From: an uncultured Campylobacterales bacterium | GTDB taxonomy: Bacteria; Campylobacterota; Campylobacteria; Campylobacterales; Arcobacteraceae | Assembly (NCBI GenBank): GCA_947494995.1 | Contig: CANLWY010000001.1 | Coordinates: 310,001-374,000 of the forward strand | Direction of reading: 5' to 3' | DNA length: 64,000 nucleotides | In this document: one piece after another, positions 1 to 64,000 of the stretch | Layout: each line of letters begins with the position of its first letter | Position numbering within the stretch: the first letter of the stretch is position 1 | Translations under genes and position numbers: made by a program | The notes under the pieces: model-generated | What the model saw: only the letters and a program-made list of their open reading frames with translations | What the model was told of the DNA's origin: nothing | The model's database searches: none

Positions 1-1
1 G

Positions 2-1021
2 GGAACTAGAAAAACAGCAAAAGTAATTTTAGTTGATGCTAGACCAGCAAAAAAATTTATGGCAGGAACAATTCCGTCATCAATTAATATTCCAGATACG
101 GCATATGACAAGTTTATAGGACAATTAAAAGAGACTCCAAAAAATAAAGAAATCTTAGTATATTGTGGTGGATGGAAATGTGGTAAATCTCCAAAAGTTG
201 CAAATATGCTTAAAAAAGATGGATTTACAAATGTAAAACTTTATCAAGCAGGTGAGCCAGAGTGGAAAAAGAAAAACTATAGAGATGTAGGACTTCCAGT
301 TGTAAAATCAGCACAAAAGAAAAACTCTGCTGTGATCATTGATGCAAGACCATATAAAATGTTCTTAAAAGGTTCAATCCCTGGTGCAATTGCAATTCCT
401 GATACAAAAGTTGAAGAGTTAAAAGGAAGATTCCCAGTTAATCATTCTCAAAAAATTATTACTTTTTGTGGTGGATACCATTGTGCAAAATCTCATAAAG
501 TAGCTAAGAAACTAGTTTCTATGGGATATACTGATGTAAATGTATTTGCAGCAGGTATGCCAGCTTGGAAAAAAGCAGGACTTCCTACAACAGCAGGTGG
601 TGGAAAAGCAGCTCCTAAATCAGATGCTCCAAAAAAACCAGCATTTTCTAAAAATGGTGCAAAATTAGGTTCAGATGAAGGAAGTATTGATGGTGAGTGG
701 TTTAATGCATTTATCCAAAAAGGTAATGTACCTTCATATATTCAAATTGTAGATGTTAAGAGTGCTGAAGAGTTCAAAGATGGACACATCAAAGGTGCAA
801 TTAATATTGAAGCTGAAAAATTTAAAGCAAAAGAGTTTTATGCAAAATTACCAAAAGGTAAAACTATAGTATTTAACTGTTCTGCAGGTGGTAGATCAAT
901 TGAAGCTTGGACAAAATTAAAAGAAGCAGGATTAGATGTATCTGAAATCTTCTATTTTGATGCAAATATTGATTGTAAAGGAAATGAGTGTAAAATCGAG
1001 GTTAATGAGCCTATTGACTAA
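2..1021 (+). CDS. Multi-domain rhodanese-like protein (5' end outside window)
   Basis: The frame is open from base 2 with no start codon before residues typical of a domain interior, so the gene begins left of the window. Three rhodanese-like domains are visible in order: one cut at its N-terminus (VDARPAKKF, then loop CGGWKCGKS), a second (IDARPYKMF, loop CGGYHCAKS), and, after a Lys/Pro/Ala linker, a third (VDVKSAEEF, loop CSAGGRS). Each loop keeps the cysteine position used for persulfide chemistry; the first two carry an extra Cys and a C-terminal GKS/AKS instead of the usual arginine. A sulfurtransferase or sulfide-handling role is inferred from the family. The substrate is unknown. An internal ATG at 59 is within the first domain and is not the start. 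Confidence 0.88.
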   Translation, partial: GTRKTAKVILVDARPAKKFMAGTIPSSINIPDTAYDKFIGQLKETPKNKEILVYCGGWKCGKSPKVANMLKKDGFTNVKLYQAGEPEWKKKNYRDVGLPVVKSAQKKNSAVIIDARPYKMFLKGSIPGAIAIPDTKVEELKGRFPVNHSQKIITFCGGYHCAKSHKVAKKLVSMGYTDVNVFAAGMPAWKKAGLPTTAGGGKAAPKSDAPKKPAFSKNGAKLGSDEGSIDGEWFNAFIQKGNVPSYIQIVDVKSAEEFKDGHIKGAINIEAEKFKAKEFYAKLPKGKTIVFNCSAGGRSIEAWTKLKEAGLDVSEIFYFDANIDCKGNECKIEVNEPID

Positions 1022-1053
1022 TAGATTTTAGCTATTATTTTAAAATTAATGAT

Positions 1054-1088
1054 AAAGGGAAGAAATTGATTTTTCTTCCCTTTTTTTA
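1054..1088 (+). terminator. Rho-independent terminator after rhodanese gene
   Basis: A 12-bp perfect stem (arms 1054-1065 and 1072-1083, AAAGGGAAGAAA with its complement) with a 6-nt loop runs into a T-tract, 33 bases after the rhodanese stop codon. Confidence 0.9.
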
Positions 1089-1180
1089 TTTAATCATCTT
1101 AAAGAATCAATCTACTAAATTAGTACATATAAGTTTGAATTAGTTTTTGAAAAATATAGAGATATAAATAGATAGCTTAT

Positions 1181-1213
1181 AAAAAAAGGGTTAAACTCTA
1201 AATTTTAAACCTT
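1181..1213 (-). terminator. Terminator of polysaccharide deacetylase gene
   Basis: On the minus strand the arms AAGGTTTAAA and TTTAACCCTT pair with one mismatch and are followed by seven T. It lies just downstream of the deacetylase stop codon. Confidence 0.65.
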
Positions 1214-1226
1214 AATCTTCTATTTA

Positions 1227-2267
1227 TCATAAGTTATACCATTCACCCTCACTAGACTTTATATAAAACAACTCACTATTCCAATAAAAAACATCTTTTA
1301 AAGTCTTTGATGGAACAGTACAAGTAATTTTTTTTCTTCCCATACTCCAATCCGGTAATGCAACATTCACATGAAAAGCTTTTTCTTTTTCGTAAATACT
1401 TTTTTTTAATCTTTTCCCAGAAGCATCAAAACAGTTTAAGTTTTTAATTTTAAAATCATTTGTTTCTTTTATCGTAAAACTAAAAGATTTATTTTTTAAT
1501 TCATTCTCTTTAAATACTCTATTTTTTGTTTTAGTATTTTCTATATTCAATGGTTTCATATTTAAAAGTGATTTAAATCTTTCAATTTTTCCATAATTTG
1601 AATTCATAGGAAACCTAGGGATTTGAAATCTCTTAAAATTTTTATCAATACTACCTGATGATTGGGTAATTCCATAGTAATTAAACTCATTTAAAACATC
1701 TTTTAGTTTCTTATCATATTCGCCAAAAGGATAGGCAAATAGTTTTATATCAACATCTAGGTTTTCTTTTAAAGTTTTGTGAGATATGTTTAAATCTTTT
1801 TTAATAAACTCTTTAGACTCTCTTATTAAAAAATGATGATAATGACTGTGTGAGCCATAATGAATGAGTGGTTCCATCTTTTTTAACTCATTCCATGTAA
1901 GATATAAACTTGAACTATTTATTGCAGAAGTGTTTATAAAAACTGTAAAGGGAAGGTTATATTTTTTTAATACTTTGTAAGCATTTGTATAAACAGATTT
2001 ATATGAATCATCAAAAGTGATTGCCACTGTTTTTTTAGGAATAGTTTTATTCTTTTCAAAATATTCAATTATATCTTCAAGTGCCCATATTTTATAATTG
2101 TTTTTAATTAAATATTCTATATGTTTTTCAAAAAGTTCAGTTGATATTGATGTTGATTTTGGAGTTTCATCACTTACATGATGATATACAAAAATAGTAC
2201 TATGATTGGGTATATTATTTGCTAATAGAATTAATATAGAAAGAATAGTTAAAATAAATATTCTCAT
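1227..2267 (-). CDS. Exported polysaccharide deacetylase (NodB-homology) family protein
   Basis: The N-terminus (residues 1-18) is a hydrophobic signal or anchor, so the enzyme acts in the periplasm or at the envelope. The NodB-type core carries motif 1 TFDDS with Asp86 and Asp87 and motif 2 SHSHYHH with His140 and His144, which are the metal and base positions of carbohydrate esterase family 4. The substrate would be an N-acetylated glycan, but the sequence does not show which one. The roughly 130-residue C-terminal part has no motif I recognise. The gene is monocistronic, with a terminator downstream and a structured element upstream. Confidence 0.82.
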   Translation of the reverse strand: MRIFILTILSILILLANNIPNHSTIFVYHHVSDETPKSTSISTELFEKHIEYLIKNNYKIWALEDIIEYFEKNKTIPKKTVAITFDDSYKSVYTNAYKVLKKYNLPFTVFINTSAINSSSLYLTWNELKKMEPLIHYGSHSHYHHFLIRESKEFIKKDLNISHKTLKENLDVDIKLFAYPFGEYDKKLKDVLNEFNYYGITQSSGSIDKNFKRFQIPRFPMNSNYGKIERFKSLLNMKPLNIENTKTKNRVFKENELKNKSFSFTIKETNDFKIKNLNCFDASGKRLKKSIYEKEKAFHVNVALPDWSMGRKKITCTVPSKTLKDVFYWNSELFYIKSSEGEWYNL

Positions 2268-2396
2268 ATTGTACTACTTTTTAATAAGTATAAAAAAAGA
2301 GAGCTTAAAATACACCCATAAAGCTTCAGCAAACGTGGATGTGTGATTGTTTAGGTTTTATTGAATTAAATTAATGTATGAAAATTTGAACTTTCA

Positions 2397-2603
2397 AAGT
2401 GTTCCAGCCTTTGTTATGACTGGAAGTTTTCAATTTATTTTTGGAAAAGACCGAGGACTGTTTGACGGAATAAAAGGTACTAGATGTACCTTTTAGGAAG
2501 GAGTTCCGCAGGTCAGAAAATAGATTGTATACTGGAAGGAAGATTCTCCCATAACAACTCGGCTGGTTGTTTTTTGCCATACTTTTTACAACAAAAAAGT
2601 ATG
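2397..2603. other. Highly structured non-coding element (candidate RNA or repeat)
   Basis: A 353-base gap between genes holds a locally more GC-rich stretch packed with inverted repeats: 2402-2407/2420-2425, a nested set 2449-2452/2511-2514, 2466-2470/2504-2508 and 2472-2480/2486-2494 (9 bp perfect, AAAAGGTAC), then 2553-2558/2566-2571, and a 10-bp perfect one at 2578-2587/2594-2603. The minus strand can be read as a 79-codon ORF (2371-2610), but its composition looks translated from structured DNA and no protein family is recognisable. I read it as non-coding: a structured RNA or a dispersed repeat. The remainder of the gap (2268-2396) shows only AT-rich DNA. Confidence 0.5.
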
Positions 2604-2620
2604 AAAGCATAATATTGTTT

Positions 2621-3370
2621 TTATTGTTTTTCTTTTAATATATAAGTTTTAATTTTTTCAAAAGATGCATAATCATCACTTGAGATACTTTTATATAAAA
2701 TAGATTTAGATTCTATGAATGTTAAACTCTCTTTCATCATTGGTTTTTTGTTTGCTAACTCAAGTTCTTTTAATCCAATTAACCAATGTTCTTGGGACTC
2801 ATTACAATTAAAGAAATTATATTCTGAACTATAGCCATTGATTTTTGTAGGATGGAGCAATTTTAATTCTTTATCTTCAATAGCCCTCCAAAATCTGTCA
2901 TGCCAGTTTTTTTTATATCCAGTTGGATTTGTACTGAATTTTTCATATCCCCAGTAAGTCGTTATTTGATTGAAAAAAAGTTTACTTTCTTCATCAAAAC
3001 TATATTTTAATGTATATGAAGAGTATCTATCCATAAAGGATAAACTTGTCTTTTTATTTATTTCACAATATCTATTCTCATGATTTGATGAACCATCATT
3101 ATTACAATATTTATAAAACTTGTCTTTTTCTTTTTGAAGTTGTTGTTTAAACTTTTTTGTTTGAATAAACTTCTTCCCATTTACTATTGAATAGAGTTCT
3201 CTAAGTTTTATTTCTCGTTCTAAAATACCATCAATTAATTCTTGTTTTGTGATCTCTATTTGGTTTTTTGTACAATGAGGATAAGGTAAAATAGTAAATA
3301 ACCATATAATTAAAAATATTCCTAAAAAAGTAATTATAACAATTAATAGAGCGGTTATAAAGTTTTTCAA
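2621..3370 (-). CDS. Membrane-anchored protein of unknown function
   Basis: I do not recognise the family. Residues 4-28 form one long hydrophobic helix, probably a signal anchor. The rest is hydrophilic, Lys-rich and contains five or six cysteines (PHC, KYCNND, RYCEIN, FFNCNE) that could pair in the periplasm. Trp- and Tyr-rich stretches near the middle suggest a folded extracytoplasmic domain. It stands alone, with the folded element downstream on one side and the rplT terminator on the other. Confidence 0.6.
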   Translation of the reverse strand: MKNFITALLIVIITFLGIFLIIWLFTILPYPHCTKNQIEITKQELIDGILEREIKLRELYSIVNGKKFIQTKKFKQQLQKEKDKFYKYCNNDGSSNHENRYCEINKKTSLSFMDRYSSYTLKYSFDEESKLFFNQITTYWGYEKFSTNPTGYKKNWHDRFWRAIEDKELKLLHPTKINGYSSEYNFFNCNESQEHWLIGLKELELANKKPMMKESLTFIESKSILYKSISSDDYASFEKIKTYILKEKQ

Positions 3371-3442
3371 TAAATATCCTTTTTATAATAATTAGTATTA
3401 TATCTTAAAATAAAAAGAACTATATTAAAAGTTATATAGATA

Positions 3443-3477
3443 TAAAAAAAGGGCTGAAGCCTAAGCTCCAACCCTTT
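3443..3477 (-). terminator. Terminator of the thrS-infC-rpmI-rplT block
   Basis: On the minus strand a 13-bp stem (arms 3465-3477 and 3448-3460, two G-T pairs) with a TTAG loop is followed by seven T, 28 bases after the rplT stop. Confidence 0.88.
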
Positions 3478-3505
3478 ATTTTATTTTGCAAATTTTATTA
3501 AAAAA

Positions 3506-3865
3506 TTATGCTGCTAATGCTTCCTTAGCTTTAACTACTAATGATGCAAATGCTTCTGCGTCATTCATAGCGAAATCTGCTAAGATTTTTCTATCTAATT
3601 CAATGTTAGCTAATTTTAAACCGTTCATGAATCTTGAATAGTTGATATCATTTAATCTACAAGCAGCATTGATTCTGATGATCCAAAGCTTTCTAATATC
3701 TCTTTTCTTTTGTCTTCTATCTCTATAAGCGTATACTAAAGAGTGTTCTAATTGCTCTTTCGCTTTTCTAAAGTGTTTTCTTCTTCCAGAGAAAAATCCT
3801 CTAGCTTGCTTTAAAACTTTCTTATGTCTTCTTCTTCTAACTACACCAGTTTTTACTCTAGGCAT
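3506..3865 (-). CDS. rplT: 50S ribosomal protein L20
   Basis: The 119-residue basic protein begins [16 protein letters not shown] and matches L20 throughout ([25 protein letters not shown]). L20 binds 23S rRNA early in large-subunit assembly, and in E. coli and Bacillus it also represses its own operon. It is the last gene of the block, 114 bases after rpmI. That spacer contains small hairpins (CCAC-gtat-GTGG around 3938-3949 and an AT-rich palindrome at 3959-3982) that could be a leader or processing site. Confidence 0.98.
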
Positions 3866-3958
3866 ATCTTTCCTTTCTTTACTCTATCTTTTAAATAGGT
3901 GTCGACGCTCTTCATCGTAATGTGGGTCGAACTTGTCCACGTATGTGGAGGGACTATA

Positions 3959-3982
3959 TAATTAACTAAAATTAGTTAATTA
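3959..3982. repeat. AT-rich palindrome between rpmI and rplT
   Basis: An 11-bp arm TAATTAACTAA and its complement are separated by two bases. The right arm includes the rpmI stop codon. It has no T-tract, so it is more likely an mRNA processing or stabilising hairpin than a strong terminator. Confidence 0.5.
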
Positions 3983-4177
3983 TGCTTGGCATAACATTCT
4001 TTTAACTCTTGTTAAGTCTGAGTCTGCAATAGTTTGTGGGTTTCTAAGATTTCTTTTTCTCTTAGAAGTCATCTTAGTTAAGATGTGGCTTCTGAAAGCT
4101 GATCCTCTTTTAATAGAACCATTTTTCTTTACTTTGAATCTTTTTAGAGCTCCACTGTTTGATTTCATTTTAGGCAT
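3980..4177 (-). CDS. rpmI: 50S ribosomal protein L35
   Basis: The 65-residue basic protein starts [15 protein letters not shown], with the family pattern K(M/T)xSGAxKRF and a C-terminal [11 protein letters not shown]. It is a structural component of the large subunit. It lies between infC and rplT in the usual order. A strong ATG start follows an AAAGGAAC sequence. Confidence 0.97.
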
Positions 4178-4282
4178 CGTACAGTTCCTTTCTAATAAAT
4201 TTGCATTTTCAATTGTGTGAAAAAGTTTGAGATTTTACTTAAACTTTGCTTTAGTTAAGTTTAAATAGGAAGTTAAGGTTTG

Positions 4283-4309
4283 AAAAAGGGTGAGTAGAAA
4301 CCCCTTTTT
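4283..4309 (-). terminator. Possible attenuator between infC and rpmI
   Basis: On the minus strand arms AAAAAGGG and CCCTTTTT (4302-4309 and 4283-4290) are separated by 11 bases. It sits just after the infC stop and could partly terminate or protect the infC 3' end before the rpmI-rplT messages. Confidence 0.5.
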
Positions 4310-4322
4310 CTTTTTTATCTAA

Positions 4323-4862
4323 TTAATTTTTATGGTGTTCGTTTTTAGGAACAACATACATATTAACAAATCGTCCCTCTTGTTTTGGTGCAGCTTCTCT
4401 TGCTCCTACCTCTTCTAGCATTGGCCATACTCTTTCAAGTACTTCAGCACCAGCTTCAGGATGAGCCATTTCTCTTCCTTTTAAGAATACTCTACATTTA
4501 ACATGGTAACCTTTTTCAAGGAATTCTATCGCATGTTTAACTTTATAGTTAATATCATTATCAGCAATTTTTACAGAGAATTTAACTTCTTTAACAACAA
4601 TAACTTTTTGTTTTTTCTTAGCTTCTTTTTTCTTTTTTTCTTGTTGGTATTTAAATTTACCATAATCCATTATTTTAGCAACAGGAGGTTTTCCATCTGG
4701 AGCAATAAGAACTAAATCTAGTCCTAAGTCATCAGCAGTAGCTTGTGCATCTCTTGTTGAGATTATTCCATAGTTTGTACCATCATCACCCATACATCTT
4801 ACTTCAGGAACTCTAATGTCCTCATTCATTATTACTTCATCTTTTTTATTTTGTCTACTCAA
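4323..4862 (-). CDS. infC: Translation initiation factor IF-3
   Basis: The 179-residue protein has the IF3-N domain ([37 protein letters not shown]) and the IF3-C domain ([29 protein letters not shown]). It binds the 30S subunit and checks start-codon selection. The chosen start is TTG, overlapping the thrS stop by four bases (TTGA) with AAAGGGAG correctly spaced before it. An internal ATG at codon 12 (4829) has only a weak ribosome site. Non-AUG starts are typical of infC, because IF-3 discriminates against its own start codon. Confidence 0.97.
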
Positions 4863-6667
4863 ATTTTACTCCCTTTGTTAATTTCATTTACTAGTGTAAA
4901 GAATTCTTCTTTACTCATATTCGATTGTTCTCTTTTTCTTCTATCTCTTAATGCAATTGTTTGATTTTCTACTTCTTCATCTCCTACAACTACAATCATT
5001 GGTACTCTTTTCTTTTCAGCTATTCTAATTCTTTTATTAAGACTTTCATTCATATCAAAAACTTCTGAATCAATTTCATCATATAATAGCTCTTTTTGAA
5101 GCTCTTTTGCATATGCAACATGAGGTTCAGCAATTGGTACAAAAATAACTTGTGTAGGTGCAATTACAAATGGAAATTCACCTGCACAGTGTTCTGTTAA
5201 AATACCAATAAATCTTTCAAAAGATCCAAGAATCGCCCTGTGAATCATAACTGGTTGCTCTTTTTGTCCTTCTGCATTGATATATTCCATCTCAAAAGAT
5301 GTAGGTAGGTTCATATCAACTTGGATTGTACCACATTGCCATTTTCTTCCAATTGCATCAAGGATTTTGATATCAATTTTTGGACCATAAAATGCTCCTC
5401 CACCTTCATCTATTCCATAAGGTAAGTTTTCAGAATCTAGTGCATCCATTATACCTTTTGTTGTAGTTTCCCAGAATTCATCTGACCCAATAGCTTTTTT
5501 TGGTTTTGTAGAAACTTCCATTTCATATTCAAACTCAAATAATTTCATAAGAGAGTCTACAAATTCTATTACTTCATTAATCACATTTTTTACTTGCGAA
5601 GGTAGACAGAAAATATGTGCATCATCTTGAGTAAACTCTCTTACTCTAAATAATCCATGCATCGCTCCACTTAATTCATGTCTATGTACAACACCATATT
5701 CAAAAAATTTGATTGGTAAATCTTTATATGAAACTAAATCATTTTTAAAGATTTGAATATGACCAACGCAGTTCATTGGTTTGATACCATATTCTTGTTC
5801 ATCGATAGTTGTAAAATACATATTCTCTTTATAGTTTGCATAGTGACCTGATTTTACCCATTGATTTGCTTTTAAAATCTCTGGACCACGTACTGGCTCA
5901 TAACCTCTAATTCTATGCGCTTTATAAAGAAGCCTTTCAAGCTTTCCTCTTAATCTTGCACCATTTGGAAGCCATAATGGAAGTCCTGCTCCAATATCTT
6001 CATTAAATGCAAAAAGTTCTAACTCAGTTCCTAGTTTTCTATGATCTCTTTTTTTCGCTTCTTCTAGCATTCTTACATAGTCATTTAACTCTTTTTTATC
6101 AAAGAATGCAATTCCATAGATTCTAGTGATCATTTCATTTTCTTCGTCACCTCCAAGGTATGCTCCTGCAACCCTTGTAAGTTTAAATGCTCTAATCATT
6201 CTAGTGTTTGGTAAGTGTGGACCTCTACATAAATCTTCGAAGTCACCTTGCTTATATAAGGTTAATGTATCATCGGTAATATTTTGTAAAACAGCTTGTT
6301 TTAATTCATCATCTGCAAATTTTTCTAAGATTTCATTTCTATTTGTTTCATATCTTTCAATAGGAAGTTTTCTATTTGCTATCTCTTTCATTTTCTTTTC
6401 AATAGTAGGTAAGTCTTCATCAGAGATTTTAGATTCTACTTTAAAATCGTAGTAAAAACCTTCTGTTACAACAGGTCCTACGAAAAATTTTGCTTCAGGG
6501 TATAACTCTTTGATAGCTTGTGCCATCATATGAGCACAGGAGTGTCTAAGTATCTCTAGAGACTCAGGCGAATTATCAGCTTTTATCTCATCTCCTTGGA
6601 TGTTTAAAGCTTCAGCAGTCTGAAGGTCATATATTTGACCATCATTTAATACACCAATTGGTTCCAA
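4859..6667 (-). CDS. thrS: Threonine--tRNA ligase
   Basis: This class II synthetase charges tRNA-Thr. It shows the editing/N2 domain ([15 protein letters not shown], with CRGPHLP later), class II motif 2 around [15 protein letters not shown], motif 3 at [12 protein letters not shown], and the anticodon-binding C-terminus. At 602 residues it is shorter than the about 640-residue E. coli enzyme, because most of the N-terminal TGS domain is missing; only a short remnant precedes the editing domain. This shortened form is common in Campylobacterota. It is the first gene of the minus-strand thrS-infC-rpmI-rplT block. Confidence 0.98.
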
Positions 6668-6756
6668 TAATTTCCTTTATAATATAAGTTTTTTTAAAAA
6701 ATTCATACATTTTATCGCATTTGCACTTAAATTTAATCTTAAGAGTTATTTTTCAA

Positions 6757-6762
6757 TATAAT
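6757..6762 (+). promoter_or_regulatory. -10 box for the 173-residue unknown gene
   Basis: A perfect TATAAT lies only 16 bases before the ATG at 6779, so a transcript starting at the usual distance would have a leader of about 8-12 bases. Confidence 0.45.
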
Positions 6763-6778
6763 TTTGTTAGAATAAGGG

Positions 6779-7300
6779 ATGATTTTAAACGTATCAAAAA
6801 TAAAAACCGAAGCTTTATTACTGTTTTGCAAAGACTTAATCTCTTCATACAAAGATAGCAATGAAAAATTATTTGATATAGATGATGAAATAGATAAGTA
6901 TATAATTCAAATATCAAATGATATGTATAAACAGATGGATAATTGTACTTTCCCAAATGAGTATTATATAAAAAATAGAAAGCATTATAGGGTCAAAGCT
7001 GTTTTAGAGGCATATAACTTTTTAAATAAAGAGATAACAAAAGAGCTTTCTGTTGATGGTACAGGAAAAGTCTTTAATCCTGCAATGTTATACTTTTCTT
7101 TACTTGCTGTTTGGTTTAAAGAGTTAGATAAAGAGAGTAAGTCAAAAGAGTATATTTATTTTACAATTTATCCATATGCAAATGTTTATGATAAATTATT
7201 AGTTAATATAAAAGATGAAAAATTTAAATTTTTAAATATAGCTATGTTAGAACTTGCTGAGAGAGTTATTTATAAACTTGATAAGACTTCTTTAAAATAA
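6779..7300 (+). CDS. Conserved hypothetical protein, 173 residues
   Basis: I do not recognise a named family. It is a soluble, helix-rich protein with no signal peptide or membrane segment, and it has balanced charged residues (several E/K runs). The central VFNPAMLYFSLLAVWF stretch is the most hydrophobic part. AAGGG directly touches the ATG, and the -10 box is only 16 bases upstream, so translation may start near the 5' end of the message. It stands alone between thrS (divergent) and the porin (convergent), sharing a bidirectional terminator. Confidence 0.65.
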   Translation: MILNVSKIKTEALLLFCKDLISSYKDSNEKLFDIDDEIDKYIIQISNDMYKQMDNCTFPNEYYIKNRKHYRVKAVLEAYNFLNKEITKELSVDGTGKVFNPAMLYFSLLAVWFKELDKESKSKEYIYFTIYPYANVYDKLLVNIKDEKFKFLNIAMLELAERVIYKLDKTSLK

Positions 7301-7323
7301 AAAGAGGTAAGAAACCTCTTTTT
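7299..7323. terminator. Bidirectional terminator between convergent genes
   Basis: A perfect 10-bp stem AAAAAGAGGT/ACCTCTTTTT with a 5-nt loop gives a T-tract on both strands, between the 173-residue gene and the porin gene. Confidence 0.88.
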
Positions 7324-7333
7324 ATCTTTATTG

Positions 7334-9004
7334 TTAGAATGTGTATCTTACAAAAGCTTTGATGTTTTGAGCTTTTTCAACTGGATCCATTCCCATAGCT
7401 TGAGCTTCATCCATTTTCATAGGTGTTCCCTCTGCTCCAAAGAAAGAGTTTGAACCTGTATAGTCATATTTAATATAACTATAGCTTAATCCCCAACTTA
7501 AAGCATTGTTGATTTTTTGATTTCTGTAGATTTCCCATGCCGTACCTCTAGCAGCAATTTTTGAACCTGTAAAAGAGTCTTCACCATAAGTCATAGATCT
7601 CCAGTATTTAGAACCTTTATTCCATTCAATACCAATTCTTGCATTATCTTGATCAATAGGACATGGCGCATTTACTCCAATCCAAAATGAGTGACCTACT
7701 TTAGAGTCTGTTGAACCTAACATACCTAATGCATTAGGTTTTGTTTTAGACATAGCAGCAGATGCAAAAACTATTGTATCATCTAAATAATCAGAGATAC
7801 CATCTCCAATACCATCAGATTTTAAAAGAATTGTAGCATAGTCCATATCCCCTACATCTTTAAATGATGGTGCATATGCACTTTGATATCCTAGTTTTTC
7901 ATGAGGTTGAATTCCAACTAAGTCAGCAGGATTTCCTGATTGCATATATGCTCCCATACTAGCTGGAGTGAATCCCATTGAAACAGCACCAAATGCATTG
8001 ATAGAATTTTGATCAAATCCAATAAGGTTCCATGCCCGTGAATAATTTAAATGAGCTGAGTATTGACCATCATTGTAAAGTGAAGCAATAAACCCTAACA
8101 TATCAATGTCAGTATTTTTAGTTTCATCTTCAGCATAATCAGTTCCATCCATTTGGAATCTTGGTTTAGCATTTGTTAAACCTCTACCACCACATACTTT
8201 AAACCATGAACCAGGAATACCTGTAACGTTCTCAGTATCAAGTTTAAATGAGAAACCATCAAACTCTACATTTACTACATGTGATAGTGGAGAGTTAGCT
8301 TCTTGATTATGTCTAACATTAATTCCTAAACCATCAGTTGAAGGTCTTCTACCAACTGAAACTGTCCATGGCATATCTAAACCAGCAATAGTATCGTCTT
8401 TATATAACCAATAAGCTTCTTTAACTTTTACTTCATTATCCATTGCATTTTCGTTTGTTACCCAGTCAAAGTCTGCGTATCCAACACCCATTGCATTATT
8501 TGATTGAGAGTGATTTGCTGTATCTCCCCATGCTTTGTTATAAGATAATTTAGCTTTAAATACAGTGTTATCATTTGGAGCATAAGAAGCACCTAGCCAT
8601 AATCTATTTGTAAGTAAAGCATCATTTTTAGATTTTTTACCACTTGCATGTTTATATTCAATATTATCAACTTGAGTTCTAAAGTCAACATCCCACTTGA
8701 TATTATCTTTAGCACTTTGAACTTTTGCAATATTTGCAGTCTTATCAATTCTTTCAACTTTCTTCTCAAGTTTTTTGAATCTTGCATCACTTGCTGTTGC
8801 ATTGTCATTTTGCATCATTTTTTCTAGTGATACTTTATTTTCTTTTGTTGCAGATTGTGCAACTCCAACTTGGTTTTCTAATGCAGAAATTTGAGCTTTT
8901 AAAGCTTCAATTTGTTGCATCATATCAGCATGAGTTACTTTAGCTGCGAAACTTGTAGTACTTAATGCTGCAATTGCACTTAGTACAACTATAGACTTTT
9001 TCAT
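7334..9004 (-). CDS. Outer-membrane porin-like protein (DUF3373 type)
   Basis: A signal peptide (MKKSIVVLSAIAALSTTSFAA) is followed by a coiled-coil segment of about 75 residues (MQQIEALKAQISALENQV, LEKKVERIDKT), then a long beta-rich domain with alternating aromatic residues ending FVRYTF. The terminal Phe is the beta-barrel signal for the BAM machinery. The coiled coil may anchor the barrel to the cell wall, as in other Campylobacterota porins. The ATG at 9004 is chosen over an upstream ATG at 9028 because AAGGAG precedes it by a good distance and the signal peptide starts there. It is expressed alone; a large perfect inverted repeat lies upstream. Confidence 0.85.
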   Translation of the reverse strand: MKKSIVVLSAIAALSTTSFAAKVTHADMMQQIEALKAQISALENQVGVAQSATKENKVSLEKMMQNDNATASDARFKKLEKKVERIDKTANIAKVQSAKDNIKWDVDFRTQVDNIEYKHASGKKSKNDALLTNRLWLGASYAPNDNTVFKAKLSYNKAWGDTANHSQSNNAMGVGYADFDWVTNENAMDNEVKVKEAYWLYKDDTIAGLDMPWTVSVGRRPSTDGLGINVRHNQEANSPLSHVVNVEFDGFSFKLDTENVTGIPGSWFKVCGGRGLTNAKPRFQMDGTDYAEDETKNTDIDMLGFIASLYNDGQYSAHLNYSRAWNLIGFDQNSINAFGAVSMGFTPASMGAYMQSGNPADLVGIQPHEKLGYQSAYAPSFKDVGDMDYATILLKSDGIGDGISDYLDDTIVFASAAMSKTKPNALGMLGSTDSKVGHSFWIGVNAPCPIDQDNARIGIEWNKGSKYWRSMTYGEDSFTGSKIAARGTAWEIYRNQKINNALSWGLSYSYIKYDYTGSNSFFGAEGTPMKMDEAQAMGMDPVEKAQNIKAFVRYTF

Positions 9005-9065
9005 TTTATTCTCCTTATATATAAACAAATGAAATTATATTCATATTACTATTATATTACATTTA

Positions 9066-9118
9066 AAAAACTGGTAATTGTTCAATATAAAAGTAATATT
9101 GAACAATTACCAGTTTTT
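9066..9118. repeat. 23-bp perfect inverted repeat upstream of the porin
   Basis: Arms 9066-9088 and 9096-9118 are exact complements over 23 bp (core ACTGGTAATTGTTCAATAT), with a 7-nt loop. It lies about 60-110 bases before the porin start and after the terminator of the small periplasmic gene. It could be an operator or long mRNA hairpin, or a second terminator. Confidence 0.8.
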
Positions 9119-9122
9119 GACA

Positions 9123-9170
9123 AAAAAAAGGGGAGGAAGGAAAAGGTTTGATTTAATACCCCTTTTTTAT
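9123..9170 (-). terminator. Terminator of the first 106-residue gene
   Basis: On the minus strand AAAAAGGGG and CCCCTTTTTTTT pair across a loop of about 27 bases and end in a long T-run, soon after the stop codon at 9180. Confidence 0.65.
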
Positions 9171-9179
9171 TCGGTTAAA

Positions 9180-9500
9180 TTAACAAGAAGGAACGTTTCC
9201 TGAATCGTTTGCATATTCATATGAGAAATCAAAAATATGTTGCATCCACTTGTCTTTAATTTTACCTGCATCTAAAGAAGGACACTCTTTCATAAGTTTA
9301 TCTTTCATTCCAGCTGCACCAATAGCTTCCCATTCTGCTTGAGTATGTTTAGCTGCAAATTTTGCACCATTGAAACCACAACCTTTTTTAAATTTTTTAA
9401 TAAAAATTTTTTGACCTTTTACTACATCTGCAGAAGCAGTTGTTGAAGCAACACCAAGAACTAATGCACCAGCAAGTGCAATTTTTAATAAGTTTGTCAT
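9180..9500 (-). CDS. Small periplasmic cytochrome c-like protein without haem motif (copy 1)
   Basis: A 24-residue signal peptide (cleavage after ASA) precedes a roughly 82-residue mature protein. The layout (VVKGQKIFIKKFKKGCGFNG...) resembles small Campylobacterota proteins annotated as cytochrome c-like, but there is no CXXCH. Two other cysteines remain (CGFNG and ECPS), plus one at the very C-terminus (VPSC). Haem binding is therefore not expected, and the function is unknown. The protein is almost identical to the gene at 9705-10025, with two differences (Asn/Lys at residue 3, Phe/Tyr near residue 90). Confidence 0.75.
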   Translation of the reverse strand: MTNLLKIALAGALVLGVASTTASADVVKGQKIFIKKFKKGCGFNGAKFAAKHTQAEWEAIGAAGMKDKLMKECPSLDAGKIKDKWMQHIFDFSYEYANDSGNVPSC

Positions 9501-9658
9501 TTTTTATCCTTTTATAGTATATAAGTTAAAATAATTATATAGTATAAAAGTTTAAGAAAAGATTAAGAATGAATAACTATTCATTATAGTAATTAAAACC
9601 TGAGCTTATATAGGGGGTCTTAAATAATAAAGTAACTTTTTTATTATAAGAAAGTGTA

Positions 9659-9689
9659 ATAAAAGTGGGAGAAAAGCTATCTCTCACTT
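9659..9689 (-). terminator. Terminator of the second 106-residue gene
   Basis: On the minus strand AAGTGAGAG pairs with CTCCCACTT (one mismatch) and is followed by TTAT, about 15 bases past the stop codon at 9705. Confidence 0.6.
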
Positions 9690-9704
9690 CTATTTTTGGT
9701 TAAA

Positions 9705-10025
9705 TTAACAAGAAGGAACGTTTCCTGAGTCATTTGCATATTCATAAGAGAAGTCATAGATATGTTGCATCCACTTGTCTTTAATTTTACCTGCATCTAA
9801 AGAAGGACACTCTTTCATAAGTTTATCTTTCATTCCAGCTGCACCAATCGCTTCCCATTCTGCTTGAGTATGTTTAGCTGCAAACTTTGCACCATTGAAT
9901 CCACAACCTTTTTTAAATTTTTTAATAAAAATTTTTTGACCTTTTACTACATCTGCAGAAGCAGTTGTTGAAGCAACACCAAGAACTAATGCACCAGCAA
10001 GTGCAATTTTTAATAATTTTGTCAT
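9705..10025 (-). CDS. Small periplasmic cytochrome c-like protein without haem motif (copy 2)
   Basis: This is the tandem duplicate of the gene at 9180, 204 bases apart, with the same signal peptide, the same GCGFNG and C-terminal VPSC, and again no CXXCH. Nucleotide identity is very high across the coding region but the flanks differ, so the copies arose recently or are kept alike by gene conversion. Each copy has its own terminator, so they are probably transcribed separately. The AT-rich 204-base spacer holds nothing else recognisable. Confidence 0.75.
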   Translation of the reverse strand: MTKLLKIALAGALVLGVASTTASADVVKGQKIFIKKFKKGCGFNGAKFAAKHTQAEWEAIGAAGMKDKLMKECPSLDAGKIKDKWMQHIYDFSYEYANDSGNVPSC

Positions 10026-10114
10026 TATTAAACTCCTAATTAAAATTTGGATATGATTATATCACATGTATATAAAAAACTACTGTAATATTAATAAGAA
10101 AAAGTGAATTAATC

Positions 10115-11443
10115 GTGAAATATTATCTATTGAAAGAAATAGTGACACATTTGTCACAGAATGCCTATAGTATCAAGCATATTAAAAGAATTGATAACAA
10201 TACAATTATAATTGAATTTAATAATAAGAACTCTTTATATTTTGATATGACGAAAGGTAAAAGTCTCATTTATAAAAGAGAAAAATTACAAAATGCAAAG
10301 AAAGATTTCAATGCTCCATTTGATGTAGTCTTACAAAAAAGATTTATAAATTCAAAAATTGAAAAAATAGAGCTATATAATAATGATAAAATTATAAATA
10401 TAAGAGTGAATTCTTCTTCTTCATATAAAAAGCTTACTACTATATTACAATTAGAGTTTACAGGAAAACATACAAATATTATAGTATTAGATGAAAATAG
10501 AATAATTCTTGAGGCTTTAAGACATATTGATGAGTTTTCTTCAAGTAGGGTAGTGAAAGTTGGTGTAAAACTAGATGAAATACCAAAACAAGACTATATC
10601 CCAAAAATTGAAGTAGTAGAGAATATAGAAGAAACCTTATATAAAGTATATGAAGAGATTGAAGCAAAAAATATTGCAAACTATAAAAAGCAGAAGATAA
10701 CGCAGGTTAAGAAAAAGTTAAAAAAGTTGGAAAAAACTGTCTCTTCTCTTCCTTTAAAAGAGAGTTTAGAAATAGAGTCTAATGAGCTTTACGAAAAAGC
10801 TAATTTGATACTAAATAACCTCCATCAAATAAAGCCATATGCAAAATCTTTTAAAACATATAACTATGAAGGTCTTGAAGTTGAAGTTGATTTAAATGTA
10901 GAGATGGCAGCTTCTACTTATTCAAATGAACTTTTTAAAAAAGCTAAAAGAGCAAAACATAAAGCAACAAATATAAAAATTGAAAAGGATAATTTAGAAG
11001 AGAAGATAGAGTTTTTAAGAAGACTTATTAATAATCTTGAAAATTCTAGTTCAATTGATGAAATGGAGTTTTTGTATCCTAAAAAAGAGAGAAATCAAAC
11101 AAAAACAAAAAAATCACAGATGTATGAAAGTTTCTTTTTTGAAGGTTATAAAATAATGTTAGGAACTAGTGAAAGAGAAAACATCTATTTACTTCAAAAC
11201 TCAAAAGCAAGTGATTTTTGGTTTCATTTAAAAGATAGACCATCTTCACATGTTATAGTACAAAACTCTAAAAAGACAATTCCTGATACTGTTATAGAAA
11301 AAGCGGCAGTGATTTGTGCGCAATTTTCAACAGACTTTTCTGGAACATATGAAGTAGACTTTACACAAAGAAGAAATGTGAAAATACAAAGTGGAGCAAA
11401 TGTACTTTATAATCCATATACAACAATAGTTGTAAAGATATGA
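10115..11443 (+). CDS. rqcH: NFACT-family ribosome quality-control protein (RqcH-like)
   Basis: The protein has an NFACT-N domain (residues 1 to about 170), a long helical coiled-coil middle (about 175-310, Lys/Glu/Leu rich) and an NFACT-R (DUF814) RNA-binding domain near the C-terminus (ASDFWFHLKDRPSSHVIVQ). Homologues bind stalled 50S subunits carrying peptidyl-tRNA and add C-terminal alanine tails; older annotations call them fibronectin-binding proteins. At 442 residues it is shorter than the about 570-residue Bacillus protein, because the middle is reduced. The start is GTG. Only weak purine-rich sequence precedes it, so the start is less certain than the gene. Confidence 0.88.
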   Translation: MKYYLLKEIVTHLSQNAYSIKHIKRIDNNTIIIEFNNKNSLYFDMTKGKSLIYKREKLQNAKKDFNAPFDVVLQKRFINSKIEKIELYNNDKIINIRVNSSSSYKKLTTILQLEFTGKHTNIIVLDENRIILEALRHIDEFSSSRVVKVGVKLDEIPKQDYIPKIEVVENIEETLYKVYEEIEAKNIANYKKQKITQVKKKLKKLEKTVSSLPLKESLEIESNELYEKANLILNNLHQIKPYAKSFKTYNYEGLEVEVDLNVEMAASTYSNELFKKAKRAKHKATNIKIEKDNLEEKIEFLRRLINNLENSSSIDEMEFLYPKKERNQTKTKKSQMYESFFFEGYKIMLGTSERENIYLLQNSKASDFWFHLKDRPSSHVIVQNSKKTIPDTVIEKAAVICAQFSTDFSGTYEVDFTQRRNVKIQSGANVLYNPYTTIVVKI

Positions 11444-11512
11444 CATTATAAAATGAGACAATTTTGAGACAATATTATAGTATAATCGACAAATTTTAAA
11501 AAAGGGAAGAAA

Positions 11513-12460
11513 ATGAGAAAGTCATTACTGATTTCTGGAGTTTTTCTAGCATTTATTCTATTATTTGCTGGATGTGGTGGAGCAACAGTACAAAATATAG
11601 ATAACACTGGATATATCTCTGGTAAGCATAGTATGAGTTCTATTGAGAGAGCAATTAAAAAAGGTGCTATGAGAAAAGGATGGGCTACAAAAAGAGTAGC
11701 AAGAGGTGAACTTGAAGCAAGAAACAATGTAAGAGGAAAACACTTAGTAGTAGTATCTATTGTATACAATTCAAAAGGTTATAGAATTAATTATAAAGAT
11801 AGTCATAATATGAAGTATGATCCTTCTTCTAATACTATTCACAAAAATTATAATAAATGGATAGCAAACTTAGAGAGAAATATAAACTATGAATTATCAA
11901 ATATTGGTATAGTTGGTAATAGTTCATCAAGTAAAACAGTTACTCATATAGAACCAAAATCATCTATTTCTTCAAAGAAATATAAAAAAGCTAATGCTAC
12001 AGCAATAAGTGGGAAAACTATTTATATTAGAAATATAACTCCATATTCTAGAAACAATAGAATTGCAGAAAACATTAAAGCAGAGTGTACTATTAATGAA
12101 CAATTAGCTCAGTTTATTAAAGAGTATGCTGAGGCTCAAGGACTTAAAGTTGAATATAAAAATAAACCATCAAGAAAAGATTTATTCTTAGATGTTAAAA
12201 TTGTAGATGCTGTAAGTCAAGGTGGAGCATTTAGAGGTCATAATAAATTTACAGCTATTGAAGGTAGACTTGTAAAGGGAAATAAAAGTTATGGTTCATT
12301 TAAAGCTGCAAGAATTTCTGGTGGTGGATTCTGGGGAGCTTATAAAGGTTCTTGTGCAGTATTAGGAAGAACTGTAAAAGCTTTAGGTCAAGATGTAGCA
12401 GGTTGGTTATATAGTCCAATGGATGGTGCAAGACTTGGAGATACTGGCTTAATAAGATAG
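11513..12460 (+). CDS. Lipoprotein with one IHxNYNxW repeat domain
   Basis: A lipobox (LLFAGC, Cys21) marks a lipoprotein. Residues about 40-130 form a domain ending IHKNYNKWIANLERNI that is related to both halves of the lipoprotein at 16068-16853. After a Ser/Lys linker, the C-terminal half (about 165-315) is a different domain with a Gly/Ala-rich end (RISGGGFWGAYKGS, VKALGQDVAGWLY), not recognised. It has AAGGGAAG before the ATG and a TATAAT at 11481. It sits just left of the dialkylresorcinol genes, but a terminator separates it from them. Confidence 0.75.
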   Translation: MRKSLLISGVFLAFILLFAGCGGATVQNIDNTGYISGKHSMSSIERAIKKGAMRKGWATKRVARGELEARNNVRGKHLVVVSIVYNSKGYRINYKDSHNMKYDPSSNTIHKNYNKWIANLERNINYELSNIGIVGNSSSSKTVTHIEPKSSISSKKYKKANATAISGKTIYIRNITPYSRNNRIAENIKAECTINEQLAQFIKEYAEAQGLKVEYKNKPSRKDLFLDVKIVDAVSQGGAFRGHNKFTAIEGRLVKGNKSYGSFKAARISGGGFWGAYKGSCAVLGRTVKALGQDVAGWLYSPMDGARLGDTGLIR

Positions 12461-12468
12461 CCTCATAT

Positions 12469-12501
12469 AAATACAAAGCTTACTTGCTAAGCTTTGTATT
12501 T
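12469..12501 (+). terminator. Hairpin terminator after lipoprotein gene
   Basis: A perfect 14-bp stem (AAATACAAAGCTTA and its complement) with a 5-nt loop lies 9 bases after the stop. The T-tract is short (three T), so termination may be partial. Confidence 0.65.
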
Positions 12502-12562
12502 CAAAGATATTAAATAATTCTTAGATATAATGTAATATTAATATAATATTATAGGTTAAAAA

Positions 12563-13522
12563 TTGGATATCAAAAAAGTATTAGTTATATCGTATTCTCA
12601 AACGGGACAGTTAACAAAAGTTAGTGACTCTGTATTATCATCATTAAATAAAGATAGTAAAATTGACGTAATCTATAAAGAGATTAAACCTAAGAAGGTA
12701 TATCCTTTTCCTTGGGATTTTATGACATTTATGGATTGTTTTCCTGAATCAATATATTTAGATCCTCCAGAAATTGAAGAGATTGAAGATGATGACAATG
12801 ACTACGATTTAGTGATTTTACCTTATCAAGTTTGGTTCTTATCTCCTGCTTTACCAATTACAGCTTTTATGAAAAGCGATTATGCAAAAAGAAAATTAAA
12901 AGGTAAACCTGTAATTACTCTGATTGCTTGCAGAAACATGTGGGTAATGGCACAAGAGAAGATGAAGTCTATGTTAGATGATGTAGAAGCAAAATTAATT
13001 GATAATATAGTTTTAATAGACCAAGGGAACTCTTTTGCAACTTTTATTACAACTCCAAGATGGATGCTTACTGGTAAAAAAGACTCTTTATGGGGAGTTT
13101 TTCCAGAAGCTGGCGTTTCATCACAAGATATAAAAGATGCAAGCAGATTTGGAGAAGCTATTAGATTTGCTTTAAAAAATGACTTAGAGAAAGAAGGGAA
13201 TTCTTTATGTCATGGATTAAAAGCTGTTGAGGTTGATGAGAAACTAATAAAAAGTGAACAAATAGCAACAAAGAGTTTTACTATTTGGGGTAAGCTAATT
13301 AGAAAAGTAGGTAAGCAAGGTGAGCCAAAAAGAAAGCCTATTGTAATGCTTTATGTGGTGTTCTTACTTCTAATAATTTTAACTATAGTACCTATAAATA
13401 TGTTAATTCAAACAATACTTAGAAAAGTAAATAAAGAAAAAGTACTAAAACAAAAAGAAATATTTGAAACACCTTCAGGTAGAGGGGATGAAAGAATGAA
13501 GGAATTTTTAAAAGATGACTAG
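12563..13522 (+). CDS. darA: DarA-like dialkylresorcinol-forming enzyme (flavodoxin-like, cyclisation/aromatisation partner)
   Basis: The N-terminal half has a flavodoxin-like beginning (VLVISYSQTGQL) and the conserved stretches KPKKVYPFPWDF and YQVWFLSPALP that mark the DarA/StlC family. Residues about 265-285 form one hydrophobic helix, so the protein is probably membrane-attached. In DarA/DarB systems, DarB joins two beta-ketoacyl chains and DarA completes the aromatic dialkylresorcinol ring. The start is TTG. The gene overlaps darB by 8 bases and leads a four-gene plus-strand operon. It is assigned by motif and by its neighbour. Confidence 0.85.
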   Translation: MDIKKVLVISYSQTGQLTKVSDSVLSSLNKDSKIDVIYKEIKPKKVYPFPWDFMTFMDCFPESIYLDPPEIEEIEDDDNDYDLVILPYQVWFLSPALPITAFMKSDYAKRKLKGKPVITLIACRNMWVMAQEKMKSMLDDVEAKLIDNIVLIDQGNSFATFITTPRWMLTGKKDSLWGVFPEAGVSSQDIKDASRFGEAIRFALKNDLEKEGNSLCHGLKAVEVDEKLIKSEQIATKSFTIWGKLIRKVGKQGEPKRKPIVMLYVVFLLLIILTIVPINMLIQTILRKVNKEKVLKQKEIFETPSGRGDERMKEFLKDD

Positions 13523-14651
13523 TGTTTATATAAACAATATACAAAAGTATTTACCAAATAATCCTGTTACAAACGATGAAATAGAAGATTATTTAGGTTA
13601 TATTGGTGGAAAAAAATCAAAAGCAAAAAAAATTGTATTAAGAAGTAATGGAATTAAATCTAGACATTATGTTTTAGAAAAGGGAACTCAAAAAGCTCTT
13701 TTTTCTAATGCACAAATTACGGCTCATGCAATTAAAAAATTAGAGAATGAAAACTTTAGCTTAGAAGATATTGAGTGTCTTTCTTGCGGAACTACTACCG
13801 CTGATCAAATAATGCCAAATCATACTCTTATGGTGCAAGGAGAGTTAGGTTTAACAGAAATTGAAACATTAAGTGCAGCTGGGATTTGTTTAAGTGGTAT
13901 AAATGCTTTAAAATATGCATACTATGGGATTAAAGCAGGAGAGCTTAAAAATGTAATAACAACTGGTTCAGAAGTTGTATCACCTACACTTAGTGCAAAA
14001 AATTTTGAAAAAGAGTCTGATTATAGAGCTGTTGAACAAAACCCTGGAATTGCCTTTGAAAAAGATTTCTTAAGATGGATGTTATCAGATGGTGCAGGAG
14101 CTATGCTTTTACAAAATAAACCAAATAAAGAAGGACTATCTTTAAAAATTGATTGGATAGATATTTTATCTTATGCTGGAGAGATGCCAACTTGTATGTA
14201 TAGTGGTTGTGAAGTAAATGCTGATGAAGTTAGAGGATGGAGAACCTTTACACAAGATGAAGTAATGGAAAAATCACTTCTTACAATTGCTCAAGATGTG
14301 AAACTTTTAAATGAAAATATCATTGAGTATACAGTTACAAAACCTATTGAGAAAATTACTAAAAAAAGAGATTTAAAAGAAGAAGAGATTTCATACTTCC
14401 TTCCTCACTACTCTTCAACATTTTTTAGAGAAAAAGTGTACGAAGGTATGAAGAAAGGTGGTTTAGAAATACCTTTTGAAAAATGGTTTACAAATTTAAC
14501 AAAATATGGAAATACAGGAGCTGCATCAATTTATATTATGTTAGAAGAGCTTTTTAATTCAGGAGATTTAAAAAAGGGTGAAAAAATCCTTTGTTATATC
14601 CCTGAAAGTGGAAGGTTCTCAACCTCATTTATGATGCTTGAAGTAGTGTAA
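13515..14651 (+). CDS. darB: DarB-like ketosynthase III (dialkylresorcinol synthase)
   Basis: This is a KAS III/thiolase-fold enzyme with the Cys-His-Asn triad visible: Cys125 in SAAGICLSG, His298 in FLPHYSS, and Asn333 in KYGNTGAAS. The 378-residue length suits DarB/StlD, which condenses a beta-ketoacyl thioester with a second acyl chain to give a cyclohexanedione that becomes a dialkylresorcinol. Overlap with darA and the TAATG junction with the next gene point to translational coupling. The acyl chains cannot be read from sequence. Confidence 0.88.
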   Translation: MTSVYINNIQKYLPNNPVTNDEIEDYLGYIGGKKSKAKKIVLRSNGIKSRHYVLEKGTQKALFSNAQITAHAIKKLENENFSLEDIECLSCGTTTADQIMPNHTLMVQGELGLTEIETLSAAGICLSGINALKYAYYGIKAGELKNVITTGSEVVSPTLSAKNFEKESDYRAVEQNPGIAFEKDFLRWMLSDGAGAMLLQNKPNKEGLSLKIDWIDILSYAGEMPTCMYSGCEVNADEVRGWRTFTQDEVMEKSLLTIAQDVKLLNENIIEYTVTKPIEKITKKRDLKEEEISYFLPHYSSTFFREKVYEGMKKGGLEIPFEKWFTNLTKYGNTGAASIYIMLEELFNSGDLKKGEKILCYIPESGRFSTSFMMLEVV

Positions 14652-15046
14652 TGGATAAAATTGAAGTACCTCAAGAAGAGAATAAAACCCTAGATGGCAT
14701 CAAAAAAGTTATGTATGCCAAAGATGAAGAGGGTGAGTTTCAAAAAGTAAATTATGGTAGTTCCGTAGAAGAGTTTGCAACTCAAACTGCTGTAGAAGAG
14801 TATGAAGTTCTAAAACAAGAGAGTTTAGAAAATATCAAAAAAGAGTTATCTTCTCCAATTGAGTATTTTATGTATGAAAATAGAATGGATTTACCAACCC
14901 TTGCAAGTGTTGTAGGAATGTTTCAATTTAGAGTAAAAAGACATTTAAGAATGGATGTTTTTAAAAAAATGAATGATAAATTGTTATCAAAATATGTCCA
15001 AGCTTTTAATATAAAACTAGAGGATTTAAAGGAGTTTAAAATATGA
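14651..15046 (+). CDS. Small protein of the dialkylresorcinol operon, unknown
   Basis: The N-terminal half is acidic and loosely ordered. The C-terminal 60 residues (from YFMYENRMDLPTLAS) are helical, with a helix-turn-helix-like pattern (LPTLASVVGMFQFRVKRHL) and a basic stretch. It has no signal peptide, catalytic motif or pantetheine site. It starts inside the darB stop (TAATG) and its own stop overlaps the next start (ATGA), so it is made together with DarB and the acyltransferase. It may be a scaffold or a regulator; neither is proven. Confidence 0.6.
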   Translation: MDKIEVPQEENKTLDGIKKVMYAKDEEGEFQKVNYGSSVEEFATQTAVEEYEVLKQESLENIKKELSSPIEYFMYENRMDLPTLASVVGMFQFRVKRHLRMDVFKKMNDKLLSKYVQAFNIKLEDLKEFKI

Positions 15047-16032
15047 GTAAAGAGTTTGAACATGCTCAATTTGCACATTGTGAGAGTGGAGTTATGTCTA
15101 CTTTGTTATCTCATTATGGATTAAAAATTAGTGAACCAATGGCTTTTGGAGTTACTAGCTCTTTATCTTTTGTTTTTATTCCTTTAGTAAAAATTAACAA
15201 TATGCCTTTAATTGCATATAGAGATTTACCAAAAAATATTATAAATAAAATATCTAAGGTTTTAGGTATTTCTATGTATAAAAAAAGTTACAAAAGCCCT
15301 CTTGAAGCAAATAAAGAACTTAGTACTTTTGTATCAGATGGACAGCTTGTAGGACTTCAAACTTCTGTTTTTTATCTACCATATTTTCCAAAAGATATGA
15401 GATTTCATTTTAATGCTCATAATCTTTTAGTTTATGGAAAAGAAGGAAATGAGTATAAAATCTCAGACCCCGTTTTTGAAGAAGCTGTTTTATGTAATGA
15501 AGATGAATTAACAAAGGCTAGATTTGCAAAAGGGGTATTTGCTCCAAAAGGTTTTTTATATTATCCACAAAATATTCCACAAGATATTGATTTTGCTAAA
15601 GTTATTAAAAAGTCAATTATCAAAAATGCAAAATCAATGTTAACTCCTTTTCCTTATGCTGGGGTAAGAGGAATGAAAACTTTAGCTAAAAAAATCTCAA
15701 AATTTGATTCAAAAACTGACTCGAGATATTTAAAAAACTATTTAACTCATATTGTAAGAATGCAAGAAGAAATTGGAACTGGTGGTGGAGGTTTTAGATT
15801 TTTATATGCTGCATTTTTAGAAGAAGCACAAAATTATGAGCTTAATAAAGAGCTTTTAAAAGAAGCCTCGCAACTTCTTGTAAAGTCTGGAAATACTTTA
15901 AGAGAGTTTGCTTTATATTGTGTTGAATCTAGTAAAAAAATTGAAAAGTTCGATGCAAATAAAATATCTGAAAAATTACTTGAAGCCGCTTCATATGAAG
16001 AACAGGCTTTTAAATTATTAAAAAAAATCTAA
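15043..16032 (+). CDS. BtrH-like acyltransferase (DUF4872 type)
   Basis: The N-terminal domain fits the BtrH fold, a papain/C39-like acyltransferase: Cys13 in AHCESGVMS, His126 in NAHNLLVYG and Asp142 in YKISDPVF. The C-terminal part resembles DUF4872. BtrH of butirosin biosynthesis moves an ACP-bound acyl group onto an acceptor. In this operon the obvious acceptor is a dialkylresorcinol hydroxyl and the donor an ACP-bound polyene acid, which would form the flexirubin ester. That role is inference. It ends at a strong terminator and closes the dar operon. Confidence 0.78.
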   Translation: MSKEFEHAQFAHCESGVMSTLLSHYGLKISEPMAFGVTSSLSFVFIPLVKINNMPLIAYRDLPKNIINKISKVLGISMYKKSYKSPLEANKELSTFVSDGQLVGLQTSVFYLPYFPKDMRFHFNAHNLLVYGKEGNEYKISDPVFEEAVLCNEDELTKARFAKGVFAPKGFLYYPQNIPQDIDFAKVIKKSIIKNAKSMLTPFPYAGVRGMKTLAKKISKFDSKTDSRYLKNYLTHIVRMQEEIGTGGGGFRFLYAAFLEEAQNYELNKELLKEASQLLVKSGNTLREFALYCVESSKKIEKFDANKISEKLLEAASYEEQAFKLLKKI

Positions 16033-16056
16033 CTTTTGTTTAAAAGTTAGATTTTT
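16024..16056. terminator. Terminator after dar operon, usable from both sides
   Basis: An 11-bp stem (ATCTAACTTTT with its complement) around a GTTT loop is followed by a T-run on the plus strand. It overlaps the stop codon of the BtrH-like gene and lies just after the convergent lipoprotein. Confidence 0.85.
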
Positions 16057-16067
16057 CTATTTTTAAA

Positions 16068-16853
16068 CTATTGAATAGAAAAGTCAATCTCTTCTTCTAG
16101 TTGTTTAATCCATATATTATAATTGTTATGAATATTATAATGTTCATCTGCTCCTAGCTTTTCACTTGTTATATAAGTAATACTATATTTTTCTAAGTCA
16201 TAATCAATTCTAACTATTGCAGTATGAACTCTTCTTACTATTTTTGCTAGTATAAAACCATCTTTTTGTTTACTCATTACCCAGTTAACATTTTGTCCCG
16301 CTTTAAAGATTTTTTCTTCTAATTCTTTTAAAGAGGTATAAGTAGTATTGATTTTTTTATTTATAACATTTTGAATAGGTTTATATTTTTGATTTGAAGC
16401 TGTTAAGGGGTTATTTTTATGCTTATTTGCCAAAAGCTCTGCTTTTTCTAACTGGGGTGTCATTTTAAGAGTTGTAAGCCTTGCATTTATTTGATTTTCT
16501 AGATTTTTAACCCAACCATTATAGTTTTTATGAATACTATTTTCAGCCTTATTATAGTTTAGGTTATGAGCTTCTAATAGATTTATTGAATAAGAGTTTT
16601 CATTGAAGGCAATTTTTACCTTTGCAATATGGTCTCTTATAACTAGTTTACCAATAATAGTATTCTTGTTTGTTTGTTTCATATTCCATCCAAGAAACTT
16701 TCCTGATTCAATAATAGAATTATAAACTGATTGATTTTTAGGTTTCTGTACAAACTTTTTTGTTGGAACATTGTAAACTTTATTTATTCCACATCCATTA
16801 GTTAATAAAATAATGAAAGTTAAGATGAAAAGATTTTTTGTAATTTTATACAT
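16068..16853 (-). CDS. Lipoprotein with two IHxNYNxW repeat domains
   Basis: A lipobox (LLTNGC, Cys21) is followed by two copies of one domain of about 85 residues, roughly 40-130 and 170-261. Each ends in an IHKNYNGW or IHNNYNIW motif plus a helix (NLENQI, QLEEEI). The shared scheme is a GW near the start, then R-H-x-A-x-V, then alternating strands, then the IH-x-NYN-x-W-helix end. The lipoprotein at 11513 carries one copy. It lies between the dar operon and the aryl polyene operon on the minus strand, so an envelope role connected with the pigment is possible but unproven. Confidence 0.72.
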   Translation of the reverse strand: MYKITKNLFILTFIILLTNGCGINKVYNVPTKKFVQKPKNQSVYNSIIESGKFLGWNMKQTNKNTIIGKLVIRDHIAKVKIAFNENSYSINLLEAHNLNYNKAENSIHKNYNGWVKNLENQINARLTTLKMTPQLEKAELLANKHKNNPLTASNQKYKPIQNVINKKINTTYTSLKELEEKIFKAGQNVNWVMSKQKDGFILAKIVRRVHTAIVRIDYDLEKYSITYITSEKLGADEHYNIHNNYNIWIKQLEEEIDFSIQ

Positions 16854-16926
16854 TTTTTTCCTTTTTGATGATATTGTTTATAATATCAAAAATAATTATA
16901 AAATATACTTATTGAAAGAAAACTAT

Positions 16927-16953
16927 AATAGAACTTATTTTGTAAGTTCTATT
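16927..16953 (-). terminator. Terminator at the end of the aryl polyene minus-strand operon
   Basis: A perfect 11-bp stem (AATAGAACTTA and its complement) with a 5-nt loop overlaps the stop codon of the last gene (16935). The T-tract is weak. Confidence 0.55.
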
Positions 16954-17765
16954 ACTATTATGTTTTGTTTATCATCTTTTGCAATATAAAGATGAGAACC
17001 TTCGTATTGTATTAAATTTAGTAGATGTAGAGCGCCCTCTGTTGCAAAGAACTCTTCTTCTTTGATAATCTTTTTAGAATCAATTTTTGATGTGATATTT
17101 TCATCTATTGATGCAAATTGATTTAATGCAATTTTATCATATGAATTTGAAAGAATTTTATTCAAATCATCATATGAGTTTAGCTCTAAGATATTTGTTA
17201 TTTTAGCAAGTGAGTTTTCTTTTTCTTTATTTATATAAAACCAACAACTCCCATCTTTTGATTCTACTTCTTTTGCAAAACTTAAGTAGTTTTCAAAGTT
17301 TTTTATATCATTTAAAGACTCATCAACTCCACCAACTAAAATATCTTCAACTTCTTTTTGTTCTAAATCGAAACATGCAAGTTGTAAAGCTTTTTCAAAA
17401 GAAAGGTATCTTGAAGTGATTAAAGTGTTTTTCCCTTTTGCATTTAATGCTTGTGATACATAAAAGCTTACATTGTTACTATTAATGTTTAAAAAGTCAA
17501 AAGGCATTACAATATGATCTTCATGGCTTACTGTATCCATAAGTCCATAAACATCTATTATAGGTCCATATTCACTTGCTACATAGATTCCATTATTAGA
17601 GCTTAGTTTTATATCTTTTGTTGCGTTAAGGGCTCCTAGTACTGCTAAGACGTTGAACTTACTTGATCTTCTTAAGTTTATTTTAGAAAGCTCTTTTAGG
17701 CTTTTTTTATACTCTTTTATATCTTTAGATGAATTAATAAGTCTATTTGTTGAGTGAATATACAT
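16935..17765 (-). CDS. Ketosynthase-like chain-length-factor partner
   Basis: This 276-residue protein resembles a ketosynthase N-terminal half (ASEYGPIIDVYG, then FLNINSNNVSFYVSQAL), but it lacks the active-site Cys-Thr-Ser-Ser and both His motifs. It follows the full ketosynthase at 17767 by one base, the arrangement of a KS with a non-catalytic chain-length partner. By analogy with the ApeO-ApeC pair it would form a heterodimer and help set polyene length. It is the last gene of the 14-gene operon. Confidence 0.7.
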   Translation of the reverse strand: MYIHSTNRLINSSKDIKEYKKSLKELSKINLRRSSKFNVLAVLGALNATKDIKLSSNNGIYVASEYGPIIDVYGLMDTVSHEDHIVMPFDFLNINSNNVSFYVSQALNAKGKNTLITSRYLSFEKALQLACFDLEQKEVEDILVGGVDESLNDIKNFENYLSFAKEVESKDGSCWFYINKEKENSLAKITNILELNSYDDLNKILSNSYDKIALNQFASIDENITSKIDSKKIIKEEEFFATEGALHLLNLIQYEGSHLYIAKDDKQNIIVIELTK

Positions 17766-17766
17766 A

Positions 17767-18915
17767 TTAATCCTTATTGCTTAAAATTATTGAGCTATTG
17801 TTCCCGCCAAAAGCTACATAGTTAAAGAGTATAGTCTGTTTTTCAGAAACTTTTGTATTCTTTAAAAGGGGAGTAAACACAACTTCATCTATAGGCTCTT
17901 TAAAACCAAAAGTTGCAGGTAGAAAACCATTTTTAATACAATAGAGCATAAGAGCAATTTCATTTGTTCCACAAGCACCTAAAGTATGACCTAAGATAGG
18001 CTTTATAGCTGTAACTTTTGTTTTTGTATTGTATTTATTAAATAGTATTTTTATTGCCTTTGCTTCAGAGGAATTATTGTTTTCACTACCTGTTGCATGT
18101 GCTTTTATACAATCTACATCTTTTAGACTCAATTTAGCTTTTTGTAAAGCTTGAATCATTGTTTCATAAATTGGAATACCACTTGGATCACTCGTTGTTT
18201 CTGCATAATTATCACAGGTGTTTGACCATGAGATAAATTTAAAATTATCTTCTTCTTTCTTTTCTGCTTCTAAAACAAAAGCTGAACAGCCTTCCCCTAA
18301 GATTATTCCATCACTATTTTTATCAAAAGGTCTATAGACTTTAGTTTTAGATAGTAACATAAGTGATGAAAAACCACCATAGGTAGATTTATTAAAAAAT
18401 TCAATTCCTATAACTAATGCCTTTTTTATCTTCTTTTGTTCAATCATTTTTGAAGCATAAGCAAGAGCATTTACACTTGAAGTACATGCCGTTGAAAAAA
18501 GTATAGATTTATATTTTGATTCAATAAGAGATTCAATGTAATCTCCCATAGAACCATTTCCTATATCTTTGAACTCAAGAGTAGATTTCCCATTTTCAAA
18601 CTCTTGTTTATACTCTTCATTTGTTCCCATTTCCATTGAAGTAGAACCCATAAAAATATGTAAATCTTTTTGCTCTTCTTTTGTAAGTTTTGCTTCATTT
18701 ATTGCATCAAATACAACTTTTTTTAAAATCTTTTTAAATCTCTCTTCATTTGAAAAGTCATAGTTATTGATTTTGTAGAAGGTTTTATCTTTTAAAATAT
18801 CTTTTAATCCCTCTTTATAACTTTCTTGAGTCATATTTTGTAAATTACTTACAATACTTTTATAATTGTCTCCGATATTACAAATAAGTGAGGCTCCAGT
18901 TATATATGAATTCAA
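17767..18915 (-). CDS. Beta-ketoacyl-ACP synthase of the aryl polyene pathway (first KS)
   Basis: This is a KAS II/FabF-type enzyme with the complete triad: Cys144 in FSTACTSSVNA, His273 in KAHATGSE and His310 in ILGHTLGACG. It would elongate the ACP-bound aryl starter with malonyl units. The start is TTG with CGGAG six bases before. It sits between an ACP (2 bases upstream) and its non-catalytic partner (1 base downstream), forming an ACP-KS-partner module that is repeated on the plus strand at 31071-33061. Confidence 0.9.
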   Translation of the reverse strand: MNSYITGASLICNIGDNYKSIVSNLQNMTQESYKEGLKDILKDKTFYKINNYDFSNEERFKKILKKVVFDAINEAKLTKEEQKDLHIFMGSTSMEMGTNEEYKQEFENGKSTLEFKDIGNGSMGDYIESLIESKYKSILFSTACTSSVNALAYASKMIEQKKIKKALVIGIEFFNKSTYGGFSSLMLLSKTKVYRPFDKNSDGIILGEGCSAFVLEAEKKEEDNFKFISWSNTCDNYAETTSDPSGIPIYETMIQALQKAKLSLKDVDCIKAHATGSENNNSSEAKAIKILFNKYNTKTKVTAIKPILGHTLGACGTNEIALMLYCIKNGFLPATFGFKEPIDEVVFTPLLKNTKVSEKQTILFNYVAFGGNNSSIILSNKD

Positions 18916-18917
18916 AG

Positions 18918-19184
18918 CTACTCCGGTTGAATATGGTCAGCTAAAGTATTAATAGATGCCATAATTTTTCTAAGCTTTTTACTATCTGTCGCGTCAATTC
19001 CATATTTTTTATGAAGTGCCATAGATATTTGTAAAGCATCCATAGAGTCTAGTTCTAATCTTGTATCTGAACCAAAAAGTACTTCATTGTCATCTATTTC
19101 ATGCGCTTCAATATCCCTATCACACTCTTCTATTATTAGTTCTTTTAATTCTTGTTTTAATTTTTCGTCTTGCGAACCTAGCAA
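18918..19184 (-). CDS. Acyl carrier protein (aryl polyene, first)
   Basis: The 88-residue acidic protein has the phosphopantetheine site LELDSMDALQ (Ser47). It carries the growing chain for the ketosynthase, reductase and dehydratases. The start is TTG with GAGGAG upstream; no ATG is available. No phosphopantetheinyl transferase gene is seen in the cluster, so activation must rely on one encoded elsewhere. Confidence 0.88.
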   Translation of the reverse strand: MLGSQDEKLKQELKELIIEECDRDIEAHEIDDNEVLFGSDTRLELDSMDALQISMALHKKYGIDATDSKKLRKIMASINTLADHIQPE

Positions 19185-19185
19185 T

Positions 19186-20346
19186 TTAACTCCTCTTTTT
19201 TAGTAAAATATACGCTAAAATCAAACAGATTATAGCAAAAATAAATAGTTTATACACATATGTAGAGATGTCTGTAAAGTCACCACCTCTTACAAAAACC
19301 TCTAAAAAGCTTTCTAATCCCCATGCCATTGGCGAGTATTCTGTAATATCTTGCATAAATTGCGGCATAACAAATTTAGGTACCATTATTCCACCAAGTG
19401 CTGCAAGAATTATATTTGAAACTCCACCAATTGTAGTTGCTTCTTCTGTTGTTTTACTTACATTTGCAATAAATAAAGCAAAACATATAGAGGCTATACT
19501 AACACTTGAAGATATGAGGAAGATTAAGAAATAGTTCCCTGCTATTTCAAGTGAATCTCCACCTAGAAGAGGTACTAAATATATGCCAACTAGAATCATA
19601 AAAATAACTTGTATTTGATTGATAAAATAGTAAGGTATAATCTTACCTATTAAAATTGGAAATAAAGAGACATTTATACTTCTAATTCTATCAATGGTTC
19701 CAAAGGTTTTTTCATTTATAAAAGTGTTTGAAATTGGAATGAGAATAAAAAACATAGAAAATACAAGCCAAGCTGGAACACTTTGTTGTACTGAGGTTGG
19801 AGTGACTTTAAACTCTTCATTTTTATAAATAAATTCACTTTTGATTTTTGATTCAAAATCTAAAACTTCTTTTGTTTTAATTTTTTGTTGAATTAATAAG
19901 TCTTCAAGTATTATCTTTGAACTAGCCCCAGAAATTAATTTTTTTAAAAGCTCAATTTTTTGTGCAGAAATATCAGGTCTTGAAAAGATTTCTAGCTTGA
20001 AGTTCTTATCATTTAGTTTAATTCTTTCAATAAAATTTCTTTGAATATCAATTACAAAATCGTAATTTTCTTTATATAGCTGTTCTTTTTTATTTTTTAC
20101 TTTTATAAATTTTGATTCAAATAAAGCATTTTTATTTATCTCTTGGCTTAATATTTTTAGAGTCTTATTATTTTTAGAACTAGAAATAGCAACTTTTAAA
20201 GGAGTATCGATAGTATTTGAATAGCTATTTTTAAGTGCAAGTGACATGATTAAAATAAAAATTACAGGCATAATAAACAGAACCATTAAAGCATGTAAAT
20301 CTCTAAAGATAAGTGTGAACTCTTTTTTTAGTAAATATTTAAACAT
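19186..20346 (-). CDS. ABC-2 type exporter permease
   Basis: One membrane segment near residues 20-40 is followed by a large soluble domain (about 45-195) and then five hydrophobic segments (about 195-380), the ABC-2 layout also seen in YbhS/YbhR-type exporters. The region before the last segment carries PMAWGLESFLEVFVRGG, a conserved stretch of this family. It pairs with the ATPase directly upstream (1-base overlap). It may export a lipid or pigment intermediate; the substrate is inferred only from context. Confidence 0.82.
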   Translation of the reverse strand: MFKYLLKKEFTLIFRDLHALMVLFIMPVIFILIMSLALKNSYSNTIDTPLKVAISSSKNNKTLKILSQEINKNALFESKFIKVKNKKEQLYKENYDFVIDIQRNFIERIKLNDKNFKLEIFSRPDISAQKIELLKKLISGASSKIILEDLLIQQKIKTKEVLDFESKIKSEFIYKNEEFKVTPTSVQQSVPAWLVFSMFFILIPISNTFINEKTFGTIDRIRSINVSLFPILIGKIIPYYFINQIQVIFMILVGIYLVPLLGGDSLEIAGNYFLIFLISSSVSIASICFALFIANVSKTTEEATTIGGVSNIILAALGGIMVPKFVMPQFMQDITEYSPMAWGLESFLEVFVRGGDFTDISTYVYKLFIFAIICLILAYILLKKRS

Positions 20347-21209
20347 TAGTCTCTTAAATCCTGTTTTGTTAAGTTTAAGAACATATCTTCTAAGCTTTTA
20401 TGTCCAAAGTTTATATTTTTTATTTCAAGCCCATTATTTTTAGTTTTTGCAATAAATGTAGTAAACTCTTCAAAAGAGTCTTTTACATTTATTTTTTGTT
20501 TTGTGCCATCTAAAAGTTCTATTTCAACAAGAGAGTTTTTCTCGACTAAAATCTCTTTTTTTTCTTGTAAAATGATTTTTGATTTATCTAAGATAGCTAT
20601 TTCATCACAAAGGAATTCAACCTCTTCCATGTAATGAGAAGTATAAATTATAGTGGTGTTTTTCTCTTCATTTATTTTTTTAATTACATTTAAAATATAT
20701 TTTCTTGATTGTGGGTCAATCCCTACTGTTGGTTCGTCTAGGTATAAAACCTTTGGGTCATTTAAAAGACCAATAGCAATATTTAGTCTTCTTTTTAATC
20801 CCCCTGAATAAGTGAGAGCTTGTTTATTTATATATTTTTCAAGTGAAGTTGCTTTTATACAGTACTCTATTCTTTGTTCTAGCTCTTTGCCTTTTAGTCC
20901 ATATAAAGCCCCAAAAAACTCTAGGTTTTCATATGAAGTTAGTTTTGGATAAAAAGCATAAGTTTGAGGAACAAAAGAACAAATAGATTTTATTTTCTCA
21001 GACTCTTTATCTAAATCAAAGCCACAAACTTTGATACTTCCAGAATCTTTAGGAATAAGTGAATTTAAAATAGAAACAAGAGTTGTTTTACCAGCTCCAT
21101 TTGGACCTAAAAGACCAAATAGTGAACCCTCTTTAATACTTAAATTTAAATCATCTAATATAAGGTTATTATTATATGATTTTTTTAAATTTTTTATCTC
21201 TATTGACAT
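20346..21209 (-). CDS. ABC exporter ATP-binding protein
   Basis: It shows Walker A (GLLGPNGAGKTT), the Q-loop region (FVPQTYAFYPKLT), the signature YSGGLKRR, Walker B (VLYLDEPTVGID) and the H-loop (YTSHYMEE). It is one nucleotide-binding domain of 287 residues with an extra C-terminal part, typical of drug/lipid ABC-2 exporters (DrrA/CcmA type). It works with the permease at 19186. An ABC exporter is an extra within an aryl polyene cluster, which also has an MMPL exporter here. Confidence 0.9.
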   Translation of the reverse strand: MSIEIKNLKKSYNNNLILDDLNLSIKEGSLFGLLGPNGAGKTTLVSILNSLIPKDSGSIKVCGFDLDKESEKIKSICSFVPQTYAFYPKLTSYENLEFFGALYGLKGKELEQRIEYCIKATSLEKYINKQALTYSGGLKRRLNIAIGLLNDPKVLYLDEPTVGIDPQSRKYILNVIKKINEEKNTTIIYTSHYMEEVEFLCDEIAILDKSKIILQEKKEILVEKNSLVEIELLDGTKQKINVKDSFEEFTTFIAKTKNNGLEIKNINFGHKSLEDMFLNLTKQDLRD

Positions 21210-21246
21210 TTACTCTCTTTATAATTTTTTTGAAGTATATCTAAAA

Positions 21247-22461
21247 CTAGTTTATTTTTAATTTCTTTCCAACACTTGAAGTTGGGATTTTATCTACATA
21301 TTTAAGTTTAAGTGAAAACTTCAAGTTTGATAGTTTTTCTTGTAATATTTTCTTAATCTCTTTGCTTGTAAATTTATATGAACTTTCTAAAGTAATATCT
21401 AAAAATTCACCTCTAAGTGAATCTTTATCTTCATTTACAAAGACTAAAGCTTTGTCTATTTGTTCAACTTCTTCAAGAATATTTTCTATTTGAATAGTTG
21501 AGTATCTTTTCCCTGCGATTTTTAAAATCTGAGAACTTCTTCCTATAAGTCTAAACTTCTCATCCTCTTTTTCTATATAGTCAAAAGTTTGCATAGTATG
21601 GTTTATTTCTTTAAATCCATTTTCATATAAAGTTTTTGAAACAAAAGGTGATTTTACTTTTAATTCATTTTGTTCATTTGTCATAATTTGAACATGTTCG
21701 TTTGGAGTCCATAGACTCTCATCATTTGTTTTATATGCAATTCCACCAGTTTCTGTTGAACCAAAAATCTGAATAACATCACACTTGAACTTTTCATTAA
21801 AGCTTTTTGCATCACTTGCAAGTAATGGTGCAGTGGAACTTACGAAAACTGCTTTGTTTAAATCTTTTTGTTCATTTATTTTATTTAAAGCTTTTATATA
21901 AAGTGGAGTTGTAACAATTAAAGAGTTTTCTTCTACTAAAGATAATAAATCATTTGGTAAAAAATGCTCTTTTAAAACAATATCTATGTTATTTAAAAGT
22001 GGGTATAAAAGACCAAAAAGTGTTCCATAAATATGAATAAATGGAACAGTTACAATTACTTTTTTTATCTCTTTTTCTTTTAAAAGTTTCGTAATAACTT
22101 CAAGTTCTTTTTCAAGATTATCTTTTGTTTTAAGAGCTCCAACCGAGTTTCCTGTACTTCCACTTGTAAAAAACATCATGGAGAACTCTTTATCTTCAAA
22201 AACAGTTTTCTCGTTTTTTTCTTGTTTAAATTCACCTATTTTTAGTTCATCTAATTTTTTTGAAATTATTTGATTTGTTTCATCAAATAAAATTGCCTTT
22301 GCCTCACTATAGTAGGCTTCAATTATATTTAGAGCATTTTTCTCTTTTGATTTTGATTTGATATATCCGATATGGTTTTTTAAATTTGAATCTCTAAAAG
22401 TTTCTTTTGAAATTTTATGTTTTTTTATAGTTCCATTATCGTTATGAACCTCAATAATCAT
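21247..22461 (-). CDS. AMP-forming acyl/aryl-activating enzyme (ApeH-like)
   Basis: This is a compact adenylate-forming enzyme (404 residues; typical 4-coumarate-CoA ligases are about 540). The ATP loop is FTSGSTGNSVGALK, with the motif IFGSTETGG (A5) and the C-terminal GRSSQILKIAGKRY (A8) and Lys near TSSVGKKLKIN (A10). It would activate the aromatic starter acid (coumarate or cinnamate from the ammonia-lyase) for loading onto ACP. The P-loop has NSVG in place of the usual xPKG. The gene overlaps the MMPL gene by 11 bases. Confidence 0.78.
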   Translation of the reverse strand: MIIEVHNDNGTIKKHKISKETFRDSNLKNHIGYIKSKSKEKNALNIIEAYYSEAKAILFDETNQIISKKLDELKIGEFKQEKNEKTVFEDKEFSMMFFTSGSTGNSVGALKTKDNLEKELEVITKLLKEKEIKKVIVTVPFIHIYGTLFGLLYPLLNNIDIVLKEHFLPNDLLSLVEENSLIVTTPLYIKALNKINEQKDLNKAVFVSSTAPLLASDAKSFNEKFKCDVIQIFGSTETGGIAYKTNDESLWTPNEHVQIMTNEQNELKVKSPFVSKTLYENGFKEINHTMQTFDYIEKEDEKFRLIGRSSQILKIAGKRYSTIQIENILEEVEQIDKALVFVNEDKDSLRGEFLDITLESSYKFTSKEIKKILQEKLSNLKFSLKLKYVDKIPTSSVGKKLKIN

Positions 22462-24571
22462 TCTTGTTTGACCTTTTTGTAAATATTAATAAAAATGAAA
22501 TCGCTAAAATACCTATTGTTGCAACTATACCAATAGAGTATAAGGAGTTAATTGAACTAAAAATTAAAACTCCAAAGCCTGCAAAAGTACTTAAAAGAGA
22601 AAATAGTATAGCTTTTTTTGTATTTAAATCTAAACTTTTAGAGCTGTAAATAGCATAATCAATACTAATTGCTAAGATTATAAACATCATAAAAATATGT
22701 AAGATATTAAAGCTTATAAAAAATGAAGCACAAAGAATAAGAGCTAAAGGAAATAATAAAAAGCTAAGTGCAAATAAAAAGTTTTGCCTTGTTATTATAA
22801 GAAGCATTAAAATAATAAAACATAAAGCAATAAGTCCAAAAGTAAAAATTTGATTTTTCACACTATTTAATGCATCACTAAAAAGATATTTTAGACTAAG
22901 TGGTTTTATAAATTCTAAATTTTTTATTTCTAAATACTTTTTCTCTTTTATATTTAAAATGACATATTTTTTATTGTCATACTCAAAATAGTTTATACCT
23001 AAATTTTTTAAAGTCTGGAAGTTATAATTTGGAAGCTCTTTTATTTTATATGCATCTTTAAAGTAGTCTTCTTTAAAACCCAGTAGTTGTGCTTCTTTTT
23101 CAAGGCTTTTTTTAATATCTAAAAACTCTTTATTCTTTAATAGAGTATTTATAGTTTCAAACTCTTTATTCGAGATTAATAAATCAAGCGAAGAGTTAAT
23201 ACCTATTGTTTTAATTTTTTCATATTTTGAAATCAAATCTTCAATACTGTCTGTTTTAATTAGTAGAGGTATATTCTCTTTTTGATTAAGTGCATTTTTG
23301 AAAAAAGTATCTAAATTATTTAGTTTTTCATTTTTATAATCAAGATTTCGTAAGTTTGTATCAAAGTTAATTGTAATGATAGAAATAATTATTAAAATTG
23401 TTGAAAAAAGTAGAATATATGAAGTTTTAATTTTGTATTTAAACTTCTTAGTCTTTCTAGAGACTTTTCTTTTAAATTTAATTTTTGGATAAAGAAAAGC
23501 AAAATGTAAATATGAAACAAGTAGTGAAATCATTGTAAATAGTGAGATTTGTTGAATTAGTGCAAATGAGATATAACTTACTGATTCAAATGCTATTAGT
23601 GTTGTTAATAGTCCAAAAAATACCTCTTTATTAAAAGGTTTTTTCTTTTGATAATATCCATGCATATAGTGATGAAACATATAATCAATAGCAACTGTAC
23701 TAATAGATATCCCAAATACTAAAACAAAAATTGATACTTCTTGAAAAGCTGAGGTTACAATAAACGTTGCAATAGCAGCACTTGTAGCAAGGGTGGTTAA
23801 AACATTTGTTAAAAGTTTAATATTTCTTAATAGTACTAAATATAATAGAAGTAAAAGAGATATTGCTAAAATAGCAATTTTTTCTACATCATTTTTTATC
23901 GCATTTGAGTTTTCAACAAAATAAAAGATTGTACTAAAGGCTTTTATTTCTGGGTAAACACTTTTTATATTTTCAATTTCTTTGTAAATTTTTTGGTACT
24001 GCTTTAAAGAATTGATATTTTTATTAAGTTTAAAACTTGCAAGTAATCCATAATCTTTTAAAACTAAGTAACCATTTTTTAGTTTAAAGTTTTCTACATG
24101 TTTCTTTTCTTTAAATAGTCCTAAAGGGTCTTGTTTATTCAATAAAGTTGGGAAAAAAGAGTTTAATAGCTTTTCTTTTATTTTTTCTAGTTCATTTTTT
24201 ATATCTAAATTTTCAAGGGCTTTTTTATCAATTTTGTTTAAATAGAGTTGATAAGAGTTTTGATAATTTAAAAGCTCTTTGTTGAAGTTTTTTTTATTTG
24301 AGCTAAGTCCATCTATTTTTAGAAACTCTTTTTTTATTAAATCCATTTTTTTCAAAGTTTCTTTTTCTTTGCCTTTTATAGCAATAAAAATAGTTTTTGA
24401 ATCAGAGTTTGTTTCATATGCTTTTAAAATTTTTTTATTTTCACTCTCTGGAACAATTGCAAGAATAGAGTTAGAGATGTTTTTATATGAACCACTTAAC
24501 AATAAAATTAAAAGTGTAAATGAAAAGATAATAAAATTTGATAGTTTAATGAGTTTAGTTGATCTGCTCAA
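22451..24571 (-). CDS. MMPL/RND-family exporter (ApeM-like)
   Basis: The 706-residue protein has two halves, each with one membrane segment, a large periplasmic loop and a group of segments, about 12 in all. RND-type features include the ISISTVAIDYMFHH and LAISIDYAIYSS stretches, where Asp lies inside a membrane helix. In E. coli-type clusters such exporters (ApeM) move the aryl polyene lipid towards the outer membrane together with a LolA-like protein, which is the overlapping neighbour here. The TTG start has AGGA upstream. Confidence 0.85.
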   Translation of the reverse strand: MSRSTKLIKLSNFIIFSFTLLILLLSGSYKNISNSILAIVPESENKKILKAYETNSDSKTIFIAIKGKEKETLKKMDLIKKEFLKIDGLSSNKKNFNKELLNYQNSYQLYLNKIDKKALENLDIKNELEKIKEKLLNSFFPTLLNKQDPLGLFKEKKHVENFKLKNGYLVLKDYGLLASFKLNKNINSLKQYQKIYKEIENIKSVYPEIKAFSTIFYFVENSNAIKNDVEKIAILAISLLLLLYLVLLRNIKLLTNVLTTLATSAAIATFIVTSAFQEVSIFVLVFGISISTVAIDYMFHHYMHGYYQKKKPFNKEVFFGLLTTLIAFESVSYISFALIQQISLFTMISLLVSYLHFAFLYPKIKFKRKVSRKTKKFKYKIKTSYILLFSTILIIISIITINFDTNLRNLDYKNEKLNNLDTFFKNALNQKENIPLLIKTDSIEDLISKYEKIKTIGINSSLDLLISNKEFETINTLLKNKEFLDIKKSLEKEAQLLGFKEDYFKDAYKIKELPNYNFQTLKNLGINYFEYDNKKYVILNIKEKKYLEIKNLEFIKPLSLKYLFSDALNSVKNQIFTFGLIALCFIILMLLIITRQNFLFALSFLLFPLALILCASFFISFNILHIFMMFIILAISIDYAIYSSKSLDLNTKKAILFSLLSTFAGFGVLIFSSINSLYSIGIVATIGILAISFLLIFTKRSNKNDY

Positions 24572-25028
24572 TTTTTATCCTATCATTATTTAGCATGTGA
24601 ATAATCAAAAAATCCAACTTAGAAGTTTTTTTAAATTTTATTTCTTTTACGTAGTTTGCAACTACACTTTTTGGTTTTAATGTGATAAGGTTATTGTTTT
24701 TTTCAATTTCAAAATATAATTCAAGATTAGATAGATCATCTAAATATATTGCTTCAAGAACAGAAAAATAGATCTTTTTTGGCATATCTCTATTTAAATC
24801 TATTTCTTGAGTTTCACTTCCTTTTGTAATATATAAAGTCTCATCTTTAAATAGAAGAGTTTCGTCGCTATTTTTATAAGTGCTTTTTATTGAATCCTCT
24901 TTAAATTCAATTGTTCCAAATTTTTTAGTTTGAGTTTCTAAAGCTTCAATATATTTCTCTTCCTTGAAGTTTATTGTTTGAGAAAATAGTGAAGTAATTA
25001 AAACTAATGGTAAAAAAAATCTAAGCAT
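24555..25028 (-). CDS. LolA-like outer-membrane carrier (ApeL-like)
   Basis: A signal peptide (MLRFFLPLVLITSLFSQ) precedes a 140-residue beta-rich domain resembling LolA, the periplasmic lipoprotein carrier (LFKDETLYITKGSETQEIDL). In aryl polyene clusters a LolA-type protein accompanies the MMPL exporter and is thought to carry the hydrophobic product across the periplasm. It overlaps both neighbours, supporting co-translation. Sequence similarity to LolA is low, so the call rests partly on context. Confidence 0.68.
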   Translation of the reverse strand: MLRFFLPLVLITSLFSQTINFKEEKYIEALETQTKKFGTIEFKEDSIKSTYKNSDETLLFKDETLYITKGSETQEIDLNRDMPKKIYFSVLEAIYLDDLSNLELYFEIEKNNNLITLKPKSVVANYVKEIKFKKTSKLDFLIIHMLNNDRIKIEQIN

Positions 25029-25560
25029 CTAAACCCTTTGAAAATATAAATTTCTTATGTAAAAATTGTAAAACACCTGCAAATAAAAAGATAAAGTACC
25101 AACCAATAGAGCTGTAAAACATCCAAAAGTTAATATTTGTATCTAGAAAAATAAGCAGGTGTATTATAACATTTATTAAAGCAATAAAAAACCAAAAAAG
25201 AGTTGATTTGTGAATATACTGTTCTTCTTTTTCATCAATTTGCTTTTTTGAAAACTTTTTTGCAAAATATAGAATGATTGATTGTTTGTTTATATATGAA
25301 AAAAGTATAAAAATAGTTATAAAACTAGAGATAATTAATGGCATGGCTTTTAAAAAAAGAAAATCTTTTAGGATAAAAGCTAAAATAGAAATAGCTAAAT
25401 AAAGGCAAGGGTAAAGATACTCTTTTACACCTTTTTTAAATGTAAGAACTAACCAAATAGTACTTAATATAAATATTACTATGGCAACTTTAGTAATATC
25501 AAAATATCTTAATGATAAAAATACTAAAGGTGCATATAGTATAGAAATTAGTAGGTTCAT
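25021..25560 (-). CDS. Polytopic membrane protein (ApeG/COG4648-like)
   Basis: The 179-residue protein has about six hydrophobic segments and short polar loops. A positive loop (KKFSKKQIDEKEEQYIHKS) precedes segments with conserved Trp/Phe. Small membrane proteins of this size and position occur in many aryl polyene clusters (ApeG, COG4648). Their function is not known; a partner for the glycosyltransferase or acyltransferase is often assumed. It ends 8 bases into the LolA-like gene. Confidence 0.6.
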   Translation of the reverse strand: MNLLISILYAPLVFLSLRYFDITKVAIVIFILSTIWLVLTFKKGVKEYLYPCLYLAISILAFILKDFLFLKAMPLIISSFITIFILFSYINKQSIILYFAKKFSKKQIDEKEEQYIHKSTLFWFFIALINVIIHLLIFLDTNINFWMFYSSIGWYFIFLFAGVLQFLHKKFIFSKGLDA

Positions 25561-25566
25561 TATTCT

Positions 25567-26268
25567 TTATCGAACCATTGCTCCACTAATATTTAAAACC
25601 TCTCCACTTACATAAGTAGCATCATTTCCAATAAAATATGCACATTTTGCTACTTCTTGGGGTTTTCCAAATCTATTTAGTGGAATAGCTTTTTTAAGCT
25701 CTTTTGCATTTGGAATATTCTCAATCATTTCTGATTCAATGATTCCAGGAGCTATTGCATTTGCTCTAATGTTAAATTTTCCAAGCTCAATTGAAAGTGT
25801 TTTTGTAAAAGCTATTACTCCACCTTTTGAAGCTGAGTAGTTAGCTTGTCCAGCATTTCCACCAATTCCAGAAATGGAAGCTACATTTACAATACTTCCT
25901 TTTTTATTCATCATCATAGCTTTTGAGATAGTTTTAGTTACATAATACATTCCAGATAGATTAGTATTGATAACATCTTCCCACTCTTCATCACTCATGA
26001 AGAAAAATAGGTTATCTTTGATAATTCCAGCATTGTTAATTAAAACATCAACACTTAAATCTTCTAAAGCACTTCTAATTGACTCTTTATCTTGCATATT
26101 AAAAGTGATTAATTCACCCTTTTCAATTGAGTCTAAAATTTCTTGGGCTTTTTCTTTATTGCTGTTATAGTGAACATAAACATAGTAACCATTTTTGGCA
26201 TACTCTTTTACGATTGCTTCACCAATTGAACCAGTGGCTCCTGTTACTAATACTTTTTTATCTTTCAT
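25567..26268 (-). CDS. 3-ketoacyl-ACP reductase (FabG/ApeQ-like)
   Basis: This is a short-chain dehydrogenase of 233 residues with the nucleotide site TGATGSIG (9-16), NNAG, the catalytic Ser (VASISG) and YxxxK (YSASKGG). The C-terminal end is typical of FabG. In each elongation round it reduces the beta-keto group before the two hotdog dehydratases remove water to make the conjugated double bond. It lies 6 bases from the membrane protein and 9 bases after the ammonia-lyase stop. Confidence 0.9.
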   Translation of the reverse strand: MKDKKVLVTGATGSIGEAIVKEYAKNGYYVYVHYNSNKEKAQEILDSIEKGELITFNMQDKESIRSALEDLSVDVLINNAGIIKDNLFFFMSDEEWEDVINTNLSGMYYVTKTISKAMMMNKKGSIVNVASISGIGGNAGQANYSASKGGVIAFTKTLSIELGKFNIRANAIAPGIIESEMIENIPNAKELKKAIPLNRFGKPQEVAKCAYFIGNDATYVSGEVLNISGAMVR

Positions 26269-26277
26269 TTTAACTCT

Positions 26278-27798
26278 TTATACAAATTTTGCATCAATAA
26301 TTAATTTTTTGATATTTTTAATATCCCCATCCATTCTTCTATCTTCAAGTAAAGGCTCAATGATTTTTCTTGTTTCATCATAAATAGCTTTTAAGTGAGG
26401 TGATACTTCATCTTTTCCTCTAATATCAACAGCTTGTGCCATACCAATAAAGGCAATTGAAAGCATATTATGTAAGTCTGGCATCATCTTTGCAAAATCA
26501 TTTGCTGCTGTTGTTCCCATAGATACTTTATCTTGATTTAATGATTCTGTTGGTCTTGAGTGAATAGAAGCAGCAGTTGTATTTTTAATAACATCAGCAC
26601 TTAATGAGCTAAGACTAATTTGCATAGCTTTAAAACCATGGAAAAATGGCTCTTTAGAAAGTTTTAGATTTTCACCTAAGCCTCTATTAAATTTATGGTC
26701 AACTAATAGTGCAAACTCTTTATCAAGTAAATCAGCTAAGTTAGCCGCACAAATTTTTAGTGTATCCATAGCATGAGCTACATAACCACCATAGAAGTTA
26801 CCAGAAGTATAGATTTTTTGATTTTCTCCATCAATTAGTGGATTATCATTTACTGAATTAATCTCTGTTTCTACCCAGTTCTTAGAGATTTCTAAGTTGT
26901 CTCTAATTACACCTAAAACTTGTGGTGCACATCTCATAGAGTAAGTATCTTGAATATTTAAGTGGTTATCTGCAAAGAACTTGTCATATCTATCATCTCT
27001 TCCGTGAGTTAGTTTAGAACCAGCAATTTTGTTTTTAATATTTTTAGCAGCTGCTATTTGACCTGAGAATGGTTTTGAATCATGTACAAAATCAGCAACT
27101 GGAGTATCATCCCCTAAAAGAACTTCAAACATACCAGCAACATATGATTCCATAGAGTTTAAAATTACTTCAAACTCTTGAATTGCTTGAAGTGCAATAG
27201 CACTCATAATAGTTGTACCATTCATAATAGCTAAGGCTTCTTTTGGTTCAAACTCATAAGGTTTAATATCAAGTTCATTATAAACTTCCATTACTGGCTT
27301 GATTTCACCTTTGTAGTATACTTCTCTCTCCCCTGCAACAACAGCAGCGATATAAGATAAAGGAGTTAAATCTCCACTTGCTCCAACTGAACCTTGAGAT
27401 GGAATTACTGGAATAATATCTTTATCAATAAGTAATTGAAGTCTATGAAGTAAGTTCATAGATACTCCAGATCTTGCTTTACTTAATGAAATAGTTCTAC
27501 AAATTACAGCGTATCTACAAACTTCATAAGATAGGTTTTTCCCAATACCACAACCATGAAATCTAAAAAGATTTGTTTGTAACTTAGCTGCGTCTTCATA
27601 GTCTACATAGTTTTTACCACTGTCCCCATATCCAGTTGTAATACCATAGATTGGCTTACCTGCTTTAATAGTATTCATCATAAAATCATGCGTATGGTTA
27701 ATGAATGTTATAAACTCTTCATTTTTTGAGATTTCTACACTTGTAGCCTCAATAATCTCTTTTAGAGTTATATGTTTCTTGTCAATTGTTAATTTCAT
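26278..27798 (-). CDS. MIO-type aromatic amino acid ammonia-lyase
   Basis: The enzyme shows catalytic Tyr51 (YGITTGYGDSG), the ASG tripeptide that forms the MIO cofactor (residues 140-142, GSVGASGDLTPLSY) and IMNGTTIMSA. It removes ammonia from tyrosine, phenylalanine or histidine to give the unsaturated acid. The selectivity loop reads NLFRFHGCG (Phe80-His81), not the Ser-His of histidine lyases, so an aromatic starter acid (coumarate or cinnamate) is likely. The start is the ATG at 27798 with GGGAGGA before it; the TTG 12 bases upstream is rejected. No hut genes are near, supporting a biosynthetic role. Confidence 0.85.
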   Translation of the reverse strand: MKLTIDKKHITLKEIIEATSVEISKNEEFITFINHTHDFMMNTIKAGKPIYGITTGYGDSGKNYVDYEDAAKLQTNLFRFHGCGIGKNLSYEVCRYAVICRTISLSKARSGVSMNLLHRLQLLIDKDIIPVIPSQGSVGASGDLTPLSYIAAVVAGEREVYYKGEIKPVMEVYNELDIKPYEFEPKEALAIMNGTTIMSAIALQAIQEFEVILNSMESYVAGMFEVLLGDDTPVADFVHDSKPFSGQIAAAKNIKNKIAGSKLTHGRDDRYDKFFADNHLNIQDTYSMRCAPQVLGVIRDNLEISKNWVETEINSVNDNPLIDGENQKIYTSGNFYGGYVAHAMDTLKICAANLADLLDKEFALLVDHKFNRGLGENLKLSKEPFFHGFKAMQISLSSLSADVIKNTTAASIHSRPTESLNQDKVSMGTTAANDFAKMMPDLHNMLSIAFIGMAQAVDIRGKDEVSPHLKAIYDETRKIIEPLLEDRRMDGDIKNIKKLIIDAKFV

Positions 27799-28661
27799 TT
27801 GTCCTCCCAAAAGTCATAAAAATTAAACCACTGCAGGGGATGTTGTTTTAACGTTTGCGATAAAACTTGAACATACTCTTCCATAGCAATTTCTATAGCT
27901 TCTTCTTCCTTTAAATTTTTATTTATTTGAATTTTTTTGTAATGCATTTCATAGCTTCTTTTTTCTTTTAATACTACAAAAAGTGCAATAATTGGTTTAT
28001 TTGTCTTATATGCAATAATAAATGGATTTTTATTAAAGTTTGCATCTTTTTCAAAGAATTTCATTTTCTTTAAATACTTATCACTAATAGCTCTATCTCC
28101 CATAAGGGCAACACTTTCGTTTGCTAAAAGTGCATTTGCTATAGAAATAGATGTGGCAATATCACCTCTTGATAAGTCAATAATTTTTACATTCTTTTCA
28201 TTTTTTTTATCAATTAATTGTTCGAACTCACTGGCATTTTTTATCATTGCCTCATTCATTACAATATTGATTTTTACATTATCATCTTTGAAGTAATTAC
28301 TAGCTGTTGCCCAACCACCAAAGTGGTTTGATAATAAAATAGAACCGTTTTTAAGTTCTGCTAAAAGTTCAGCTCGGTTATAGTTTGAGAACTTATAAAT
28401 CTCTGGATTTGCCTTTGAAATAAATCTATCAGAGGTAGCTAATGCATAATTAAATAGATGAGTGAAAAACTTTTTATTTGAAAACTCTTCTCCAATATTT
28501 TTATAGTACTTTTTTAAAGAAATTCTTACATTTGTTGCAAATAAAAAGTAATAAAGAACAACAAAATATAAAGAGAAATAAACAGAGTTATAACCAAAAG
28601 TTTTGTAAAACTTATATAGAGTTTTAACTACTGCTCCTCCAACTCTTTGTTTTGCTGCCAT
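27795..28661 (-). CDS. LpxL/HtrB-family acyltransferase (ApeD-like)
   Basis: An N-terminal membrane segment (about 28-45) is followed by the lysophospholipid acyltransferase core. The catalytic pattern is SNHFGGWATAS, in place of the usual HFGNWE of lipid A enzymes, followed by VALMGDRAIS. It would add an acyl chain to a lipid anchor at the cytoplasmic face of the inner membrane. It starts inside the glycosyltransferase stop (TAATG) and overlaps the ammonia-lyase by 4 bases. Confidence 0.8.
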   Translation of the reverse strand: MAAKQRVGGAVVKTLYKFYKTFGYNSVYFSLYFVVLYYFLFATNVRISLKKYYKNIGEEFSNKKFFTHLFNYALATSDRFISKANPEIYKFSNYNRAELLAELKNGSILLSNHFGGWATASNYFKDDNVKINIVMNEAMIKNASEFEQLIDKKNEKNVKIIDLSRGDIATSISIANALLANESVALMGDRAISDKYLKKMKFFEKDANFNKNPFIIAYKTNKPIIALFVVLKEKRSYEMHYKKIQINKNLKEEEAIEIAMEEYVQVLSQTLKQHPLQWFNFYDFWEDK

Positions 28662-29392
28662 TAAAAAATACCCTTTAGTAAAAGTATCTTTTGAAAAAAT
28701 AGTTTTAAATGAAGTAAGGTAATATTTATTGTGTCATTATAGTTATCAAAGTGACTAACTCTCTCTTCGGGACTTGGGTAATAACACTCAATTATTGTAT
28801 CGCTTATATTTTTATGCTTCCAGTAGTGTTTTACTAATACTTCTGCTTCAAAATTAAATCTTCTTGTTTTTATATTTAAATCTAAAATAGATACGGGATA
28901 TAATCTAAAGCCAGTTAGTGAGTCATTTATTTTATAACCACTATTTAAACTAATCCAGAAATTATGAAAAGCTCGTCCTACTTTTGATTTTGTAGGAACA
29001 TTCTCAATTTCAAAGTTTCTTGCACCCATTACTATTTGGTTTTCACTATTTATACACTCAATAAGTTTTTTTATTTCTGAGGCAAGATGTTGTCCATCTC
29101 CATCCATACTTACAAAATAGTTATAGCCTAACTCTTTTGCTTTTTTGGCTCCCGTTAGGATAGCTTGACCTTTTCCAAGATTTTGCTCGTGTCTTAAGAT
29201 AGTTACATTTTCATTTTCTTCAAGTAAAGATGAAACCTTTGTATCAGAACCATCATCTACTACTATTACTTTATAGTTGTGATTTAAAATATCTTCAATA
29301 ACCTTTGAAATAGTCTTAGGGTTATTATATGTTGGAACGACGATAATTACATTAGGCTGTGACAATTGTAAACTCACTGCATTTTTTATCAT
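28661..29392 (-). CDS. Family 2 glycosyltransferase (ApeJ-like)
   Basis: This is a GT-A fold enzyme with VVPTYNNPKTI, VVDDGSD and the metal-binding DxD in SMDGDGQH, like dolichyl-phosphate mannose synthases. It probably adds a sugar to the lipid anchor or product. The ATG at 29392 puts the first 14 codons inside the dehydratase gene (41-base overlap). GTG at 29377 is another possible start, and no strong ribosome site decides between them. Confidence 0.85.
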   Translation of the reverse strand: MIKNAVSLQLSQPNVIIVVPTYNNPKTISKVIEDILNHNYKVIVVDDGSDTKVSSLLEENENVTILRHEQNLGKGQAILTGAKKAKELGYNYFVSMDGDGQHLASEIKKLIECINSENQIVMGARNFEIENVPTKSKVGRAFHNFWISLNSGYKINDSLTGFRLYPVSILDLNIKTRRFNFEAEVLVKHYWKHKNISDTIIECYYPSPEERVSHFDNYNDTINITLLHLKLFFQKILLLKGIF

Positions 29393-29672
29393 CTTTTTTT
29401 GTTACAACATTTATTGAAGACTCTTTTATTTTAATTAAAAAATTTACTTCATCCTCAGGCAAGATAGGTTGAAGAAATTTTGCTTTTTTTACCTCTATAA
29501 CTTTTAGTGATAATTCTTGAGCAACAATATCTATTTGTAAAAACCCTGGAAGTAGACTATTTGTAGGAAAGTGTGCTTGAAAAACTTCATGATCTTTTTT
29601 AGAGAAGGTAACTTTAAGCTCGACAAAATCGTCACTTTGTGTAATAATCTGTGAAAAATATAAATTATTCAA
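29352..29672 (-). CDS. Hotdog-fold 3-hydroxyacyl-ACP dehydratase (ApeI-like)
   Basis: The 106-residue single hotdog domain has HFPTNSLLPGFLQID, the FabZ-like helix with its conserved His and Pro-Gly. It would dehydrate the 3-hydroxyacyl-ACP made by the ketoreductase. The start is TTG, with AAGG on the minus strand about 10 bases before. It is the first gene of the minus-strand operon, facing the halogenase gene across a divergent promoter region. Confidence 0.72.
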   Translation of the reverse strand: MNNLYFSQIITQSDDFVELKVTFSKKDHEVFQAHFPTNSLLPGFLQIDIVAQELSLKVIEVKKAKFLQPILPEDEVNFLIKIKESSINVVTKKDDKKCSEFTIVTA

Positions 29673-29688
29673 TTATAAATGGCCTTAG

Positions 29689-29736
29689 AATATAATTTAA
29701 GAATCAATTGTATCAAAAGTAAACTAAGTATATAAT
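29689..29736. promoter_or_regulatory. Divergent promoters of the two aryl polyene operons with overlapping -35 boxes
   Basis: Plus direction: TTGTAT (29708-29713), 17 bases, TATAAT (29731-29736). Minus direction: TTGATA (complement of 29711-29716), 16 bases, TATATT (complement of 29689-29694). The two -35 boxes share three bases, so RNA polymerase may not use both promoters at once. Confidence 0.55.
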
Positions 29737-29776
29737 AACAAAAAATTATTTGGCAGAGAAAATTTTGGAGGACTTA

Positions 29777-30994
29777 ATGGAAGAAACTTGTGATGTTTTA
29801 GTTATTGGAGGAGGACCCAGTGGTTCAGTTGCAGCATGCAAACTTATAAAAGCAGGGTTTAGTGTAACAATTTTAGAAAAACTTGAGTTTCCAAGGTTCG
29901 TAATTGGGGAGTCTTTACTTCCAAGGTGTAATGCAATTTTAGATAAAAATGGTTTAATTGATTTAATTGAAAAACAAAATTATATGATGAAACCAGGGGC
30001 TATTTTTATTGATGAAAAAAAACAAGAAGAAGAGATAGATTTTAGAAATAATCTTGGTCAAAAATGGGGAACAAGTTTTCAAGTAAAAAGAGAAGAATTT
30101 GATAATGTTTTACTTAAAGAAGCAAAAAGATTAGGTGCAGATGTAAGACATAAATATGAAGTAACAGCTTATGACAATGATGAAAATATTGTTACTGCAA
30201 AAGATGAAAATGGACAGCAAAAAGTTTTTAAGGCTAGATTTGTTTTAGATGCTTCAGGGTATGGGAGAGTTCTTCCAAAACTATTAGATTTAGATATTCC
30301 TTCAGATTTAAAATTAAGAAATGCAATTTTTACAAGAGTAAAAGGTGAAAAAAGAAGAGAAGAAGATAAAGAAGGTTTTATTGATATTGTAATTCATGAT
30401 GATAATAAAGCTTGGCTTTGGGTAATTCCTTTTAGTGATGGAACAACTTCAGTTGGAGTTGTTTGTGAAGAATCGTACTTTAAAGATACAGGTCTATCAA
30501 GAGAAGAGTTTTTAGATAAAGTATTTGATGAACATAAGTATTTAAAAGAGAAGTTTGCAAATGCACAAAAATTAGTTCCAGTAGGTATCATTGATGGTTA
30601 CTCAGCAGCTATTAAAACTATGCATGGAAAAGGCTTTGCATTAAGTGGAAATGCAACAGAGTTCTTAGATCCAGTATTCTCTTCAGGAGTAACACTTGCT
30701 TTAGAATCTTCAGATAGAGTAGGGGATTTAATTATCAAAGAGTTAAATGGTGAAAAAGTTGATTGGCAAAAAGATTATGAAGATTATATGATGATTGGAA
30801 TTAATGTATTTAGAGAGTTTGTATATGCTTGGTATGAAGGAAAATTAAGAAAGATTTTCTATGCTCCAAATAAGGCTGAACAAATTAAACAATCAGTTGC
30901 TTCAATTCTTTCAGGTTATGTTTGGGATGAAAAAAACTATTTTGTAAAGAATTCAAAAGAGAGGATTAATGCTTTAGTATCAATGATTGAATAA
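29777..30994 (+). CDS. Flavin-dependent halogenase-like enzyme
   Basis: FAD site GGGPSG (residues 11-16), GESLLPR (44-50) and AWLWVIP (about 212-218), the counterpart of the halogenase GxWxWxIP signature with Ala for the first Gly. A Lys in KPGAIF (about 72) aligns loosely with the catalytic lysine of phenolic halogenases. It could halogenate or hydroxylate the aryl head; xanthomonadin clusters contain a related gene. The ATG at 29777 is chosen because GGAGGA precedes it by 4 bases; the upstream TTG at 29750 has no ribosome site. It leads the plus-strand aryl polyene operon. Confidence 0.78.
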   Translation: MEETCDVLVIGGGPSGSVAACKLIKAGFSVTILEKLEFPRFVIGESLLPRCNAILDKNGLIDLIEKQNYMMKPGAIFIDEKKQEEEIDFRNNLGQKWGTSFQVKREEFDNVLLKEAKRLGADVRHKYEVTAYDNDENIVTAKDENGQQKVFKARFVLDASGYGRVLPKLLDLDIPSDLKLRNAIFTRVKGEKRREEDKEGFIDIVIHDDNKAWLWVIPFSDGTTSVGVVCEESYFKDTGLSREEFLDKVFDEHKYLKEKFANAQKLVPVGIIDGYSAAIKTMHGKGFALSGNATEFLDPVFSSGVTLALESSDRVGDLIIKELNGEKVDWQKDYEDYMMIGINVFREFVYAWYEGKLRKIFYAPNKAEQIKQSVASILSGYVWDEKNYFVKNSKERINALVSMIE

Positions 30995-31027
30995 GCATTG
31001 TTAAGATGAGTAAAAGGGCTAAAACAG

Positions 31028-31033
31028 TATAAT
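31028..31033 (+). promoter_or_regulatory. Possible internal -10 box before the second ACP
   Basis: A TATAAT lies 38 bases before the ACP start, with a small AGGGC/GCCCT hairpin around it. No convincing -35 box is visible. Confidence 0.3.
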
Positions 31034-31070
31034 TTGCCCTAATTAAAGAAGTAAAGAGGAATATAATTAG

Positions 31071-31325
31071 ATGGCTATTTCAAGTAGTGAATTCAAACAA
31101 GTTTTAATTGATGGATTAAAGTTAGAAGATATTGAAGTTGATGAGATTGAAGATACAGATGCACTTTTTGGGGACGAAGGTTTAGGTTTAGATTCTGTTG
31201 ACTCAATTGAGTTAGTGTTAATTATTGAAAAAGAGTATGGTGTAAAGATTCAAAACCCAGAGCAGTATAATGAAATTTTTGCTTCGGTAGAGAACTTATT
31301 AAAATATATTAATGACAATAAATAA
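31071..31325 (+). CDS. Acyl carrier protein (aryl polyene, second)
   Basis: The 84-residue acidic protein has the phosphopantetheine site GLGLDSVDSIEL (Ser42). It overlaps the following ketosynthase by 14 bases. Its sequence differs clearly from the ACP at 18918, so the two carriers may serve different steps, for example starter loading and elongation. AGAGGAA lies before the ATG. Confidence 0.9.
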   Translation: MAISSSEFKQVLIDGLKLEDIEVDEIEDTDALFGDEGLGLDSVDSIELVLIIEKEYGVKIQNPEQYNEIFASVENLLKYINDNK

Positions 31326-32433
31326 AAAAGCTTACATTAATAACTATGAAGCAGTAAGTTGTGCAGGTTTAGATACTACACAACTTTTTGCTTCAATTTG
31401 TGAAAAAAAAGACTGCATTTCAATTGACAATCATTATGTTCAAGAGCGAGAAGTAGCAATTGGGAAAATTAACTCTGATGAAGAGTTTAATACTCTACTT
31501 TTAAATACTTGCTCCAAAGTGTTAAAACAATCAAATCTTGAAAACTATGATGATACCTTACTTATAGTTGGTTCTTCTGTTGGTGGAATGAATCAAACAG
31601 AAGAGATTTTTTTTAAAGATAAATCTTATGAGAATATAGATTATAAAAAACATCCAATTGATGCAATAGCTTACTTATTAAAACAAAAGTTTTCTTTTTA
31701 TGATGATATCTCTTTTTCAACTGCTTGTACTTCAAGTGCAAATGCCTTAGGCTATGCAAAAGAGGTAATAAATAAAGGTATTTATAAAAATGTTTTAGTT
31801 GTAGGTGTTGATGCTTTATCTTATACTACTGTTTGTGGTTTCTCCGCACTTAGTGTTCTTTCATCAAAACCATGTACTCCCTTTGAAAAAGAAAGAGAGG
31901 GAATGAATGTAGCAGAAGCGATTGCTGTGTTACTTATTCAGGATGAAAAGCAAGAGAATTGTATAGAGCTTTGTGGGGCAGGATATAGCTCAGATGCCCA
32001 CCATATGACTCAACCCCACCCTGAGGGTGAGGGTGCATTAGAAGCTATGCAAAATGCAATTACTAATGCAAATATAAACAAAGACTTAATCTCTTATATC
32101 AATGCCCATGGAACTGGAACAATGGCAAATGATAGTTCAGAGCTAAATGCTATTTCAAAACTTTTTACAAATACAAGTCCTTATGTAAGTTCGACAAAAT
32201 CTTTTACAGGACATACTTTAGGAGCAGCTGGAGCTATTGAAGCTATTATTTCATGTATGGCTTTACAAGAGCAAATTATTCCTCCTTCTAAAGATATTCA
32301 AAACCCTGAGAGAGAAGATATCTCTTTTTCAAATGAACCAATAAAACAAGAAATAAAATATATTCTTTCTAACTCTTTTGCTTTTGGTGGAAATAATACA
32401 AGTATTCTTTTAGGAGTATGCGGTGAAGATTAA
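31312..32433 (+). CDS. Beta-ketoacyl-ACP synthase of the aryl polyene pathway (second KS)
   Basis: The triad is complete: Cys139 in FSTACTSSANAL, His266 in NAHGTGTM and His301 in SFTGHTLGAAG. This is FabF-type elongation chemistry. Together with the ACP before it and the partner protein after it, this repeats the ACP-KS-partner module of the opposite operon. One of the two KS enzymes may prime chain growth and the other extend it, as proposed for ApeR and ApeO; which is which cannot be read here. Confidence 0.9.
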   Translation: MTINKKAYINNYEAVSCAGLDTTQLFASICEKKDCISIDNHYVQEREVAIGKINSDEEFNTLLLNTCSKVLKQSNLENYDDTLLIVGSSVGGMNQTEEIFFKDKSYENIDYKKHPIDAIAYLLKQKFSFYDDISFSTACTSSANALGYAKEVINKGIYKNVLVVGVDALSYTTVCGFSALSVLSSKPCTPFEKEREGMNVAEAIAVLLIQDEKQENCIELCGAGYSSDAHHMTQPHPEGEGALEAMQNAITNANINKDLISYINAHGTGTMANDSSELNAISKLFTNTSPYVSSTKSFTGHTLGAAGAIEAIISCMALQEQIIPPSKDIQNPEREDISFSNEPIKQEIKYILSNSFAFGGNNTSILLGVCGED

Positions 32434-33061
32434 TTTAGAAATTGTCAGTAGTGCATATTTACTGGGGGAAACTTTAGTAGAAGATTTAAATACAAAAGCA
32501 CTGGTACCTAAAATGGTATTTAGAAGAAGATTAACGAGGGCTTCAAAACTAGCTGTTGAATTAATAGATAAGCTTGCTTTTGAACAAGGAAGAATTATGT
32601 ATGGAAGTGCATATGGTGAACTTCCAGCAACGGCTAATATTTTAAATGCAATTTTAAATAAAGAAGGTATTTCTCCAACAGATTTTCAAAACTCTGTTTA
32701 TAATACTCCTGTTTCTTATACTTCTATTTTAAAGAAAAACCAAAGTGAAATAATGACTATCTCTTGTGGGGATAATACTTCAAATAGACTTTTAAAAATG
32801 GGTGCCATTAAAGCTTTAGATGGAGATGAAATTCTTTTACTTGTAACTGAGACTATGAATATTGAAAATATAGAGCAAGTAAACACTTGTATTGATTTTT
32901 TAGAGTGTGCTGTTGCACTTAAAGTAAAACTTACAAAAGAAGAAGCAAGTTTAAATCTAAAGAATGAAGAGTTAAAGTGTGCAAACTCAGTTAAAGAGCT
33001 TTTACAAATAGCAAAGGCTTGTAAAGAGAATCAAAAAAATATTATAGAAGTACAAATATGA
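32423..33061 (+). CDS. Ketosynthase-like chain-length factor (ApeC-like)
   Basis: The 212-residue protein resembles the short beta-ketoacyl synthase domain found in aryl polyene clusters (PF13723 type). Recognisable stretches are MYGSAYGELPAT, FQNSVYNTPVSYTSI and IMTISCGDNTSN. It has no CTSS active-site motif and no His motifs, so it is expected to partner the upstream KS, which it overlaps by 11 bases. The next start (ATGA) overlaps its stop. Confidence 0.75.
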   Translation: MKINLEIVSSAYLLGETLVEDLNTKALVPKMVFRRRLTRASKLAVELIDKLAFEQGRIMYGSAYGELPATANILNAILNKEGISPTDFQNSVYNTPVSYTSILKKNQSEIMTISCGDNTSNRLLKMGAIKALDGDEILLLVTETMNIENIEQVNTCIDFLECAVALKVKLTKEEASLNLKNEELKCANSVKELLQIAKACKENQKNIIEVQI

Positions 33062-33411
33062 ATATTCCCCACCAAAAACCAATTAAATATGCCCAAGAGC
33101 TTTTAGAAGTAAATGAAAACATTGCAAAAGTTAGATGCGAGTTTGATAAAACACCAACTCTTCCTATGTTTTTTGAAGCAGCAGCGCAAAGTTCTGCTGG
33201 TTTTTCACAAGATAGCGAGGCTAAGGTTGGATTTCTAGTTTCAGTTAAAGAAGTAAAACTTTTAAATGAAGCTGCTAAGCTTGAGTATATTATTCAAGTT
33301 GAAAAGAAAGTAGAGTTTGGTGCAATTTGTGAATTCTCTTTTGAAGTATTTAATAAAGAGCAAGACACAAGTTTTGCAAGTGGAGTATTAACTGTTATGA
33401 TTCAAGAGTAA
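33058..33411 (+). CDS. Hotdog-fold dehydratase (ApeP-like)
   Basis: A FabA/FabZ-like single hotdog of 117 residues: IPHQKP at the start, LPMFFEAAAQSSAGF for the central helix with conserved Glu, then KVGFLVSVKEVKL. It is the second dehydratase of the cluster. Aryl polyene systems usually have two (ApeI and ApeP), acting as a pair or on different chain lengths. The His position is offset compared with FabZ, so the exact active site is uncertain. Confidence 0.7.
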   Translation: MNIPHQKPIKYAQELLEVNENIAKVRCEFDKTPTLPMFFEAAAQSSAGFSQDSEAKVGFLVSVKEVKLLNEAAKLEYIIQVEKKVEFGAICEFSFEVFNKEQDTSFASGVLTVMIQE

Positions 33412-34679
33412 TGAAAAAAGTTCTATTTCTTCTTACTCTTACTTTTTGCTTTTTAAATGCACAATATATTAAAGAACCAATCTTTAATGAAGCCTCTTAT
33501 GTAAAAACCTTTGGAAATCCAAAAAATGAAGCTATTGTTTTTGTTCATGGATTAGGTGATGAAGCTTCAGATATTTGGAAAACAAGTGTTGAAGCTTTAA
33601 AAAAAGATTACTTCATTATGATATTTGATTTACCAGGTTTTGGAAAGTCAGATAAATCTAATCAGCTTTATTCACCTTCAAAATATGCAAACTTTATAAA
33701 TACACTTATTGATAATTTTGTAGACAAATCTTTTCACTTAGTAGGGCATTCTATGGGAGCAAGCATCTCTTTATTATATACTTCTTTATATGATTTAAGA
33801 GTAAAAAGTCTAACCTTAATAGATGCCGCTGCAATTTTAGAAAAAAATACCTATTCTCAGTTTGTCTTAAAATCAAAGGTAAATAATAGTGCAGTATCTG
33901 GTATTGTTTCTAAACTTCCAGGAATGATGAATGAGTTATTGCCTTTTGAAGTAGATACTTTAGTAGATACTAGACTAACTAGAAAGTTTATACTACGTTC
34001 AAACCCTGGAACAATTGCAGCAATGGCACTAGCAAAAGAGGATTTTTCCTATATTCCAAGAGAGTTAAAAAACCCAACATTAGTTATTTGGGGTAAAGAA
34101 GACAAAGTAGCTCCACTTAGAACAGGACAAGTTTTACACTATTTATTGCCAAACTCAAAATTTGAAATTTTTGAAAATACTGCTCATGTTCCTATGAAAG
34201 ATGATTTTAATAGATATATAGACTCTTTAAAAAAACATCTAAAGATTAAAAACTATAAAAAAGCAAAAAAGAAACTCTTTAATAAAAAAGTTATAAAAGA
34301 AATAAAAAGAGATAAAAATAGAAAGCTAAGTGGTTATTTTAAAAAGTTAGTAGTTAAAGATAGTAAAAATATAGAGATTATTGATTCAGTTATAGAAGAA
34401 CTTATAATAATAAATTCAGAAGTTAAAATTTTAAATAGTCAACTTTTATTAGCAGAGGGCTCTTTAATTAAAGAATCAAATATAGAAATAACTGCATCAA
34501 GTTTAGATATCAAAAAAGCAATAGATGTTAGTAATTCTAATATAAATTTAGCAGGATTAAATATTAAAAGTAAAAATGAAGTATTTAAAAATATTGATAA
34601 AGAGAATTCAGCAAAAATAATATTTTCTCTTTGTCTTTTAAATGAGAAAAATATCCATGGCGTAAAAATATACAAATAG
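33411..34679 (+). CDS. Exported alpha/beta hydrolase fused to a beta-repeat tail
   Basis: A signal peptide (residues 1-17) places it in the periplasm. The alpha/beta hydrolase domain (about 20-280) has nucleophile Ser114 in VGHSMGAS, Asp231 in WGKEDKV and His259 in NTAHVPM. After a very basic linker (280-315), about 100 residues show short repeating strands (NIEIIDSVIEEL, VKILNSQLLLAEG, NIEITASSLDI), like the coils of a right-handed beta-helix. It may cleave or transfer an ester or thioester in the periplasm. No hotdog thioesterase (ApeK type) is seen in the cluster, so it may fill a similar need. Confidence 0.75.
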   Translation: MKKVLFLLTLTFCFLNAQYIKEPIFNEASYVKTFGNPKNEAIVFVHGLGDEASDIWKTSVEALKKDYFIMIFDLPGFGKSDKSNQLYSPSKYANFINTLIDNFVDKSFHLVGHSMGASISLLYTSLYDLRVKSLTLIDAAAILEKNTYSQFVLKSKVNNSAVSGIVSKLPGMMNELLPFEVDTLVDTRLTRKFILRSNPGTIAAMALAKEDFSYIPRELKNPTLVIWGKEDKVAPLRTGQVLHYLLPNSKFEIFENTAHVPMKDDFNRYIDSLKKHLKIKNYKKAKKKLFNKKVIKEIKRDKNRKLSGYFKKLVVKDSKNIEIIDSVIEELIIINSEVKILNSQLLLAEGSLIKESNIEITASSLDIKKAIDVSNSNINLAGLNIKSKNEVFKNIDKENSAKIIFSLCLLNEKNIHGVKIYK

Positions 34680-34703
34680 GACGTTAATTTAGTAGGAATG
34701 TAA

Positions 34704-35765
34704 ATGAATAAATTTTTTAAAAATAATGATAGAATAAGTGCTATTGAAGCACAGTTTGAAGCACAAAAGATTGCTTTTGCTCCAATAATTTTTCAAGTTG
34801 TAAGAACTATGAGAGACTTAGGTATATTAGAAATAATATCTCAAAATAAAGAGGGTGTTTCTATTGAGAAGATATCAAAACAATCAAGGGTTTCAAAGTA
34901 TGGAGTTCAAGTATTACTTGAAACAGCATTAAGTGCTGATGTAGTAAAAGTAGAAGATGAACTTTGGAACCTTACAAAAGTAGGTTATTTTTTATATAGT
35001 GATAAAATGACTAATATTAATATGGATTATAACCATCATGTAAACTATTTAGGTTTATTTAATTTAGAAAAATCTATAAAAAATGAAAAGGCAGAGGGTT
35101 TAGAAGTTTTTGGAGATTGGGATACAATATATCCGGCACTATCTTCTCTTCCTAAAGATGCAAAAAATAGTTGGTTTAATTTTGATCATTTTTATTCAGA
35201 TTCTGGTTTTTTAAAAGCAATAGATTATTTAAAAACACTAAATCCAAAATCAATATTAGATATTGGTGGAAACACTGGAAAGTTTGCTTTTTTACTTGAA
35301 AAAGAGAGTGAAAATATAGATATTACAATAATGGACTTGCCTCAGCAAATTAAAACAGTAAAACAAAATATTTATGAAAGAGATTCAAAAAGAGTTTCAA
35401 CTATTGAAGCAAATGTTTTGTTAGAGGAAACAAAAATTCCTAAAGGCTTTGATATTATTTGGATGAGTCAATTTTTAGACTGTTTTAAAGAGGAACAAAT
35501 AGTTAGATTATTGAAAAAAATAAAAGCATCAATGGATGAGAATACACAAGTTTGTATAATGGAACCTTTTTGGGATAGGCAAAATAATGAAACAGCAGCA
35601 TTTTGTGTTATAAATACCTCTCCATATTTTACAGCAATGGCAAATGGTTATAGCAAAATGTTTAAATATAGTGATTTTGAAAAATTTTTAACTCAAGCGG
35701 GTTTTGAAGTTTTAGAAATAATTGATGATATAGGTTTATGTCAAACAATAATAAGATGTAAATGA
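34704..35765 (+). CDS. SAM-dependent methyltransferase with winged-helix dimer domain
   Basis: The N-terminal part (about 25-95) is the winged-helix dimerisation domain of O-methyltransferase-type enzymes (VSIEKISKQSRVSKYGVQVLLETAL). The Rossmann part has the SAM loop ILDIGGNTGKFAF (about 185-197), then MDLPQQI. In flexirubin and xanthomonadin clusters a methyltransferase decorates the aryl head (C- or O-methylation); this gene ends the operon and fits that. The classic catalytic His is not obvious, leaving O- or C-methylation open. Confidence 0.82.
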   Translation: MNKFFKNNDRISAIEAQFEAQKIAFAPIIFQVVRTMRDLGILEIISQNKEGVSIEKISKQSRVSKYGVQVLLETALSADVVKVEDELWNLTKVGYFLYSDKMTNINMDYNHHVNYLGLFNLEKSIKNEKAEGLEVFGDWDTIYPALSSLPKDAKNSWFNFDHFYSDSGFLKAIDYLKTLNPKSILDIGGNTGKFAFLLEKESENIDITIMDLPQQIKTVKQNIYERDSKRVSTIEANVLLEETKIPKGFDIIWMSQFLDCFKEEQIVRLLKKIKASMDENTQVCIMEPFWDRQNNETAAFCVINTSPYFTAMANGYSKMFKYSDFEKFLTQAGFEVLEIIDDIGLCQTIIRCK

Positions 35766-35829
35766 TATTATATCATTACGCAAGATTTAAAATGATAAAA
35801 TAATTAGATAATACTTTTAGGATTTAAAA

Positions 35830-36594
35830 ATGGCAATTCAAGAGATAGTTAAATCAAGTGGTACAAGAATAAAAACAGGTGTTGCTTTAATATTAGCAGT
35901 TTTATTAATAGGGTATATTGACTCCTTTTTTCTAATGTGGTTATTTCTTGGAGGATTGTTAGTTGTTTCTCTTGATGAAGTAATGAAGTTATATAAAGTA
36001 GATTCTGTTTCTATTTATTTATATAGTGGAGTTCTTTGGTTTATATCATATTTCTATCCGACACCAGATGATTTGGTTTTTGTGTTAGCAATTGTTTATG
36101 CTTCTTTATTAGCTTATACTAAAAATTTAGATAAAAAATTATTCTTTACTTTGCTATATCCAACTGCTTCGTTTTTATTTTTATTAACACTTTATATAGA
36201 GTATGGTGTTATGTCTTTACTTTGGCTTCTTGTAATTGTCGCAGGAGCTGATATTGGTGCATACTTTGTTGGAAGAAGTATGGGGAAAACAAAATTTTGT
36301 GAGACAAGTCCTAATAAAACTTTAGAAGGTGTTGCAGGAGGAGTAATTGTTGCAACTATTCTTGGAGTAATGTTTGCAATAGATAATATTTCACTTTTTG
36401 GAGCTATTGTAATATCTATTATTGTTGCTATTGCTTCAGTTTTTGGAGATCTTTTTGAATCATATTTAAAAAGAGAGGCTGGAGTAAAAGATAGTGGAAA
36501 TATACTTCCTGGACATGGTGGGATTTTAGATAGAACTGATGGATACCTGTTTGGTGGAGTAATTATGTTAGTTCTTTTACGAGCAGTAATGTGA
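35830..36594 (+). CDS. cdsA: Phosphatidate cytidylyltransferase
   Basis: This integral membrane protein of about eight segments ends with the CDP-diglyceride synthase signature (SVFGDLFESYLKREAGVKD, then GHGGILDRTDG). It converts phosphatidate and CTP to CDP-diacylglycerol for phospholipid synthesis in the inner membrane. It overlaps dxr by 4 bases (GTGA). Upstream is a short AT-rich gap, separating this housekeeping operon from the pigment cluster. Confidence 0.96.
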   Translation: MAIQEIVKSSGTRIKTGVALILAVLLIGYIDSFFLMWLFLGGLLVVSLDEVMKLYKVDSVSIYLYSGVLWFISYFYPTPDDLVFVLAIVYASLLAYTKNLDKKLFFTLLYPTASFLFLLTLYIEYGVMSLLWLLVIVAGADIGAYFVGRSMGKTKFCETSPNKTLEGVAGGVIVATILGVMFAIDNISLFGAIVISIIVAIASVFGDLFESYLKREAGVKDSGNILPGHGGILDRTDGYLFGGVIMLVLLRAVM

Positions 36595-37658
36595 TAGTAT
36601 TAGGCAGTACTGGCTCAATAGGGGTAAATACCCTAAATATAGCAAGAAAATTTAATTTAGATGTTGAAGTTCTAGTTGCAGGAAGAAATATTGATGTTTT
36701 AAATAAGCAGATTGAAGAGTTTAACCCTAAGCAAGTAGTAATAGCAAATAAAGATGATATATCAAAAGTAAATCATAGTAATGTTTCTTTTGGACAAGAG
36801 GCTATTTTAGATGCAATTGAAAATTCAGATTCTAAAACAGTAGTTAATTCTCTTGTTGGATTTTTAGGATTAAGGCCAACTTTAAAGGCTATTGAGTGTG
36901 GCAAGAAACTTGCCTTAGCAAATAAAGAGTCTTTAGTTGTGGCAGGAAAGTTTATAGACCAAACTAATCTTAGTCCAATAGATAGTGAACACTTTGGTTT
37001 ATGGTATCTTTTACAAGATAAGAAAATAAATTCTATGACTATAACTGCAAGTGGAGGTTCTTTTAGAGACTATCCTTTAGAAGAGTTAAAAAATGTATCA
37101 ATCAAAGAGGCATTAAATCATCCAAATTGGTCTATGGGAAATAAAATTACCATAGATTCTGCAACAATGACAAATAAAATGTTTGAATTAGTAGAAGCCG
37201 CTTGGCTATTTGATACAAATAGACTTGATGCAATAATAGAAACAAAATCACTTATTCATGCACTTGTAAATTTTGAAGATGGTAGTACTACTGCACATAT
37301 AGCAAATGCTTCTATGCAACTTCCTATTGCCTATGCAATACTTGGAAAGTGTGATGAAGAGATTTTAAAACCTGTAAATTTACTAGAAGTTGGAAATTTA
37401 GAGTTTAGAAAAATAGAGTCTACTAGATACCCTATTTGGGAAGTAAAAGATGAGATATTAAATAACCTTGATTTAGGGGTTGTTTTAAATGCAGCAAATG
37501 AAGTAGCAGTAGCAAAGTTTTTAAATAGTGAAATAGGATTTCTAGATATATCTAAAATGACAATGAATGCTCTAAATAAGTTTAATAATGTAAGTGCAAA
37601 AACTTTAGATGATATATTTGAAATAGATAAAGAGGTAAGGGCTTATTGTGACTCTTGA
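36591..37658 (+). CDS. dxr: 1-deoxy-D-xylulose 5-phosphate reductoisomerase
   Basis: It has the NADPH site VLGSTGSIGVNTL, the metal/substrate residues in SPIDSEHFGLW and ASGGSFRD, and the flexible-loop stretch HPNWSMGNKITID. It catalyses the committed step of the non-mevalonate isoprenoid pathway. The start is GTG overlapping the cdsA stop. The cdsA-dxr pair is typical of many bacteria, including Campylobacterota. Confidence 0.97.
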   Translation: MIVLGSTGSIGVNTLNIARKFNLDVEVLVAGRNIDVLNKQIEEFNPKQVVIANKDDISKVNHSNVSFGQEAILDAIENSDSKTVVNSLVGFLGLRPTLKAIECGKKLALANKESLVVAGKFIDQTNLSPIDSEHFGLWYLLQDKKINSMTITASGGSFRDYPLEELKNVSIKEALNHPNWSMGNKITIDSATMTNKMFELVEAAWLFDTNRLDAIIETKSLIHALVNFEDGSTTAHIANASMQLPIAYAILGKCDEEILKPVNLLEVGNLEFRKIESTRYPIWEVKDEILNNLDLGVVLNAANEVAVAKFLNSEIGFLDISKMTMNALNKFNNVSAKTLDDIFEIDKEVRAYCDS

Positions 37659-37926
37659 TTTATTAATACCTTTTGGAATACTACTAGCTTTAGTAGTATA
37701 TTTAATTTATACACGAAGTAAATTTGAAAAAAATATAGTTGATTTATATGAAAGAAAATTCGATGAGTGGAAAGAGCATTCTGAGGATTCACCAAAAGAG
37801 AAAAAACCTTGTAAAGAGTTAGTTGGACTAATTTTTAAAGAAGAGTATAATGTTACTATAGAACTTCTAGATAATAGTGCAAAGTCACAACTTGAAAGAG
37901 GAAAATTTTCTATAAAGGATAAATGA
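37648..37926 (+). CDS. Small single-pass membrane protein, unknown
   Basis: Residues 4-22 form one membrane segment; the rest is a charged cytoplasmic tail of about 70 residues (FEKNIVDLYERKFDEWKEH). The GTG start overlaps dxr by 11 bases and the stop overlaps the next gene (ATGATG), so it is translated within the cdsA-dxr operon. No family is recognised. Confidence 0.65.
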   Translation: MTLDLLIPFGILLALVVYLIYTRSKFEKNIVDLYERKFDEWKEHSEDSPKEKKPCKELVGLIFKEEYNVTIELLDNSAKSQLERGKFSIKDK

Positions 37927-38357
37927 TGAGATATTTACTCCTAATGATACTGATTTTTAGCTTCTCATTTTCAAATAGTTTTCAAAGAGATAGTTCAAGA
38001 AAAGTTGTAGTTGATTCTACAAATAAACTAATGTGGATAGATAATGTCTCTGTAATAAAAGTTTTAAGAACTCATGAGGAAGCAACAAGATATTGTGAGA
38101 CTCTTAGCTTCTTAGGTTACTCAAATTGGCGTATTCCTGAAATTGAAGAATTTAAAATGATTGTTGATAAAAAGAATGAAAGAAATTATATAAATAGAAA
38201 GTTTAGGTTTAATGTCCCTGATGGATATTGGGCTAGAAAAGCACACTGGAGAACATTTTGGTTTTATGCAGATTATATGCATTTTGTAAGTGGAACACCA
38301 TATTTTGATAGTAGACATAAAAATAAATATGTACGATGTGTAAGAGATATACAATAA
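37923..38357 (+). CDS. Exported DUF1566 (Lcl) domain protein
   Basis: A signal peptide (residues 1-19) is followed by a single DUF1566-type domain: NKLMWIDNVSV, THEEATRYCETLSFLGYSNWRIPEIEEF and a final KYVRCVRD. The two Cys (YCETL and RCVRD) probably form a disulfide in the periplasm. The family is a C-type-lectin-like fold found in surface and periplasmic proteins; the ligand is unknown. Part of the dxr operon. Confidence 0.82.
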   Translation: MMRYLLLMILIFSFSFSNSFQRDSSRKVVVDSTNKLMWIDNVSVIKVLRTHEEATRYCETLSFLGYSNWRIPEIEEFKMIVDKKNERNYINRKFRFNVPDGYWARKAHWRTFWFYADYMHFVSGTPYFDSRHKNKYVRCVRDIQ

Positions 38358-38366
38358 GAGAGATAA

Positions 38367-38918
38367 ATGGAAAAAAGAGTTTTAGTTTTACATGGATTAG
38401 GTGGGAGTGATTACCCTCATTGGCAAGCACAATTAACAGCAGACTTAATAAAACAAAATACGCCAGTATCATTTCCTGCACTTCCCAATAGAGATAATCC
38501 TAACTTAAATGAATGGAAAGAGTATTTAAAAAAAGAGATTGAACATTTTAAACCTACAGTTATAGTTTGTCACTCTTTGGCAAATCATTTATGGTTTCAT
38601 ACTTGTAATGAGCTTGATATTAAACTCGATAAGTTGATGTTAGTAGCTCCTGTAAGAAATAAAGAGTTAGATACGGCAAAAACTTTTTTCCCTTATCCCA
38701 TACCAAGTGATTTAAAAGCAAAGGAGATAATAATGGCAGCTTCAACAAATGATCCATATATGAATGTTGAAGAGGCTATTAGACTGCAAAGTAAATTAAG
38801 AATTGGAATGAAACTATTAGAAGAAGCTGGACATGTCAATGCAGAGTCAGGATATGGGAAACTTGATTGTGCTCTTGATTGGATTAATAAAGAAGAAGAG
38901 TGTGAGGAAAATGCTTAA
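38367..38918 (+). CDS. RBBP9/YdeN-family serine hydrolase
   Basis: A compact alpha/beta hydrolase of 183 residues: VLVLHGLGGS at the start, nucleophile elbow VCHSLANH (Cys-His-Ser instead of Gly-His-Ser), Asp in STNDPY and His in AGHVNAESGYG. The RBBP9 family contains cytosolic serine hydrolases with unclear natural substrates. It lies nine bases after the DUF1566 gene and directly abuts tsaD. Confidence 0.85.
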   Translation: MEKRVLVLHGLGGSDYPHWQAQLTADLIKQNTPVSFPALPNRDNPNLNEWKEYLKKEIEHFKPTVIVCHSLANHLWFHTCNELDIKLDKLMLVAPVRNKELDTAKTFFPYPIPSDLKAKEIIMAASTNDPYMNVEEAIRLQSKLRIGMKLLEEAGHVNAESGYGKLDCALDWINKEEECEENA

Positions 38919-39938
38919 ATGTCTGAATCATTAATTTTAAGTATAGAGTCTTCATGTGATGATAGTTCTATAGCTATTACAAATATTGATACTTTAGAGT
39001 TAGTTTATCATAAGAAAATATCTCAAGAGTTACAACATAGTGTTTATGGAGGAGTTGTTCCAGAACTTGCAGCAAGACTACATGTGGAGGCACTACCTAA
39101 AATATTAGAAGAGTGTAAAGAGTATTTTCCAAGATTAAAAGCTATTGCTGTTACAAATGCACCTGGACTATCCGTTACCCTTATGGAAGGGGTTACGATG
39201 GCAAAAGCATTAAGTCTTAGTCTAAAGCTTCCTTTAATTGCGGTAAATCATTTAAAAGGACATATTTATTCCCTTTTTATCGAAAAAGATGAGGTTTTCC
39301 CTTGTACAATTTTATTAGTTTCAGGTGGGCATACACAAATTATAGAAGCAAAATCTCATAATGATATGAAAATTATAGCTTCAACTATGGATGACAGTTT
39401 TGGTGAGAGTTTTGATAAGGTTTCTAAAATGATGAAGCTTGGTTATCCAGGAGGTCCAATTGTTCAAGAAAAAGGTTTAAAAGGAGATGAAAATAGATTT
39501 GATTTTCCTGTACCTTTAAGGCAGAGTCCAAATATTGAGTTTTCATATAGTGGGTTAAAAAATGCAGTTAGAATGCAAATAGAAAAACTAGAAAACCAAG
39601 AGAATGAATTAGAAGAACAAGATATTTGTGATGTATGTGCTTCTTTTGAGAAAACAGCTGTAGCACATATTATGCAGAAGCTAAAAAAACTGTTTAAAAC
39701 ACAAGGTACTCCAAAGAATTTTGCCATAGTTGGTGGAGCTAGTGCAAATATCAGACTTAGAGGAGAAATAGAAGAGTTATGTCAAAAACATAATACAAAA
39801 CTTTTTTTATCTCAATTAAAATATTGTTCTGATAATGCAGCTATGATCGGTCGTGTTGCTGTTCAACAGTATAAACAAAACGATTTTACAACAATTGAAG
39901 ATATTGATGTTCAAACTAGAGTAAAGGAGTTTAAATGA
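38919..39938 (+). CDS. tsaD: tRNA N6-adenosine threonylcarbamoyltransferase
   Basis: The Kae1/TsaD family features are clear: [15 protein letters not shown] (N-terminal), metal-binding HxxxH in [18 protein letters not shown], the [11 protein letters not shown] stretch and a C-terminal [11 protein letters not shown]. With TsaB, TsaE and TsaC products it makes t6A at position 37 of ANN-decoding tRNAs. The stop overlaps the next gene by 4 bases. Confidence 0.98.
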
Positions 39939-40258
39939 TTTTTGAGATGGGTGCAAAACTTGATGGAGATGATTTTGATACTTCAAAAAATGATAAGAAG
40001 AATAAAAAAGTATCAACAGAGATAAAACCAAAAAATCAACATCAATTAGTATTTACTTTTGAAAAAAGAAGAGGAAAACCTGTAACTTTGGTTGGAAGAT
40101 TTTATTTAGAAGAGAAAGAGAAAAAAGAAATACTGAAACTTTTAAAGAAAAAACTTGCATGTGGTGGAGCCATAAAAGATGAATGGATAGAGCTACAAGG
40201 TGATGTTAAAGAAAAAGTAATAAACGTTTTAGAAAAAGAAAATTGGAATTTCAGATAA
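39935..40258 (+). CDS. yciH: SUI1/YciH-family translation factor-like protein
   Basis: The C-terminal 75 residues match the eIF1/SUI1 fold as found in bacterial Yci[16 protein letters not shown], then [21 protein letters not shown]. The N-terminal 30 residues are charged and flexible. YciH has been linked to start-codon fidelity in E. coli, but its role is not firmly settled. Co-transcribed with tsaD. Confidence 0.9.
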
Positions 40259-40378
40259 TAATATAATATAAACTTATAATTAAAATAATCAAATCTTAAA
40301 ATAAAAAGCGATATACTTTCATTTATATAGCCATAGGTATGCATAAAATAATCATTAGTAAACTTTAAAGGAATAATC

Positions 40379-40744
40379 ATGAGATTAGTATTTCCAACTA
40401 ATGAAAATATGGGATATTTAAGTAAAAGAGGTGCTCACTTCGGTAAAGCAAAATTCTACACAGTAATTACTCTTGATAATCAAGAAATAAGTGATGTTGA
40501 GGTTATAGAAAACCCAGGACACACTTCACATTCATGTGGTGGTGCTGTATCAAATATTTTAGAGCTTAAACCAGATGCTTTAATAGTAGGTGGAATTGGA
40601 ACTAGACCCGCTCAAGGGTTTTTTGAAGCAGGATTAGAAGTCTATTTTGATAAAGAGAGTCCAAAAGTTGAAGACTCTTTAAAACTGTTTATAGAAGGAA
40701 AACTTCCTATGTTAGGAAATCAAGGGACTTGTTCATCACATTAA
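40379..40744 (+). CDS. NifX/NifB-type dinitrogenase cofactor-like protein
   Basis: A single domain of 121 residues of the Fe-Mo cofactor-binding family (PF02579): FPTNENMGYLSKRGAHFG at the start, HTSHSCGGAVSNIL in the middle and GGIGTRPAQGFFEAG. No nif genes are near, and stand-alone members occur in many non-fixing bacteria, so a role in nitrogen fixation is not implied. AAAGGA lies before the ATG. Confidence 0.88.
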   Translation: MRLVFPTNENMGYLSKRGAHFGKAKFYTVITLDNQEISDVEVIENPGHTSHSCGGAVSNILELKPDALIVGGIGTRPAQGFFEAGLEVYFDKESPKVEDSLKLFIEGKLPMLGNQGTCSSH

Positions 40745-40810
40745 TTGCTTTTTCGATATAATAATTTCCAAACTATTTTTATAAATTATAAAAATAAAAT
40801 AGGATTTATT

Positions 40811-42196
40811 ATGCAAAAAATATTTTATGAAGTAAACTCTTTGGATAAGAGATGTTACGAAGAGTTTGCTTTAACTGAAGATATCTTAATGGAGCATGCA
40901 AGTTTGTCTATGGCAAACTATATTGAAAAAAACTTCGAGAAACAACAATCTATCTTAATAGTATCTGGCACTGGAAACAATGGTGCAGATGGTATTGCTC
41001 TGGCAAGACTTTTATATAAGAAGTTTGATGTAAAACTCTATATACCATTTGGTATAAAATCTAAAATGGCTCAGTTACAGTTAAAAAGAGCAGAGCTTTT
41101 AGGAATTGAAGCTGTTGATGAAGTAGAAGAATCAGATATTGTAGTTGATTGTCTTTTTGGAACAGGTTTAAATAAAGAGTTAAATAAAAAATCCCAAAAT
41201 TTAATTAATAAATTAAACTCTTTTGATGCTTTTAAATTAGCTTGTGATATTCCAAGTGGTATTAATAACATAGGACAGATCTCAACAGTAGCTTTTGAAG
41301 CTGATGTTACTATTACCATGGGAGCTTTAAAAGTATCATTATTTAAAGATGTAGTAAAAGATTTTGTGGGTGAAATAATTGTTGCAAATCTTGGAATTCA
41401 AAGAGAGCTTTATGAAACGCAAACTGATATTTATCTTTTAGATGAAGAAGATTTGAAACTTCCTTTACGAAATAAAAAAGATTCCCATAAAGGTTCATAC
41501 GGACATCTAAATGTAGTTGCAGGTTGTATGAAGGGTGCAGGGGTAATCTCTGCAAAAGCTGCCTTTGGTTTTGGTGTTGGATTGGTTAGTGTTATTTGCC
41601 ATGAGAATATTGATTTGCCATATCATATTATGCAAACTCATAAGCTTACAAAAAACTGTACAGCTATTGCTATTGGCATGGGCCTTGGAAGATATGAAGA
41701 AAAAGAGATTAAAACTATTTTAAAAAAAGATATTCCAACTATAATAGATGCAGATCTTTTTTATGAAGAGGTTATATTAGAAGCTTTAAATAAAGAAGTT
41801 GTATTAACTCCTCATCCAAAAGAGTTTTGTGCACTTTTAAAATTGTGTGGAATAGATGATATTAGTGTGGAGACTCTTCAAGATAATAGATTTCAATATG
41901 TAGAACTATTTTGTAATAAATATCCAAAAGTTGTACTTCTATTAAAAGGCGCAAATGTACTTATAGGACAAGACAAAAAAATACTTGTAAACTGTTTTGG
42001 AACAGCAGTACTTAGTAAAGGTGGTAGTGGTGATGTTTTAAGTGGCTTAATTGGTTCTTTATTAGCACAAGGATATGGAAGTTTAGATGCTGCCATTAGT
42101 GGAAGTTTAGCCCATGCACTTGCCGCAAGTAAATATAAAAAGAACAATTACTCTTTAATTCCTGCAGATTTAGTTGAAGAAGTAAAAAAATTATGA
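40811..42196 (+). CDS. nnr: Bifunctional NAD(P)HX epimerase/dehydratase
   Basis: The N-terminal YjeF_N epimerase domain (about 1-205; SGTGNNGADGIALAR, LFGTGLNKEL, DIPSGIN) is fused to an ADP-dependent dehydratase domain (about 210-461; HKGSYGHLNVVAG, LTPHPKEF, VLLKGAN, GSGDVLSG). It repairs hydrated NAD(P)H. The ATG at 40811 has AGGA seven bases before it; the upstream ATG at 40745 would add 22 AT-rich codons without a ribosome site. The stop overlaps cutA. Confidence 0.95.
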   Translation: MQKIFYEVNSLDKRCYEEFALTEDILMEHASLSMANYIEKNFEKQQSILIVSGTGNNGADGIALARLLYKKFDVKLYIPFGIKSKMAQLQLKRAELLGIEAVDEVEESDIVVDCLFGTGLNKELNKKSQNLINKLNSFDAFKLACDIPSGINNIGQISTVAFEADVTITMGALKVSLFKDVVKDFVGEIIVANLGIQRELYETQTDIYLLDEEDLKLPLRNKKDSHKGSYGHLNVVAGCMKGAGVISAKAAFGFGVGLVSVICHENIDLPYHIMQTHKLTKNCTAIAIGMGLGRYEEKEIKTILKKDIPTIIDADLFYEEVILEALNKEVVLTPHPKEFCALLKLCGIDDISVETLQDNRFQYVELFCNKYPKVVLLLKGANVLIGQDKKILVNCFGTAVLSKGGSGDVLSGLIGSLLAQGYGSLDAAISGSLAHALAASKYKKNNYSLIPADLVEEVKKL

Positions 42197-42501
42197 AGCC
42201 AATTATAGTTCAAACAACTTGTTCTAATAAAGATGAAGCAAGAAAAATTGCAAAAATTTTAATAGAAGAAAAGTTAGCAGCTTGTATTCAAATGAATGAA
42301 ATTGAATCTTTTTATATGTGGGAAGATAAATTTTGCAATGATGATGAAATTTTGTTAACTATAAAAACAAAAAAAGAAAATTTCAAAAAAATCAAAAGCA
42401 AAATTAAAGAATTACATAGCTATGATTTGCCAGAAATTATTGGCGTTGATATAACGAACATAAGCAAAAATTATAAAAAATTTATTGGAGATAATACATG
42501 A
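42193..42501 (+). CDS. cutA: CutA1 divalent-cation tolerance-type protein
   Basis: 102 residues with the family pattern [46 protein letters not shown] and [12 protein letters not shown]. CutA1 forms a very stable trimer; its physiological role is uncertain (originally copper tolerance). It overlaps nnr upstream and thiG downstream by 4 bases each. Confidence 0.95.
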
Positions 42502-43277
42502 GTGATATCTTAAAAGTAGGTGATTATGAGTTTAATAGTAGACTTATTGTAGGTTCAGGAAAATATACTGATTTTCAAACAACTAAAGAAGCAACATTAG
42601 CATCAGGATCTGAGCTAATTACAGTTGCAATTAGAAGAGTAAATATTACAAATCCAAATGAAGAAAATCTATTAGATTATTTCAAAGATACAAATGTAAA
42701 GCTTCTTCCTAATTCAGCAGGTTGTTTTACTGCAGAAGAGGCGATTACAACATTTAGACTTATGAGAGAAGCAACAGGAATTGATATTATTAAATTAGAA
42801 GTTATTGGTGATGCACAAAAAACTTTATACCCAGATGTGATTGAAACTATTAAGGCTTGTGAAGTTTTAAAGAAAGATGGTTTTACAATAATGGCTTATA
42901 CAAGTGATGACCCAATTATCGCAAAACAGTTAGAATCTGCTGGAGCTGATGCAATTATGCCATTAGCTGCACCAATTGGTTCAGGTCTTGGAATTCAAAA
43001 TCCATACAATATTGCATTTATTAGAGATGCTGTAAAAGTACCAGTACTTGTAGATGCAGGATTAGGTTGTGCTAGTGATGCTTCTTATGCAATGGAATTA
43101 GGGGCAGATGGTATTTTAGCAAATACTGCAATAGCGCAAGCACAAAATCCAATGGCAATGGCTGAAGCATTTAAATATGCAACTATTGCAGGAAGGTTAT
43201 CGTATAAGGCAGGTAGAATCCCTAAAAAACCTTATGCAACAGCTTCTTCACCGGTAGATGGATTAATACAATTTTAA
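42498..43277 (+). CDS. thiG: Thiazole synthase
   Basis: A TIM-barrel enzyme of 259 residues with [11 protein letters not shown], the catalytic Lys in IIKLEVIGD and phosphate-binding loops ([33 protein letters not shown]). It forms the thiamine thiazole from deoxyxylulose 5-phosphate, ThiS-thiocarboxylate and dehydroglycine. No thiS or thiH gene is beside it in this window. Last gene of the tsaD-nnr-cutA-thiG region. Confidence 0.97.
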
Positions 43278-43279
43278 TT

Positions 43280-43317
43280 ATAAAAATAGAAATTTTGAGA
43301 AAAATTTCTATTTTTAT
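43280..43317 (+). terminator. Terminator after thiG
   Basis: A perfect 17-bp AT-rich stem (arms 43280-43296 and 43301-43317) around a GAGA loop begins just after the thiG stop and precedes the tRNA promoter. Confidence 0.75.
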
Positions 43318-43327
43318 AAAAAAGCTC

Positions 43328-43356
43328 TTGACATTATTTTAAAAACATAGTATAAT
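43328..43356 (+). promoter_or_regulatory. Consensus sigma-70 promoter of the tRNA cluster
   Basis: TTGACA (43328-43333), exactly 17 bases, TATAAT (43351-43356). This is a full consensus match placed 31 bases before the first tRNA. Confidence 0.93.
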
Positions 43357-43387
43357 TCCGTCCACTTTTTGAAAGAATAGTGACTGT

Positions 43388-43464
43388 CGGAGTGTAGCGC
43401 AGCCTGGTAGCGCACCTGGTTTGGGACCAGGGGGTCGAAGGTTCGAGTCCTTTCACTCCGACCA
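43388..43464 (+). tRNA. tRNA-Pro (TGG)
   Basis: A cloverleaf of 77 bases with acceptor CGGAGTG/CACTCCG, anticodon loop TTTGGGA (anticodon TGG) and encoded CCA. Confidence 0.97.
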
Positions 43465-43473
43465 TTTTTAAAT

Positions 43474-43551
43474 GGTAGGTATAGCTCAGTTGGTTAGAGC
43501 ATCTGGTTGTGGTTCAGAGGGCCGTGGGTTCGAATCCCATTACTTACCCCA
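43474..43551 (+). tRNA. tRNA-His (GTG)
   Basis: Anticodon loop TTGTGGT (anticodon GTG). The acceptor shows the extra G at -1 opposite C73 that marks histidine tRNAs, and the CCA is encoded. Confidence 0.96.
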
Positions 43552-43560
43552 TTTTTTTAA

Positions 43561-43637
<77 letters not shown>

Positions 43638-43644
43638 TTTTTAT

Positions 43645-43683
43645 AAGATTTAAGTTGTACCAATCAGCTTAATCTTTTTTTTT
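43645..43683 (+). terminator. Possible terminator inside the tRNA cluster
   Basis: AAGATTTAAG pairs with CTTAATCTT (one bulge) across 13 bases and is followed by a run of about ten T. A second small hairpin TGTCTC-TTT-GAGACA follows at 43683-43697. Confidence 0.5.
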
Positions 43684-43706
43684 GTCTCTTTGAGACACTT
43701 ATTGTT

Positions 43707-43791
43707 GCGGATGTGGTGAAATTGGTAGACACGCCAGACTTAGGATCTGGTGCCTCACGGTGTGGAGGTTCGAGTCCTCTCATCCGCACCA
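43707..43791 (+). tRNA. tRNA-Leu (TAG)
   Basis: 85 bases with a long variable arm, anticodon loop CTTAGGA (TAG), acceptor GCGGATG/CATCCGC, encoded CCA. Confidence 0.97.
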
Positions 43792-43889
43792 CTTACAATT
43801 AAATCGATATTATCTTAATTTGATAAAGCATGTAACCGAAAATTGTTTTCAGTTTGTGTATTTTGAGATAGAATGAAAACTTTACTTAT

Positions 43890-43964
43890 TGGGGTATCGC
43901 CAAGCGGTAAGGCACCAGTTTTTGGTACTGGTATGCGCAGGTTCGAATCCTGCTACCCCATCCA
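43890..43964 (+). tRNA. tRNA-Gln (TTG)
   Basis: 75 bases, anticodon loop TTTTGGT (TTG), acceptor TGGGGTA/TACCCCA, encoded CCA. The discriminator base reads T. Confidence 0.95.
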
Positions 43965-43993
43965 CTTATACATTATGTATAATATTTTTAGGT

Positions 43994-44070
<77 letters not shown>

Positions 44071-44095
44071 AATTACAAAGTTTTAATTTTTAAGT

Positions 44096-44172
<77 letters not shown>

Positions 44173-44246
44173 CTAAATACTATCATAAGAGTTTATCTTT
44201 CCTCTCATATAAATTATTTCCTTGATAGAAAATAAAGGAGAAAAAT

Positions 44247-44396
44247 ATGTCAATAATTGATATTGAATTAATAGAAAAAGAAAAAGTTTTTATAAGACTA
44301 ATAGAAGAAAATGAAAATATTAGTGATGCATTTAGTAAAGCTGGAATAACAATTTCTAGTAAAATGTATAGACTTATAGAAAAAATGTATAAATAA
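44247..44396 (+). CDS. Putative 49-residue protein next to the tRNA cluster
   Basis: A short ORF from ATG to TAA with a strong ribosome site (AAAGGAG, 6 bases before). The product is charged and helical; its second half (ISDAFSKAGITISSKMYR) has a helix-turn-helix-like rhythm. No family is recognised. It lies between the last tRNA and a copy of the tRNA-fMet anticodon arm. Confidence 0.5.
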   Translation: MSIIDIELIEKEKVFIRLIEENENISDAFSKAGITISSKMYRLIEKMYK

Positions 44397-44419
44397 TCTT
44401 TACTTTTTCAAAAAACTTA

Positions 44420-44440
44420 TCGGGTTCATAACCCGAAGGT
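44420..44440 (+). repeat. Copy of the tRNA-fMet anticodon arm
   Basis: 21 bases match positions 44021-44041 of tRNA-fMet with one change (TCGGGT instead of TCGGGC). The rest of a tRNA is absent. It could be a remnant of recombination at the tRNA gene. Confidence 0.75.
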
Positions 44441-44461
44441 GTAGACTTTAACTTTAAAAAA

Positions 44462-45256
44462 CTATTTTTTGTCCATTAAGTAATTATCTAAATACTCAAT
44501 AAGAGTGGATACTTCATTTTTTGGATAAGTTTTTAATATCTCTAATGATTTTGAAATATTCTCCACTAAAGATAAGGAATCCATTGTATCTATATGTAGG
44601 ATGTTATCTATATTATCTATTTCAAATGAACATTTATCAAAAGATATCAGCATTGTATTGTCATTGAATTGAATGAAATTAAATTTTACATTGTTTGCAG
44701 CAAATTCACACTCTTTTGTTTTAATTTTAATTTTAATTGCTGATTTAAGTTCAAGAAGCTGAAGAATAGTTAATAGTGAATAGTGAGCTTTTGTTTCTAC
44801 ATTAAAAGAGATTAAAATCTTTGAAAGTGTTGTTTTTATCTCTTCTTTGTCTGGAGTTGATAAGAAACCAGCATTAACAATATCTACACACTCTATAATA
44901 TTCGCATAATCGTCTTTAACCTCATATGTATCATTTATCATCTCTTTACCCTCATGCATAAGGATAATTCTTTTTGATAAGTCTTTAAATACCTTAGTAT
45001 AGTTTTCAGTATTTATTTTAATTGTTTCAGGAAGAATATATTTTTCATAAAAAGTTACATTTATACTTTTTAATTGTAAAAAACCTCTTTTTAATAAATA
45101 TTCAAATCCTTCAGCAATTTTTTCGTTTATATCATAGTTATCAAACTCTTTTGTATAAACAACATTTTTAAAATCTTTTTGAGAGAATGCATCATTCTTA
45201 TTTTTTATTGCATAAGTTAGAATATTAACGATTAATTCAAAAGTACAACTTTTCAT
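44462..45256 (-). CDS. Unknown protein, 264 residues
   Basis: I do not recognise the family. It is soluble, with no signal peptide. Residues 1-60 could be a winged helix (FELIVNILTYAIKNK, KDFKNVVYTKEF, GFEYLLKRGFLQLK). The C-terminal third is strand-rich (IKIKIKTKECEF, IQFNDNTMLISFD). It is divergent from the flavoprotein gene at 45498 across a 241-base gap with an inverted repeat, which would suit a local regulator, but that is inference. Confidence 0.6.
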   Translation of the reverse strand: MKSCTFELIVNILTYAIKNKNDAFSQKDFKNVVYTKEFDNYDINEKIAEGFEYLLKRGFLQLKSINVTFYEKYILPETIKINTENYTKVFKDLSKRIILMHEGKEMINDTYEVKDDYANIIECVDIVNAGFLSTPDKEEIKTTLSKILISFNVETKAHYSLLTILQLLELKSAIKIKIKTKECEFAANNVKFNFIQFNDNTMLISFDKCSFEIDNIDNILHIDTMDSLSLVENISKSLEILKTYPKNEVSTLIEYLDNYLMDKK

Positions 45257-45410
45257 ATATAGCCTTTAATAGAAACAATTAGTAAATAGAATTCTATAGA
45301 AAAGCAACTTAATTAATTGTTACACTATAAATGATTATTTTTTATAAATTGCATTATTTTAAAGAAAAAAATTGTTTCTAAATTTTACAAAAAACAAAAT
45401 CATTATGTTA

Positions 45411-45449
45411 TACTACAAAAATGAAAACAAAATTTATAAATTTGTAGTA
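45411..45449. promoter_or_regulatory. Inverted repeat in a divergent promoter region
   Basis: TACTACAAA (45411-45419) and its complement TTTGTAGTA (45441-45449) are 21 bases apart, between the unknown gene and the flavoprotein gene. It may be an operator; the rest of the gap is AT-rich with no other clear signal. Confidence 0.4.
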
Positions 45450-45497
45450 CAATTAATTTTGTATTTTAATTAAGTCTTTAAGTAAATAGGATATTAA

Positions 45498-46640
45498 ATG
45501 AATAGTATAGAGAAAAAACGTATTATTATAATAGGGGGAGGTTATGCTGGTGTATCAATTATTCATAAATTGAAAAACAACACAATGTTGGAATTAATAT
45601 TAATAGATAAATCTACTAAACATTTATTACAAACACATATTCATAAGTATCTATCTGGATATTATAATGAAGAGGATATTACTTTTAATCATGAAAAATA
45701 TTGTAATGAAAATGGTATTGAGTTTATATGTGATGAAGTAATGAATGTTAATTATGAAAAGAGTTATATCGTCTCACGACAAGATCAATTATATCATTAC
45801 GATTATCTAATAATTGCTACAGGAGCAATCTCTATATTTCCAAGACAAATTGAAAATATAGTTGAATATACTAAAGATATTAAGAATATTGATAACCTTA
45901 ATTACTATAGAGATAAGTTTTTTAAGTTATTAGAATCAAATCCAGAAAATAGATCTATTGTCGTAGTTGGTGGAGGAGTTTCTGGTGTTCAAATAGCATG
46001 CGAATATGCATACACTATCCAAAATAAAGGCTTTGAAAAAGATAGTATAAATGTTACAATTGTTGAAGGGATGGAGAGTTTACTTCCTGGTATGGATGAA
46101 TTTTTAATAAGCAAAGCAACAAAAAGATGTAAAGAATTAGGTATTGACATTATTACAAAACTATTTGCATCAAAAATAGAAGAAGATAAAATTGTACTTT
46201 CAAATGGGCAGACAATTAATTATGATATTCTTCTTTTTGTAATAGGTTCTATTGGTAATTCTATAGAGAATATGGATAAGAAAATAGAACAGAATCAAAG
46301 AAAACAGTTAATTGTTGATGATTATTATAGAGTAACTCCATATAAAAATGTATACTCAATTGGAGATATAACTGAAGCCCAAGATACTAAAACAAATACT
46401 CCACAAGCACCAACTGCTCAAGGTGCAAGAATGCAAGCAGAACTTGTAGCCAAAAATATAATCAATAGTATAGAAAATAAATCTTTAGTATCCAATAATA
46501 TCTCTAATAAAGGAATTTTAATAGATTTAGGTGGTCCTAATTGTGCAATAGGAAAACTATTTAGTATCAATTTATGGGGTAAACCTGCATTATGGCTTAA
46601 AAAATTAATATACTCTCTTCACGCAAAAAAATTCAATTAA
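45498..46640 (+). CDS. NDH-2-like NAD(P)/FAD-dependent oxidoreductase
   Basis: Two Rossmann sites are visible: FAD-binding IIIIGGGYAGVS at residues 8-19 and NAD-binding IVVVGGGVSGVQ at about 154-165. YSIGDITE is the FAD-binding end, with TPQAPTAQGARMQA after it. This is the pattern of type II NADH:quinone dehydrogenases and related reductases. At 380 residues with a short C-terminus it is at the small end of that family. The electron acceptor cannot be read from sequence. It appears monocistronic, ending at a hairpin near 46658-46685. Confidence 0.82.
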   Translation: MNSIEKKRIIIIGGGYAGVSIIHKLKNNTMLELILIDKSTKHLLQTHIHKYLSGYYNEEDITFNHEKYCNENGIEFICDEVMNVNYEKSYIVSRQDQLYHYDYLIIATGAISIFPRQIENIVEYTKDIKNIDNLNYYRDKFFKLLESNPENRSIVVVGGGVSGVQIACEYAYTIQNKGFEKDSINVTIVEGMESLLPGMDEFLISKATKRCKELGIDIITKLFASKIEEDKIVLSNGQTINYDILLFVIGSIGNSIENMDKKIEQNQRKQLIVDDYYRVTPYKNVYSIGDITEAQDTKTNTPQAPTAQGARMQAELVAKNIINSIENKSLVSNNISNKGILIDLGGPNCAIGKLFSINLWGKPALWLKKLIYSLHAKKFN

Positions 46641-46657
46641 ATTACAATATTAAAAAA

Positions 46658-46685
46658 GCATAGAAAAGCCCCATATTTCTATGCT
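46658..46685 (+). terminator. Hairpin after the NDH-2-like gene
   Basis: GCATAGAAA and TTTCTATGC pair across about 9 bases, followed by TATTTT. Its right arm touches the first GCTATTTT repeat of the operator at 46683. Confidence 0.55.
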
Positions 46686-46711
46686 ATTTTAATGCTATTT
46701 TAGCCTATTTT
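46683..46711. promoter_or_regulatory. Repeat operator A, upstream of the liv operon
   Basis: GCTATTTT at 46683-46690 and 46694-46701 (11 bases apart) and CCTATTTT at 46704-46711 form a tandem of three half-sites. The same repeat occurs before the di-iron oxygenase (52237) and between paaF and paaN (63258). It is a candidate binding site of the PaaX-type regulator. Confidence 0.6.
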
Positions 46712-46889
46712 CATACTTTTTATTACAAAATATAGCTTTTTTATAAAAAAAGTGTTATAAATTTTAATATTTGAAGTTTTTACACTACTATTTTATGTAA
46801 AATTTAAGTTTTTGTGTAATAGAATTTTTCATATCAGGATAGATTAAGCTTTTGTCTTGAGAATTATCTTAATAAATAAGGATGAGAAT

Positions 46890-48038
46890 ATGAAAAAAAT
46901 GTTGAAAGTTTCAATGGGTATTTTAGCTTTAGGTTTAACACTTACTACAGCAAATGCTAAAGATACTATTAAAATTGGTGCATTAGTTGCAGCAACAGGT
47001 CCTGCTTCATTTTTAGGTGATCCAGAATTGAAAACATTAGAACTATATGTTGATAAAATCAATAAAGCAGGTGGTGTTCTTGGAAAAGATTTAGAATTAG
47101 TTGCTTATGATACAGGTGCAAATCCTAAAAAAGCTACTACTTTTGTAAAAAGATTAATCAAGCAAGATGAAGTTGTTGCTATCATGGGTGGGTCTGCATC
47201 TGGTGAAACAATGGCAATATTACCATTTATCAAAAAAGCAAAAATTCCATTAGTATCAATGGCAGGTTCAATTAAAATTGTTGAACCTGTTAAGAAGTAT
47301 GTATTTAAAACTCCAGCTACAGATAGAATGGCTTGTCAAAAAATCTTTGAATATTTAAAAGGTAAAGGTCAAACAAATGTTGCTTTAATTTCTGGTAACG
47401 GTGGTTTTGGAAAATCTATGAGAGGTCAATGTAAAGATGTTGCTGGTGATTATGGAGTTAAAATTGTAGCAGATGAAACTTATGGTCCAAAAGATACAGA
47501 TATGACTTCTCAATTAACAAAGATAAAATCAATGGTAAATGTACAAGCTGTTGTAAATCCAGGTTTTGGTCAAGGTCCAGCTATTGTTACAAAAAACTTT
47601 AAACAACTTGGTATGACTCAAACTTTAGTTCAATCTCATGGGGTTGCTTCTAAAAAGTTTATTGAGTTAACAGGAAATGCAGGTGAAGGTGTAATTGTTG
47701 CTTCTCCACCAGTTGTAGTAGCATCTTTATTAGAAGATTCAAATCCTATTAAAAATGTTGCTCTTCAATATATTAAAGATTACGAAGGTAAATATAATTC
47801 TCCTGTTTCTACATTTGGTGGATATGCGTATGATGCACTTAATATTATTGTAAATGCAATGAATAAAGCAAATTCAGCAGAACCAAAAGCTATTAGAGAT
47901 GCCATCGAACAAACTAGCTCTTATGCAGGATTAAATGGAATATTTAATATGAGTAAGAAAGATCACTTAGGTTTAGATATTAACTCTGGTATTAAAATGC
48001 TAGAAATTAAAAACGGTGATTGGATATTAGCAAAGTAA
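46890..48038 (+). CDS. Branched-chain/aromatic-acid ABC transporter substrate-binding protein
   Basis: A signal peptide (cleavage after TANA) precedes a type I periplasmic binding protein of the LivJ family (IKIGALVAATGPASFLG, GVLGKDLELVAYDTGANPKKA). The ATG at 46890 has AAGGATGAG upstream; the earlier TTG at 46857 would put extra codons before the signal peptide and is rejected. It leads livHMGF. Because the operon ends with an enoyl-CoA hydratase and lies in a phenylacetate region, the ligand may be an aromatic or fatty acid rather than leucine. Confidence 0.92.
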   Translation: MKKMLKVSMGILALGLTLTTANAKDTIKIGALVAATGPASFLGDPELKTLELYVDKINKAGGVLGKDLELVAYDTGANPKKATTFVKRLIKQDEVVAIMGGSASGETMAILPFIKKAKIPLVSMAGSIKIVEPVKKYVFKTPATDRMACQKIFEYLKGKGQTNVALISGNGGFGKSMRGQCKDVAGDYGVKIVADETYGPKDTDMTSQLTKIKSMVNVQAVVNPGFGQGPAIVTKNFKQLGMTQTLVQSHGVASKKFIELTGNAGEGVIVASPPVVVASLLEDSNPIKNVALQYIKDYEGKYNSPVSTFGGYAYDALNIIVNAMNKANSAEPKAIRDAIEQTSSYAGLNGIFNMSKKDHLGLDINSGIKMLEIKNGDWILAK

Positions 48039-48042
48039 AGTC

Positions 48043-48912
48043 ATGGTTGAATTATTACAATACTCATTTGGTGGTTTAACAGTTGGATTCATCTACGCAT
48101 TAGTAGGTCTTGGATTTACTGTAATTTATAACTCAAGTAAAATCATAAACTTCTCTCAAGGGGAGTTTGTGATGATAGGTGGAATGGCAGCAGTATTTTT
48201 ATCATACATGAAGTTTCCATTTGTTTTAGCATTTCCCTTAGCAATAGTTTTATCTGCGTTAATTGGATATATGCTTTTTAAATTAGTTTCAATGTCTAGT
48301 AACTCTTCGGTTACTTCACTGATTATTTTAACTTTAGGTTACTCAATTTTTGTAAGAGGCGCGTCACAGGTTGTATTTGATAAACAAATGCATACTTTGC
48401 CAGCATTTATAAGTGATACACCAATTTCTATATTTGGTGCAACTATAACACCTCAAGCAATTTTAGTAATTGTTGTTTCACTTTGTATAGTATTTGGGTT
48501 GTATTACTTATTTAATAAAACAAAGATTGGAAAAGCAATGCTTGCAACTGCAGATAATAAAGATGCTGCAAAACTTGTAGGTATTTCAGTTAAAAAGATT
48601 TTAATTTGGAACTTTATGATTTCTGCAGGAATTGCAGCAATTGGTGGAATTGTATTAACTCCAATTACATCAACAAATTATGAAATTGGAATTATGTTAG
48701 GTCTTAAAGGTTTCTGTGCAGCTATTATTGGTGGTATAAGTAATCCCTTTGGTGCAGTATTTGGAGGAGTTCTACTTGGAATTTTAGAATCTTTCGTTGC
48801 TGGATATTTAAGTAGTGAATATAAAGATGCAGTTGCATTTGTTGTATTACTTCTAATTTTATTCTTCTTCCCTGGTGGTTTATTTGGGGCTAAGAAGTCA
48901 ACAAGAGTATAG
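48043..48912 (+). CDS. livH: ABC transporter permease, LivH type
   Basis: 289 residues with about eight membrane segments. The family features are GFIYALVGLGFTVIYN at the start, LIILTLGYSIFVRGASQ, and the cytoplasmic EAA-like loop near GLKGFCAAIIGGISNP. It forms the channel together with LivM. It lies 4 bases after the binding-protein gene. Confidence 0.94.
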   Translation: MVELLQYSFGGLTVGFIYALVGLGFTVIYNSSKIINFSQGEFVMIGGMAAVFLSYMKFPFVLAFPLAIVLSALIGYMLFKLVSMSSNSSVTSLIILTLGYSIFVRGASQVVFDKQMHTLPAFISDTPISIFGATITPQAILVIVVSLCIVFGLYYLFNKTKIGKAMLATADNKDAAKLVGISVKKILIWNFMISAGIAAIGGIVLTPITSTNYEIGIMLGLKGFCAAIIGGISNPFGAVFGGVLLGILESFVAGYLSSEYKDAVAFVVLLLILFFFPGGLFGAKKSTRV

Positions 48913-48921
48913 GTAATTGTT

Positions 48922-49884
48922 ATGGGAAATAAAGGTGTATTTTTAGATAGAGGTATTATTACAACAATTATTGTATTAAGTATAATTCCTTTTTTATTAC
49001 AAAACTCATTTCATTATGAAGTGGCAATTATGTGTATGTTAAATGCGGTTATCTGTATTGGGCTTAATATGCTTGTTGGATATACAGGTCAAATTTCATT
49101 AGGACATGGTGCTTTTGCTGGACTTGGTGCATATGTTGCAGTAATTTTATCTACAACTTATGAGTTTGATCCAGTTCTTAGTATTATCATTTCAGCTATT
49201 GTTTTAGCTGCAATGGCGTTTTTCATTTCAAAACCAGTTTTAAAACTAGAGGGGCACTATCTTGCTATGGCAACATTGGCAGTTGGTATTATTATTTCAC
49301 TTGTTCTTACAAATGAAGATGAACTAACAGGTGGTCCAGATGGTATGGGAGTATCAGAATTTCATATTTTAGGTTATGTATTTGAAAATGATATTCAATG
49401 GTATGTCTTATCAGCTATTTTCTTAGTATTTTCTATTTGGGCTTTACAAAATGTAGTTAATTCTCCATTTGGAAGAATCTTGAGATGTATTAGAGATTCA
49501 GAAACTGCTGCTAAAGCAATTGGTACAGATGTGCCTTATTATAAAACTTATGTATTTGTAATTTCTGTTATTATTGCAACAATTGCAGGTTCTTTATATT
49601 CATACTATACGGGATTTATTTCACCTGAAGAATCAGGGTTTATGAGATCAATTGAATTAGTAGTAATGATTGTATTTGGAGGACTTGGAAGAATTTATGG
49701 AGCAGTATTTGGAGCTATTATTATTACGGCTCTTCCTCAGTTTTTAACATTCTTACACGACTATGAACATATGGTATTTGGTGCAATTATTATATTTGTA
49801 ATGATTTTCATGCCAAAAGGTATCGTTTCTTTATTCGATGTCTTAAAATTTGAAAAATCAAAAGAGGTAAAGGAGAGTAAATGA
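48922..49884 (+). CDS. livM: ABC transporter permease, LivM type
   Basis: 320 residues, polytopic, with GLNMLVGYTGQISLGHGAF, the characteristic LivM sequence, and the cytoplasmic loop RDSETAAKAIGTDVPYYK. It pairs with LivH. The stop overlaps livG by 4 bases. Confidence 0.94.
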   Translation: MGNKGVFLDRGIITTIIVLSIIPFLLQNSFHYEVAIMCMLNAVICIGLNMLVGYTGQISLGHGAFAGLGAYVAVILSTTYEFDPVLSIIISAIVLAAMAFFISKPVLKLEGHYLAMATLAVGIIISLVLTNEDELTGGPDGMGVSEFHILGYVFENDIQWYVLSAIFLVFSIWALQNVVNSPFGRILRCIRDSETAAKAIGTDVPYYKTYVFVISVIIATIAGSLYSYYTGFISPEESGFMRSIELVVMIVFGGLGRIYGAVFGAIIITALPQFLTFLHDYEHMVFGAIIIFVMIFMPKGIVSLFDVLKFEKSKEVKESK

Positions 49885-50651
49885 GTCTATTAAAAATTGA
49901 AGGAATTTGTAAAAGTTTTGGTGGACTAAAAGCTGTTGATAATATCTCTTTTGATGTTGAAGAGGGAACAATTCATGCATTAATTGGTCCAAATGGAGCG
50001 GGTAAGACAACTTTAGTAAATATGATTTCGGGTATTTATACAGTTGATGAAGGAAGAATCTATTTTAGTGATGAAGAGATTACAAATGTTCCTACTCATA
50101 AACTTGTAAATAAACATATTATGAGAACATTTCAAAATCTAGAAATATGTGAAAATATGACAGTTATGGAGAATGTTCTTTTAGGCTTTAATATTTACAT
50201 GAATAAGAATCTTTTAAAATGTTCTTTTCAGTTTGAGTCAATCTTAGATGATGAAGATAAGTTTACACATATTGCTTTATCCCATTTAAAAAGAGTAGGA
50301 CTTGAATATATGGCTGATACACTTTGTTCAGATTTATCGTATGGAGTATTAAAAAAAGTTGAAATTGTAAGAGCTTTATGTACTAGTCCAAGGCTATTAC
50401 TTCTTGATGAACCAGTTGCAGGATTAAATGGAACTGAAACAGCAGAGATTGCACAGATTATAAAAGAGATTGCAAGTGAAGGGGTAACAGTACTTCTTAT
50501 TGAACATGATATGAAAATGATTATGGGTATTTCAGACAATATTACTGTTGTAAACTTTGGACAAAAACTTGCAGAAGGAACACCAGAAGAGATATCTTCT
50601 CATCCAGCCGTAATTAAAGCTTATTTAGGAGAAGGATCATTACATGCATAA
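49881..50651 (+). CDS. livG: ABC transporter ATPase, LivG type
   Basis: Walker A GPNGAGKTT, Walker B LLLLDEPVAGL and H-loop IEHDM are present; the signature reads LSYGVLKKVE, where the usual LSGGQ is replaced, as LivG proteins often vary here. A single nucleotide-binding domain of 256 residues. It overlaps livF by 8 bases. Confidence 0.94.
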   Translation: MSLLKIEGICKSFGGLKAVDNISFDVEEGTIHALIGPNGAGKTTLVNMISGIYTVDEGRIYFSDEEITNVPTHKLVNKHIMRTFQNLEICENMTVMENVLLGFNIYMNKNLLKCSFQFESILDDEDKFTHIALSHLKRVGLEYMADTLCSDLSYGVLKKVEIVRALCTSPRLLLLDEPVAGLNGTETAEIAQIIKEIASEGVTVLLIEHDMKMIMGISDNITVVNFGQKLAEGTPEEISSHPAVIKAYLGEGSLHA

Positions 50652-51369
50652 ATCAGATTTAGTATTAAATATAGAAAAACTTGATTGTCATTATGGGCAT
50701 ATTCATGTATTACAAAATATTAACCTTGAAGTACATAAAGGTGAGATTGTAGCTTTAATTGGTGCAAATGGTGCTGGGAAAACTACACTTATGAGAACAA
50801 TTTCTGGATTAAAAGAGCAAAATAAAGGTGAGATTACTTATAAAGACAATATTCCTATTACAAATTCAGCTCCTGAAAAAAGAGTTAAACTTGGAATTGC
50901 ACAAGTTCCAGAAGGAAGAGAACTTTTCAAATCTTTAACAGTAGAAGATAACCTCATGCTAGGGGCCTTTACTAGAAACGACAAAGAAGAGATTGCAAAA
51001 GATTTAGAATTTGTATATGAAAAGTTTCCTATTTTGTTAGAGAAAAAAGATTTACCCTCAGGCAATCTTTCAGGTGGACAACAACAAATGCTTGCAATTG
51101 GAAGAGCTTTAATGTCTAAACCAGATTTATTACTGATGGATGAACCATCTATGGGACTTGCTCCTGTAATAGTAGAAGAGATTTTTGCATTTATTGAAGA
51201 GCTTAAAAAACTTCATATGACAGTATTTTTAGTTGAACAAAACTCATATTTTGCTTTAACTATCTCTGATAGAGCTTATGTATTAGAAAATGGTGAAATA
51301 GTTTTAAGTGGTAACTCAGATGAACTTGTAAAAGATCCAAGAGTAAAAGAAGCATATTTAGGAATGTAA
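50644..51369 (+). CDS. livF: ABC transporter ATPase, LivF type
   Basis: Walker A GANGAGKTT, signature LSGGQQQM, Walker B LLLMDEPSMGLAP and H-loop VEQNS fit LivF (241 residues). It completes the five-gene importer, which carries its cargo across the inner membrane with the periplasmic binding protein. Confidence 0.95.
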   Translation: MHKSDLVLNIEKLDCHYGHIHVLQNINLEVHKGEIVALIGANGAGKTTLMRTISGLKEQNKGEITYKDNIPITNSAPEKRVKLGIAQVPEGRELFKSLTVEDNLMLGAFTRNDKEEIAKDLEFVYEKFPILLEKKDLPSGNLSGGQQQMLAIGRALMSKPDLLLMDEPSMGLAPVIVEEIFAFIEELKKLHMTVFLVEQNSYFALTISDRAYVLENGEIVLSGNSDELVKDPRVKEAYLGM

Positions 51370-51372
51370 AAA

Positions 51373-52152
51373 ATGGAATATAAATATATAATAGTTGAAA
51401 AACAAGATAATGGTGTTGGAATAATTACACTAAATAGACCAAAAGCTTATAATGCTTTGTGTACGCCACTACTTGATGAGGTTTCATCTGCAATAAAAGA
51501 TTTTGATAGTGATAATTCTATTGGAGCAGTTGTTTTAACAGGTGGAAATAAAGTATTTGCTGCTGGTGCAGATATTAAAGAGATGGCTGATCTTGGTTTT
51601 GCAGATGCATATAATAATGAGTTTGTAAAAAAAGAATGGTTTGCTCTTGAAAAACATACTAAACCAATGATTGCAGCAGTTTCTGGATTTGCACTTGGTG
51701 GTGGTTGTGAAATGTCCATGCTTTGTGATATTACTATTTGTGATACAAGTGCAAAATTTGGTCAACCAGAAGTTAAGATTGGAACAATGCCAGGTGCGGG
51801 TGGTACTCAAAGGTTAACAAAAGCAGTAGGAAAAGCAAAAGCAATGCAGATGTGTCTAACTGGAGATATGATTGATGCTAATGAGGCAAAAGAGTATAAG
51901 TTAGTAGCAAAAGTTGTTGAAGAGGGTACGGTAGTTGATGAAGCTAAATCTATGGCAGCAAAAATTGCATCAATGTCTCAACCTGTTGTAAGACTTATAA
52001 AAGAATCAATTAATAACTCATATGAATCTACACTTCAAGCTGGGCTTGAATCTGAACGAAAATCTTTTTATACTACTTTAGCATTAGAAGATAGAATTGA
52101 AGGAATGAATGCTTTTGTTGAAAAAAGAAAAGCAGACTTTTCAAATAAGTAA
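51373..52152 (+). CDS. Enoyl-CoA hydratase (crotonase family)
   Basis: Both catalytic Glu of classical enoyl-CoA hydratases are present, in GGGCEMSM and FGQPEVKIG, with oxyanion-hole stretches FAAGADIKEM and GALGGG-like FALGGGCE. It hydrates 2-enoyl-CoA. It follows livF by 3 bases, so uptake and CoA-ester degradation are joined in one operon. It resembles PaaF at 62403 but is clearly a different gene copy, so it may process another CoA ester of the same pathway. Confidence 0.9.
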   Translation: MEYKYIIVEKQDNGVGIITLNRPKAYNALCTPLLDEVSSAIKDFDSDNSIGAVVLTGGNKVFAAGADIKEMADLGFADAYNNEFVKKEWFALEKHTKPMIAAVSGFALGGGCEMSMLCDITICDTSAKFGQPEVKIGTMPGAGGTQRLTKAVGKAKAMQMCLTGDMIDANEAKEYKLVAKVVEEGTVVDEAKSMAAKIASMSQPVVRLIKESINNSYESTLQAGLESERKSFYTTLALEDRIEGMNAFVEKRKADFSNK

Positions 52153-52236
52153 GACACTTTTTTGTGTATTACAAAAAATATAGTTATATGATAATATTTG
52201 TATAGCTATATTCTACTTAATGACTCATTTTTTAAT

Positions 52237-52287
52237 AAATAGCAAATAAATAGCATTATATTATAATAAAAATCCCATAAAATAGGC
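52237..52287. promoter_or_regulatory. Repeat operator B, upstream of the di-iron oxygenase
   Basis: The complement of GCTATTT occurs at 52237-52243 and 52248-52254 (11 bases apart), and the complement of GCCTATTTT at 52279-52287. The 300-base gap (52153-52452) is otherwise very AT-rich. It is the same repeat as at 46683 and 63258, in opposite orientation. Confidence 0.55.
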
Positions 52288-52452
52288 ATTTGTAATGGAA
52301 TATAAATATACTACACTTTTTTAATATTTTCTAATATTTTTGAATCATATATAGCAAATTTAAGCAATACTTAAAATTTGTATGATACAATTATTTCAAA
52401 TATATTCAAAAAAATGAAGTATATTTATTTTTTAAATAACTAAGGAGAAAAG

Positions 52453-53481
52453 ATGGCAGGTTCAAAAGAAAAAATTGCTGGTACGATGGAGTTTCCACCA
52501 CCAACACCACAACCGAATATTTATCCATTAAGTTGGGAGAATGTAACTACAAAACTACAAGAAGTTTGGGAAGCATCTCAAAGAGAGTATTGGGATCCAG
52601 AAAAATTACCTTGGGATACATTTGATGTAACAAAATACACTTGGGAACAAAGAGAGTCAATTGCTTATTGGTGGACAATTCTATCAGTATTTGATGCATC
52701 TGCACCACCAGTATTTGCTTCAGCATTAATTAAAACATATGAATTACACGAAGAAGATGTAGTTAGAAGATGTTTCTTCTCTGTTACAAGAGATGAACAA
52801 AATCATGAACAAATGTGTGGTTTAGTAATTACTAAATTGCTAGAGCACCCAGATCCAATAACATATGAGCCAAAAACTGATATTGGTAGAAGATTACAAA
52901 AAAATGCTAAATGGTTGTACTACAATGGTGGTAGATATTGGGATGGATTTAAAAATGCAGTTCCTAAGTATTCACTTGCAGTACTATTTTCATCATTCCT
53001 AATGGGTGAAATTGCAGCAGCTACAATTTTCCATCAGATGGCAGCAGGTTGTAAAGAACTTGTATTTAAAGAAGGTTTTTCAAAAATTGGTAAAGATGAA
53101 GGTAGACATATGGCTATCGTTCTTACTTTAATGGAAAGAGACTATCCAAAACTATCTGATGAAGATAAAACAATTATTACTAAGCAGATTAGAGCAGGTT
53201 ATCTTTTCTTATCAGCAGTATTATTTGAGCCACCATTAGAGTTTTGGGATGTTCCTGAAGATTTCATTGAAAATCAAAGAGAAGGTGAAAGGTATGCTAG
53301 AGAAGCTGGTTTCTTTATTCCTGATTATGAAACAAAAAAAGAAAACTGGAAAAAAGCTATGCTTAACTTAAAAGGTGTATTAGATAAATATGATACAGAA
53401 TTCCCAGCAATTCCAGAAGTTGGAATTACAGGAAAAGAGATTAGTGATATAGATATGGAAGATATTATTCCAGTATTTTAA
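52453..53481 (+). CDS. Ferritin-like di-iron oxygenase, candidate aromatic (acyl-CoA) oxygenase
   Basis: 342 residues with a four-helix ferritin-like core. Two EXXH motifs are clear, E115-Q-N-H118 (RDEQNHEQ) and E216-G-R-H219 (KDEGRHMA), with E186 (MGEIAAATIFHQ) between them and D81 or a Glu on the first helix. This is the ligand pattern of a carboxylate-bridged di-iron site. It is not similar to PaaA, PaaC or BoxB as I know them. The next gene encodes a ferredoxin-reductase, so it likely activates O2 with electrons from NAD(P)H. The place in a paa region suggests an aromatic ring substrate, perhaps phenylacetyl-CoA; this is inference. AGGAG precedes the ATG. Confidence 0.72.
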   Translation: MAGSKEKIAGTMEFPPPTPQPNIYPLSWENVTTKLQEVWEASQREYWDPEKLPWDTFDVTKYTWEQRESIAYWWTILSVFDASAPPVFASALIKTYELHEEDVVRRCFFSVTRDEQNHEQMCGLVITKLLEHPDPITYEPKTDIGRRLQKNAKWLYYNGGRYWDGFKNAVPKYSLAVLFSSFLMGEIAAATIFHQMAAGCKELVFKEGFSKIGKDEGRHMAIVLTLMERDYPKLSDEDKTIITKQIRAGYLFLSAVLFEPPLEFWDVPEDFIENQREGERYAREAGFFIPDYETKKENWKKAMLNLKGVLDKYDTEFPAIPEVGITGKEISDIDMEDIIPVF

Positions 53482-53512
53482 AAAATAAATTATATATAAC
53501 CAGGAATTTGAT

Positions 53513-54529
53513 ATGAAGAAAATAGTTATACAACCATCAGGAAAACAAATAGATTGTCCCTCAGGGGAAACAGTTTTATCTGTTCTTGAAAAACAAGGAT
53601 ATGCTCTACCCAACAACTGTAGAGCAGGTGCCTGTGGAGAGTGTAAAATAAAAGTTTTAAGTGGTGAGTTTGATCAAGGTTTTATTATGGACATGGCTTT
53701 ATCTCAAGAAGACAGAGATAAAGGTTATGGGCTTATGTGTATGGCTAAACCTATTTCTGATGTATTAGAGATTGAATTTGGTACAGAAGATGCAAAACCA
53801 AAATTATTTCCACCGGTTGAGAATTCTTGGCATATTGTAATAGATAAGATTCATCGAACAGAAAAAATCTTGGAACTTAAATTAGCTCCATTAGGCAAAG
53901 CGATAAAATTTTGGCCTGGTCAATATGCAATGATTGGTAATGAAACAAATGGACATCCATTAAGACCTTACTCTATTGCAAACTCCCCTCGATCAGATGG
54001 AGAATTATCGTTTATTATTACAAAAGAGCCTAATGGTAAAACAAGTCCATGGATTCATGATGAAGTAAATATAGGTGATAATATTAAAATTAATGCTCCT
54101 TATGGAACTTTCTTAGGAGATCCTAGTGTTGATACTCCAATCCTTTGTCTTGCATCTGGTTCAGGATTGGCTCCTATATTATCATTATTAAATGCTTATC
54201 TAAGTAGAGGGCATAAAAACCCTGTTACATTACTATTTTCAGCTAAAACCAAAGCTGATTTATTGGATTATGGTAAATTAAAATATTTAGAGTCTAAATA
54301 TGTTAATTTTAAATATAAATATACATTGACTCAAGAGAGTAACGAAACAGGTGGTTTAGAAGGAAGAGTAGATGTAGTATTACCGCAACTATTACCTTCT
54401 CTTTCTAACTATTCAATTTATATTGCAGGTGGAGTTTCTTTTGTAGGAGCTTGTAAAGAGACTGTTCAAAAACTAGGTGCTCAAGAAGAACTTATCCACA
54501 TGGAAGAGTATTTTGCTCAACAAGTTTAG
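53513..54529 (+). CDS. Oxygenase reductase with N-terminal [2Fe-2S] ferredoxin and FAD/NAD domains
   Basis: A plant-type ferredoxin domain carries C36, C41, C44 and C76 (NCRAGACGECK, GLMCMAKP). An FNR-type flavin domain follows (HPLRPYSIANSPRS) and then a nucleotide-binding domain (LASGSGLAPILSLLNAY). The order ferredoxin-FAD-NAD is that of BenC, DmpP and MmoC; PaaE has the reverse order. It should feed electrons to the di-iron protein 31 bases upstream. A large inverted repeat and a terminator follow. Confidence 0.9.
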   Translation: MKKIVIQPSGKQIDCPSGETVLSVLEKQGYALPNNCRAGACGECKIKVLSGEFDQGFIMDMALSQEDRDKGYGLMCMAKPISDVLEIEFGTEDAKPKLFPPVENSWHIVIDKIHRTEKILELKLAPLGKAIKFWPGQYAMIGNETNGHPLRPYSIANSPRSDGELSFIITKEPNGKTSPWIHDEVNIGDNIKINAPYGTFLGDPSVDTPILCLASGSGLAPILSLLNAYLSRGHKNPVTLLFSAKTKADLLDYGKLKYLESKYVNFKYKYTLTQESNETGGLEGRVDVVLPQLLPSLSNYSIYIAGGVSFVGACKETVQKLGAQEELIHMEEYFAQQV

Positions 54530-54550
54530 AGTTTAAAACTCGTAATTTCT

Positions 54551-54595
54551 AATAAGATAGTTCTTTCACGCTACTCCATTTTGGACTATCTTATT
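54551..54595 (+). repeat. Inverted repeat after the reductase gene
   Basis: Arms AATAAGATAGT (54551-54561) and its complement (54585-54595), 23 bases apart. It is followed by TTTAG, so it may act as a first weak terminator before the strong one at 54619. Confidence 0.45.
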
Positions 54596-54618
54596 TTAGA
54601 ATCTATTTAAAAAAACTT

Positions 54619-54652
54619 AATAAAACTTAGGCTTCCCATCCTAAGTTTTATT
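54619..54652. terminator. Bidirectional terminator between reductase and paaX-like gene
   Basis: A perfect 13-bp stem (AATAAAACTTAGG and its complement) with an 8-nt loop serves the convergent reductase and repressor genes and overlaps the repressor stop codon. Confidence 0.85.
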
Positions 54653-55577
54653 TTATCCCTCCAAATCTATTAAAATAGAATTTATCAAGTTTAGGAGTAT
54701 TTCCTCCTACAGTAAGTAGATTATCTCTTACATAATCATTTGCTTGGTGATGTATTGAAGCATAAATTGATTCAACTAATGAAGATGCAGCTTTCCCTAA
54801 CCAATCTATTGATACTAACTCATTTCCCAGTTTTGGATCAAATAATAGGGCTCTTCTATATTCATGAATAAGTAAAACTCTTAACATAAAACACTGTTTT
54901 GGAGTAAATTGATCAATTGGTGTTTTTAAAGAGAATACTTTTCTAAATTTTGTAATAAAATCTTGATATCTCTCTTCAACATCGTTTAAATCCCAGTAAG
55001 TATGAACCATATCTTTAATCATCTCTCTATTCATAGGCATATGAATAGGTCCTTTTATTAAAAGTACATCATTTTGAAGTTCATGTTTGATTAGAATATC
55101 TTGCATATACTCCATTTTATAGTGTGGATGTAGGTGTACATGCTTAGATGGATTTGCAAAACCTTCTTTTTTAAGGACTTTTGCAAGTTCTACTTCTGAT
55201 GATGGTTTTACCCCATTTGTAAATAGAACTATCCAGTCTCTATCATCTTCTTGTTCATCATAAGCATATACACTATAGTGTGCTTTAATAAATCTATCAA
55301 TAGCGAAATCACTTAAAGAGTAGTAGCTTTCTCTACCAAACTTTTTTGAACTTAACCATCCTTCTTTTGTAAGTCTAAATATTGATGTTCTTGTAAGTTT
55401 TTCGCTTACATCAAACTCTTCCATAAATTTTACAAGAGACCCTAACCAGATTGTTCCTCCATAAGGGAAAACTGTATCTCCAAAAAAAGTAATAATTAAA
55501 GATTTAGCCTTTGGACTCATCTCTTCTAGTAAACTTTTTAAGTATTCATCAACTTCATTATACTCTGTATTACTCAA
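54648..55577 (-). CDS. paaX: PaaX-family transcriptional repressor
   Basis: An N-terminal winged helix (MSPKAKSLIITFFGDTVFPYGG, LGSLVKFMEEFDVSE, RTSIFRLTKEGWL) is followed by the PaaX central and C-terminal domains (RDWIVLFTNG, CFMLRVLLIHEYRR, PKLGNELVSIDW). PaaX of E. coli represses paa genes and is released by phenylacetyl-CoA. Here it sits between the oxygenase genes and the paaFGHIJK operon; the tandem GCTATTT repeats at three promoters are its likely targets. The start is TTG with AGGA upstream; no ATG is close. Confidence 0.88.
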   Translation of the reverse strand: MSNTEYNEVDEYLKSLLEEMSPKAKSLIITFFGDTVFPYGGTIWLGSLVKFMEEFDVSEKLTRTSIFRLTKEGWLSSKKFGRESYYSLSDFAIDRFIKAHYSVYAYDEQEDDRDWIVLFTNGVKPSSEVELAKVLKKEGFANPSKHVHLHPHYKMEYMQDILIKHELQNDVLLIKGPIHMPMNREMIKDMVHTYWDLNDVEERYQDFITKFRKVFSLKTPIDQFTPKQCFMLRVLLIHEYRRALLFDPKLGNELVSIDWLGKAASSLVESIYASIHHQANDYVRDNLLTVGGNTPKLDKFYFNRFGGIK

Positions 55578-55685
55578 TTTATTTTCCTATGATTGTAATT
55601 TAGGAATTATTGTAACAAAAAAATTAAAAAAGCTTGATAAAGCACTATAAAAGCTAGTATAATTGTGATACAAGAAAGGACTTCA

Positions 55686-55997
55686 ATGAATAAAAATATA
55701 GTAAAAGATTTTGAAAATCTTTTTGAAAAAAATCAAATTCCTTTTATGGAAATAACAAGTAGTAAAGAGAAAAATCAAAATCTAATAATAAAAGTATATT
55801 TTCCTAAAATAGTGGCCAATATTTGTAAGTTTTTAAATGATAATTTTGGATTAGAAAATAAAGAGAATATTGTGATAAAAAAAGATAAAGAAGGTTATCA
55901 CAAAGTTGATTTATCAGTGATTTATAATAATGAAAAAATAGATATAAAAATCCACTCAATTCTTCAACATACTTGGGGTATAGCTAATAAACTATGA
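55686..55997 (+). CDS. Small protein with possible RelA/SpoT-like fold
   Basis: The 103-residue product has a C-terminal pattern (GYHKVDLSVIYNNEKI, then IKIHSILQHTWG) that recalls the end of RelA/SpoT synthetase domains (GY-S-H, EIQIRT...HAW). The central catalytic Arg and Asp motifs are not evident, so it is probably degenerate or unrelated. The ATG at 55686 has AAGGA five bases before it; GTG at 55665 is rejected. Its 3' end overlaps the convergent gene at 55984 by 14 bases. Confidence 0.5.
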   Translation: MNKNIVKDFENLFEKNQIPFMEITSSKEKNQNLIIKVYFPKIVANICKFLNDNFGLENKENIVIKKDKEGYHKVDLSVIYNNEKIDIKIHSILQHTWGIANKL

Positions 55998-56571
55998 CTT
56001 CGTCTAAAGATATATATTCATTAATATTTGGAACCATATTCTTATAAACCTTTACTCCTTTTTGTTTATCCCATAAACAAGAATGAGTTATAAACTCTAG
56101 TGATGGTTCATGATATCTTTTTGTATAGTTTGCAAGGTTTAATAACTCTTCATTTACACTATTTGATTTTGTAACGATATAAACATTACCTAAACTAAAA
56201 GTATTATGATGTTTTAAACAGTACTCAAAATTATCAACTCCTTCATATATCAAAGCAGTATCCCAAAAGAATAATTCATTGTTATATATCTTTAAAGTTA
56301 TATAACTATGAGTTAAAATATGATTATTAAGTTTGTTTACTTCTAAAGCTAGTTTTTTTAGTTCTTCTAAATTAAACTGTTTTACTAAGCTATAACCTTT
56401 TGTTGTTTTATTAAAAGAGAAACCTAGTTCTATTAGTTTGTTATGTTCAAAAGTATTAGTTTCTTTTGGAGTTCCTAAGGTTTTTTGAGAAGAGATTACA
56501 TTAGAAATAAAATCAGAAGAGTCTACTTCTTCTTTTGTTTTCACTTCATGTTTTACTTCTAAGTAATTCAT
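55984..56571 (-). CDS. Unknown protein at the end of the paa operon
   Basis: 195 residues, soluble, no recognised family. It has a charged N-terminal 45 residues and a mixed alpha/beta remainder (SYITLKIYNNELFFWDTALIY, GNVYIVTKSNS). It lies 8 bases after the flavodoxin-like gene and is probably the last gene of the paaF-to-end message. Its role in aromatic degradation is unknown. Confidence 0.6.
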   Translation of the reverse strand: MNYLEVKHEVKTKEEVDSSDFISNVISSQKTLGTPKETNTFEHNKLIELGFSFNKTTKGYSLVKQFNLEELKKLALEVNKLNNHILTHSYITLKIYNNELFFWDTALIYEGVDNFEYCLKHHNTFSLGNVYIVTKSNSVNEELLNLANYTKRYHEPSLEFITHSCLWDKQKGVKVYKNMVPNINEYISLDEVIVY

Positions 56572-56579
56572 AGTTTTTC

Positions 56580-57113
56580 CTATTTTAATATTGCTTCTTT
56601 AAATTTTGGTGCTAGTTCTTCAATCTTCTCATCACTTAAATTTTGCATTGCTCTATATGTGTAAAATGGTTCAACGACTTTCATTCCACAAAATTTTGAG
56701 GTATAAATATATGGAGTTAAACACTCATCTACACTTTTATAATCCCCTGAGTAAGCAGCTTCATGACCACCCATTGAAACAGCAAGCATAAACTCTTTTC
56801 CGTCTAATTCTCTTCTTTCATAACCTTCTTTTGTAACATCAAAAGCAAAACCTATTGTATAAACTTTATCTATCCACTCTTTTAAAATAGATGGTGCATT
56901 AAACCAGAACATTGGGAATTGAAAAACTATCTTATCAGCTTTTCTAATTGCTTCTTGTTCTGCTTCCATATTGATTTTATAGTCTGGATATAGAGCTTTT
57001 AAATCTCGAATCTCAACATTATCAAGATTCTCAATCTCTTTTGAGAATCTTTTATTTATTCTTGATATTTGCATATCATCATGGGCTTGTATTATTAAAA
57101 TTTGTTTAGACAT
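56580..57113 (-). CDS. NAD(P)H quinone oxidoreductase-like flavoprotein
   Basis: A flavodoxin-fold protein of the NQO1/KefF/MdaB family: ILIIQAHDDMQISRINKRF at the start, FQFPMFWFNAPSILKEWIDKV in the middle and VSMGGHEAAYS. It would reduce quinones by two electrons, perhaps protecting against quinones from aromatic breakdown. 8 bases after paaK. Confidence 0.85.
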   Translation of the reverse strand: MSKQILIIQAHDDMQISRINKRFSKEIENLDNVEIRDLKALYPDYKINMEAEQEAIRKADKIVFQFPMFWFNAPSILKEWIDKVYTIGFAFDVTKEGYERRELDGKEFMLAVSMGGHEAAYSGDYKSVDECLTPYIYTSKFCGMKVVEPFYTYRAMQNLSDEKIEELAPKFKEAILK

Positions 57114-57121
57114 GAAAACTC

Positions 57122-58423
57122 CTATAATATTCTTTTATCTACAACTCTTTGAGCTTTACCTTGAGATCTTGGAACTTCTCCATGGTTTTTTACATTTACT
57201 TTAATTGATACTCCAATTCCTGATTTAACTTTATGAACTAGCGTTTTAATAGCTTCAGAAATATCAGTTTGTGAAGCAGTTAATTCTGATTCAATATCAA
57301 TAGTTAAATCATCCATATTACCTTCTCTTGTAATGATTAATTGATAATATGGCGAGAAAGCTTCAATTTTTAGTAGAATCTCTTCGATTTGAGATGGGAA
57401 TACATTCACTCCTCTAATAATCATCATATCATCAGTTCTTGCTTTGATTCTTTTCATTTTTCTCATATTTAATAAATCACCATCATAAAGAGTTGATAAA
57501 TCTTTTGTTCTATATCTAATGATTGGTAGAGCTTCTTTTGTAAGTGTAGTTAAGACTAATTCTCCTTCTTCACCATCACTTAGTGGATTAAAAGTATCTT
57601 TATCTACAATCTCTGGGTAAAAATGATCTTCCCAAATATATAAATCTCCTCTATCTTCAAGAACTTCACAAGCAACACCAGGTCCCATCATCTCAGATAA
57701 ACCATAAATATCAAGCGCTGCAATATCCACTTTTTCTTCAATTGTTCTTTTCATCTCCATTGACCAAGGTTCAGCACCAAAGATACCGATTTTAAGAGCA
57801 GTTTCTCTAGGATCAATTCCTCTATTTTCCATCTCTTCAATGATATTTAACATATATGAAGGGGTAACCATGATTACATTTGCTTTGAAATCATTGATTA
57901 AAGTAACTTGTTTGTCTGTAAAACCACCAGAAGCGGGAACTACTGTACAACCAAGTTTTTCTGCTCCATAATGAGCTCCTAGTCCACCAGTAAATAGACC
58001 ATAACCATATGATACATGTACAATATCACCTTTTGAAGCTCCACCAAGTCTTAATGATCTTGCCATTAAATCAGACCATGTGTCGATATCTTTTCTTGTA
58101 TATCCTACAACTGTTGGCTTTCCTGTTGTACCAGAAGAGGCATGAAGTCTCACAATATCACTCATAGGAGTAGCAAACATACCAAATGGATAATTAAGTC
58201 TTAAATCCTCTTTAGTCGTAAAAGGAAATTTATTAATATCTTCTAAAAAAGTAAAATCATCTGGATGCACCCCATGTTCATCCCATTTTTTTCTATAGTA
58301 AGGAACAAAAGAGTATGCTCTTAATAGAGTATGTTTCATTCTTCTTGTTTGTAAAGCTATAAGTTCATCTTTTGAAACTAAAACTTTTGGATAATAACTT
58401 ACTGTTTTTCTATTATTTTGCAT
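57122..58423 (-). CDS. paaK: Phenylacetate--CoA ligase
   Basis: An AMP-forming ligase with P-loop ASSGTTGKPTVVGYT, YGLSEMMGPGVACE and a C-terminal RSQGKAQRVVDKR. It is 433 residues, the usual PaaK length, and activates phenylacetate with CoA and ATP, the first step of the aerobic phenylacetate route. The start is ATG at 58423 with AAGGA spaced 7 bases; the GTG at 58429 is too close to that site. Confidence 0.95.
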   Translation of the reverse strand: MQNNRKTVSYYPKVLVSKDELIALQTRRMKHTLLRAYSFVPYYRKKWDEHGVHPDDFTFLEDINKFPFTTKEDLRLNYPFGMFATPMSDIVRLHASSGTTGKPTVVGYTRKDIDTWSDLMARSLRLGGASKGDIVHVSYGYGLFTGGLGAHYGAEKLGCTVVPASGGFTDKQVTLINDFKANVIMVTPSYMLNIIEEMENRGIDPRETALKIGIFGAEPWSMEMKRTIEEKVDIAALDIYGLSEMMGPGVACEVLEDRGDLYIWEDHFYPEIVDKDTFNPLSDGEEGELVLTTLTKEALPIIRYRTKDLSTLYDGDLLNMRKMKRIKARTDDMMIIRGVNVFPSQIEEILLKIEAFSPYYQLIITREGNMDDLTIDIESELTASQTDISEAIKTLVHKVKSGIGVSIKVNVKNHGEVPRSQGKAQRVVDKRIL

Positions 58424-58433
58424 GCTCACTTCC

Positions 58434-59651
58434 TTACGATTGTTCTATTTTTTCTATTACCATTGAGATTCCTTGTCCAACGCCAATACACATTGTACAA
58501 AGGCCATATTTCCCACCATTTTGTTCTAGTTGACTTAATGCTGTTAATACAAGTCTAGCTCCACTCATCCCTAATGGATGTCCTAAAGAGATTGCTCCAC
58601 CATTTGGATTGATTCTTTCATCTTTCCAATCAAGACCTAACTCTTTAATCGTTGCTAAACTTTGTGATGCAAATGCTTCATTTAATTCAATAACATCCAT
58701 ATCATCAAGTGTTAAATTCATTTTGTCTAAAATCTTTTTTGATGAATGAAGAGGTCCTATTCCCATAATTCTTGGAGGAACACCAGCTACTGCCATCATA
58801 TTTATCTTAGCTTTTGGTTTTAGATTATATTTCTCAAGCATAGCATGAGAGCAGATTAGTAGTGCGGCTGCACCATCATTTACACCTGAAGCGTTACCAG
58901 CAGTTACAGTTCCACTTTCTTTTTTAAAAGGAGTTCTTAAACTTGATAGTTTTTCTAGTGTTGTGTTTGGTTTTGGATGTTCATCTTTATCAACAATTAA
59001 GTCATCTTGTTTTCTTCTTGGAACTGATATAGGCATTATTTCATTTTCAAAAAATCTTTTTTTATGAGCAGCTTTACATTTTTGTTGAGAGTGGAAAGCA
59101 AATTCATCTTGTTCTTCTCTACTAATATTAAAATCTTCTGCAACATTTTCACCAGTTTCTGGCATAGAATCAACACCATAAAGCTCTTTCATTTTAGGAT
59201 TTGTAAATCTCCAACCAATTGTTGTATCATAAACAGCATTGGCTCTAGTAAAAGCTGTATCAGCCTTTGGCATAACAAAAGGTGCTCTTGACATAGATTC
59301 TGTACCACCTGCAATAATTAAATCGCATTCACCTGCTTTTATAGCTCTAGCAGCAGTTCCAACTGCATCCATACCAGAACCACAAAGTCTATTTATTGTA
59401 GTTCCTCCTGTAGTAATTGGAAGACCTGCTAAAAGTGCTGACATTTTTGCAACATTTCTGTTATCTTCACCCGCTTGATTTGCGCAACCAAAAATAACAT
59501 CATCAACATCTTCCCAATCTATAGAAGGGTTGTTGTCCATAATGTGTTTTATAACCATTGCACCCATATCATCCGGTCTAATAGATGATAAAGAGCCACC
59601 GTAAGCTCCTATTGGAGTTCTGATATAATCAATTATATAAGCTTCATTCAT
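58434..59651 (-). CDS. paaJ: 3-oxoadipyl-CoA thiolase
   Basis: A 405-residue thiolase with acyl-accepting Cys in NRLCGSGMDAV, the His in GGAISLGHPLG and the second Cys in MCIGVGQG. PaaJ/PcaF cleaves 3-oxoadipyl-CoA to succinyl-CoA and acetyl-CoA at the end of the paa pathway. It overlaps paaI by 4 bases. Both thiolysis steps of the pathway can be done by this one enzyme. Confidence 0.95.
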   Translation of the reverse strand: MNEAYIIDYIRTPIGAYGGSLSSIRPDDMGAMVIKHIMDNNPSIDWEDVDDVIFGCANQAGEDNRNVAKMSALLAGLPITTGGTTINRLCGSGMDAVGTAARAIKAGECDLIIAGGTESMSRAPFVMPKADTAFTRANAVYDTTIGWRFTNPKMKELYGVDSMPETGENVAEDFNISREEQDEFAFHSQQKCKAAHKKRFFENEIMPISVPRRKQDDLIVDKDEHPKPNTTLEKLSSLRTPFKKESGTVTAGNASGVNDGAAALLICSHAMLEKYNLKPKAKINMMAVAGVPPRIMGIGPLHSSKKILDKMNLTLDDMDVIELNEAFASQSLATIKELGLDWKDERINPNGGAISLGHPLGMSGARLVLTALSQLEQNGGKYGLCTMCIGVGQGISMVIEKIEQS

Positions 59652-60094
59652 AGTTCATCCTCCTCTAAAATTGTTCCATTAACTGCTCTAGATTTACCTA
59701 TAAAGTGAGCAATTAATTCATCTTTTTGATTTCTAACTTCAATATTGTAGATTCCATTTCTTTTTGATAAGTCTACTTCTTTTCCAATAGCTGTTAAAAT
59801 ATCATTTTCAAAAGCTGGTTTTATATAGGTAATATCGCAAGAGTAACCTACTGTTGGAACATTTCTTCCATTACAAGCATAAGCAAAAGCAGTATCTGCA
59901 AAAGAAAAAATAGCTCCACCTTGACAAGCTCCATGACCATTTAACATAAAGTTTTGAACTTTCATATTAAGTTTTGCATAGCCTTCATCTATAGATATAA
60001 TTTTTACACCTAAATGATTTTCAAATTTAGCTTCTTGGTTCATTTTATTAATACATTTATTTGCTAACTCTTTTGAAGTTAAATTACTACTCAT
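59648..60094 (-). CDS. paaI: Phenylacetyl-CoA-type hotdog thioesterase
   Basis: A 148-residue hotdog protein with LGVKIISIDEGYAKLNMKV, GHGACQGGAIFSFADTAF and a long C-terminal strand series, matching PaaI, which hydrolyses CoA esters that would otherwise accumulate. ATG 60094 is chosen because AAGGGAAA lies 6 bases before and the length fits; an in-frame upstream ATG at 60172 lies inside paaH. Confidence 0.93.
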   Translation of the reverse strand: MSSNLTSKELANKCINKMNQEAKFENHLGVKIISIDEGYAKLNMKVQNFMLNGHGACQGGAIFSFADTAFAYACNGRNVPTVGYSCDITYIKPAFENDILTAIGKEVDLSKRNGIYNIEVRNQKDELIAHFIGKSRAVNGTILEEDEL

Positions 60095-61607
60095 AGTATT
60101 TCCCTTCAATGATTGACTTTTCAATAATACCTCTATCAGCTCTATATCTTGTATCTTTATAGAACGCTTCAAGATTATTTAAAATCTCTAAAGTCTTATC
60201 AATTCCCATTTTATCAGCCCATTTAAATGGACCAATTGGATAATTAACTCCATTTTCCATTGCAATATCAGCTGAAGCTTCATCACAAACACCATTTGTC
60301 ACTGTTGAGCTAGCTTCATTTATTAACATTGCAATAGTTCTTGCAATAATCATTCCTGGACTATCTTTGATAATTAAAGTCTCTTTTCCAATTTGAGAAA
60401 AAAGAGCTGCAATATTTGGGGCAACGTGTTGTTGTGCTAAAAGTGAAGTTGCAATAGTTATTGAAGGCGAAAGTTCATAATCAATATTAAAGTCTATTTG
60501 AGCAATGTTTTTTTCATTTAACTCTTTTGAAATTTCACTTGCCATTTTTCCATTTGCAACAAAAAGTTTAATTTCATTAAACTCAATATACCCATCGCCT
60601 TCTACTTGAATTACTTTTATTTCAGCTTTTTTAAATAGTGGAATTAATTCATCAGCAACACCTAAAGAACCATAAACATAAATTTCAGAAATTTTATTAT
60701 TTGATGGAGTCACTTTGTTAACTTCATCTTTTCCTTGAAGTTTCCCTTCTTCATAGTTATAAAATCCTGCTTCTGATTTTCTTCCAAGTAATCCTGCTTG
60801 TGAAAACTCTTGTTGAGTTAATGATGGTTTAAATCTTGGGTCTTGATAGTATGAGTTAAAAGTTGATTCTGTAACTGAGTAGTTAGTATCATTTCCAATT
60901 AAGTCCATTAGTTCAAAAGGACCCATTCTAAACCTACCTCCAGCTCTTACTATTTCATCAATTGTTGCAAAATCTGATACTCCTTCTTCATAAACTCTTA
61001 AAGCTTCTGCATAGAAAGGTCTAGCAATTCTATTTACAATAAATCCTGGACTTGATTTTACATATACTGCTTTTTTGCCCCAGGCAGTTGCAAGTGCATG
61101 TACATCTTCTACTAGTTGTTTATCGCTTTGAAGCCCTGAAATAACTTCTACAAGTTTCATAATTGGAGCTGGGTTAAAAAAATGCATTCCAATTACTCTG
61201 TCGGGTCTTTTCATTCCATTTGCAAGTGCAGAAATAGAGATAGATGAGGTATTTGATGCAATTACTACATCTTCACAAATCTCTTCAATCTGTTTAAATA
61301 CTTCTTGTTTAATATCTTTGTTTTCAATAATTGCTTCAATTATTAGACTACAAGGAGCTAAATCTTCTATATTCTTAGTAGGTTTCATTAATGAAATAGT
61401 TTTTTCTTTTGCATCTTGCGTCATTTTTCCTTTTTCAACAAGTCTACTTAACTCTTTTTCATTTATTTTCATTGCATTATCAACTGCCCCATCCCAACTA
61501 TCATAAAGTATCACTTCATGACCAGCCTTTGCAGCAACTTGTGCAATTCCTCTTCCCATGATTCCAGCTCCAACAATTCCTATAACTGAATTTGAATCTA
61601 TTCTCAT
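60087..61607 (-). CDS. paaH: 3-hydroxyacyl-CoA dehydrogenase (3-hydroxyadipyl-CoA dehydrogenase)
   Basis: NAD site GIVGAGIMGRGIAQVAAKAG, GMHFFNPAPIMKLVEVI with catalytic His, and two C-terminal 3HCDH domains (KSSPGFIVNRIARPF and a second around DSPGMIIARTIAMLINEA), length 506, as usual for PaaH/PaaC. It oxidises 3-hydroxyadipyl-CoA. It overlaps paaI by 8 bases and follows paaG by one base. Confidence 0.95.
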   Translation of the reverse strand: MRIDSNSVIGIVGAGIMGRGIAQVAAKAGHEVILYDSWDGAVDNAMKINEKELSRLVEKGKMTQDAKEKTISLMKPTKNIEDLAPCSLIIEAIIENKDIKQEVFKQIEEICEDVVIASNTSSISISALANGMKRPDRVIGMHFFNPAPIMKLVEVISGLQSDKQLVEDVHALATAWGKKAVYVKSSPGFIVNRIARPFYAEALRVYEEGVSDFATIDEIVRAGGRFRMGPFELMDLIGNDTNYSVTESTFNSYYQDPRFKPSLTQQEFSQAGLLGRKSEAGFYNYEEGKLQGKDEVNKVTPSNNKISEIYVYGSLGVADELIPLFKKAEIKVIQVEGDGYIEFNEIKLFVANGKMASEISKELNEKNIAQIDFNIDYELSPSITIATSLLAQQHVAPNIAALFSQIGKETLIIKDSPGMIIARTIAMLINEASSTVTNGVCDEASADIAMENGVNYPIGPFKWADKMGIDKTLEILNNLEAFYKDTRYRADRGIIEKSIIEGKYYE

Positions 61608-61608
61608 C

Positions 61609-62400
61609 TTAGTTTCCTTGGAACTTTGGAGCTCTTTTATTTAAGAAAGCACTAACACCTTCTTTATAGTCGTTAGAGTGACCTGCTGCTCTTTGAAGAT
61701 TTTTTTCTAACTCTAGTTGTTCATTTAGAGTGTTATCCATTGATTCATTAAGAGCTTTTTTTATTAGACTTAATCCATATGTTGGTGCAGTTGAGAAATG
61801 AACTGCAAGTTTTTCAACTTCTGCATCAACTTCATCAAGTGAATATACTTTTGAAATAAGTCCATACTCTAAGGCCGTTTGTGCAGATAATTTATCTCCT
61901 AACATACATAACTCTTTTGCTCTTGCCATTCCAACAAGTTTTGGTAAGAAGAATGAGTTACCACTATCTGGTACTAATCCAATTTTACAAAAAGCCTGAA
62001 TGAAACTAGCTTTTTCATTTGCAATTACAAAGTCACAAGCAAGGGCAATACCAACACCAGCACCTGCTGCAACACCATTTACTTTACAAATAACAGGAAT
62101 TTCAAGATTGTAGATAGTCTTAATTAGAGGATTATATTTTCTCTCAATAGACTCGCCTAAATCAAGTTTTTCATCACCATTGTTTACGGATCTATCATTT
62201 AAATCTTGACCTGCGCAAAAGGCTTTTCCTTCCCCTGTTATTACTAGTACTCTAATTGTTTTATCTTTTTTTACTTGACCTAAAGCAGTTTTTAATTCTG
62301 CATGCATTTGCTCATTTAATGAGTTGAATACTTCTGGTCTATTAAATGTAAGAGTAGCTATACCCTCATTTACTTCATATTTTATAGTCTCAAATGACAT
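61609..62400 (-). CDS. paaG: Ring-opening-pathway isomerase PaaG
   Basis: A crotonase-fold protein of 263 residues with FCAGQDLNDRSV and KIGLVPDSGNSFFLPK. The classical second Glu is replaced; the Asp in LVPDSG fits the PaaG isomerase that converts the ring epoxide CoA ester to oxepin-CoA and later moves a double bond. It lies 2 bases after paaF. Confidence 0.93.
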   Translation of the reverse strand: MSFETIKYEVNEGIATLTFNRPEVFNSLNEQMHAELKTALGQVKKDKTIRVLVITGEGKAFCAGQDLNDRSVNNGDEKLDLGESIERKYNPLIKTIYNLEIPVICKVNGVAAGAGVGIALACDFVIANEKASFIQAFCKIGLVPDSGNSFFLPKLVGMARAKELCMLGDKLSAQTALEYGLISKVYSLDEVDAEVEKLAVHFSTAPTYGLSLIKKALNESMDNTLNEQLELEKNLQRAAGHSNDYKEGVSAFLNKRAPKFQGN

Positions 62401-62402
62401 TT

Positions 62403-63173
62403 CTATTGTCCTTTAAAATTTGGTTTTCTTTTTTCTTTAAATGCTTTAATTCCCTCTTTTTTATCAACACTAGCTAAAGTGCCTGAAAAAAGAGTCTTTT
62501 CATATTTTAATGATGCATTAAGTCCATTATCATATGATGCTAAAACAGCACTTTTTATAGCGCTTACAGCAAAAGGTGATTTAGAAGCTATAATTCTTGC
62601 AATCTCTAGACTTCTTATCATTGTTGTTTCTACTGGGACTACTTCTGATACTAAATTTCTCTTTTGTGCAGTTTTAGCATCCATGAATGAACCAGTTAAT
62701 AAAGCTAACATGGTATTTGATTTACCCATAGCTCTTACAGTTCTCTGAGTTCCCCCAGCTCCTGGCATAATTCCTAAGTTGATTTCTGGTTGACCAAACT
62801 GTGCACTATCTCCGCTTATGATAATGTCACAATGCATTGCCAATTCACATCCACCACCTAAACAAAATCCATTTACCGCTGCAATAATTGGCTTCTTGAA
62901 TTCTTTGATAGTTTCCCAATAAGATGTTCTTACATCATTTATAGATTCAATTGCTCCTTTTACTTCTAACTCATTTATATCTGCTCCCGCTGCAAATACT
63001 TTGTTCCCACCAGTTAGAATTACACATCTAATGTCATCACTTGAAGTTGTTAATACTTCAGCTATCTCTTTTAGTGTATTTGTACGAAGTGCATTGTAAA
63101 CCTTTGGTCTATCAATTGTAATTATTAAGATATTTTGATTTTCTACTTCAACTTTAATATCTTCGTAAGCCAT
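62403..63173 (-). CDS. paaF: 2,3-didehydroadipyl-CoA hydratase PaaF
   Basis: An enoyl-CoA hydratase with both Glu (LGGGCELAM and FGQPEINLG) and PGAGGTQR. First gene of the minus-strand paa operon (paaFGHIJK plus two). The start is ATG 63173 with GGAGGG before it; the TTG at 63185 carries no site. It is divergent from paaN, with the repeat operator between them. Confidence 0.92.
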   Translation of the reverse strand: MAYEDIKVEVENQNILIITIDRPKVYNALRTNTLKEIAEVLTTSSDDIRCVILTGGNKVFAAGADINELEVKGAIESINDVRTSYWETIKEFKKPIIAAVNGFCLGGGCELAMHCDIIISGDSAQFGQPEINLGIMPGAGGTQRTVRAMGKSNTMLALLTGSFMDAKTAQKRNLVSEVVPVETTMIRSLEIARIIASKSPFAVSAIKSAVLASYDNGLNASLKYEKTLFSGTLASVDKKEGIKAFKEKRKPNFKGQ

Positions 63174-63257
63174 ATTGCCCTCCAAATTTTATATCTATTT
63201 CAAAAAAACTTGAAAAATTCTAACAAATGTAATATTTATTGAAGCTTAAAAAAATAT

Positions 63258-63276
63258 GCTATTTTATTGCTATTTT
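63258..63276. promoter_or_regulatory. Repeat operator C, between paaF and paaN
   Basis: GCTATTTT at 63258-63265 and 63269-63276, 11 bases apart, followed by CCTATAAAA. It is the same tandem as at 46683 and 52237 and lies in the 207-base divergent promoter region. Confidence 0.6.
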
Positions 63277-63380
63277 TCCTATAAAACTCCCATTTTTTAG
63301 GGATTAATGATTTTGTTTAATTTTTATTTAATATAAAAGATTATAAGATTTTCAAAATTATATTACAAAAAAGGATAAAA

Positions 63381-64000
63381 ATGAGTCTTTTTGAGAAGCA
63401 TAATAAAACTCTTGATAGAGCATTAGAAGAAATTAAGAATAGAGGCTTTTGGTCACCATACTTTGAAATACCTAGTTCTAAAGTATATGGAGAAGGGAAA
63501 AAAGAAGAATCAATAAACAATTTTAAGGCACAACTTGGAAACAAATTTGAAATTAAAGGTTTAGATTCTGATAAATATATTGGAGCTGAAACATCACCTT
63601 ATGGTTTTGAATTAGGTATTACATATCCATCAATTAAAGCTGATGATTTAGTACAAAGATCAAAAGAAGCTATGAAGCAATGGCAAAAGCTATCTTTAGA
63701 TGAGAGAGCTGGTATTTGTTTAGAGATTCTTGATAGAATTAATAAAAGCTCTTTTGATATAGCTAATTCTGTTATGCATACAACAGGACAACCATATATG
63801 ATGGCATTTCAAGCTGGTGGACCGCATGCTCAAGATCGAGGATTAGAAGCTTTAGCTTATGCATATAAACAACTTGCAGATATTCCGACAAATGCAGTAT
63901 TTGAAAAACCAATGGGTAAAGATAAGCCACCAATTGTTGTAAATAAGAAGTTAAAAGTAGCTCCAAGAGGAATATCTTTAATTATTACTTGTTCTACATT
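63381..64000 (+). CDS. paaN: PaaN-type aldehyde dehydrogenase (3' end outside window)
   Basis: The frame is open from ATG 63381 (AAGGAT nine bases before) to the window end, giving the first 206 residues. Conserved PaaN stretches are FEKHNKTLDRALEEIKNRG, MHTTGQPYMMAFQAGGPHAQDR and a final RGISLIITCST. PaaN-family proteins are taken to oxidise the ring-opened aldehyde of the phenylacetate route, in place of the dehydrogenase half of PaaZ. The full-length protein is usually about 550 residues; the catalytic Cys region lies outside the window. Confidence 0.88.
   Translation, partial: MSLFEKHNKTLDRALEEIKNRGFWSPYFEIPSSKVYGEGKKEESINNFKAQLGNKFEIKGLDSDKYIGAETSPYGFELGITYPSIKADDLVQRSKEAMKQWQKLSLDERAGICLEILDRINKSSFDIANSVMHTTGQPYMMAFQAGGPHAQDRGLEALAYAYKQLADIPTNAVFEKPMGKDKPPIVVNKKLKVAPRGISLIITCST

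Follow-up and report, generated by a model that had tools for sequence, protein, structure and literature searches.

The window analysed here is a stretch of 64,000 nucleotides from an uncultured member of the Arcobacteraceae. Between positions 12563 and 35765 its genes fall into two sets, one for an aryl polyene (APE) and one, of nine genes, for a dialkylresorcinol (DAR), the latter consisting of darA, darB, darG, darH, a ketosynthase (KS), a KS-like partner, an ACP and a two-gene ABC exporter. The features, including a lipoprotein gene upstream of darA, are:

11513-12460, +, lpA, lipoprotein with an LxxGC lipobox-like motif
12563-13522, +, darA, flavodoxin-fold protein, putative DAR aromatase (PDB 2mwm, E 7.5e-5; place adjoining darB)
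13515-14651, +, darB, StlD/DarB ketosynthase (NF005293, 599 bits, cut-off 450)
14651-15046, +, darG-family DAR biosynthesis protein (NF053536, 142 bits, cut-off 70), in the place of Azoarcus darD
15043-16032, +, darH, BtrH-like acyltransferase, darE of Azoarcus (NF053550, 476 bits, cut-off 300)
16068-16853, -, lpB, lipoprotein related to lpA by sequence match, recurring in relatives
16935-17765, -, CLF1, KS-like partner (PF00109, 22 bits), in the place of darK
17767-18915, -, KS1, ketosynthase (Pfam, NCBIfam), in the place of darJ
18918-19184, -, ACP1 (PF00550, DS motif), in the place of darC
19186-20346, -, ABC-2 permease (PF12698), in the place of darI
20346-21209, -, ABC ATPase (PF00005), in the place of darF
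21247-22461, -, AMP-dependent ligase (PF00501), predicted to activate an aryl acid
22451-24571, -, MMPL/RND-like exporter, by topology (hydropathy) only
24555-25028, -, LolA-like periplasmic carrier, by position only
25021-25560, -, small membrane protein (VC0807 family, 24 bits, cut-off 65; hydropathy)
25567-26268, -, ketoreductase (FlxB as top NCBIfam match)
26278-27810, -, aromatic ammonia-lyase (PF00221, E 2.7e-143; ASG motif at 144-146, Gln426)
27795-28661, -, Lip_A-type acyltransferase (Pfam)
28661-29392, -, family 2 glycosyltransferase, GT2 (Pfam)
29352-29672, -, ApeI/FabA-like dehydratase (Pfam)
29750-30994, +, FAD-dependent halogenase-like protein (PF04820, WxWxIP pattern), variable accessory
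31071-31325, +, ACP2, polyene set (Pfam)
31312-32433, +, KS2, polyene set (Pfam, NCBIfam)
32423-33061, +, CLF2, KS-like partner (PF13723, Ketoacyl-synt_2)
33058-33411, +, second dehydratase-like protein, by position only
33411-34679, +, alpha/beta hydrolase (PF00561; signal-peptide-like start, C-terminal extension), variable accessory
34704-35765, +, FlxJ-like methyltransferase (NF053543)

According to the ORF listing and the family searches, the ORFs of all named genes are open. Pfam and NCBIfam matches in the interval comprise BtrH_N, DUF4872, two KS, two KS-like partners, two ACPs and the ABC pair, and further an AMP ligase, an SDR reductase, an ammonia-lyase, Lip_A_acyltrans, GT2, one FabA/ApeI-like dehydratase and an O-methyltransferase. 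The gene list of a preceding sequence-only reading stands in so far as the ORFs are open and most have a family match, but its LolA, second dehydratase and MMPL proteins have no convincing one. Pfam searches at E up to 10 identified none of the three, with no match at all for the MMPL-like protein, and the LolA and second dehydratase assignments rest on position and synteny. The polyene set of KS, partner, ACP, ketoreductase, dehydratase and ligase is present. A scan of the locus for promoters and terminators gave nothing better than shuffled sequences.

Three genes had been left out of that list, namely those for the halogenase-like protein, the methyltransferase and lpA, the last lying just outside the span. 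The lpA family tracks the polyene cluster. Since its AF2 model is weak (pTM 0.53) and its weak PelC/LptE/FlgT-type matches reach a TM of only about 0.3 over the query, we claim no function for it.

The presence of darA, darB and a BtrH-like gene was confirmed, with DarB and DarH above cut-off. DarB (Cys125, His298 and Asn333 by motif) scored 506 bits with the narrower DarB model NF053539, below its cut-off of 550. DarA gave no Pfam or NCBIfam match at 0.001 and only a weak one to Flavodoxin_4 at 0.033, and its identity therefore rests mainly on place; darA adjoins darB in most of the DarH loci among the best 80 of 574. Its ORF as listed begins with TTG, and the protein has one hydrophobic segment (residues 260-278, hydropathy). 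In KS1 and KS2 the Cys is retained together with the two His motifs. None of the KS catalytic patterns tried was found in CLF1 and neither His pattern in CLF2.

For the ammonia-lyase the most likely substrate is tyrosine, judging from its residues. Gln426 aligns with the Gln of a PAL and with the Glu of a HutH-equivalog from a relative. By the motif 2 rule in a legend of PMC3992019, Gln marks TAL/PAL and Glu marks HAL, a rule that parts TAL and PAL from HAL and not from each other. Motif 1 is Phe84-His85 and does not follow the published TAL rule (His first), but the available text of PMC3992019 describes FlxA of Chitinophaga pinensis as a TAL that breaks this rule too. Among the NCBIfam models BagA/FevW scored best, ahead of two histidine-type models, but none of the three reached its cut-off. 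No XanB2-type chorismatase was found by Pfam among the 26 ORFs of 12563-35765.

The DAR set in relatives

Of 104 family genomes, 27 have DarH, as do 22 of the 397 genomes sampled from the phylum. The occurrence in Campylobacterota proposed from the sequence holds, the genes being spread through the phylum and present in an Arcobacter cryaerophilus record. DarB over cut-off is present in exactly the same 27 family genomes; only these were counted, since at E<=0.001 DarB matched 103 of 104 genomes because FabH-type synthases also match. The polyene ammonia-lyase occurs in 26 of the 27 dar genomes vs 9 of the 77 others (Fisher p 7.5e-16, relatedness ignored). These 35 ammonia-lyase genomes have matches of at least 63% identity, plus G095 with a 90-residue fragment at 76%; seven genomes with matches of only 27-31% were left out. 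One of the nine, G095, carries darA and a portion of darB at the end of a contig, which leaves eight without dar. The single dar genome without the polyene ammonia-lyase, G042, also has no KS2, and its dar genes are split between contigs of 3.1 and 4.0 kb. Two further candidates for dar without a polyene set were rejected: in G007 darABGH are far from the polyene genes, which lie elsewhere in the genome, and in G028 the set is about 11 kb away.

The gene-by-gene comparison covered 18 dar-bearing clusters, of which 15 come from the 27 family genomes and three from G221, G353 and G360 (the stretches of G360, G013 and G051 are incomplete), and five APE-only Arcobacteraceae loci from the eight ammonia-lyase genomes without dar, leaving out G066 (fragmented) and G038 and G040 (genes scattered). 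All nine DAR genes are present in 18/18 dar-bearing clusters, whereas darA, darB, darG, darH, CLF1, KS1, ACP1 and the permease were found in 0/5 APE-only loci. At E<=1e-60, KS1 was found in all dar-bearing family genomes but one (26 of 27) and in none of the others among the 104; the count misses a diverged copy (39%) in G090. This block-wise presence and absence rules out the two aryl polyene operons of the sequence-only reading: KS1, CLF1, ACP1 and the ABC pair (16935-21209) go with the dar genes. Nor is the ABC exporter an addition. It belongs to the DAR set, a permease being near DarH in 69 of the 80 named loci (the best 80 of 574 confirmed; such counts take any match in the fetched flank, and an unrelated ATPase may be included), and the arcuflavin dar cluster of Azoarcus has an exporter too. 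The periplasmic hydrolase, seen as another addition, is indeed present with a signal-peptide-like start, but is a variable accessory (14/18 dar-bearing clusters, 2/5 APE-only loci). The halogenase-like gene is present in 9/18 dar-bearing clusters.

In many Arcobacteraceae the DAR module occupies the same chromosomal position, with the AMP ligase on one side and the lipoprotein and NFACT genes on the other, and there are relatives that lack it precisely there. In the APE-only genomes G086 and G031 nothing of the DAR set lies between the ligase and the lipoprotein and NFACT genes. Gene order and chromosomal neighbours (the NFACT gene and cdsA) are kept in several genera, which suggests that the cluster is maintained.

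Comparison with flexirubin and arcuflavin clusters

The presence of darB, darG and darH sets the locus apart from DAR-less aryl polyene clusters. As far as the available text of PMC3992019 describes them, the flexirubin clusters of Chitinophaga pinensis and Flavobacterium johnsoniae share with it the ammonia-lyase start, the AMP ligase, the KS/ketoreductase/dehydratase polyene set, a LolA-like protein, an exporter, a glycosyltransferase, an acyltransferase and darA/darB, to which the FlxJ-like methyltransferase can be added by its NCBIfam name. However, the scores with the Bacteroidota models are all below the equivalog cut-offs (FlxA 360/700, FlxB 251/340, FlxJ 464/560 and DarG 116/170 bits).

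The convergent arrangement of darABGH and the CLF-KS-ACP-ABC block matches Pseudomonadota loci, in which the layouts were compared. Arcuflavin is a polyene-DAR hybrid from Azoarcus sp. BH72 (PMC3949708). Its dar cluster likewise contains DarA, DarB, a conserved hypothetical protein, a BtrH-like protein, an ABC ATPase and permease, ACP and KS, and its polyene genes include LolA, exporter, glycosyltransferase, acyltransferase, halogenase and methyltransferase (PMC3949708). In contrast to the single locus with an ammonia-lyase described here, the two arc loci are unlinked and the starter is 3-hydroxybenzoate made by a XanB2-type chorismatase (PMC3949708). In the 80 best of the 574 loci, mostly from Pseudomonadota and Desulfobacterota, the same operon frequently accompanies DarH; Pseudomonas, Variovorax, Vibrio and Desulfobacterota are represented, among others (36 of these 80 and 22 further rows entered the tree).

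A pigment is on record from the same phylum. The passage on colony colour in PMC3035281, citing Zophel 1991, states that Sulfurospirillum deleyianum colonies are yellow from a "flexirubin-type pigment". In the genome assigned to this species (G221), whose NrfA matches PDB 1qdb without a difference across 441 aligned residues, tblastn found 24 of 26 genes (both lipoproteins counted as one); a LolA-like ORF lies in the expected gap, no halogenase-like gene was found in the tblastn comparison of the cluster, and the gene order is partly rearranged. With arcuflavin known, the same operon frequent and the Sulfurospirillum pigment already stated, neither uniqueness outside the Bacteroidota nor the claim that a complete set outside that phylum makes a distinct variant can be upheld. 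A non-exhaustive literature search found no paper on Arcobacteraceae pigments or aryl polyenes (PMC10459008, retrieved with flexirubin and aryl polyene terms plus Arcobacter, has Arcobacter only in its reference list), and none on flexirubin and Sulfurospirillum beyond the S. deleyianum genome paper.

DarH and the predicted product

The predicted DarH fold matches AziU3, CtaG and CcbD with Z of 20.7-23.9 over 291-305 residues, the next match being at 14.3, although DarH has only 10-14% identity to them. Cys13, His126 and Asp142 are invariant in 12 DarH sequences. The CtaG entries carry variants of C11, H128 and D144, and the His-Asp spacing of 16 is the same in DarH. The acceptors of CtaG, AziU3 and CcbD are not known to be resorcinols. 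From the modelled fold and the conserved residues, DarH is the best candidate for ester formation.

A flexirubin-type product remains the best prediction, in line with Gln426 of the ammonia-lyase and with FlxB and FlxJ as top, below-cut-off NCBIfam matches. Most likely the product would be an ester of a DAR with an aryl polyene derived from tyrosine, and we consider it probable that the locus makes such a pigment with DarH forming the ester. In the following scheme the reactions, their order and the product are taken from known pathways. The ammonia-lyase would yield 4-coumarate, which the AMP ligase would load onto a carrier. KS2/CLF2, the ketoreductase and two dehydratases would lengthen it into an aryl polyene, whose ring may be decorated by the methyltransferase and, in clusters that have it, by the halogenase-like enzyme. 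Separately, KS1/CLF1/ACP1 would supply acyl thioesters for condensation by DarB, and DarA would aromatise the ring to the DAR. DarH would then move the polyenoyl group from its carrier via Cys13 to a DAR hydroxyl. The ABC pair may export the DAR part or the ester, and the MMPL-like, LolA-like and lipoprotein components may carry the pigment to the outer membrane.

It is unlikely, in our view, that another enzyme, for instance the AMP-ligase-like protein or the secreted alpha/beta hydrolase, forms the ester while DarH acts elsewhere in DAR assembly. A ligase-like protein, FlxW, is proposed for the ester step in Chitinophaga in the available text of PMC3992019, and in the flanks fetched for some Desulfobacterota loci a DarG-DarH pair comes with no DarA-DarB, so that a DAR may not be the substrate of DarH in every case. 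However, each of the five APE-only loci also has the AMP ligase, no hydrolase was found in four of the 18 dar-bearing clusters although two APE-only loci have one, and the predicted fold of DarH is that of acyl-transferring enzymes, its Cys/His/Asp being conserved.

Free DARs elsewhere act as signals or antibiotics. Polyene and DAR could here be made independently of each other, GT2 and the Lip_A-type acyltransferase helping to build an aryl polyene bound to a lipid or sugar and the ABC pair exporting a free DAR in one of these two roles. We regard this as rather improbable. It would fit the distance of darABGH from the polyene genes in G007 and the retention of GT2 (17/18, the miss being the incompletely covered G360) and the acyltransferase (18/18) in dar-bearing clusters as in APE-only ones (5/5 each); a polyene attached to a lipid may thus be a further product. 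Against it, just one of the 27 family genomes has dar without the polyene ammonia-lyase, on two short contigs, the predicted acyltransferase DarH and DarB share the same 27 genomes, and arcuflavin and flexirubin are described as esters from comparable gene sets (PMC3949708 and the available text of PMC3992019). A silent or partly degraded cluster, as the TTG start of darA and several genes without family match might suggest for this strain, is very unlikely given the open genes and the order and neighbours kept in several genera.

Returning to the ester with DarH as its enzyme, we tentatively suggest that the nine DAR genes may be a portable cap module with its own ABC exporter, through which an aryl polyene already made by the host would become a flexirubin-type ester. 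Since the module is absent at the same site in relatives, these would be natural capped and uncapped relatives for asking what the DAR half does. The cluster is real but fairly ordinary, being common in the family and found in many others, and its novelty is modest; it is a taxonomically informative case of a known pigment type. New are the gene-cluster link to an old observation in Sulfurospirillum, for whose stated yellow flexirubin-type pigment in S. deleyianum this cluster is the likely genetic basis, and the natural APE-only and APE+DAR relatives. The cluster also brings the ester-forming step within reach of a test with one gene, darH.

Gene content of the cluster

The region 12563-35765 holds 26 genes in three runs:

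Run 1, plus strand: darA, darB, darG and darH
Run 2, minus strand: 15 genes, from a lipoprotein gene to a dehydratase gene
Run 3, plus strand: seven genes, from a halogenase-like gene to a methyltransferase gene

Downstream of run 3 lie the housekeeping genes cdsA and dxr, and seven tRNA genes are clustered at 43388-44172. Most gene names were borne out by Pfam and NCBIfam. DarB, the DarG-family protein and DarH exceeded the NCBIfam cut-offs, and below-cut-off matches to flexirubin models were found for the ammonia-lyase (FlxA), the ketoreductase (FlxB) and the methyltransferase (FlxJ). FlxB and FlxJ were the top NCBIfam matches of the reductase and the methyltransferase, respectively, and FlxA ranked fourth for the ammonia-lyase, after BagA/FevW and two histidine-type models. 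The alpha/beta hydrolase (33411-34679) carries, past its hydrolase match, a C-terminal extension of approximately 140 residues with repetitive, strand-like sequence.

The sequence-only reading had predicted a flexirubin-type cluster, in which aryl polyene and dialkylresorcinol (DAR) genes are combined, and held that it would be a distinct variant. The cluster is real, coherent and probably functional, but it is one of a known and widespread kind: DarH, a BtrH-like predicted acyltransferase, was found in 27 of 104 Arcobacteraceae genomes (9 of 20 genera) and, in a sample of 397 genomes from across the phylum, in 22 (13 of 68 genera). In the 104 family genomes, those with over-cut-off DarB are exactly those with DarH. 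In the DarH tree, two family sequences are identical to those of Arcobacter sp. BM504 and A. cryaerophilus LMG 9065.

Boundaries and distribution of the DAR block

The boundaries of the DAR block were mapped by tblastn of the window proteins against stretches from relatives. In all 18 dar-bearing clusters, darA, darB, darG, darH, CLF1 (a KS-like partner), KS1, ACP1 and the ABC permease and ATPase genes are present. In the five ammonia-lyase loci without dar (genomes G057, G087, G086, G031 and G051) none of the first eight was found, and the only ABC ATPase match was a weak one (32%) in G057. All five hold the ligase, reductase, ammonia-lyase, acyltransferase, GT2, ACP2, KS2 and CLF2. In G087, G086 and G031, lipoprotein genes and an NFACT gene come immediately after the ligase; in the window, these genes border the DAR block on the side away from the ligase. 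Whole-genome searches for DarH, DarB and KS1 were consistent with these boundaries. Since the nine genes come together in dar clusters and, one weak ATPase match apart, are missing from dar-less loci, we assign KS1, CLF1, ACP1 and the exporter, on this comparative evidence, to the DAR half. A comparable gene set, including KS, ACP and ABC genes, is listed for the Azoarcus dar cluster (PMC3949708, Table 1).

Among the best 80 of 574 DarH loci, some of which stop at contig edges, any match in the fetched flank gave DarG in 79, the ATPase in 71, DarB and the permease in 69 each, DarA and ACP1 in 66 each and KS1 in 61. The convergent arrangement of the window also occurs among these 80, in Pseudomonas, Caulobacter and Neisseria records.

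The ammonia-lyase is present in 35 of the 104 family genomes, 26 of them with dar and nine without; one of the nine, G095, carries darA and a partial darB at the edge of a contig. Polyene KS2 was found in all nine (52-73% identity). The only genome with dar alone, G042, gave only weaker KS matches; its dar genes lie on contigs of 3.1 kb and 4.0 kb (L165, L166), and the polyene ammonia-lyase and KS2 are missing from this genome, which may be due to contamination or to contigs absent from the assembly, or may be a genuine exception. In two 1.5-Mb genomes (G038, G040) lacking DarH, an ammonia-lyase/ketoreductase pair lies amid housekeeping genes (L156, 13419-15630; L157, 301-2512), with 79-80% and 58-60% identity, respectively, to the window proteins, and polyene KS2 is on a separate contig.

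The lipoproteins encoded at 11513-12460 and 16068-16853 form one family, without a convincing Pfam match, that tracks the polyene cluster. It is present in 34 of the 104 family genomes, 33 of which are among the 35 with the ammonia-lyase. Its structural matches, PelC/LptE/FlgT-like, are weak.

Starter unit, halogenation and DarH

As set out in the motif description of PMC3992019, motif 2 separates TAL/PAL, which have Gln there, from HAL, which has Glu. The window ammonia-lyase has Gln426, aligned with the Gln of a PAL, and the HutH-equivalog from G087 has Glu at this position. Motif 1 of the window enzyme is Phe84-His85, which breaks the motif 1 rule, as does FlxA of C. pinensis, for which the same source reports an approximately 1000-fold preference for tyrosine. 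Since FlxA departs from the rule and yet prefers tyrosine, tyrosine rather than phenylalanine is the likely substrate of the window enzyme. A Pfam scan of the cluster's ORFs revealed no chorismatase. The halogenase-like protein contains WxWxIP. However, we do not predict halogenation of the product with confidence, because tblastn found this gene in only 9 of the 18 dar-bearing clusters and because the Azoarcus pigment is described in PMC3949708 as non-brominated despite such a gene.

The AlphaFold2 model of DarH (pLDDT 85.7) was compared with known structures using VIA-align 2. It matched AziU2-U3 (Z 23.9, 302 aligned residues, rmsd 3.9), CtaG (Z 22.7, 295, 3.8) and CcbD (Z 21.1, 302, 4.0), followed by cysteine-peptidase-like domains at Z of approximately 14. 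According to their titles, some of the matched PDB entries are complexes with p-hydroxybenzoate, with a carrier-protein domain or with methylthiolincosamide, partners that would suit aryl acyl transfer off a carrier protein by DarH. Conservation and spacing point to Cys13, His126 and Asp142 as its putative active site; further invariant residues include His12 and His122. DarG-DarH pairs occur at nine loci with Desulfobacterota-type or deltaproteobacterial record titles (L054, L062, L071, L082, L090, L093, L096, L118 and L126), in the fetched flanks of which, some ending at contig ends, DarA and DarB were not found. Such pairs without DarA and DarB nearby hint at an acceptor other than DAR.

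Sulfurospirillum deleyianum and the dar lineages

Colonies of S. deleyianum are yellow, which PMC3035281, citing Zophel et al. 1991, attributes to a flexirubin-type pigment. Genome G221 is identified here with this species, and its NrfA is identical to PDB 1qdb across 441 aligned residues. The cluster is present in this genome: among 26 genes tested by tblastn, only the LolA-like and halogenase-like genes were missed, and the expected gap is taken up by a 159-codon open frame that looks LolA-like. Its ammonia-lyase is 73% identical to that of the window.

In a DarH tree of 58 rows (36 of the best 80 named loci and 22 others), a branch with 100/100 support has the window DarH on the same side as the sequences of further Arcobacteraceae and of the S. 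deleyianum group. The DarH of another Arcobacteraceae genome, G090, is placed in a second Campylobacterota group, together with Sulfurimonas and close to rows from Vibrionaceae and Desulfobulbales; long branches were flagged in parts of the tree other than this split. Because the two sequences fall in separate groups, the phylum seems to hold at least two dar lineages. The interest of the cluster lies in the link to Sulfurospirillum, in the occurrence of natural relatives with and without the DAR block, and in DarH.

Follow-up and report, generated by a model that had tools for sequence, protein, structure and literature searches.

DioA-DioR, a two-gene di-iron protein and reductase pair proposed to act as phenylacetyl-CoA ring epoxidase in Arcobacteraceae and other bacteria

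The phenylacetate pathway represents a main aerobic route for the degradation of aromatics. Its epoxidase PaaABCDE acts between the ligase PaaK and the isomerase PaaG, employs carboxylate di-iron chemistry and is composed of PaaA and PaaC (both PF05138) with PaaB, the further component PaaD and the flavin/2Fe-2S reductase PaaE (TIGR02160), which carries its ferredoxin domain at the C-terminus. The closest functional analogue of the system described here is the benzoyl-CoA 2,3-epoxidase BoxAB, which likewise performs aryl-CoA epoxidation by means of a single-chain di-iron protein and a reductase, but differs in substrate and pathway. The PaaG step demands an epoxide (pathway summarised in PMC9007349). 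A pathway survey from 2026 (PMC13186573), in which PaaA and PaaC served as markers, reported configurations without epoxidase, naming no substitute. Here, we describe a gene pair for which the names dioA (oxygenase, DioA) and dioR (reductase, DioR) were coined and which quite probably encodes a two-component, non-orthologous phenylacetyl-CoA ring-1,2-epoxidase that would have replaced PaaABCDE repeatedly and would elsewhere serve as low-oxygen isozyme. The novelty lies in the same pathway role being assigned to a different protein family: DioA shares with PaaABCDE the slot between PaaK and PaaG, the proposed carboxylate di-iron chemistry and a flavin/2Fe-2S reductase, but lacks PF05138, consists of one oxygenase chain in place of PaaA-PaaC with PaaB, and has no PaaD. 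The literature searched yielded neither a description of the DioA-DioR pair nor anything relevant on Arcobacter or microaerobic phenylacetyl-CoA epoxidases; most subscription papers lay outside its scope, and an earlier description is possible.

The stretch of DNA analysed (64,000 nucleotides, hereafter the window) originates from a genome of the Arcobacteraceae (G000; 3.17 Mb, 31 contigs, 99.99 % complete). Both genes proposed in the initial annotation are present as ORFs: dioA (52453..53481, + strand) codes for a 342-aa R2-fold di-iron protein, the proposed oxygenase component, and dioR (53513..54529, +) for a ferredoxin-FAD-NAD(P) reductase, the proposed electron donor. Their assignment to a paa region is borne out by the neighbouring genes. 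Convergent with dioR is paaX (54648..55577, -), encoding the phenylacetate-pathway repressor with PaaX and PaaX_C domains (242 bits, equivalog cut-off 264.6), and the same strand harbours paaK for phenylacetate-CoA ligase (57122..58429; 631.5 bits, cut-off 646.3), paaJ/pcaF for 3-oxoadipyl-CoA thiolase (58434..59651; 653 bits, above cut-off), paaI for hydroxyphenylacetyl-CoA thioesterase (59648..60172; 134 bits, above cut-off), paaH for 3-hydroxyacyl-CoA dehydrogenase (60087..61607; 553 bits, under the equivalog cut-off of 669), paaG for the ring-epoxide isomerase (61609..62400; 355 bits, above the cut-off of 345) and a gene for a PaaF-like enoyl-CoA hydratase (62403..63185). Just beyond the right edge of the window, paaN (726 bits, above cut-off) and paaY adjoin. 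On the + strand, the same cluster as dioA comprises the genes of a branched-chain-amino-acid-type ABC uptake system (substrate-binding protein SBP, LivH, LivM and two ATPases; 46857..51369), as well as one for an enoyl-CoA hydratase (ECH; 51373..52152, +) located 5' of dioA and possibly representing an oxepin-CoA hydrolase, since PaaN is devoid of a hydrolase domain. A flavodoxin-like quinone reductase and a 195-aa protein are encoded between paaX and paaK (55984-57113) and are kept in Arcobacter relatives.

None of the Pfam and NCBIfam families was matched by DioA above cut-off. An alignment of 45 homologs (48-95 % identity) revealed D81, E115, H118, C122, E186, E216 and H219 to be invariant, thus including all five residues of the motif E115xxH118, E186 and E216xxH219 recognised early on. 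In a weak phmmer alignment with ribonucleotide reductase R2F (E 0.04), D81, E115 and H118 coincide with metal ligands of R2F, and Cys122 with its radical tyrosine; D81, E115, H118, E186, E216 and H219 are proposed as the metal ligands of DioA. A ColabFold model (pLDDT 82.8, pTM 0.81), also subjected to a Foldseek search, superimposed on R2lox and R2 structures with Z of about 20 and 3.1 Å over about 265 residues at 11 % identity. The predicted architecture, a four-helix bundle in which two helices carry ExxH-type ligands, places DioA within the R2/ferritin-like di-iron superfamily. Assignment to R2 or R2lox proper was rejected: predicted fold and ligand pattern (D/E - ExxH - E - ExxH) are common to them, but DioA shares only about 11 % identity, possesses an invariant cysteine instead of the radical tyrosine, and has a dedicated reductase within a catabolic operon. 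Across the 45 members, weak similarities to AurF, rubrerythrin and R2 were observed: 41 of them resemble the AurF profile PF11583 (best E 4.5e-6) and 18 the R2 profile PF00268, to which the DioA of the window itself had no match. AurF, the p-aminobenzoate N-oxygenase, is likewise a di-iron oxygenase, but resides in another genomic context, and an identity with it was dismissed at 15 bits for the window's DioA (gathering cut-off 29.6). BoxB was rejected as well, as its profile (TIGR03225) did not match, and no match to PF05138 was obtained with DioA; the earlier statement that the protein does not resemble PaaA, PaaC or BoxB thus holds at the profile level. BoxB and PaaA were not among the fold matches listed, an absence that carries no evidential weight.

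DioR is composed of Fer2 (residues 5-80), FAD_binding_6 (112-200) and NAD_binding_1 (213-314) domains, by which Pfam corroborates the domain order first noted. This order is that of BenC and MmoC, the models for which DioR also obtained its highest NCBIfam scores (165 and 151 bits, far short of the respective equivalog cut-offs of 430 and 500), and is unlike that of PaaE in that the ferredoxin domain is N-terminal; BoxA matched weakly (24 bits, cut-off 459). In contrast to BenC and MmoC, DioR has a presumptive partner that belongs neither to the Rieske oxygenases nor to the multicomponent hydroxylases. R2lox being the nearest fold neighbour of DioA, an accessory role (R2lox-like oxidase, epoxide scavenger or metal protein) beside some other, unrecognised enzyme handling phenylacetyl-CoA in the PaaG-bearing hosts devoid of PaaABCDE was considered, and is judged highly improbable: dioR adjoins dioA in nearly all of the best 80 of 531 loci, a dedicated Fer2-FAD-NAD reductase as in multi-turnover oxygenases, and no further di-iron or Rieske candidate was seen in the paa/dioA cluster. 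In favour of an accessory role, R2lox is not known to possess a reductase-coupled oxygenase function.

Neither paaA nor paaB, paaC, paaD or paaE was detected in the cluster within the window, in agreement with the initial annotation, and its suggestion to look for these genes beyond the window was pursued: PF05138 is absent from the whole host genome by profile search, PaaB and PaaD were looked for, and not found, in the cluster beside dioA, and the BoxB model had no match in the genome. A complete paaABCDE set elsewhere in the genome, which would have counted against a replacement, was not found. Among 104 genomes of the host family, a true PaaG (over 336 bits) is encoded in nine, eight of which are the eight genomes with DioA, all devoid of PF05138. 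The ninth (G098) contains PF05138 twice and no DioA. By gene content, DioA-DioR is the sole candidate for such an enzyme in the host genome and its relatives, and a ring epoxidase is needed there because the substrate of PaaG is an epoxide, which forms the main biochemical argument. The gene order of G098 is paaYN/paaFGHIJK-paaX, and paaEDCBA lies convergent to paaX where dioR-dioA is located in the window, i.e. in the same chromosomal slot. This slot-for-slot exchange is a single observation in an Arcobacteraceae MAG (85 % complete, contig ending inside paaA); contamination is argued against by paa genes 77-90 % identical to those of the window and by the same operator. PaaE of G098 (L017:11981-13843, - strand, contig G098:C3) has 620 aa, an apparently duplicated FAD/NAD module and a single C-terminal 2Fe-2S domain.

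The shared putative operator of the initial annotation was recovered as the identical repeat GCTATTT-N4-GCTATTT located 5' of dioA-dioR (52237..52254, - strand), 5' of the unit of SBP, livHM, ATPase and ECH genes (46683..46700, +) and between the divergent paaF and paaN (63258..63275, +). Exactly three copies are present in the window versus 0.10 expected from shuffled sequences, and four in the 3.17-Mb genome, the fourth (C1:138194) being discarded as pathway site, as it resides within or beside a TRAP-transporter/two-component region with no pathway link. The repeat is a probable binding site of PaaX. The latter two copies are kept in relatives, the one between paaF and paaN including PaaABCDE-bearing G098; the exact copy near dioA is confined to the host genome, the site not being recognisable 5' of dioA in relatives.

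Among 84,980 species genomes, 531 relatives of DioA were verified, for which reason dioA does not represent a chance ORF. The family is rare (two carriers among 398 genomes sampled from the Azospirillum phylum, centre genome included) but widespread: the best 80 of the 531 (76-96 % identity) belong to Campylobacterota, Alpha-, Beta- and Gammaproteobacteria, Bdellovibrionota and Myxococcota. In the tree, dioA of the window groups with Arcobacter and other Campylobacterota. PaaG is present and PaaA/PaaC are missing in 16 DioA-encoding genomes outside the Campylobacterota (G119, G121, G132, G133, G140, G141, G145, G554, G555, G557, G560, G561, G562, G566, G570 and G573), of which G119, G121 and G133 have weak PaaA/PaaC hits of 22-29 bits. 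These genomes are spread over several distinct branches of the tree and include Castellaniella, Azonexus, Sedimenticola, Rhodobium, Magnetospirillum, Telmatospirillum and Polyangiaceae, with Castellaniella caeni, Sedimenticola selenatireducens and Rhodobium orientis being isolates; two Azospirillum encode a weak lone PF05138 paralog only. PaaA/PaaC are missing in 2 of 39 PaaG genomes without DioA versus 9 of 17 with DioA (Fisher p 1e-4), the latter set not being selected for PaaA/PaaC absence and the contrast being somewhat inflated by several MAGs from which paaA/paaC may be missing in the assembly. PF05138 proteins of about 279 aa (83-135 bits) occurring singly, with no PaaA/PaaC pair, were also encountered in G550, G552 and G563 (Bacteriovoracia/Oligoflexia) as well as in G116 and G130 (Azospirillum).

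About three quarters of the non-Campylobacterota DioA hosts examined also keep PaaA/PaaC. The proposal of the initial annotation that the pair takes the place of PaaABCDE therefore stands for the host family, by virtue of complementarity and of the exchange in G098, and fails as a general rule, since most hosts outside the Campylobacterota keep both enzymes. In Marinospirillum and Comamonas, one operon comprises paaK-dioA-dioR-paaABCDE, and in Vitreoscilla dioA, the product of which is annotated as 'hypothetical protein', adjoins paaZ, with paaABCDE located a few genes away. Besides dioR, no consistent neighbours were revealed at the orphan dioA loci of Paraburkholderia, Pseudomaricurvus and other hosts, automatic clustering of neighbouring genes having been applied to AT-rich loci only, as antisense ORFs disturb high-GC loci.

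A distant branch is formed by homologs from Variovorax (L010, L011 and L012; 48-50 % identity) with a reductase gene of their own. Their cluster codes for PaaN (above cut-off), a PaaK-like ligase, MaoC, a PaaG-like hydratase, a thiolase and an ABC uptake system, as well as for indolepyruvate ferredoxin oxidoreductase and a GlcD-like oxidase; PaaABCDE is not encoded in it. By gene content, this set again combines oxepin-type genes with DioA in the epoxidase position, probably for another arylacetyl-CoA, and likely forms an aryl-pyruvate/arylacetyl-CoA pathway not known before.

Since PaaA/PaaC are also kept in dual hosts, DioA may have another substrate there. Carried further, this leads to an explanation in which DioA-DioR oxygenates other arylacetyl- or aryl-CoA esters (e.g., hydroxylated or indole-derived ones) as a peripheral feeder of the paa pathway and does not replace PaaABCDE. 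Besides the coexistence of both enzymes in most hosts, the link of the Variovorax branch to indolepyruvate ferredoxin oxidoreductase and the GlcD-like oxidase and the presence of paaI in the operon of the window speak for such a role. We nevertheless consider it unlikely, as it would leave PaaG without supplier of an epoxide in the 8 Campylobacterota and 16 other genomes, does not agree with the exchange against paaEDCBA, and is at odds with PaaK and PaaG of the window resembling ordinary phenylacetate enzymes.

With respect to a low-oxygen role of the proposed epoxidase in dual hosts, the best 80 of the 531 relatives' loci were scanned for FNR/Anr boxes (TTGAT-N4-ATCAA) upstream of dioA. A perfect box precedes dioA in 18 of the 80 loci versus 0.4 expected; counting one locus per genus, perfect boxes occur in 6 of 48 (0.18 expected) and boxes with at most one mismatch in 12 of 48 (0.75 expected). 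The six genera with perfect boxes are Azospirillum, Azoarcus, Paraburkholderia, Azohydromonas, Pseudomaricurvus and Marinospirillum, among which box cores and spacing differ. All 13 Azospirillum with PaaA/PaaC possess the perfect box, and the two without PaaA/PaaC have lost it. Upstream of other genes at the same loci, the box was detected in 12 of 359 regions, ten of them belonging to one Azospirillum gamma-carbonic-anhydrase-like gene. Ten Azospirillum loci, L047:18356 being one of them, have a perfect FNR-type box (TTGATTGGTATCAA in most) at a distance of about 150-250 bp from a gene for a PaaY-like gamma-carbonic anhydrase. Neither the window nor most sole-enzyme hosts showed the box; among Campylobacterota dioA loci, five of six have at least two mismatches and none but one is significant. 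Sole-enzyme hosts are without the box more often than dual hosts by locus (p 1e-4 to 3e-4) and not by genus (p 0.12 to 0.29), and this relation was retained as a trend only.

In many Proteobacteria that are dual hosts, DioA is probably the low-oxygen isozyme, governed by an FNR/Anr-type activator, and in sole hosts its expression may be constitutive or controlled by PaaX. The oxygen affinity of DioA as well as the binding of FNR and PaaX are inferred. Compatible with the epoxidase function is the view, possible though not favoured, that both enzymes are plain duplicates and that the FNR boxes are a sign of microaerobic regulation in general: boxes are absent from the Arcobacteraceae loci and from the Comamonas loci, the latter having both enzymes, and precede paaA, too, in Marinospirillum. 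A mere duplicate, however, would not account for boxes being specific to the region 5' of dioA when compared with the neighbouring genes, for differing cores and spacing in six genera, or for the distribution within Azospirillum. In Marinospirillum (L061:12292 and L067), FNR-type boxes are located 5' of dioA and between dioR and paaA, a pair which would allow for opposite control of DioA and PaaABCDE. On balance, we lean somewhat towards an R2-fold family of single-chain arylacetyl-CoA ring epoxidases working at low O2, which would act as FNR-controlled isozyme beside PaaABCDE and as full replacement in six or more lineages, most of them microaerophilic or denitrifying.

In the proposed reaction sequence, PaaK would form phenylacetyl-CoA, and DioR would pass electrons from NAD(P)H via FAD and the 2Fe-2S center to the di-iron site of DioA. 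Once reduced, this protein would activate O2 and epoxidize phenylacetyl-CoA at C1-C2 of the ring, the epoxide would be converted to oxepin-CoA by PaaG, ring opening and oxidation of the latter would be conducted by a hydrolase (perhaps the ECH encoded upstream) and PaaN, and PaaF, PaaH and PaaJ would perform the final steps. Substrate and epoxide product of DioA are suggested by the exclusion pattern, the slot exchange and the sole-enzyme genomes outside the Campylobacterota, and electron transfer from DioR is inferred as well.

Because surveys recognise the pathway by PaaA/PaaC (PMC13186573), hosts of DioA-DioR would be scored as lacking it. If the proposed function is true, a two-gene epoxidase would represent an independent solution to the ring epoxidation of CoA esters and would be much easier to produce and investigate than PaaABCDE. 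A testable function is thereby offered for a protein family now annotated as 'hypothetical protein', and the operation of an O2-dependent aromatic pathway by microaerophiles could be explained.
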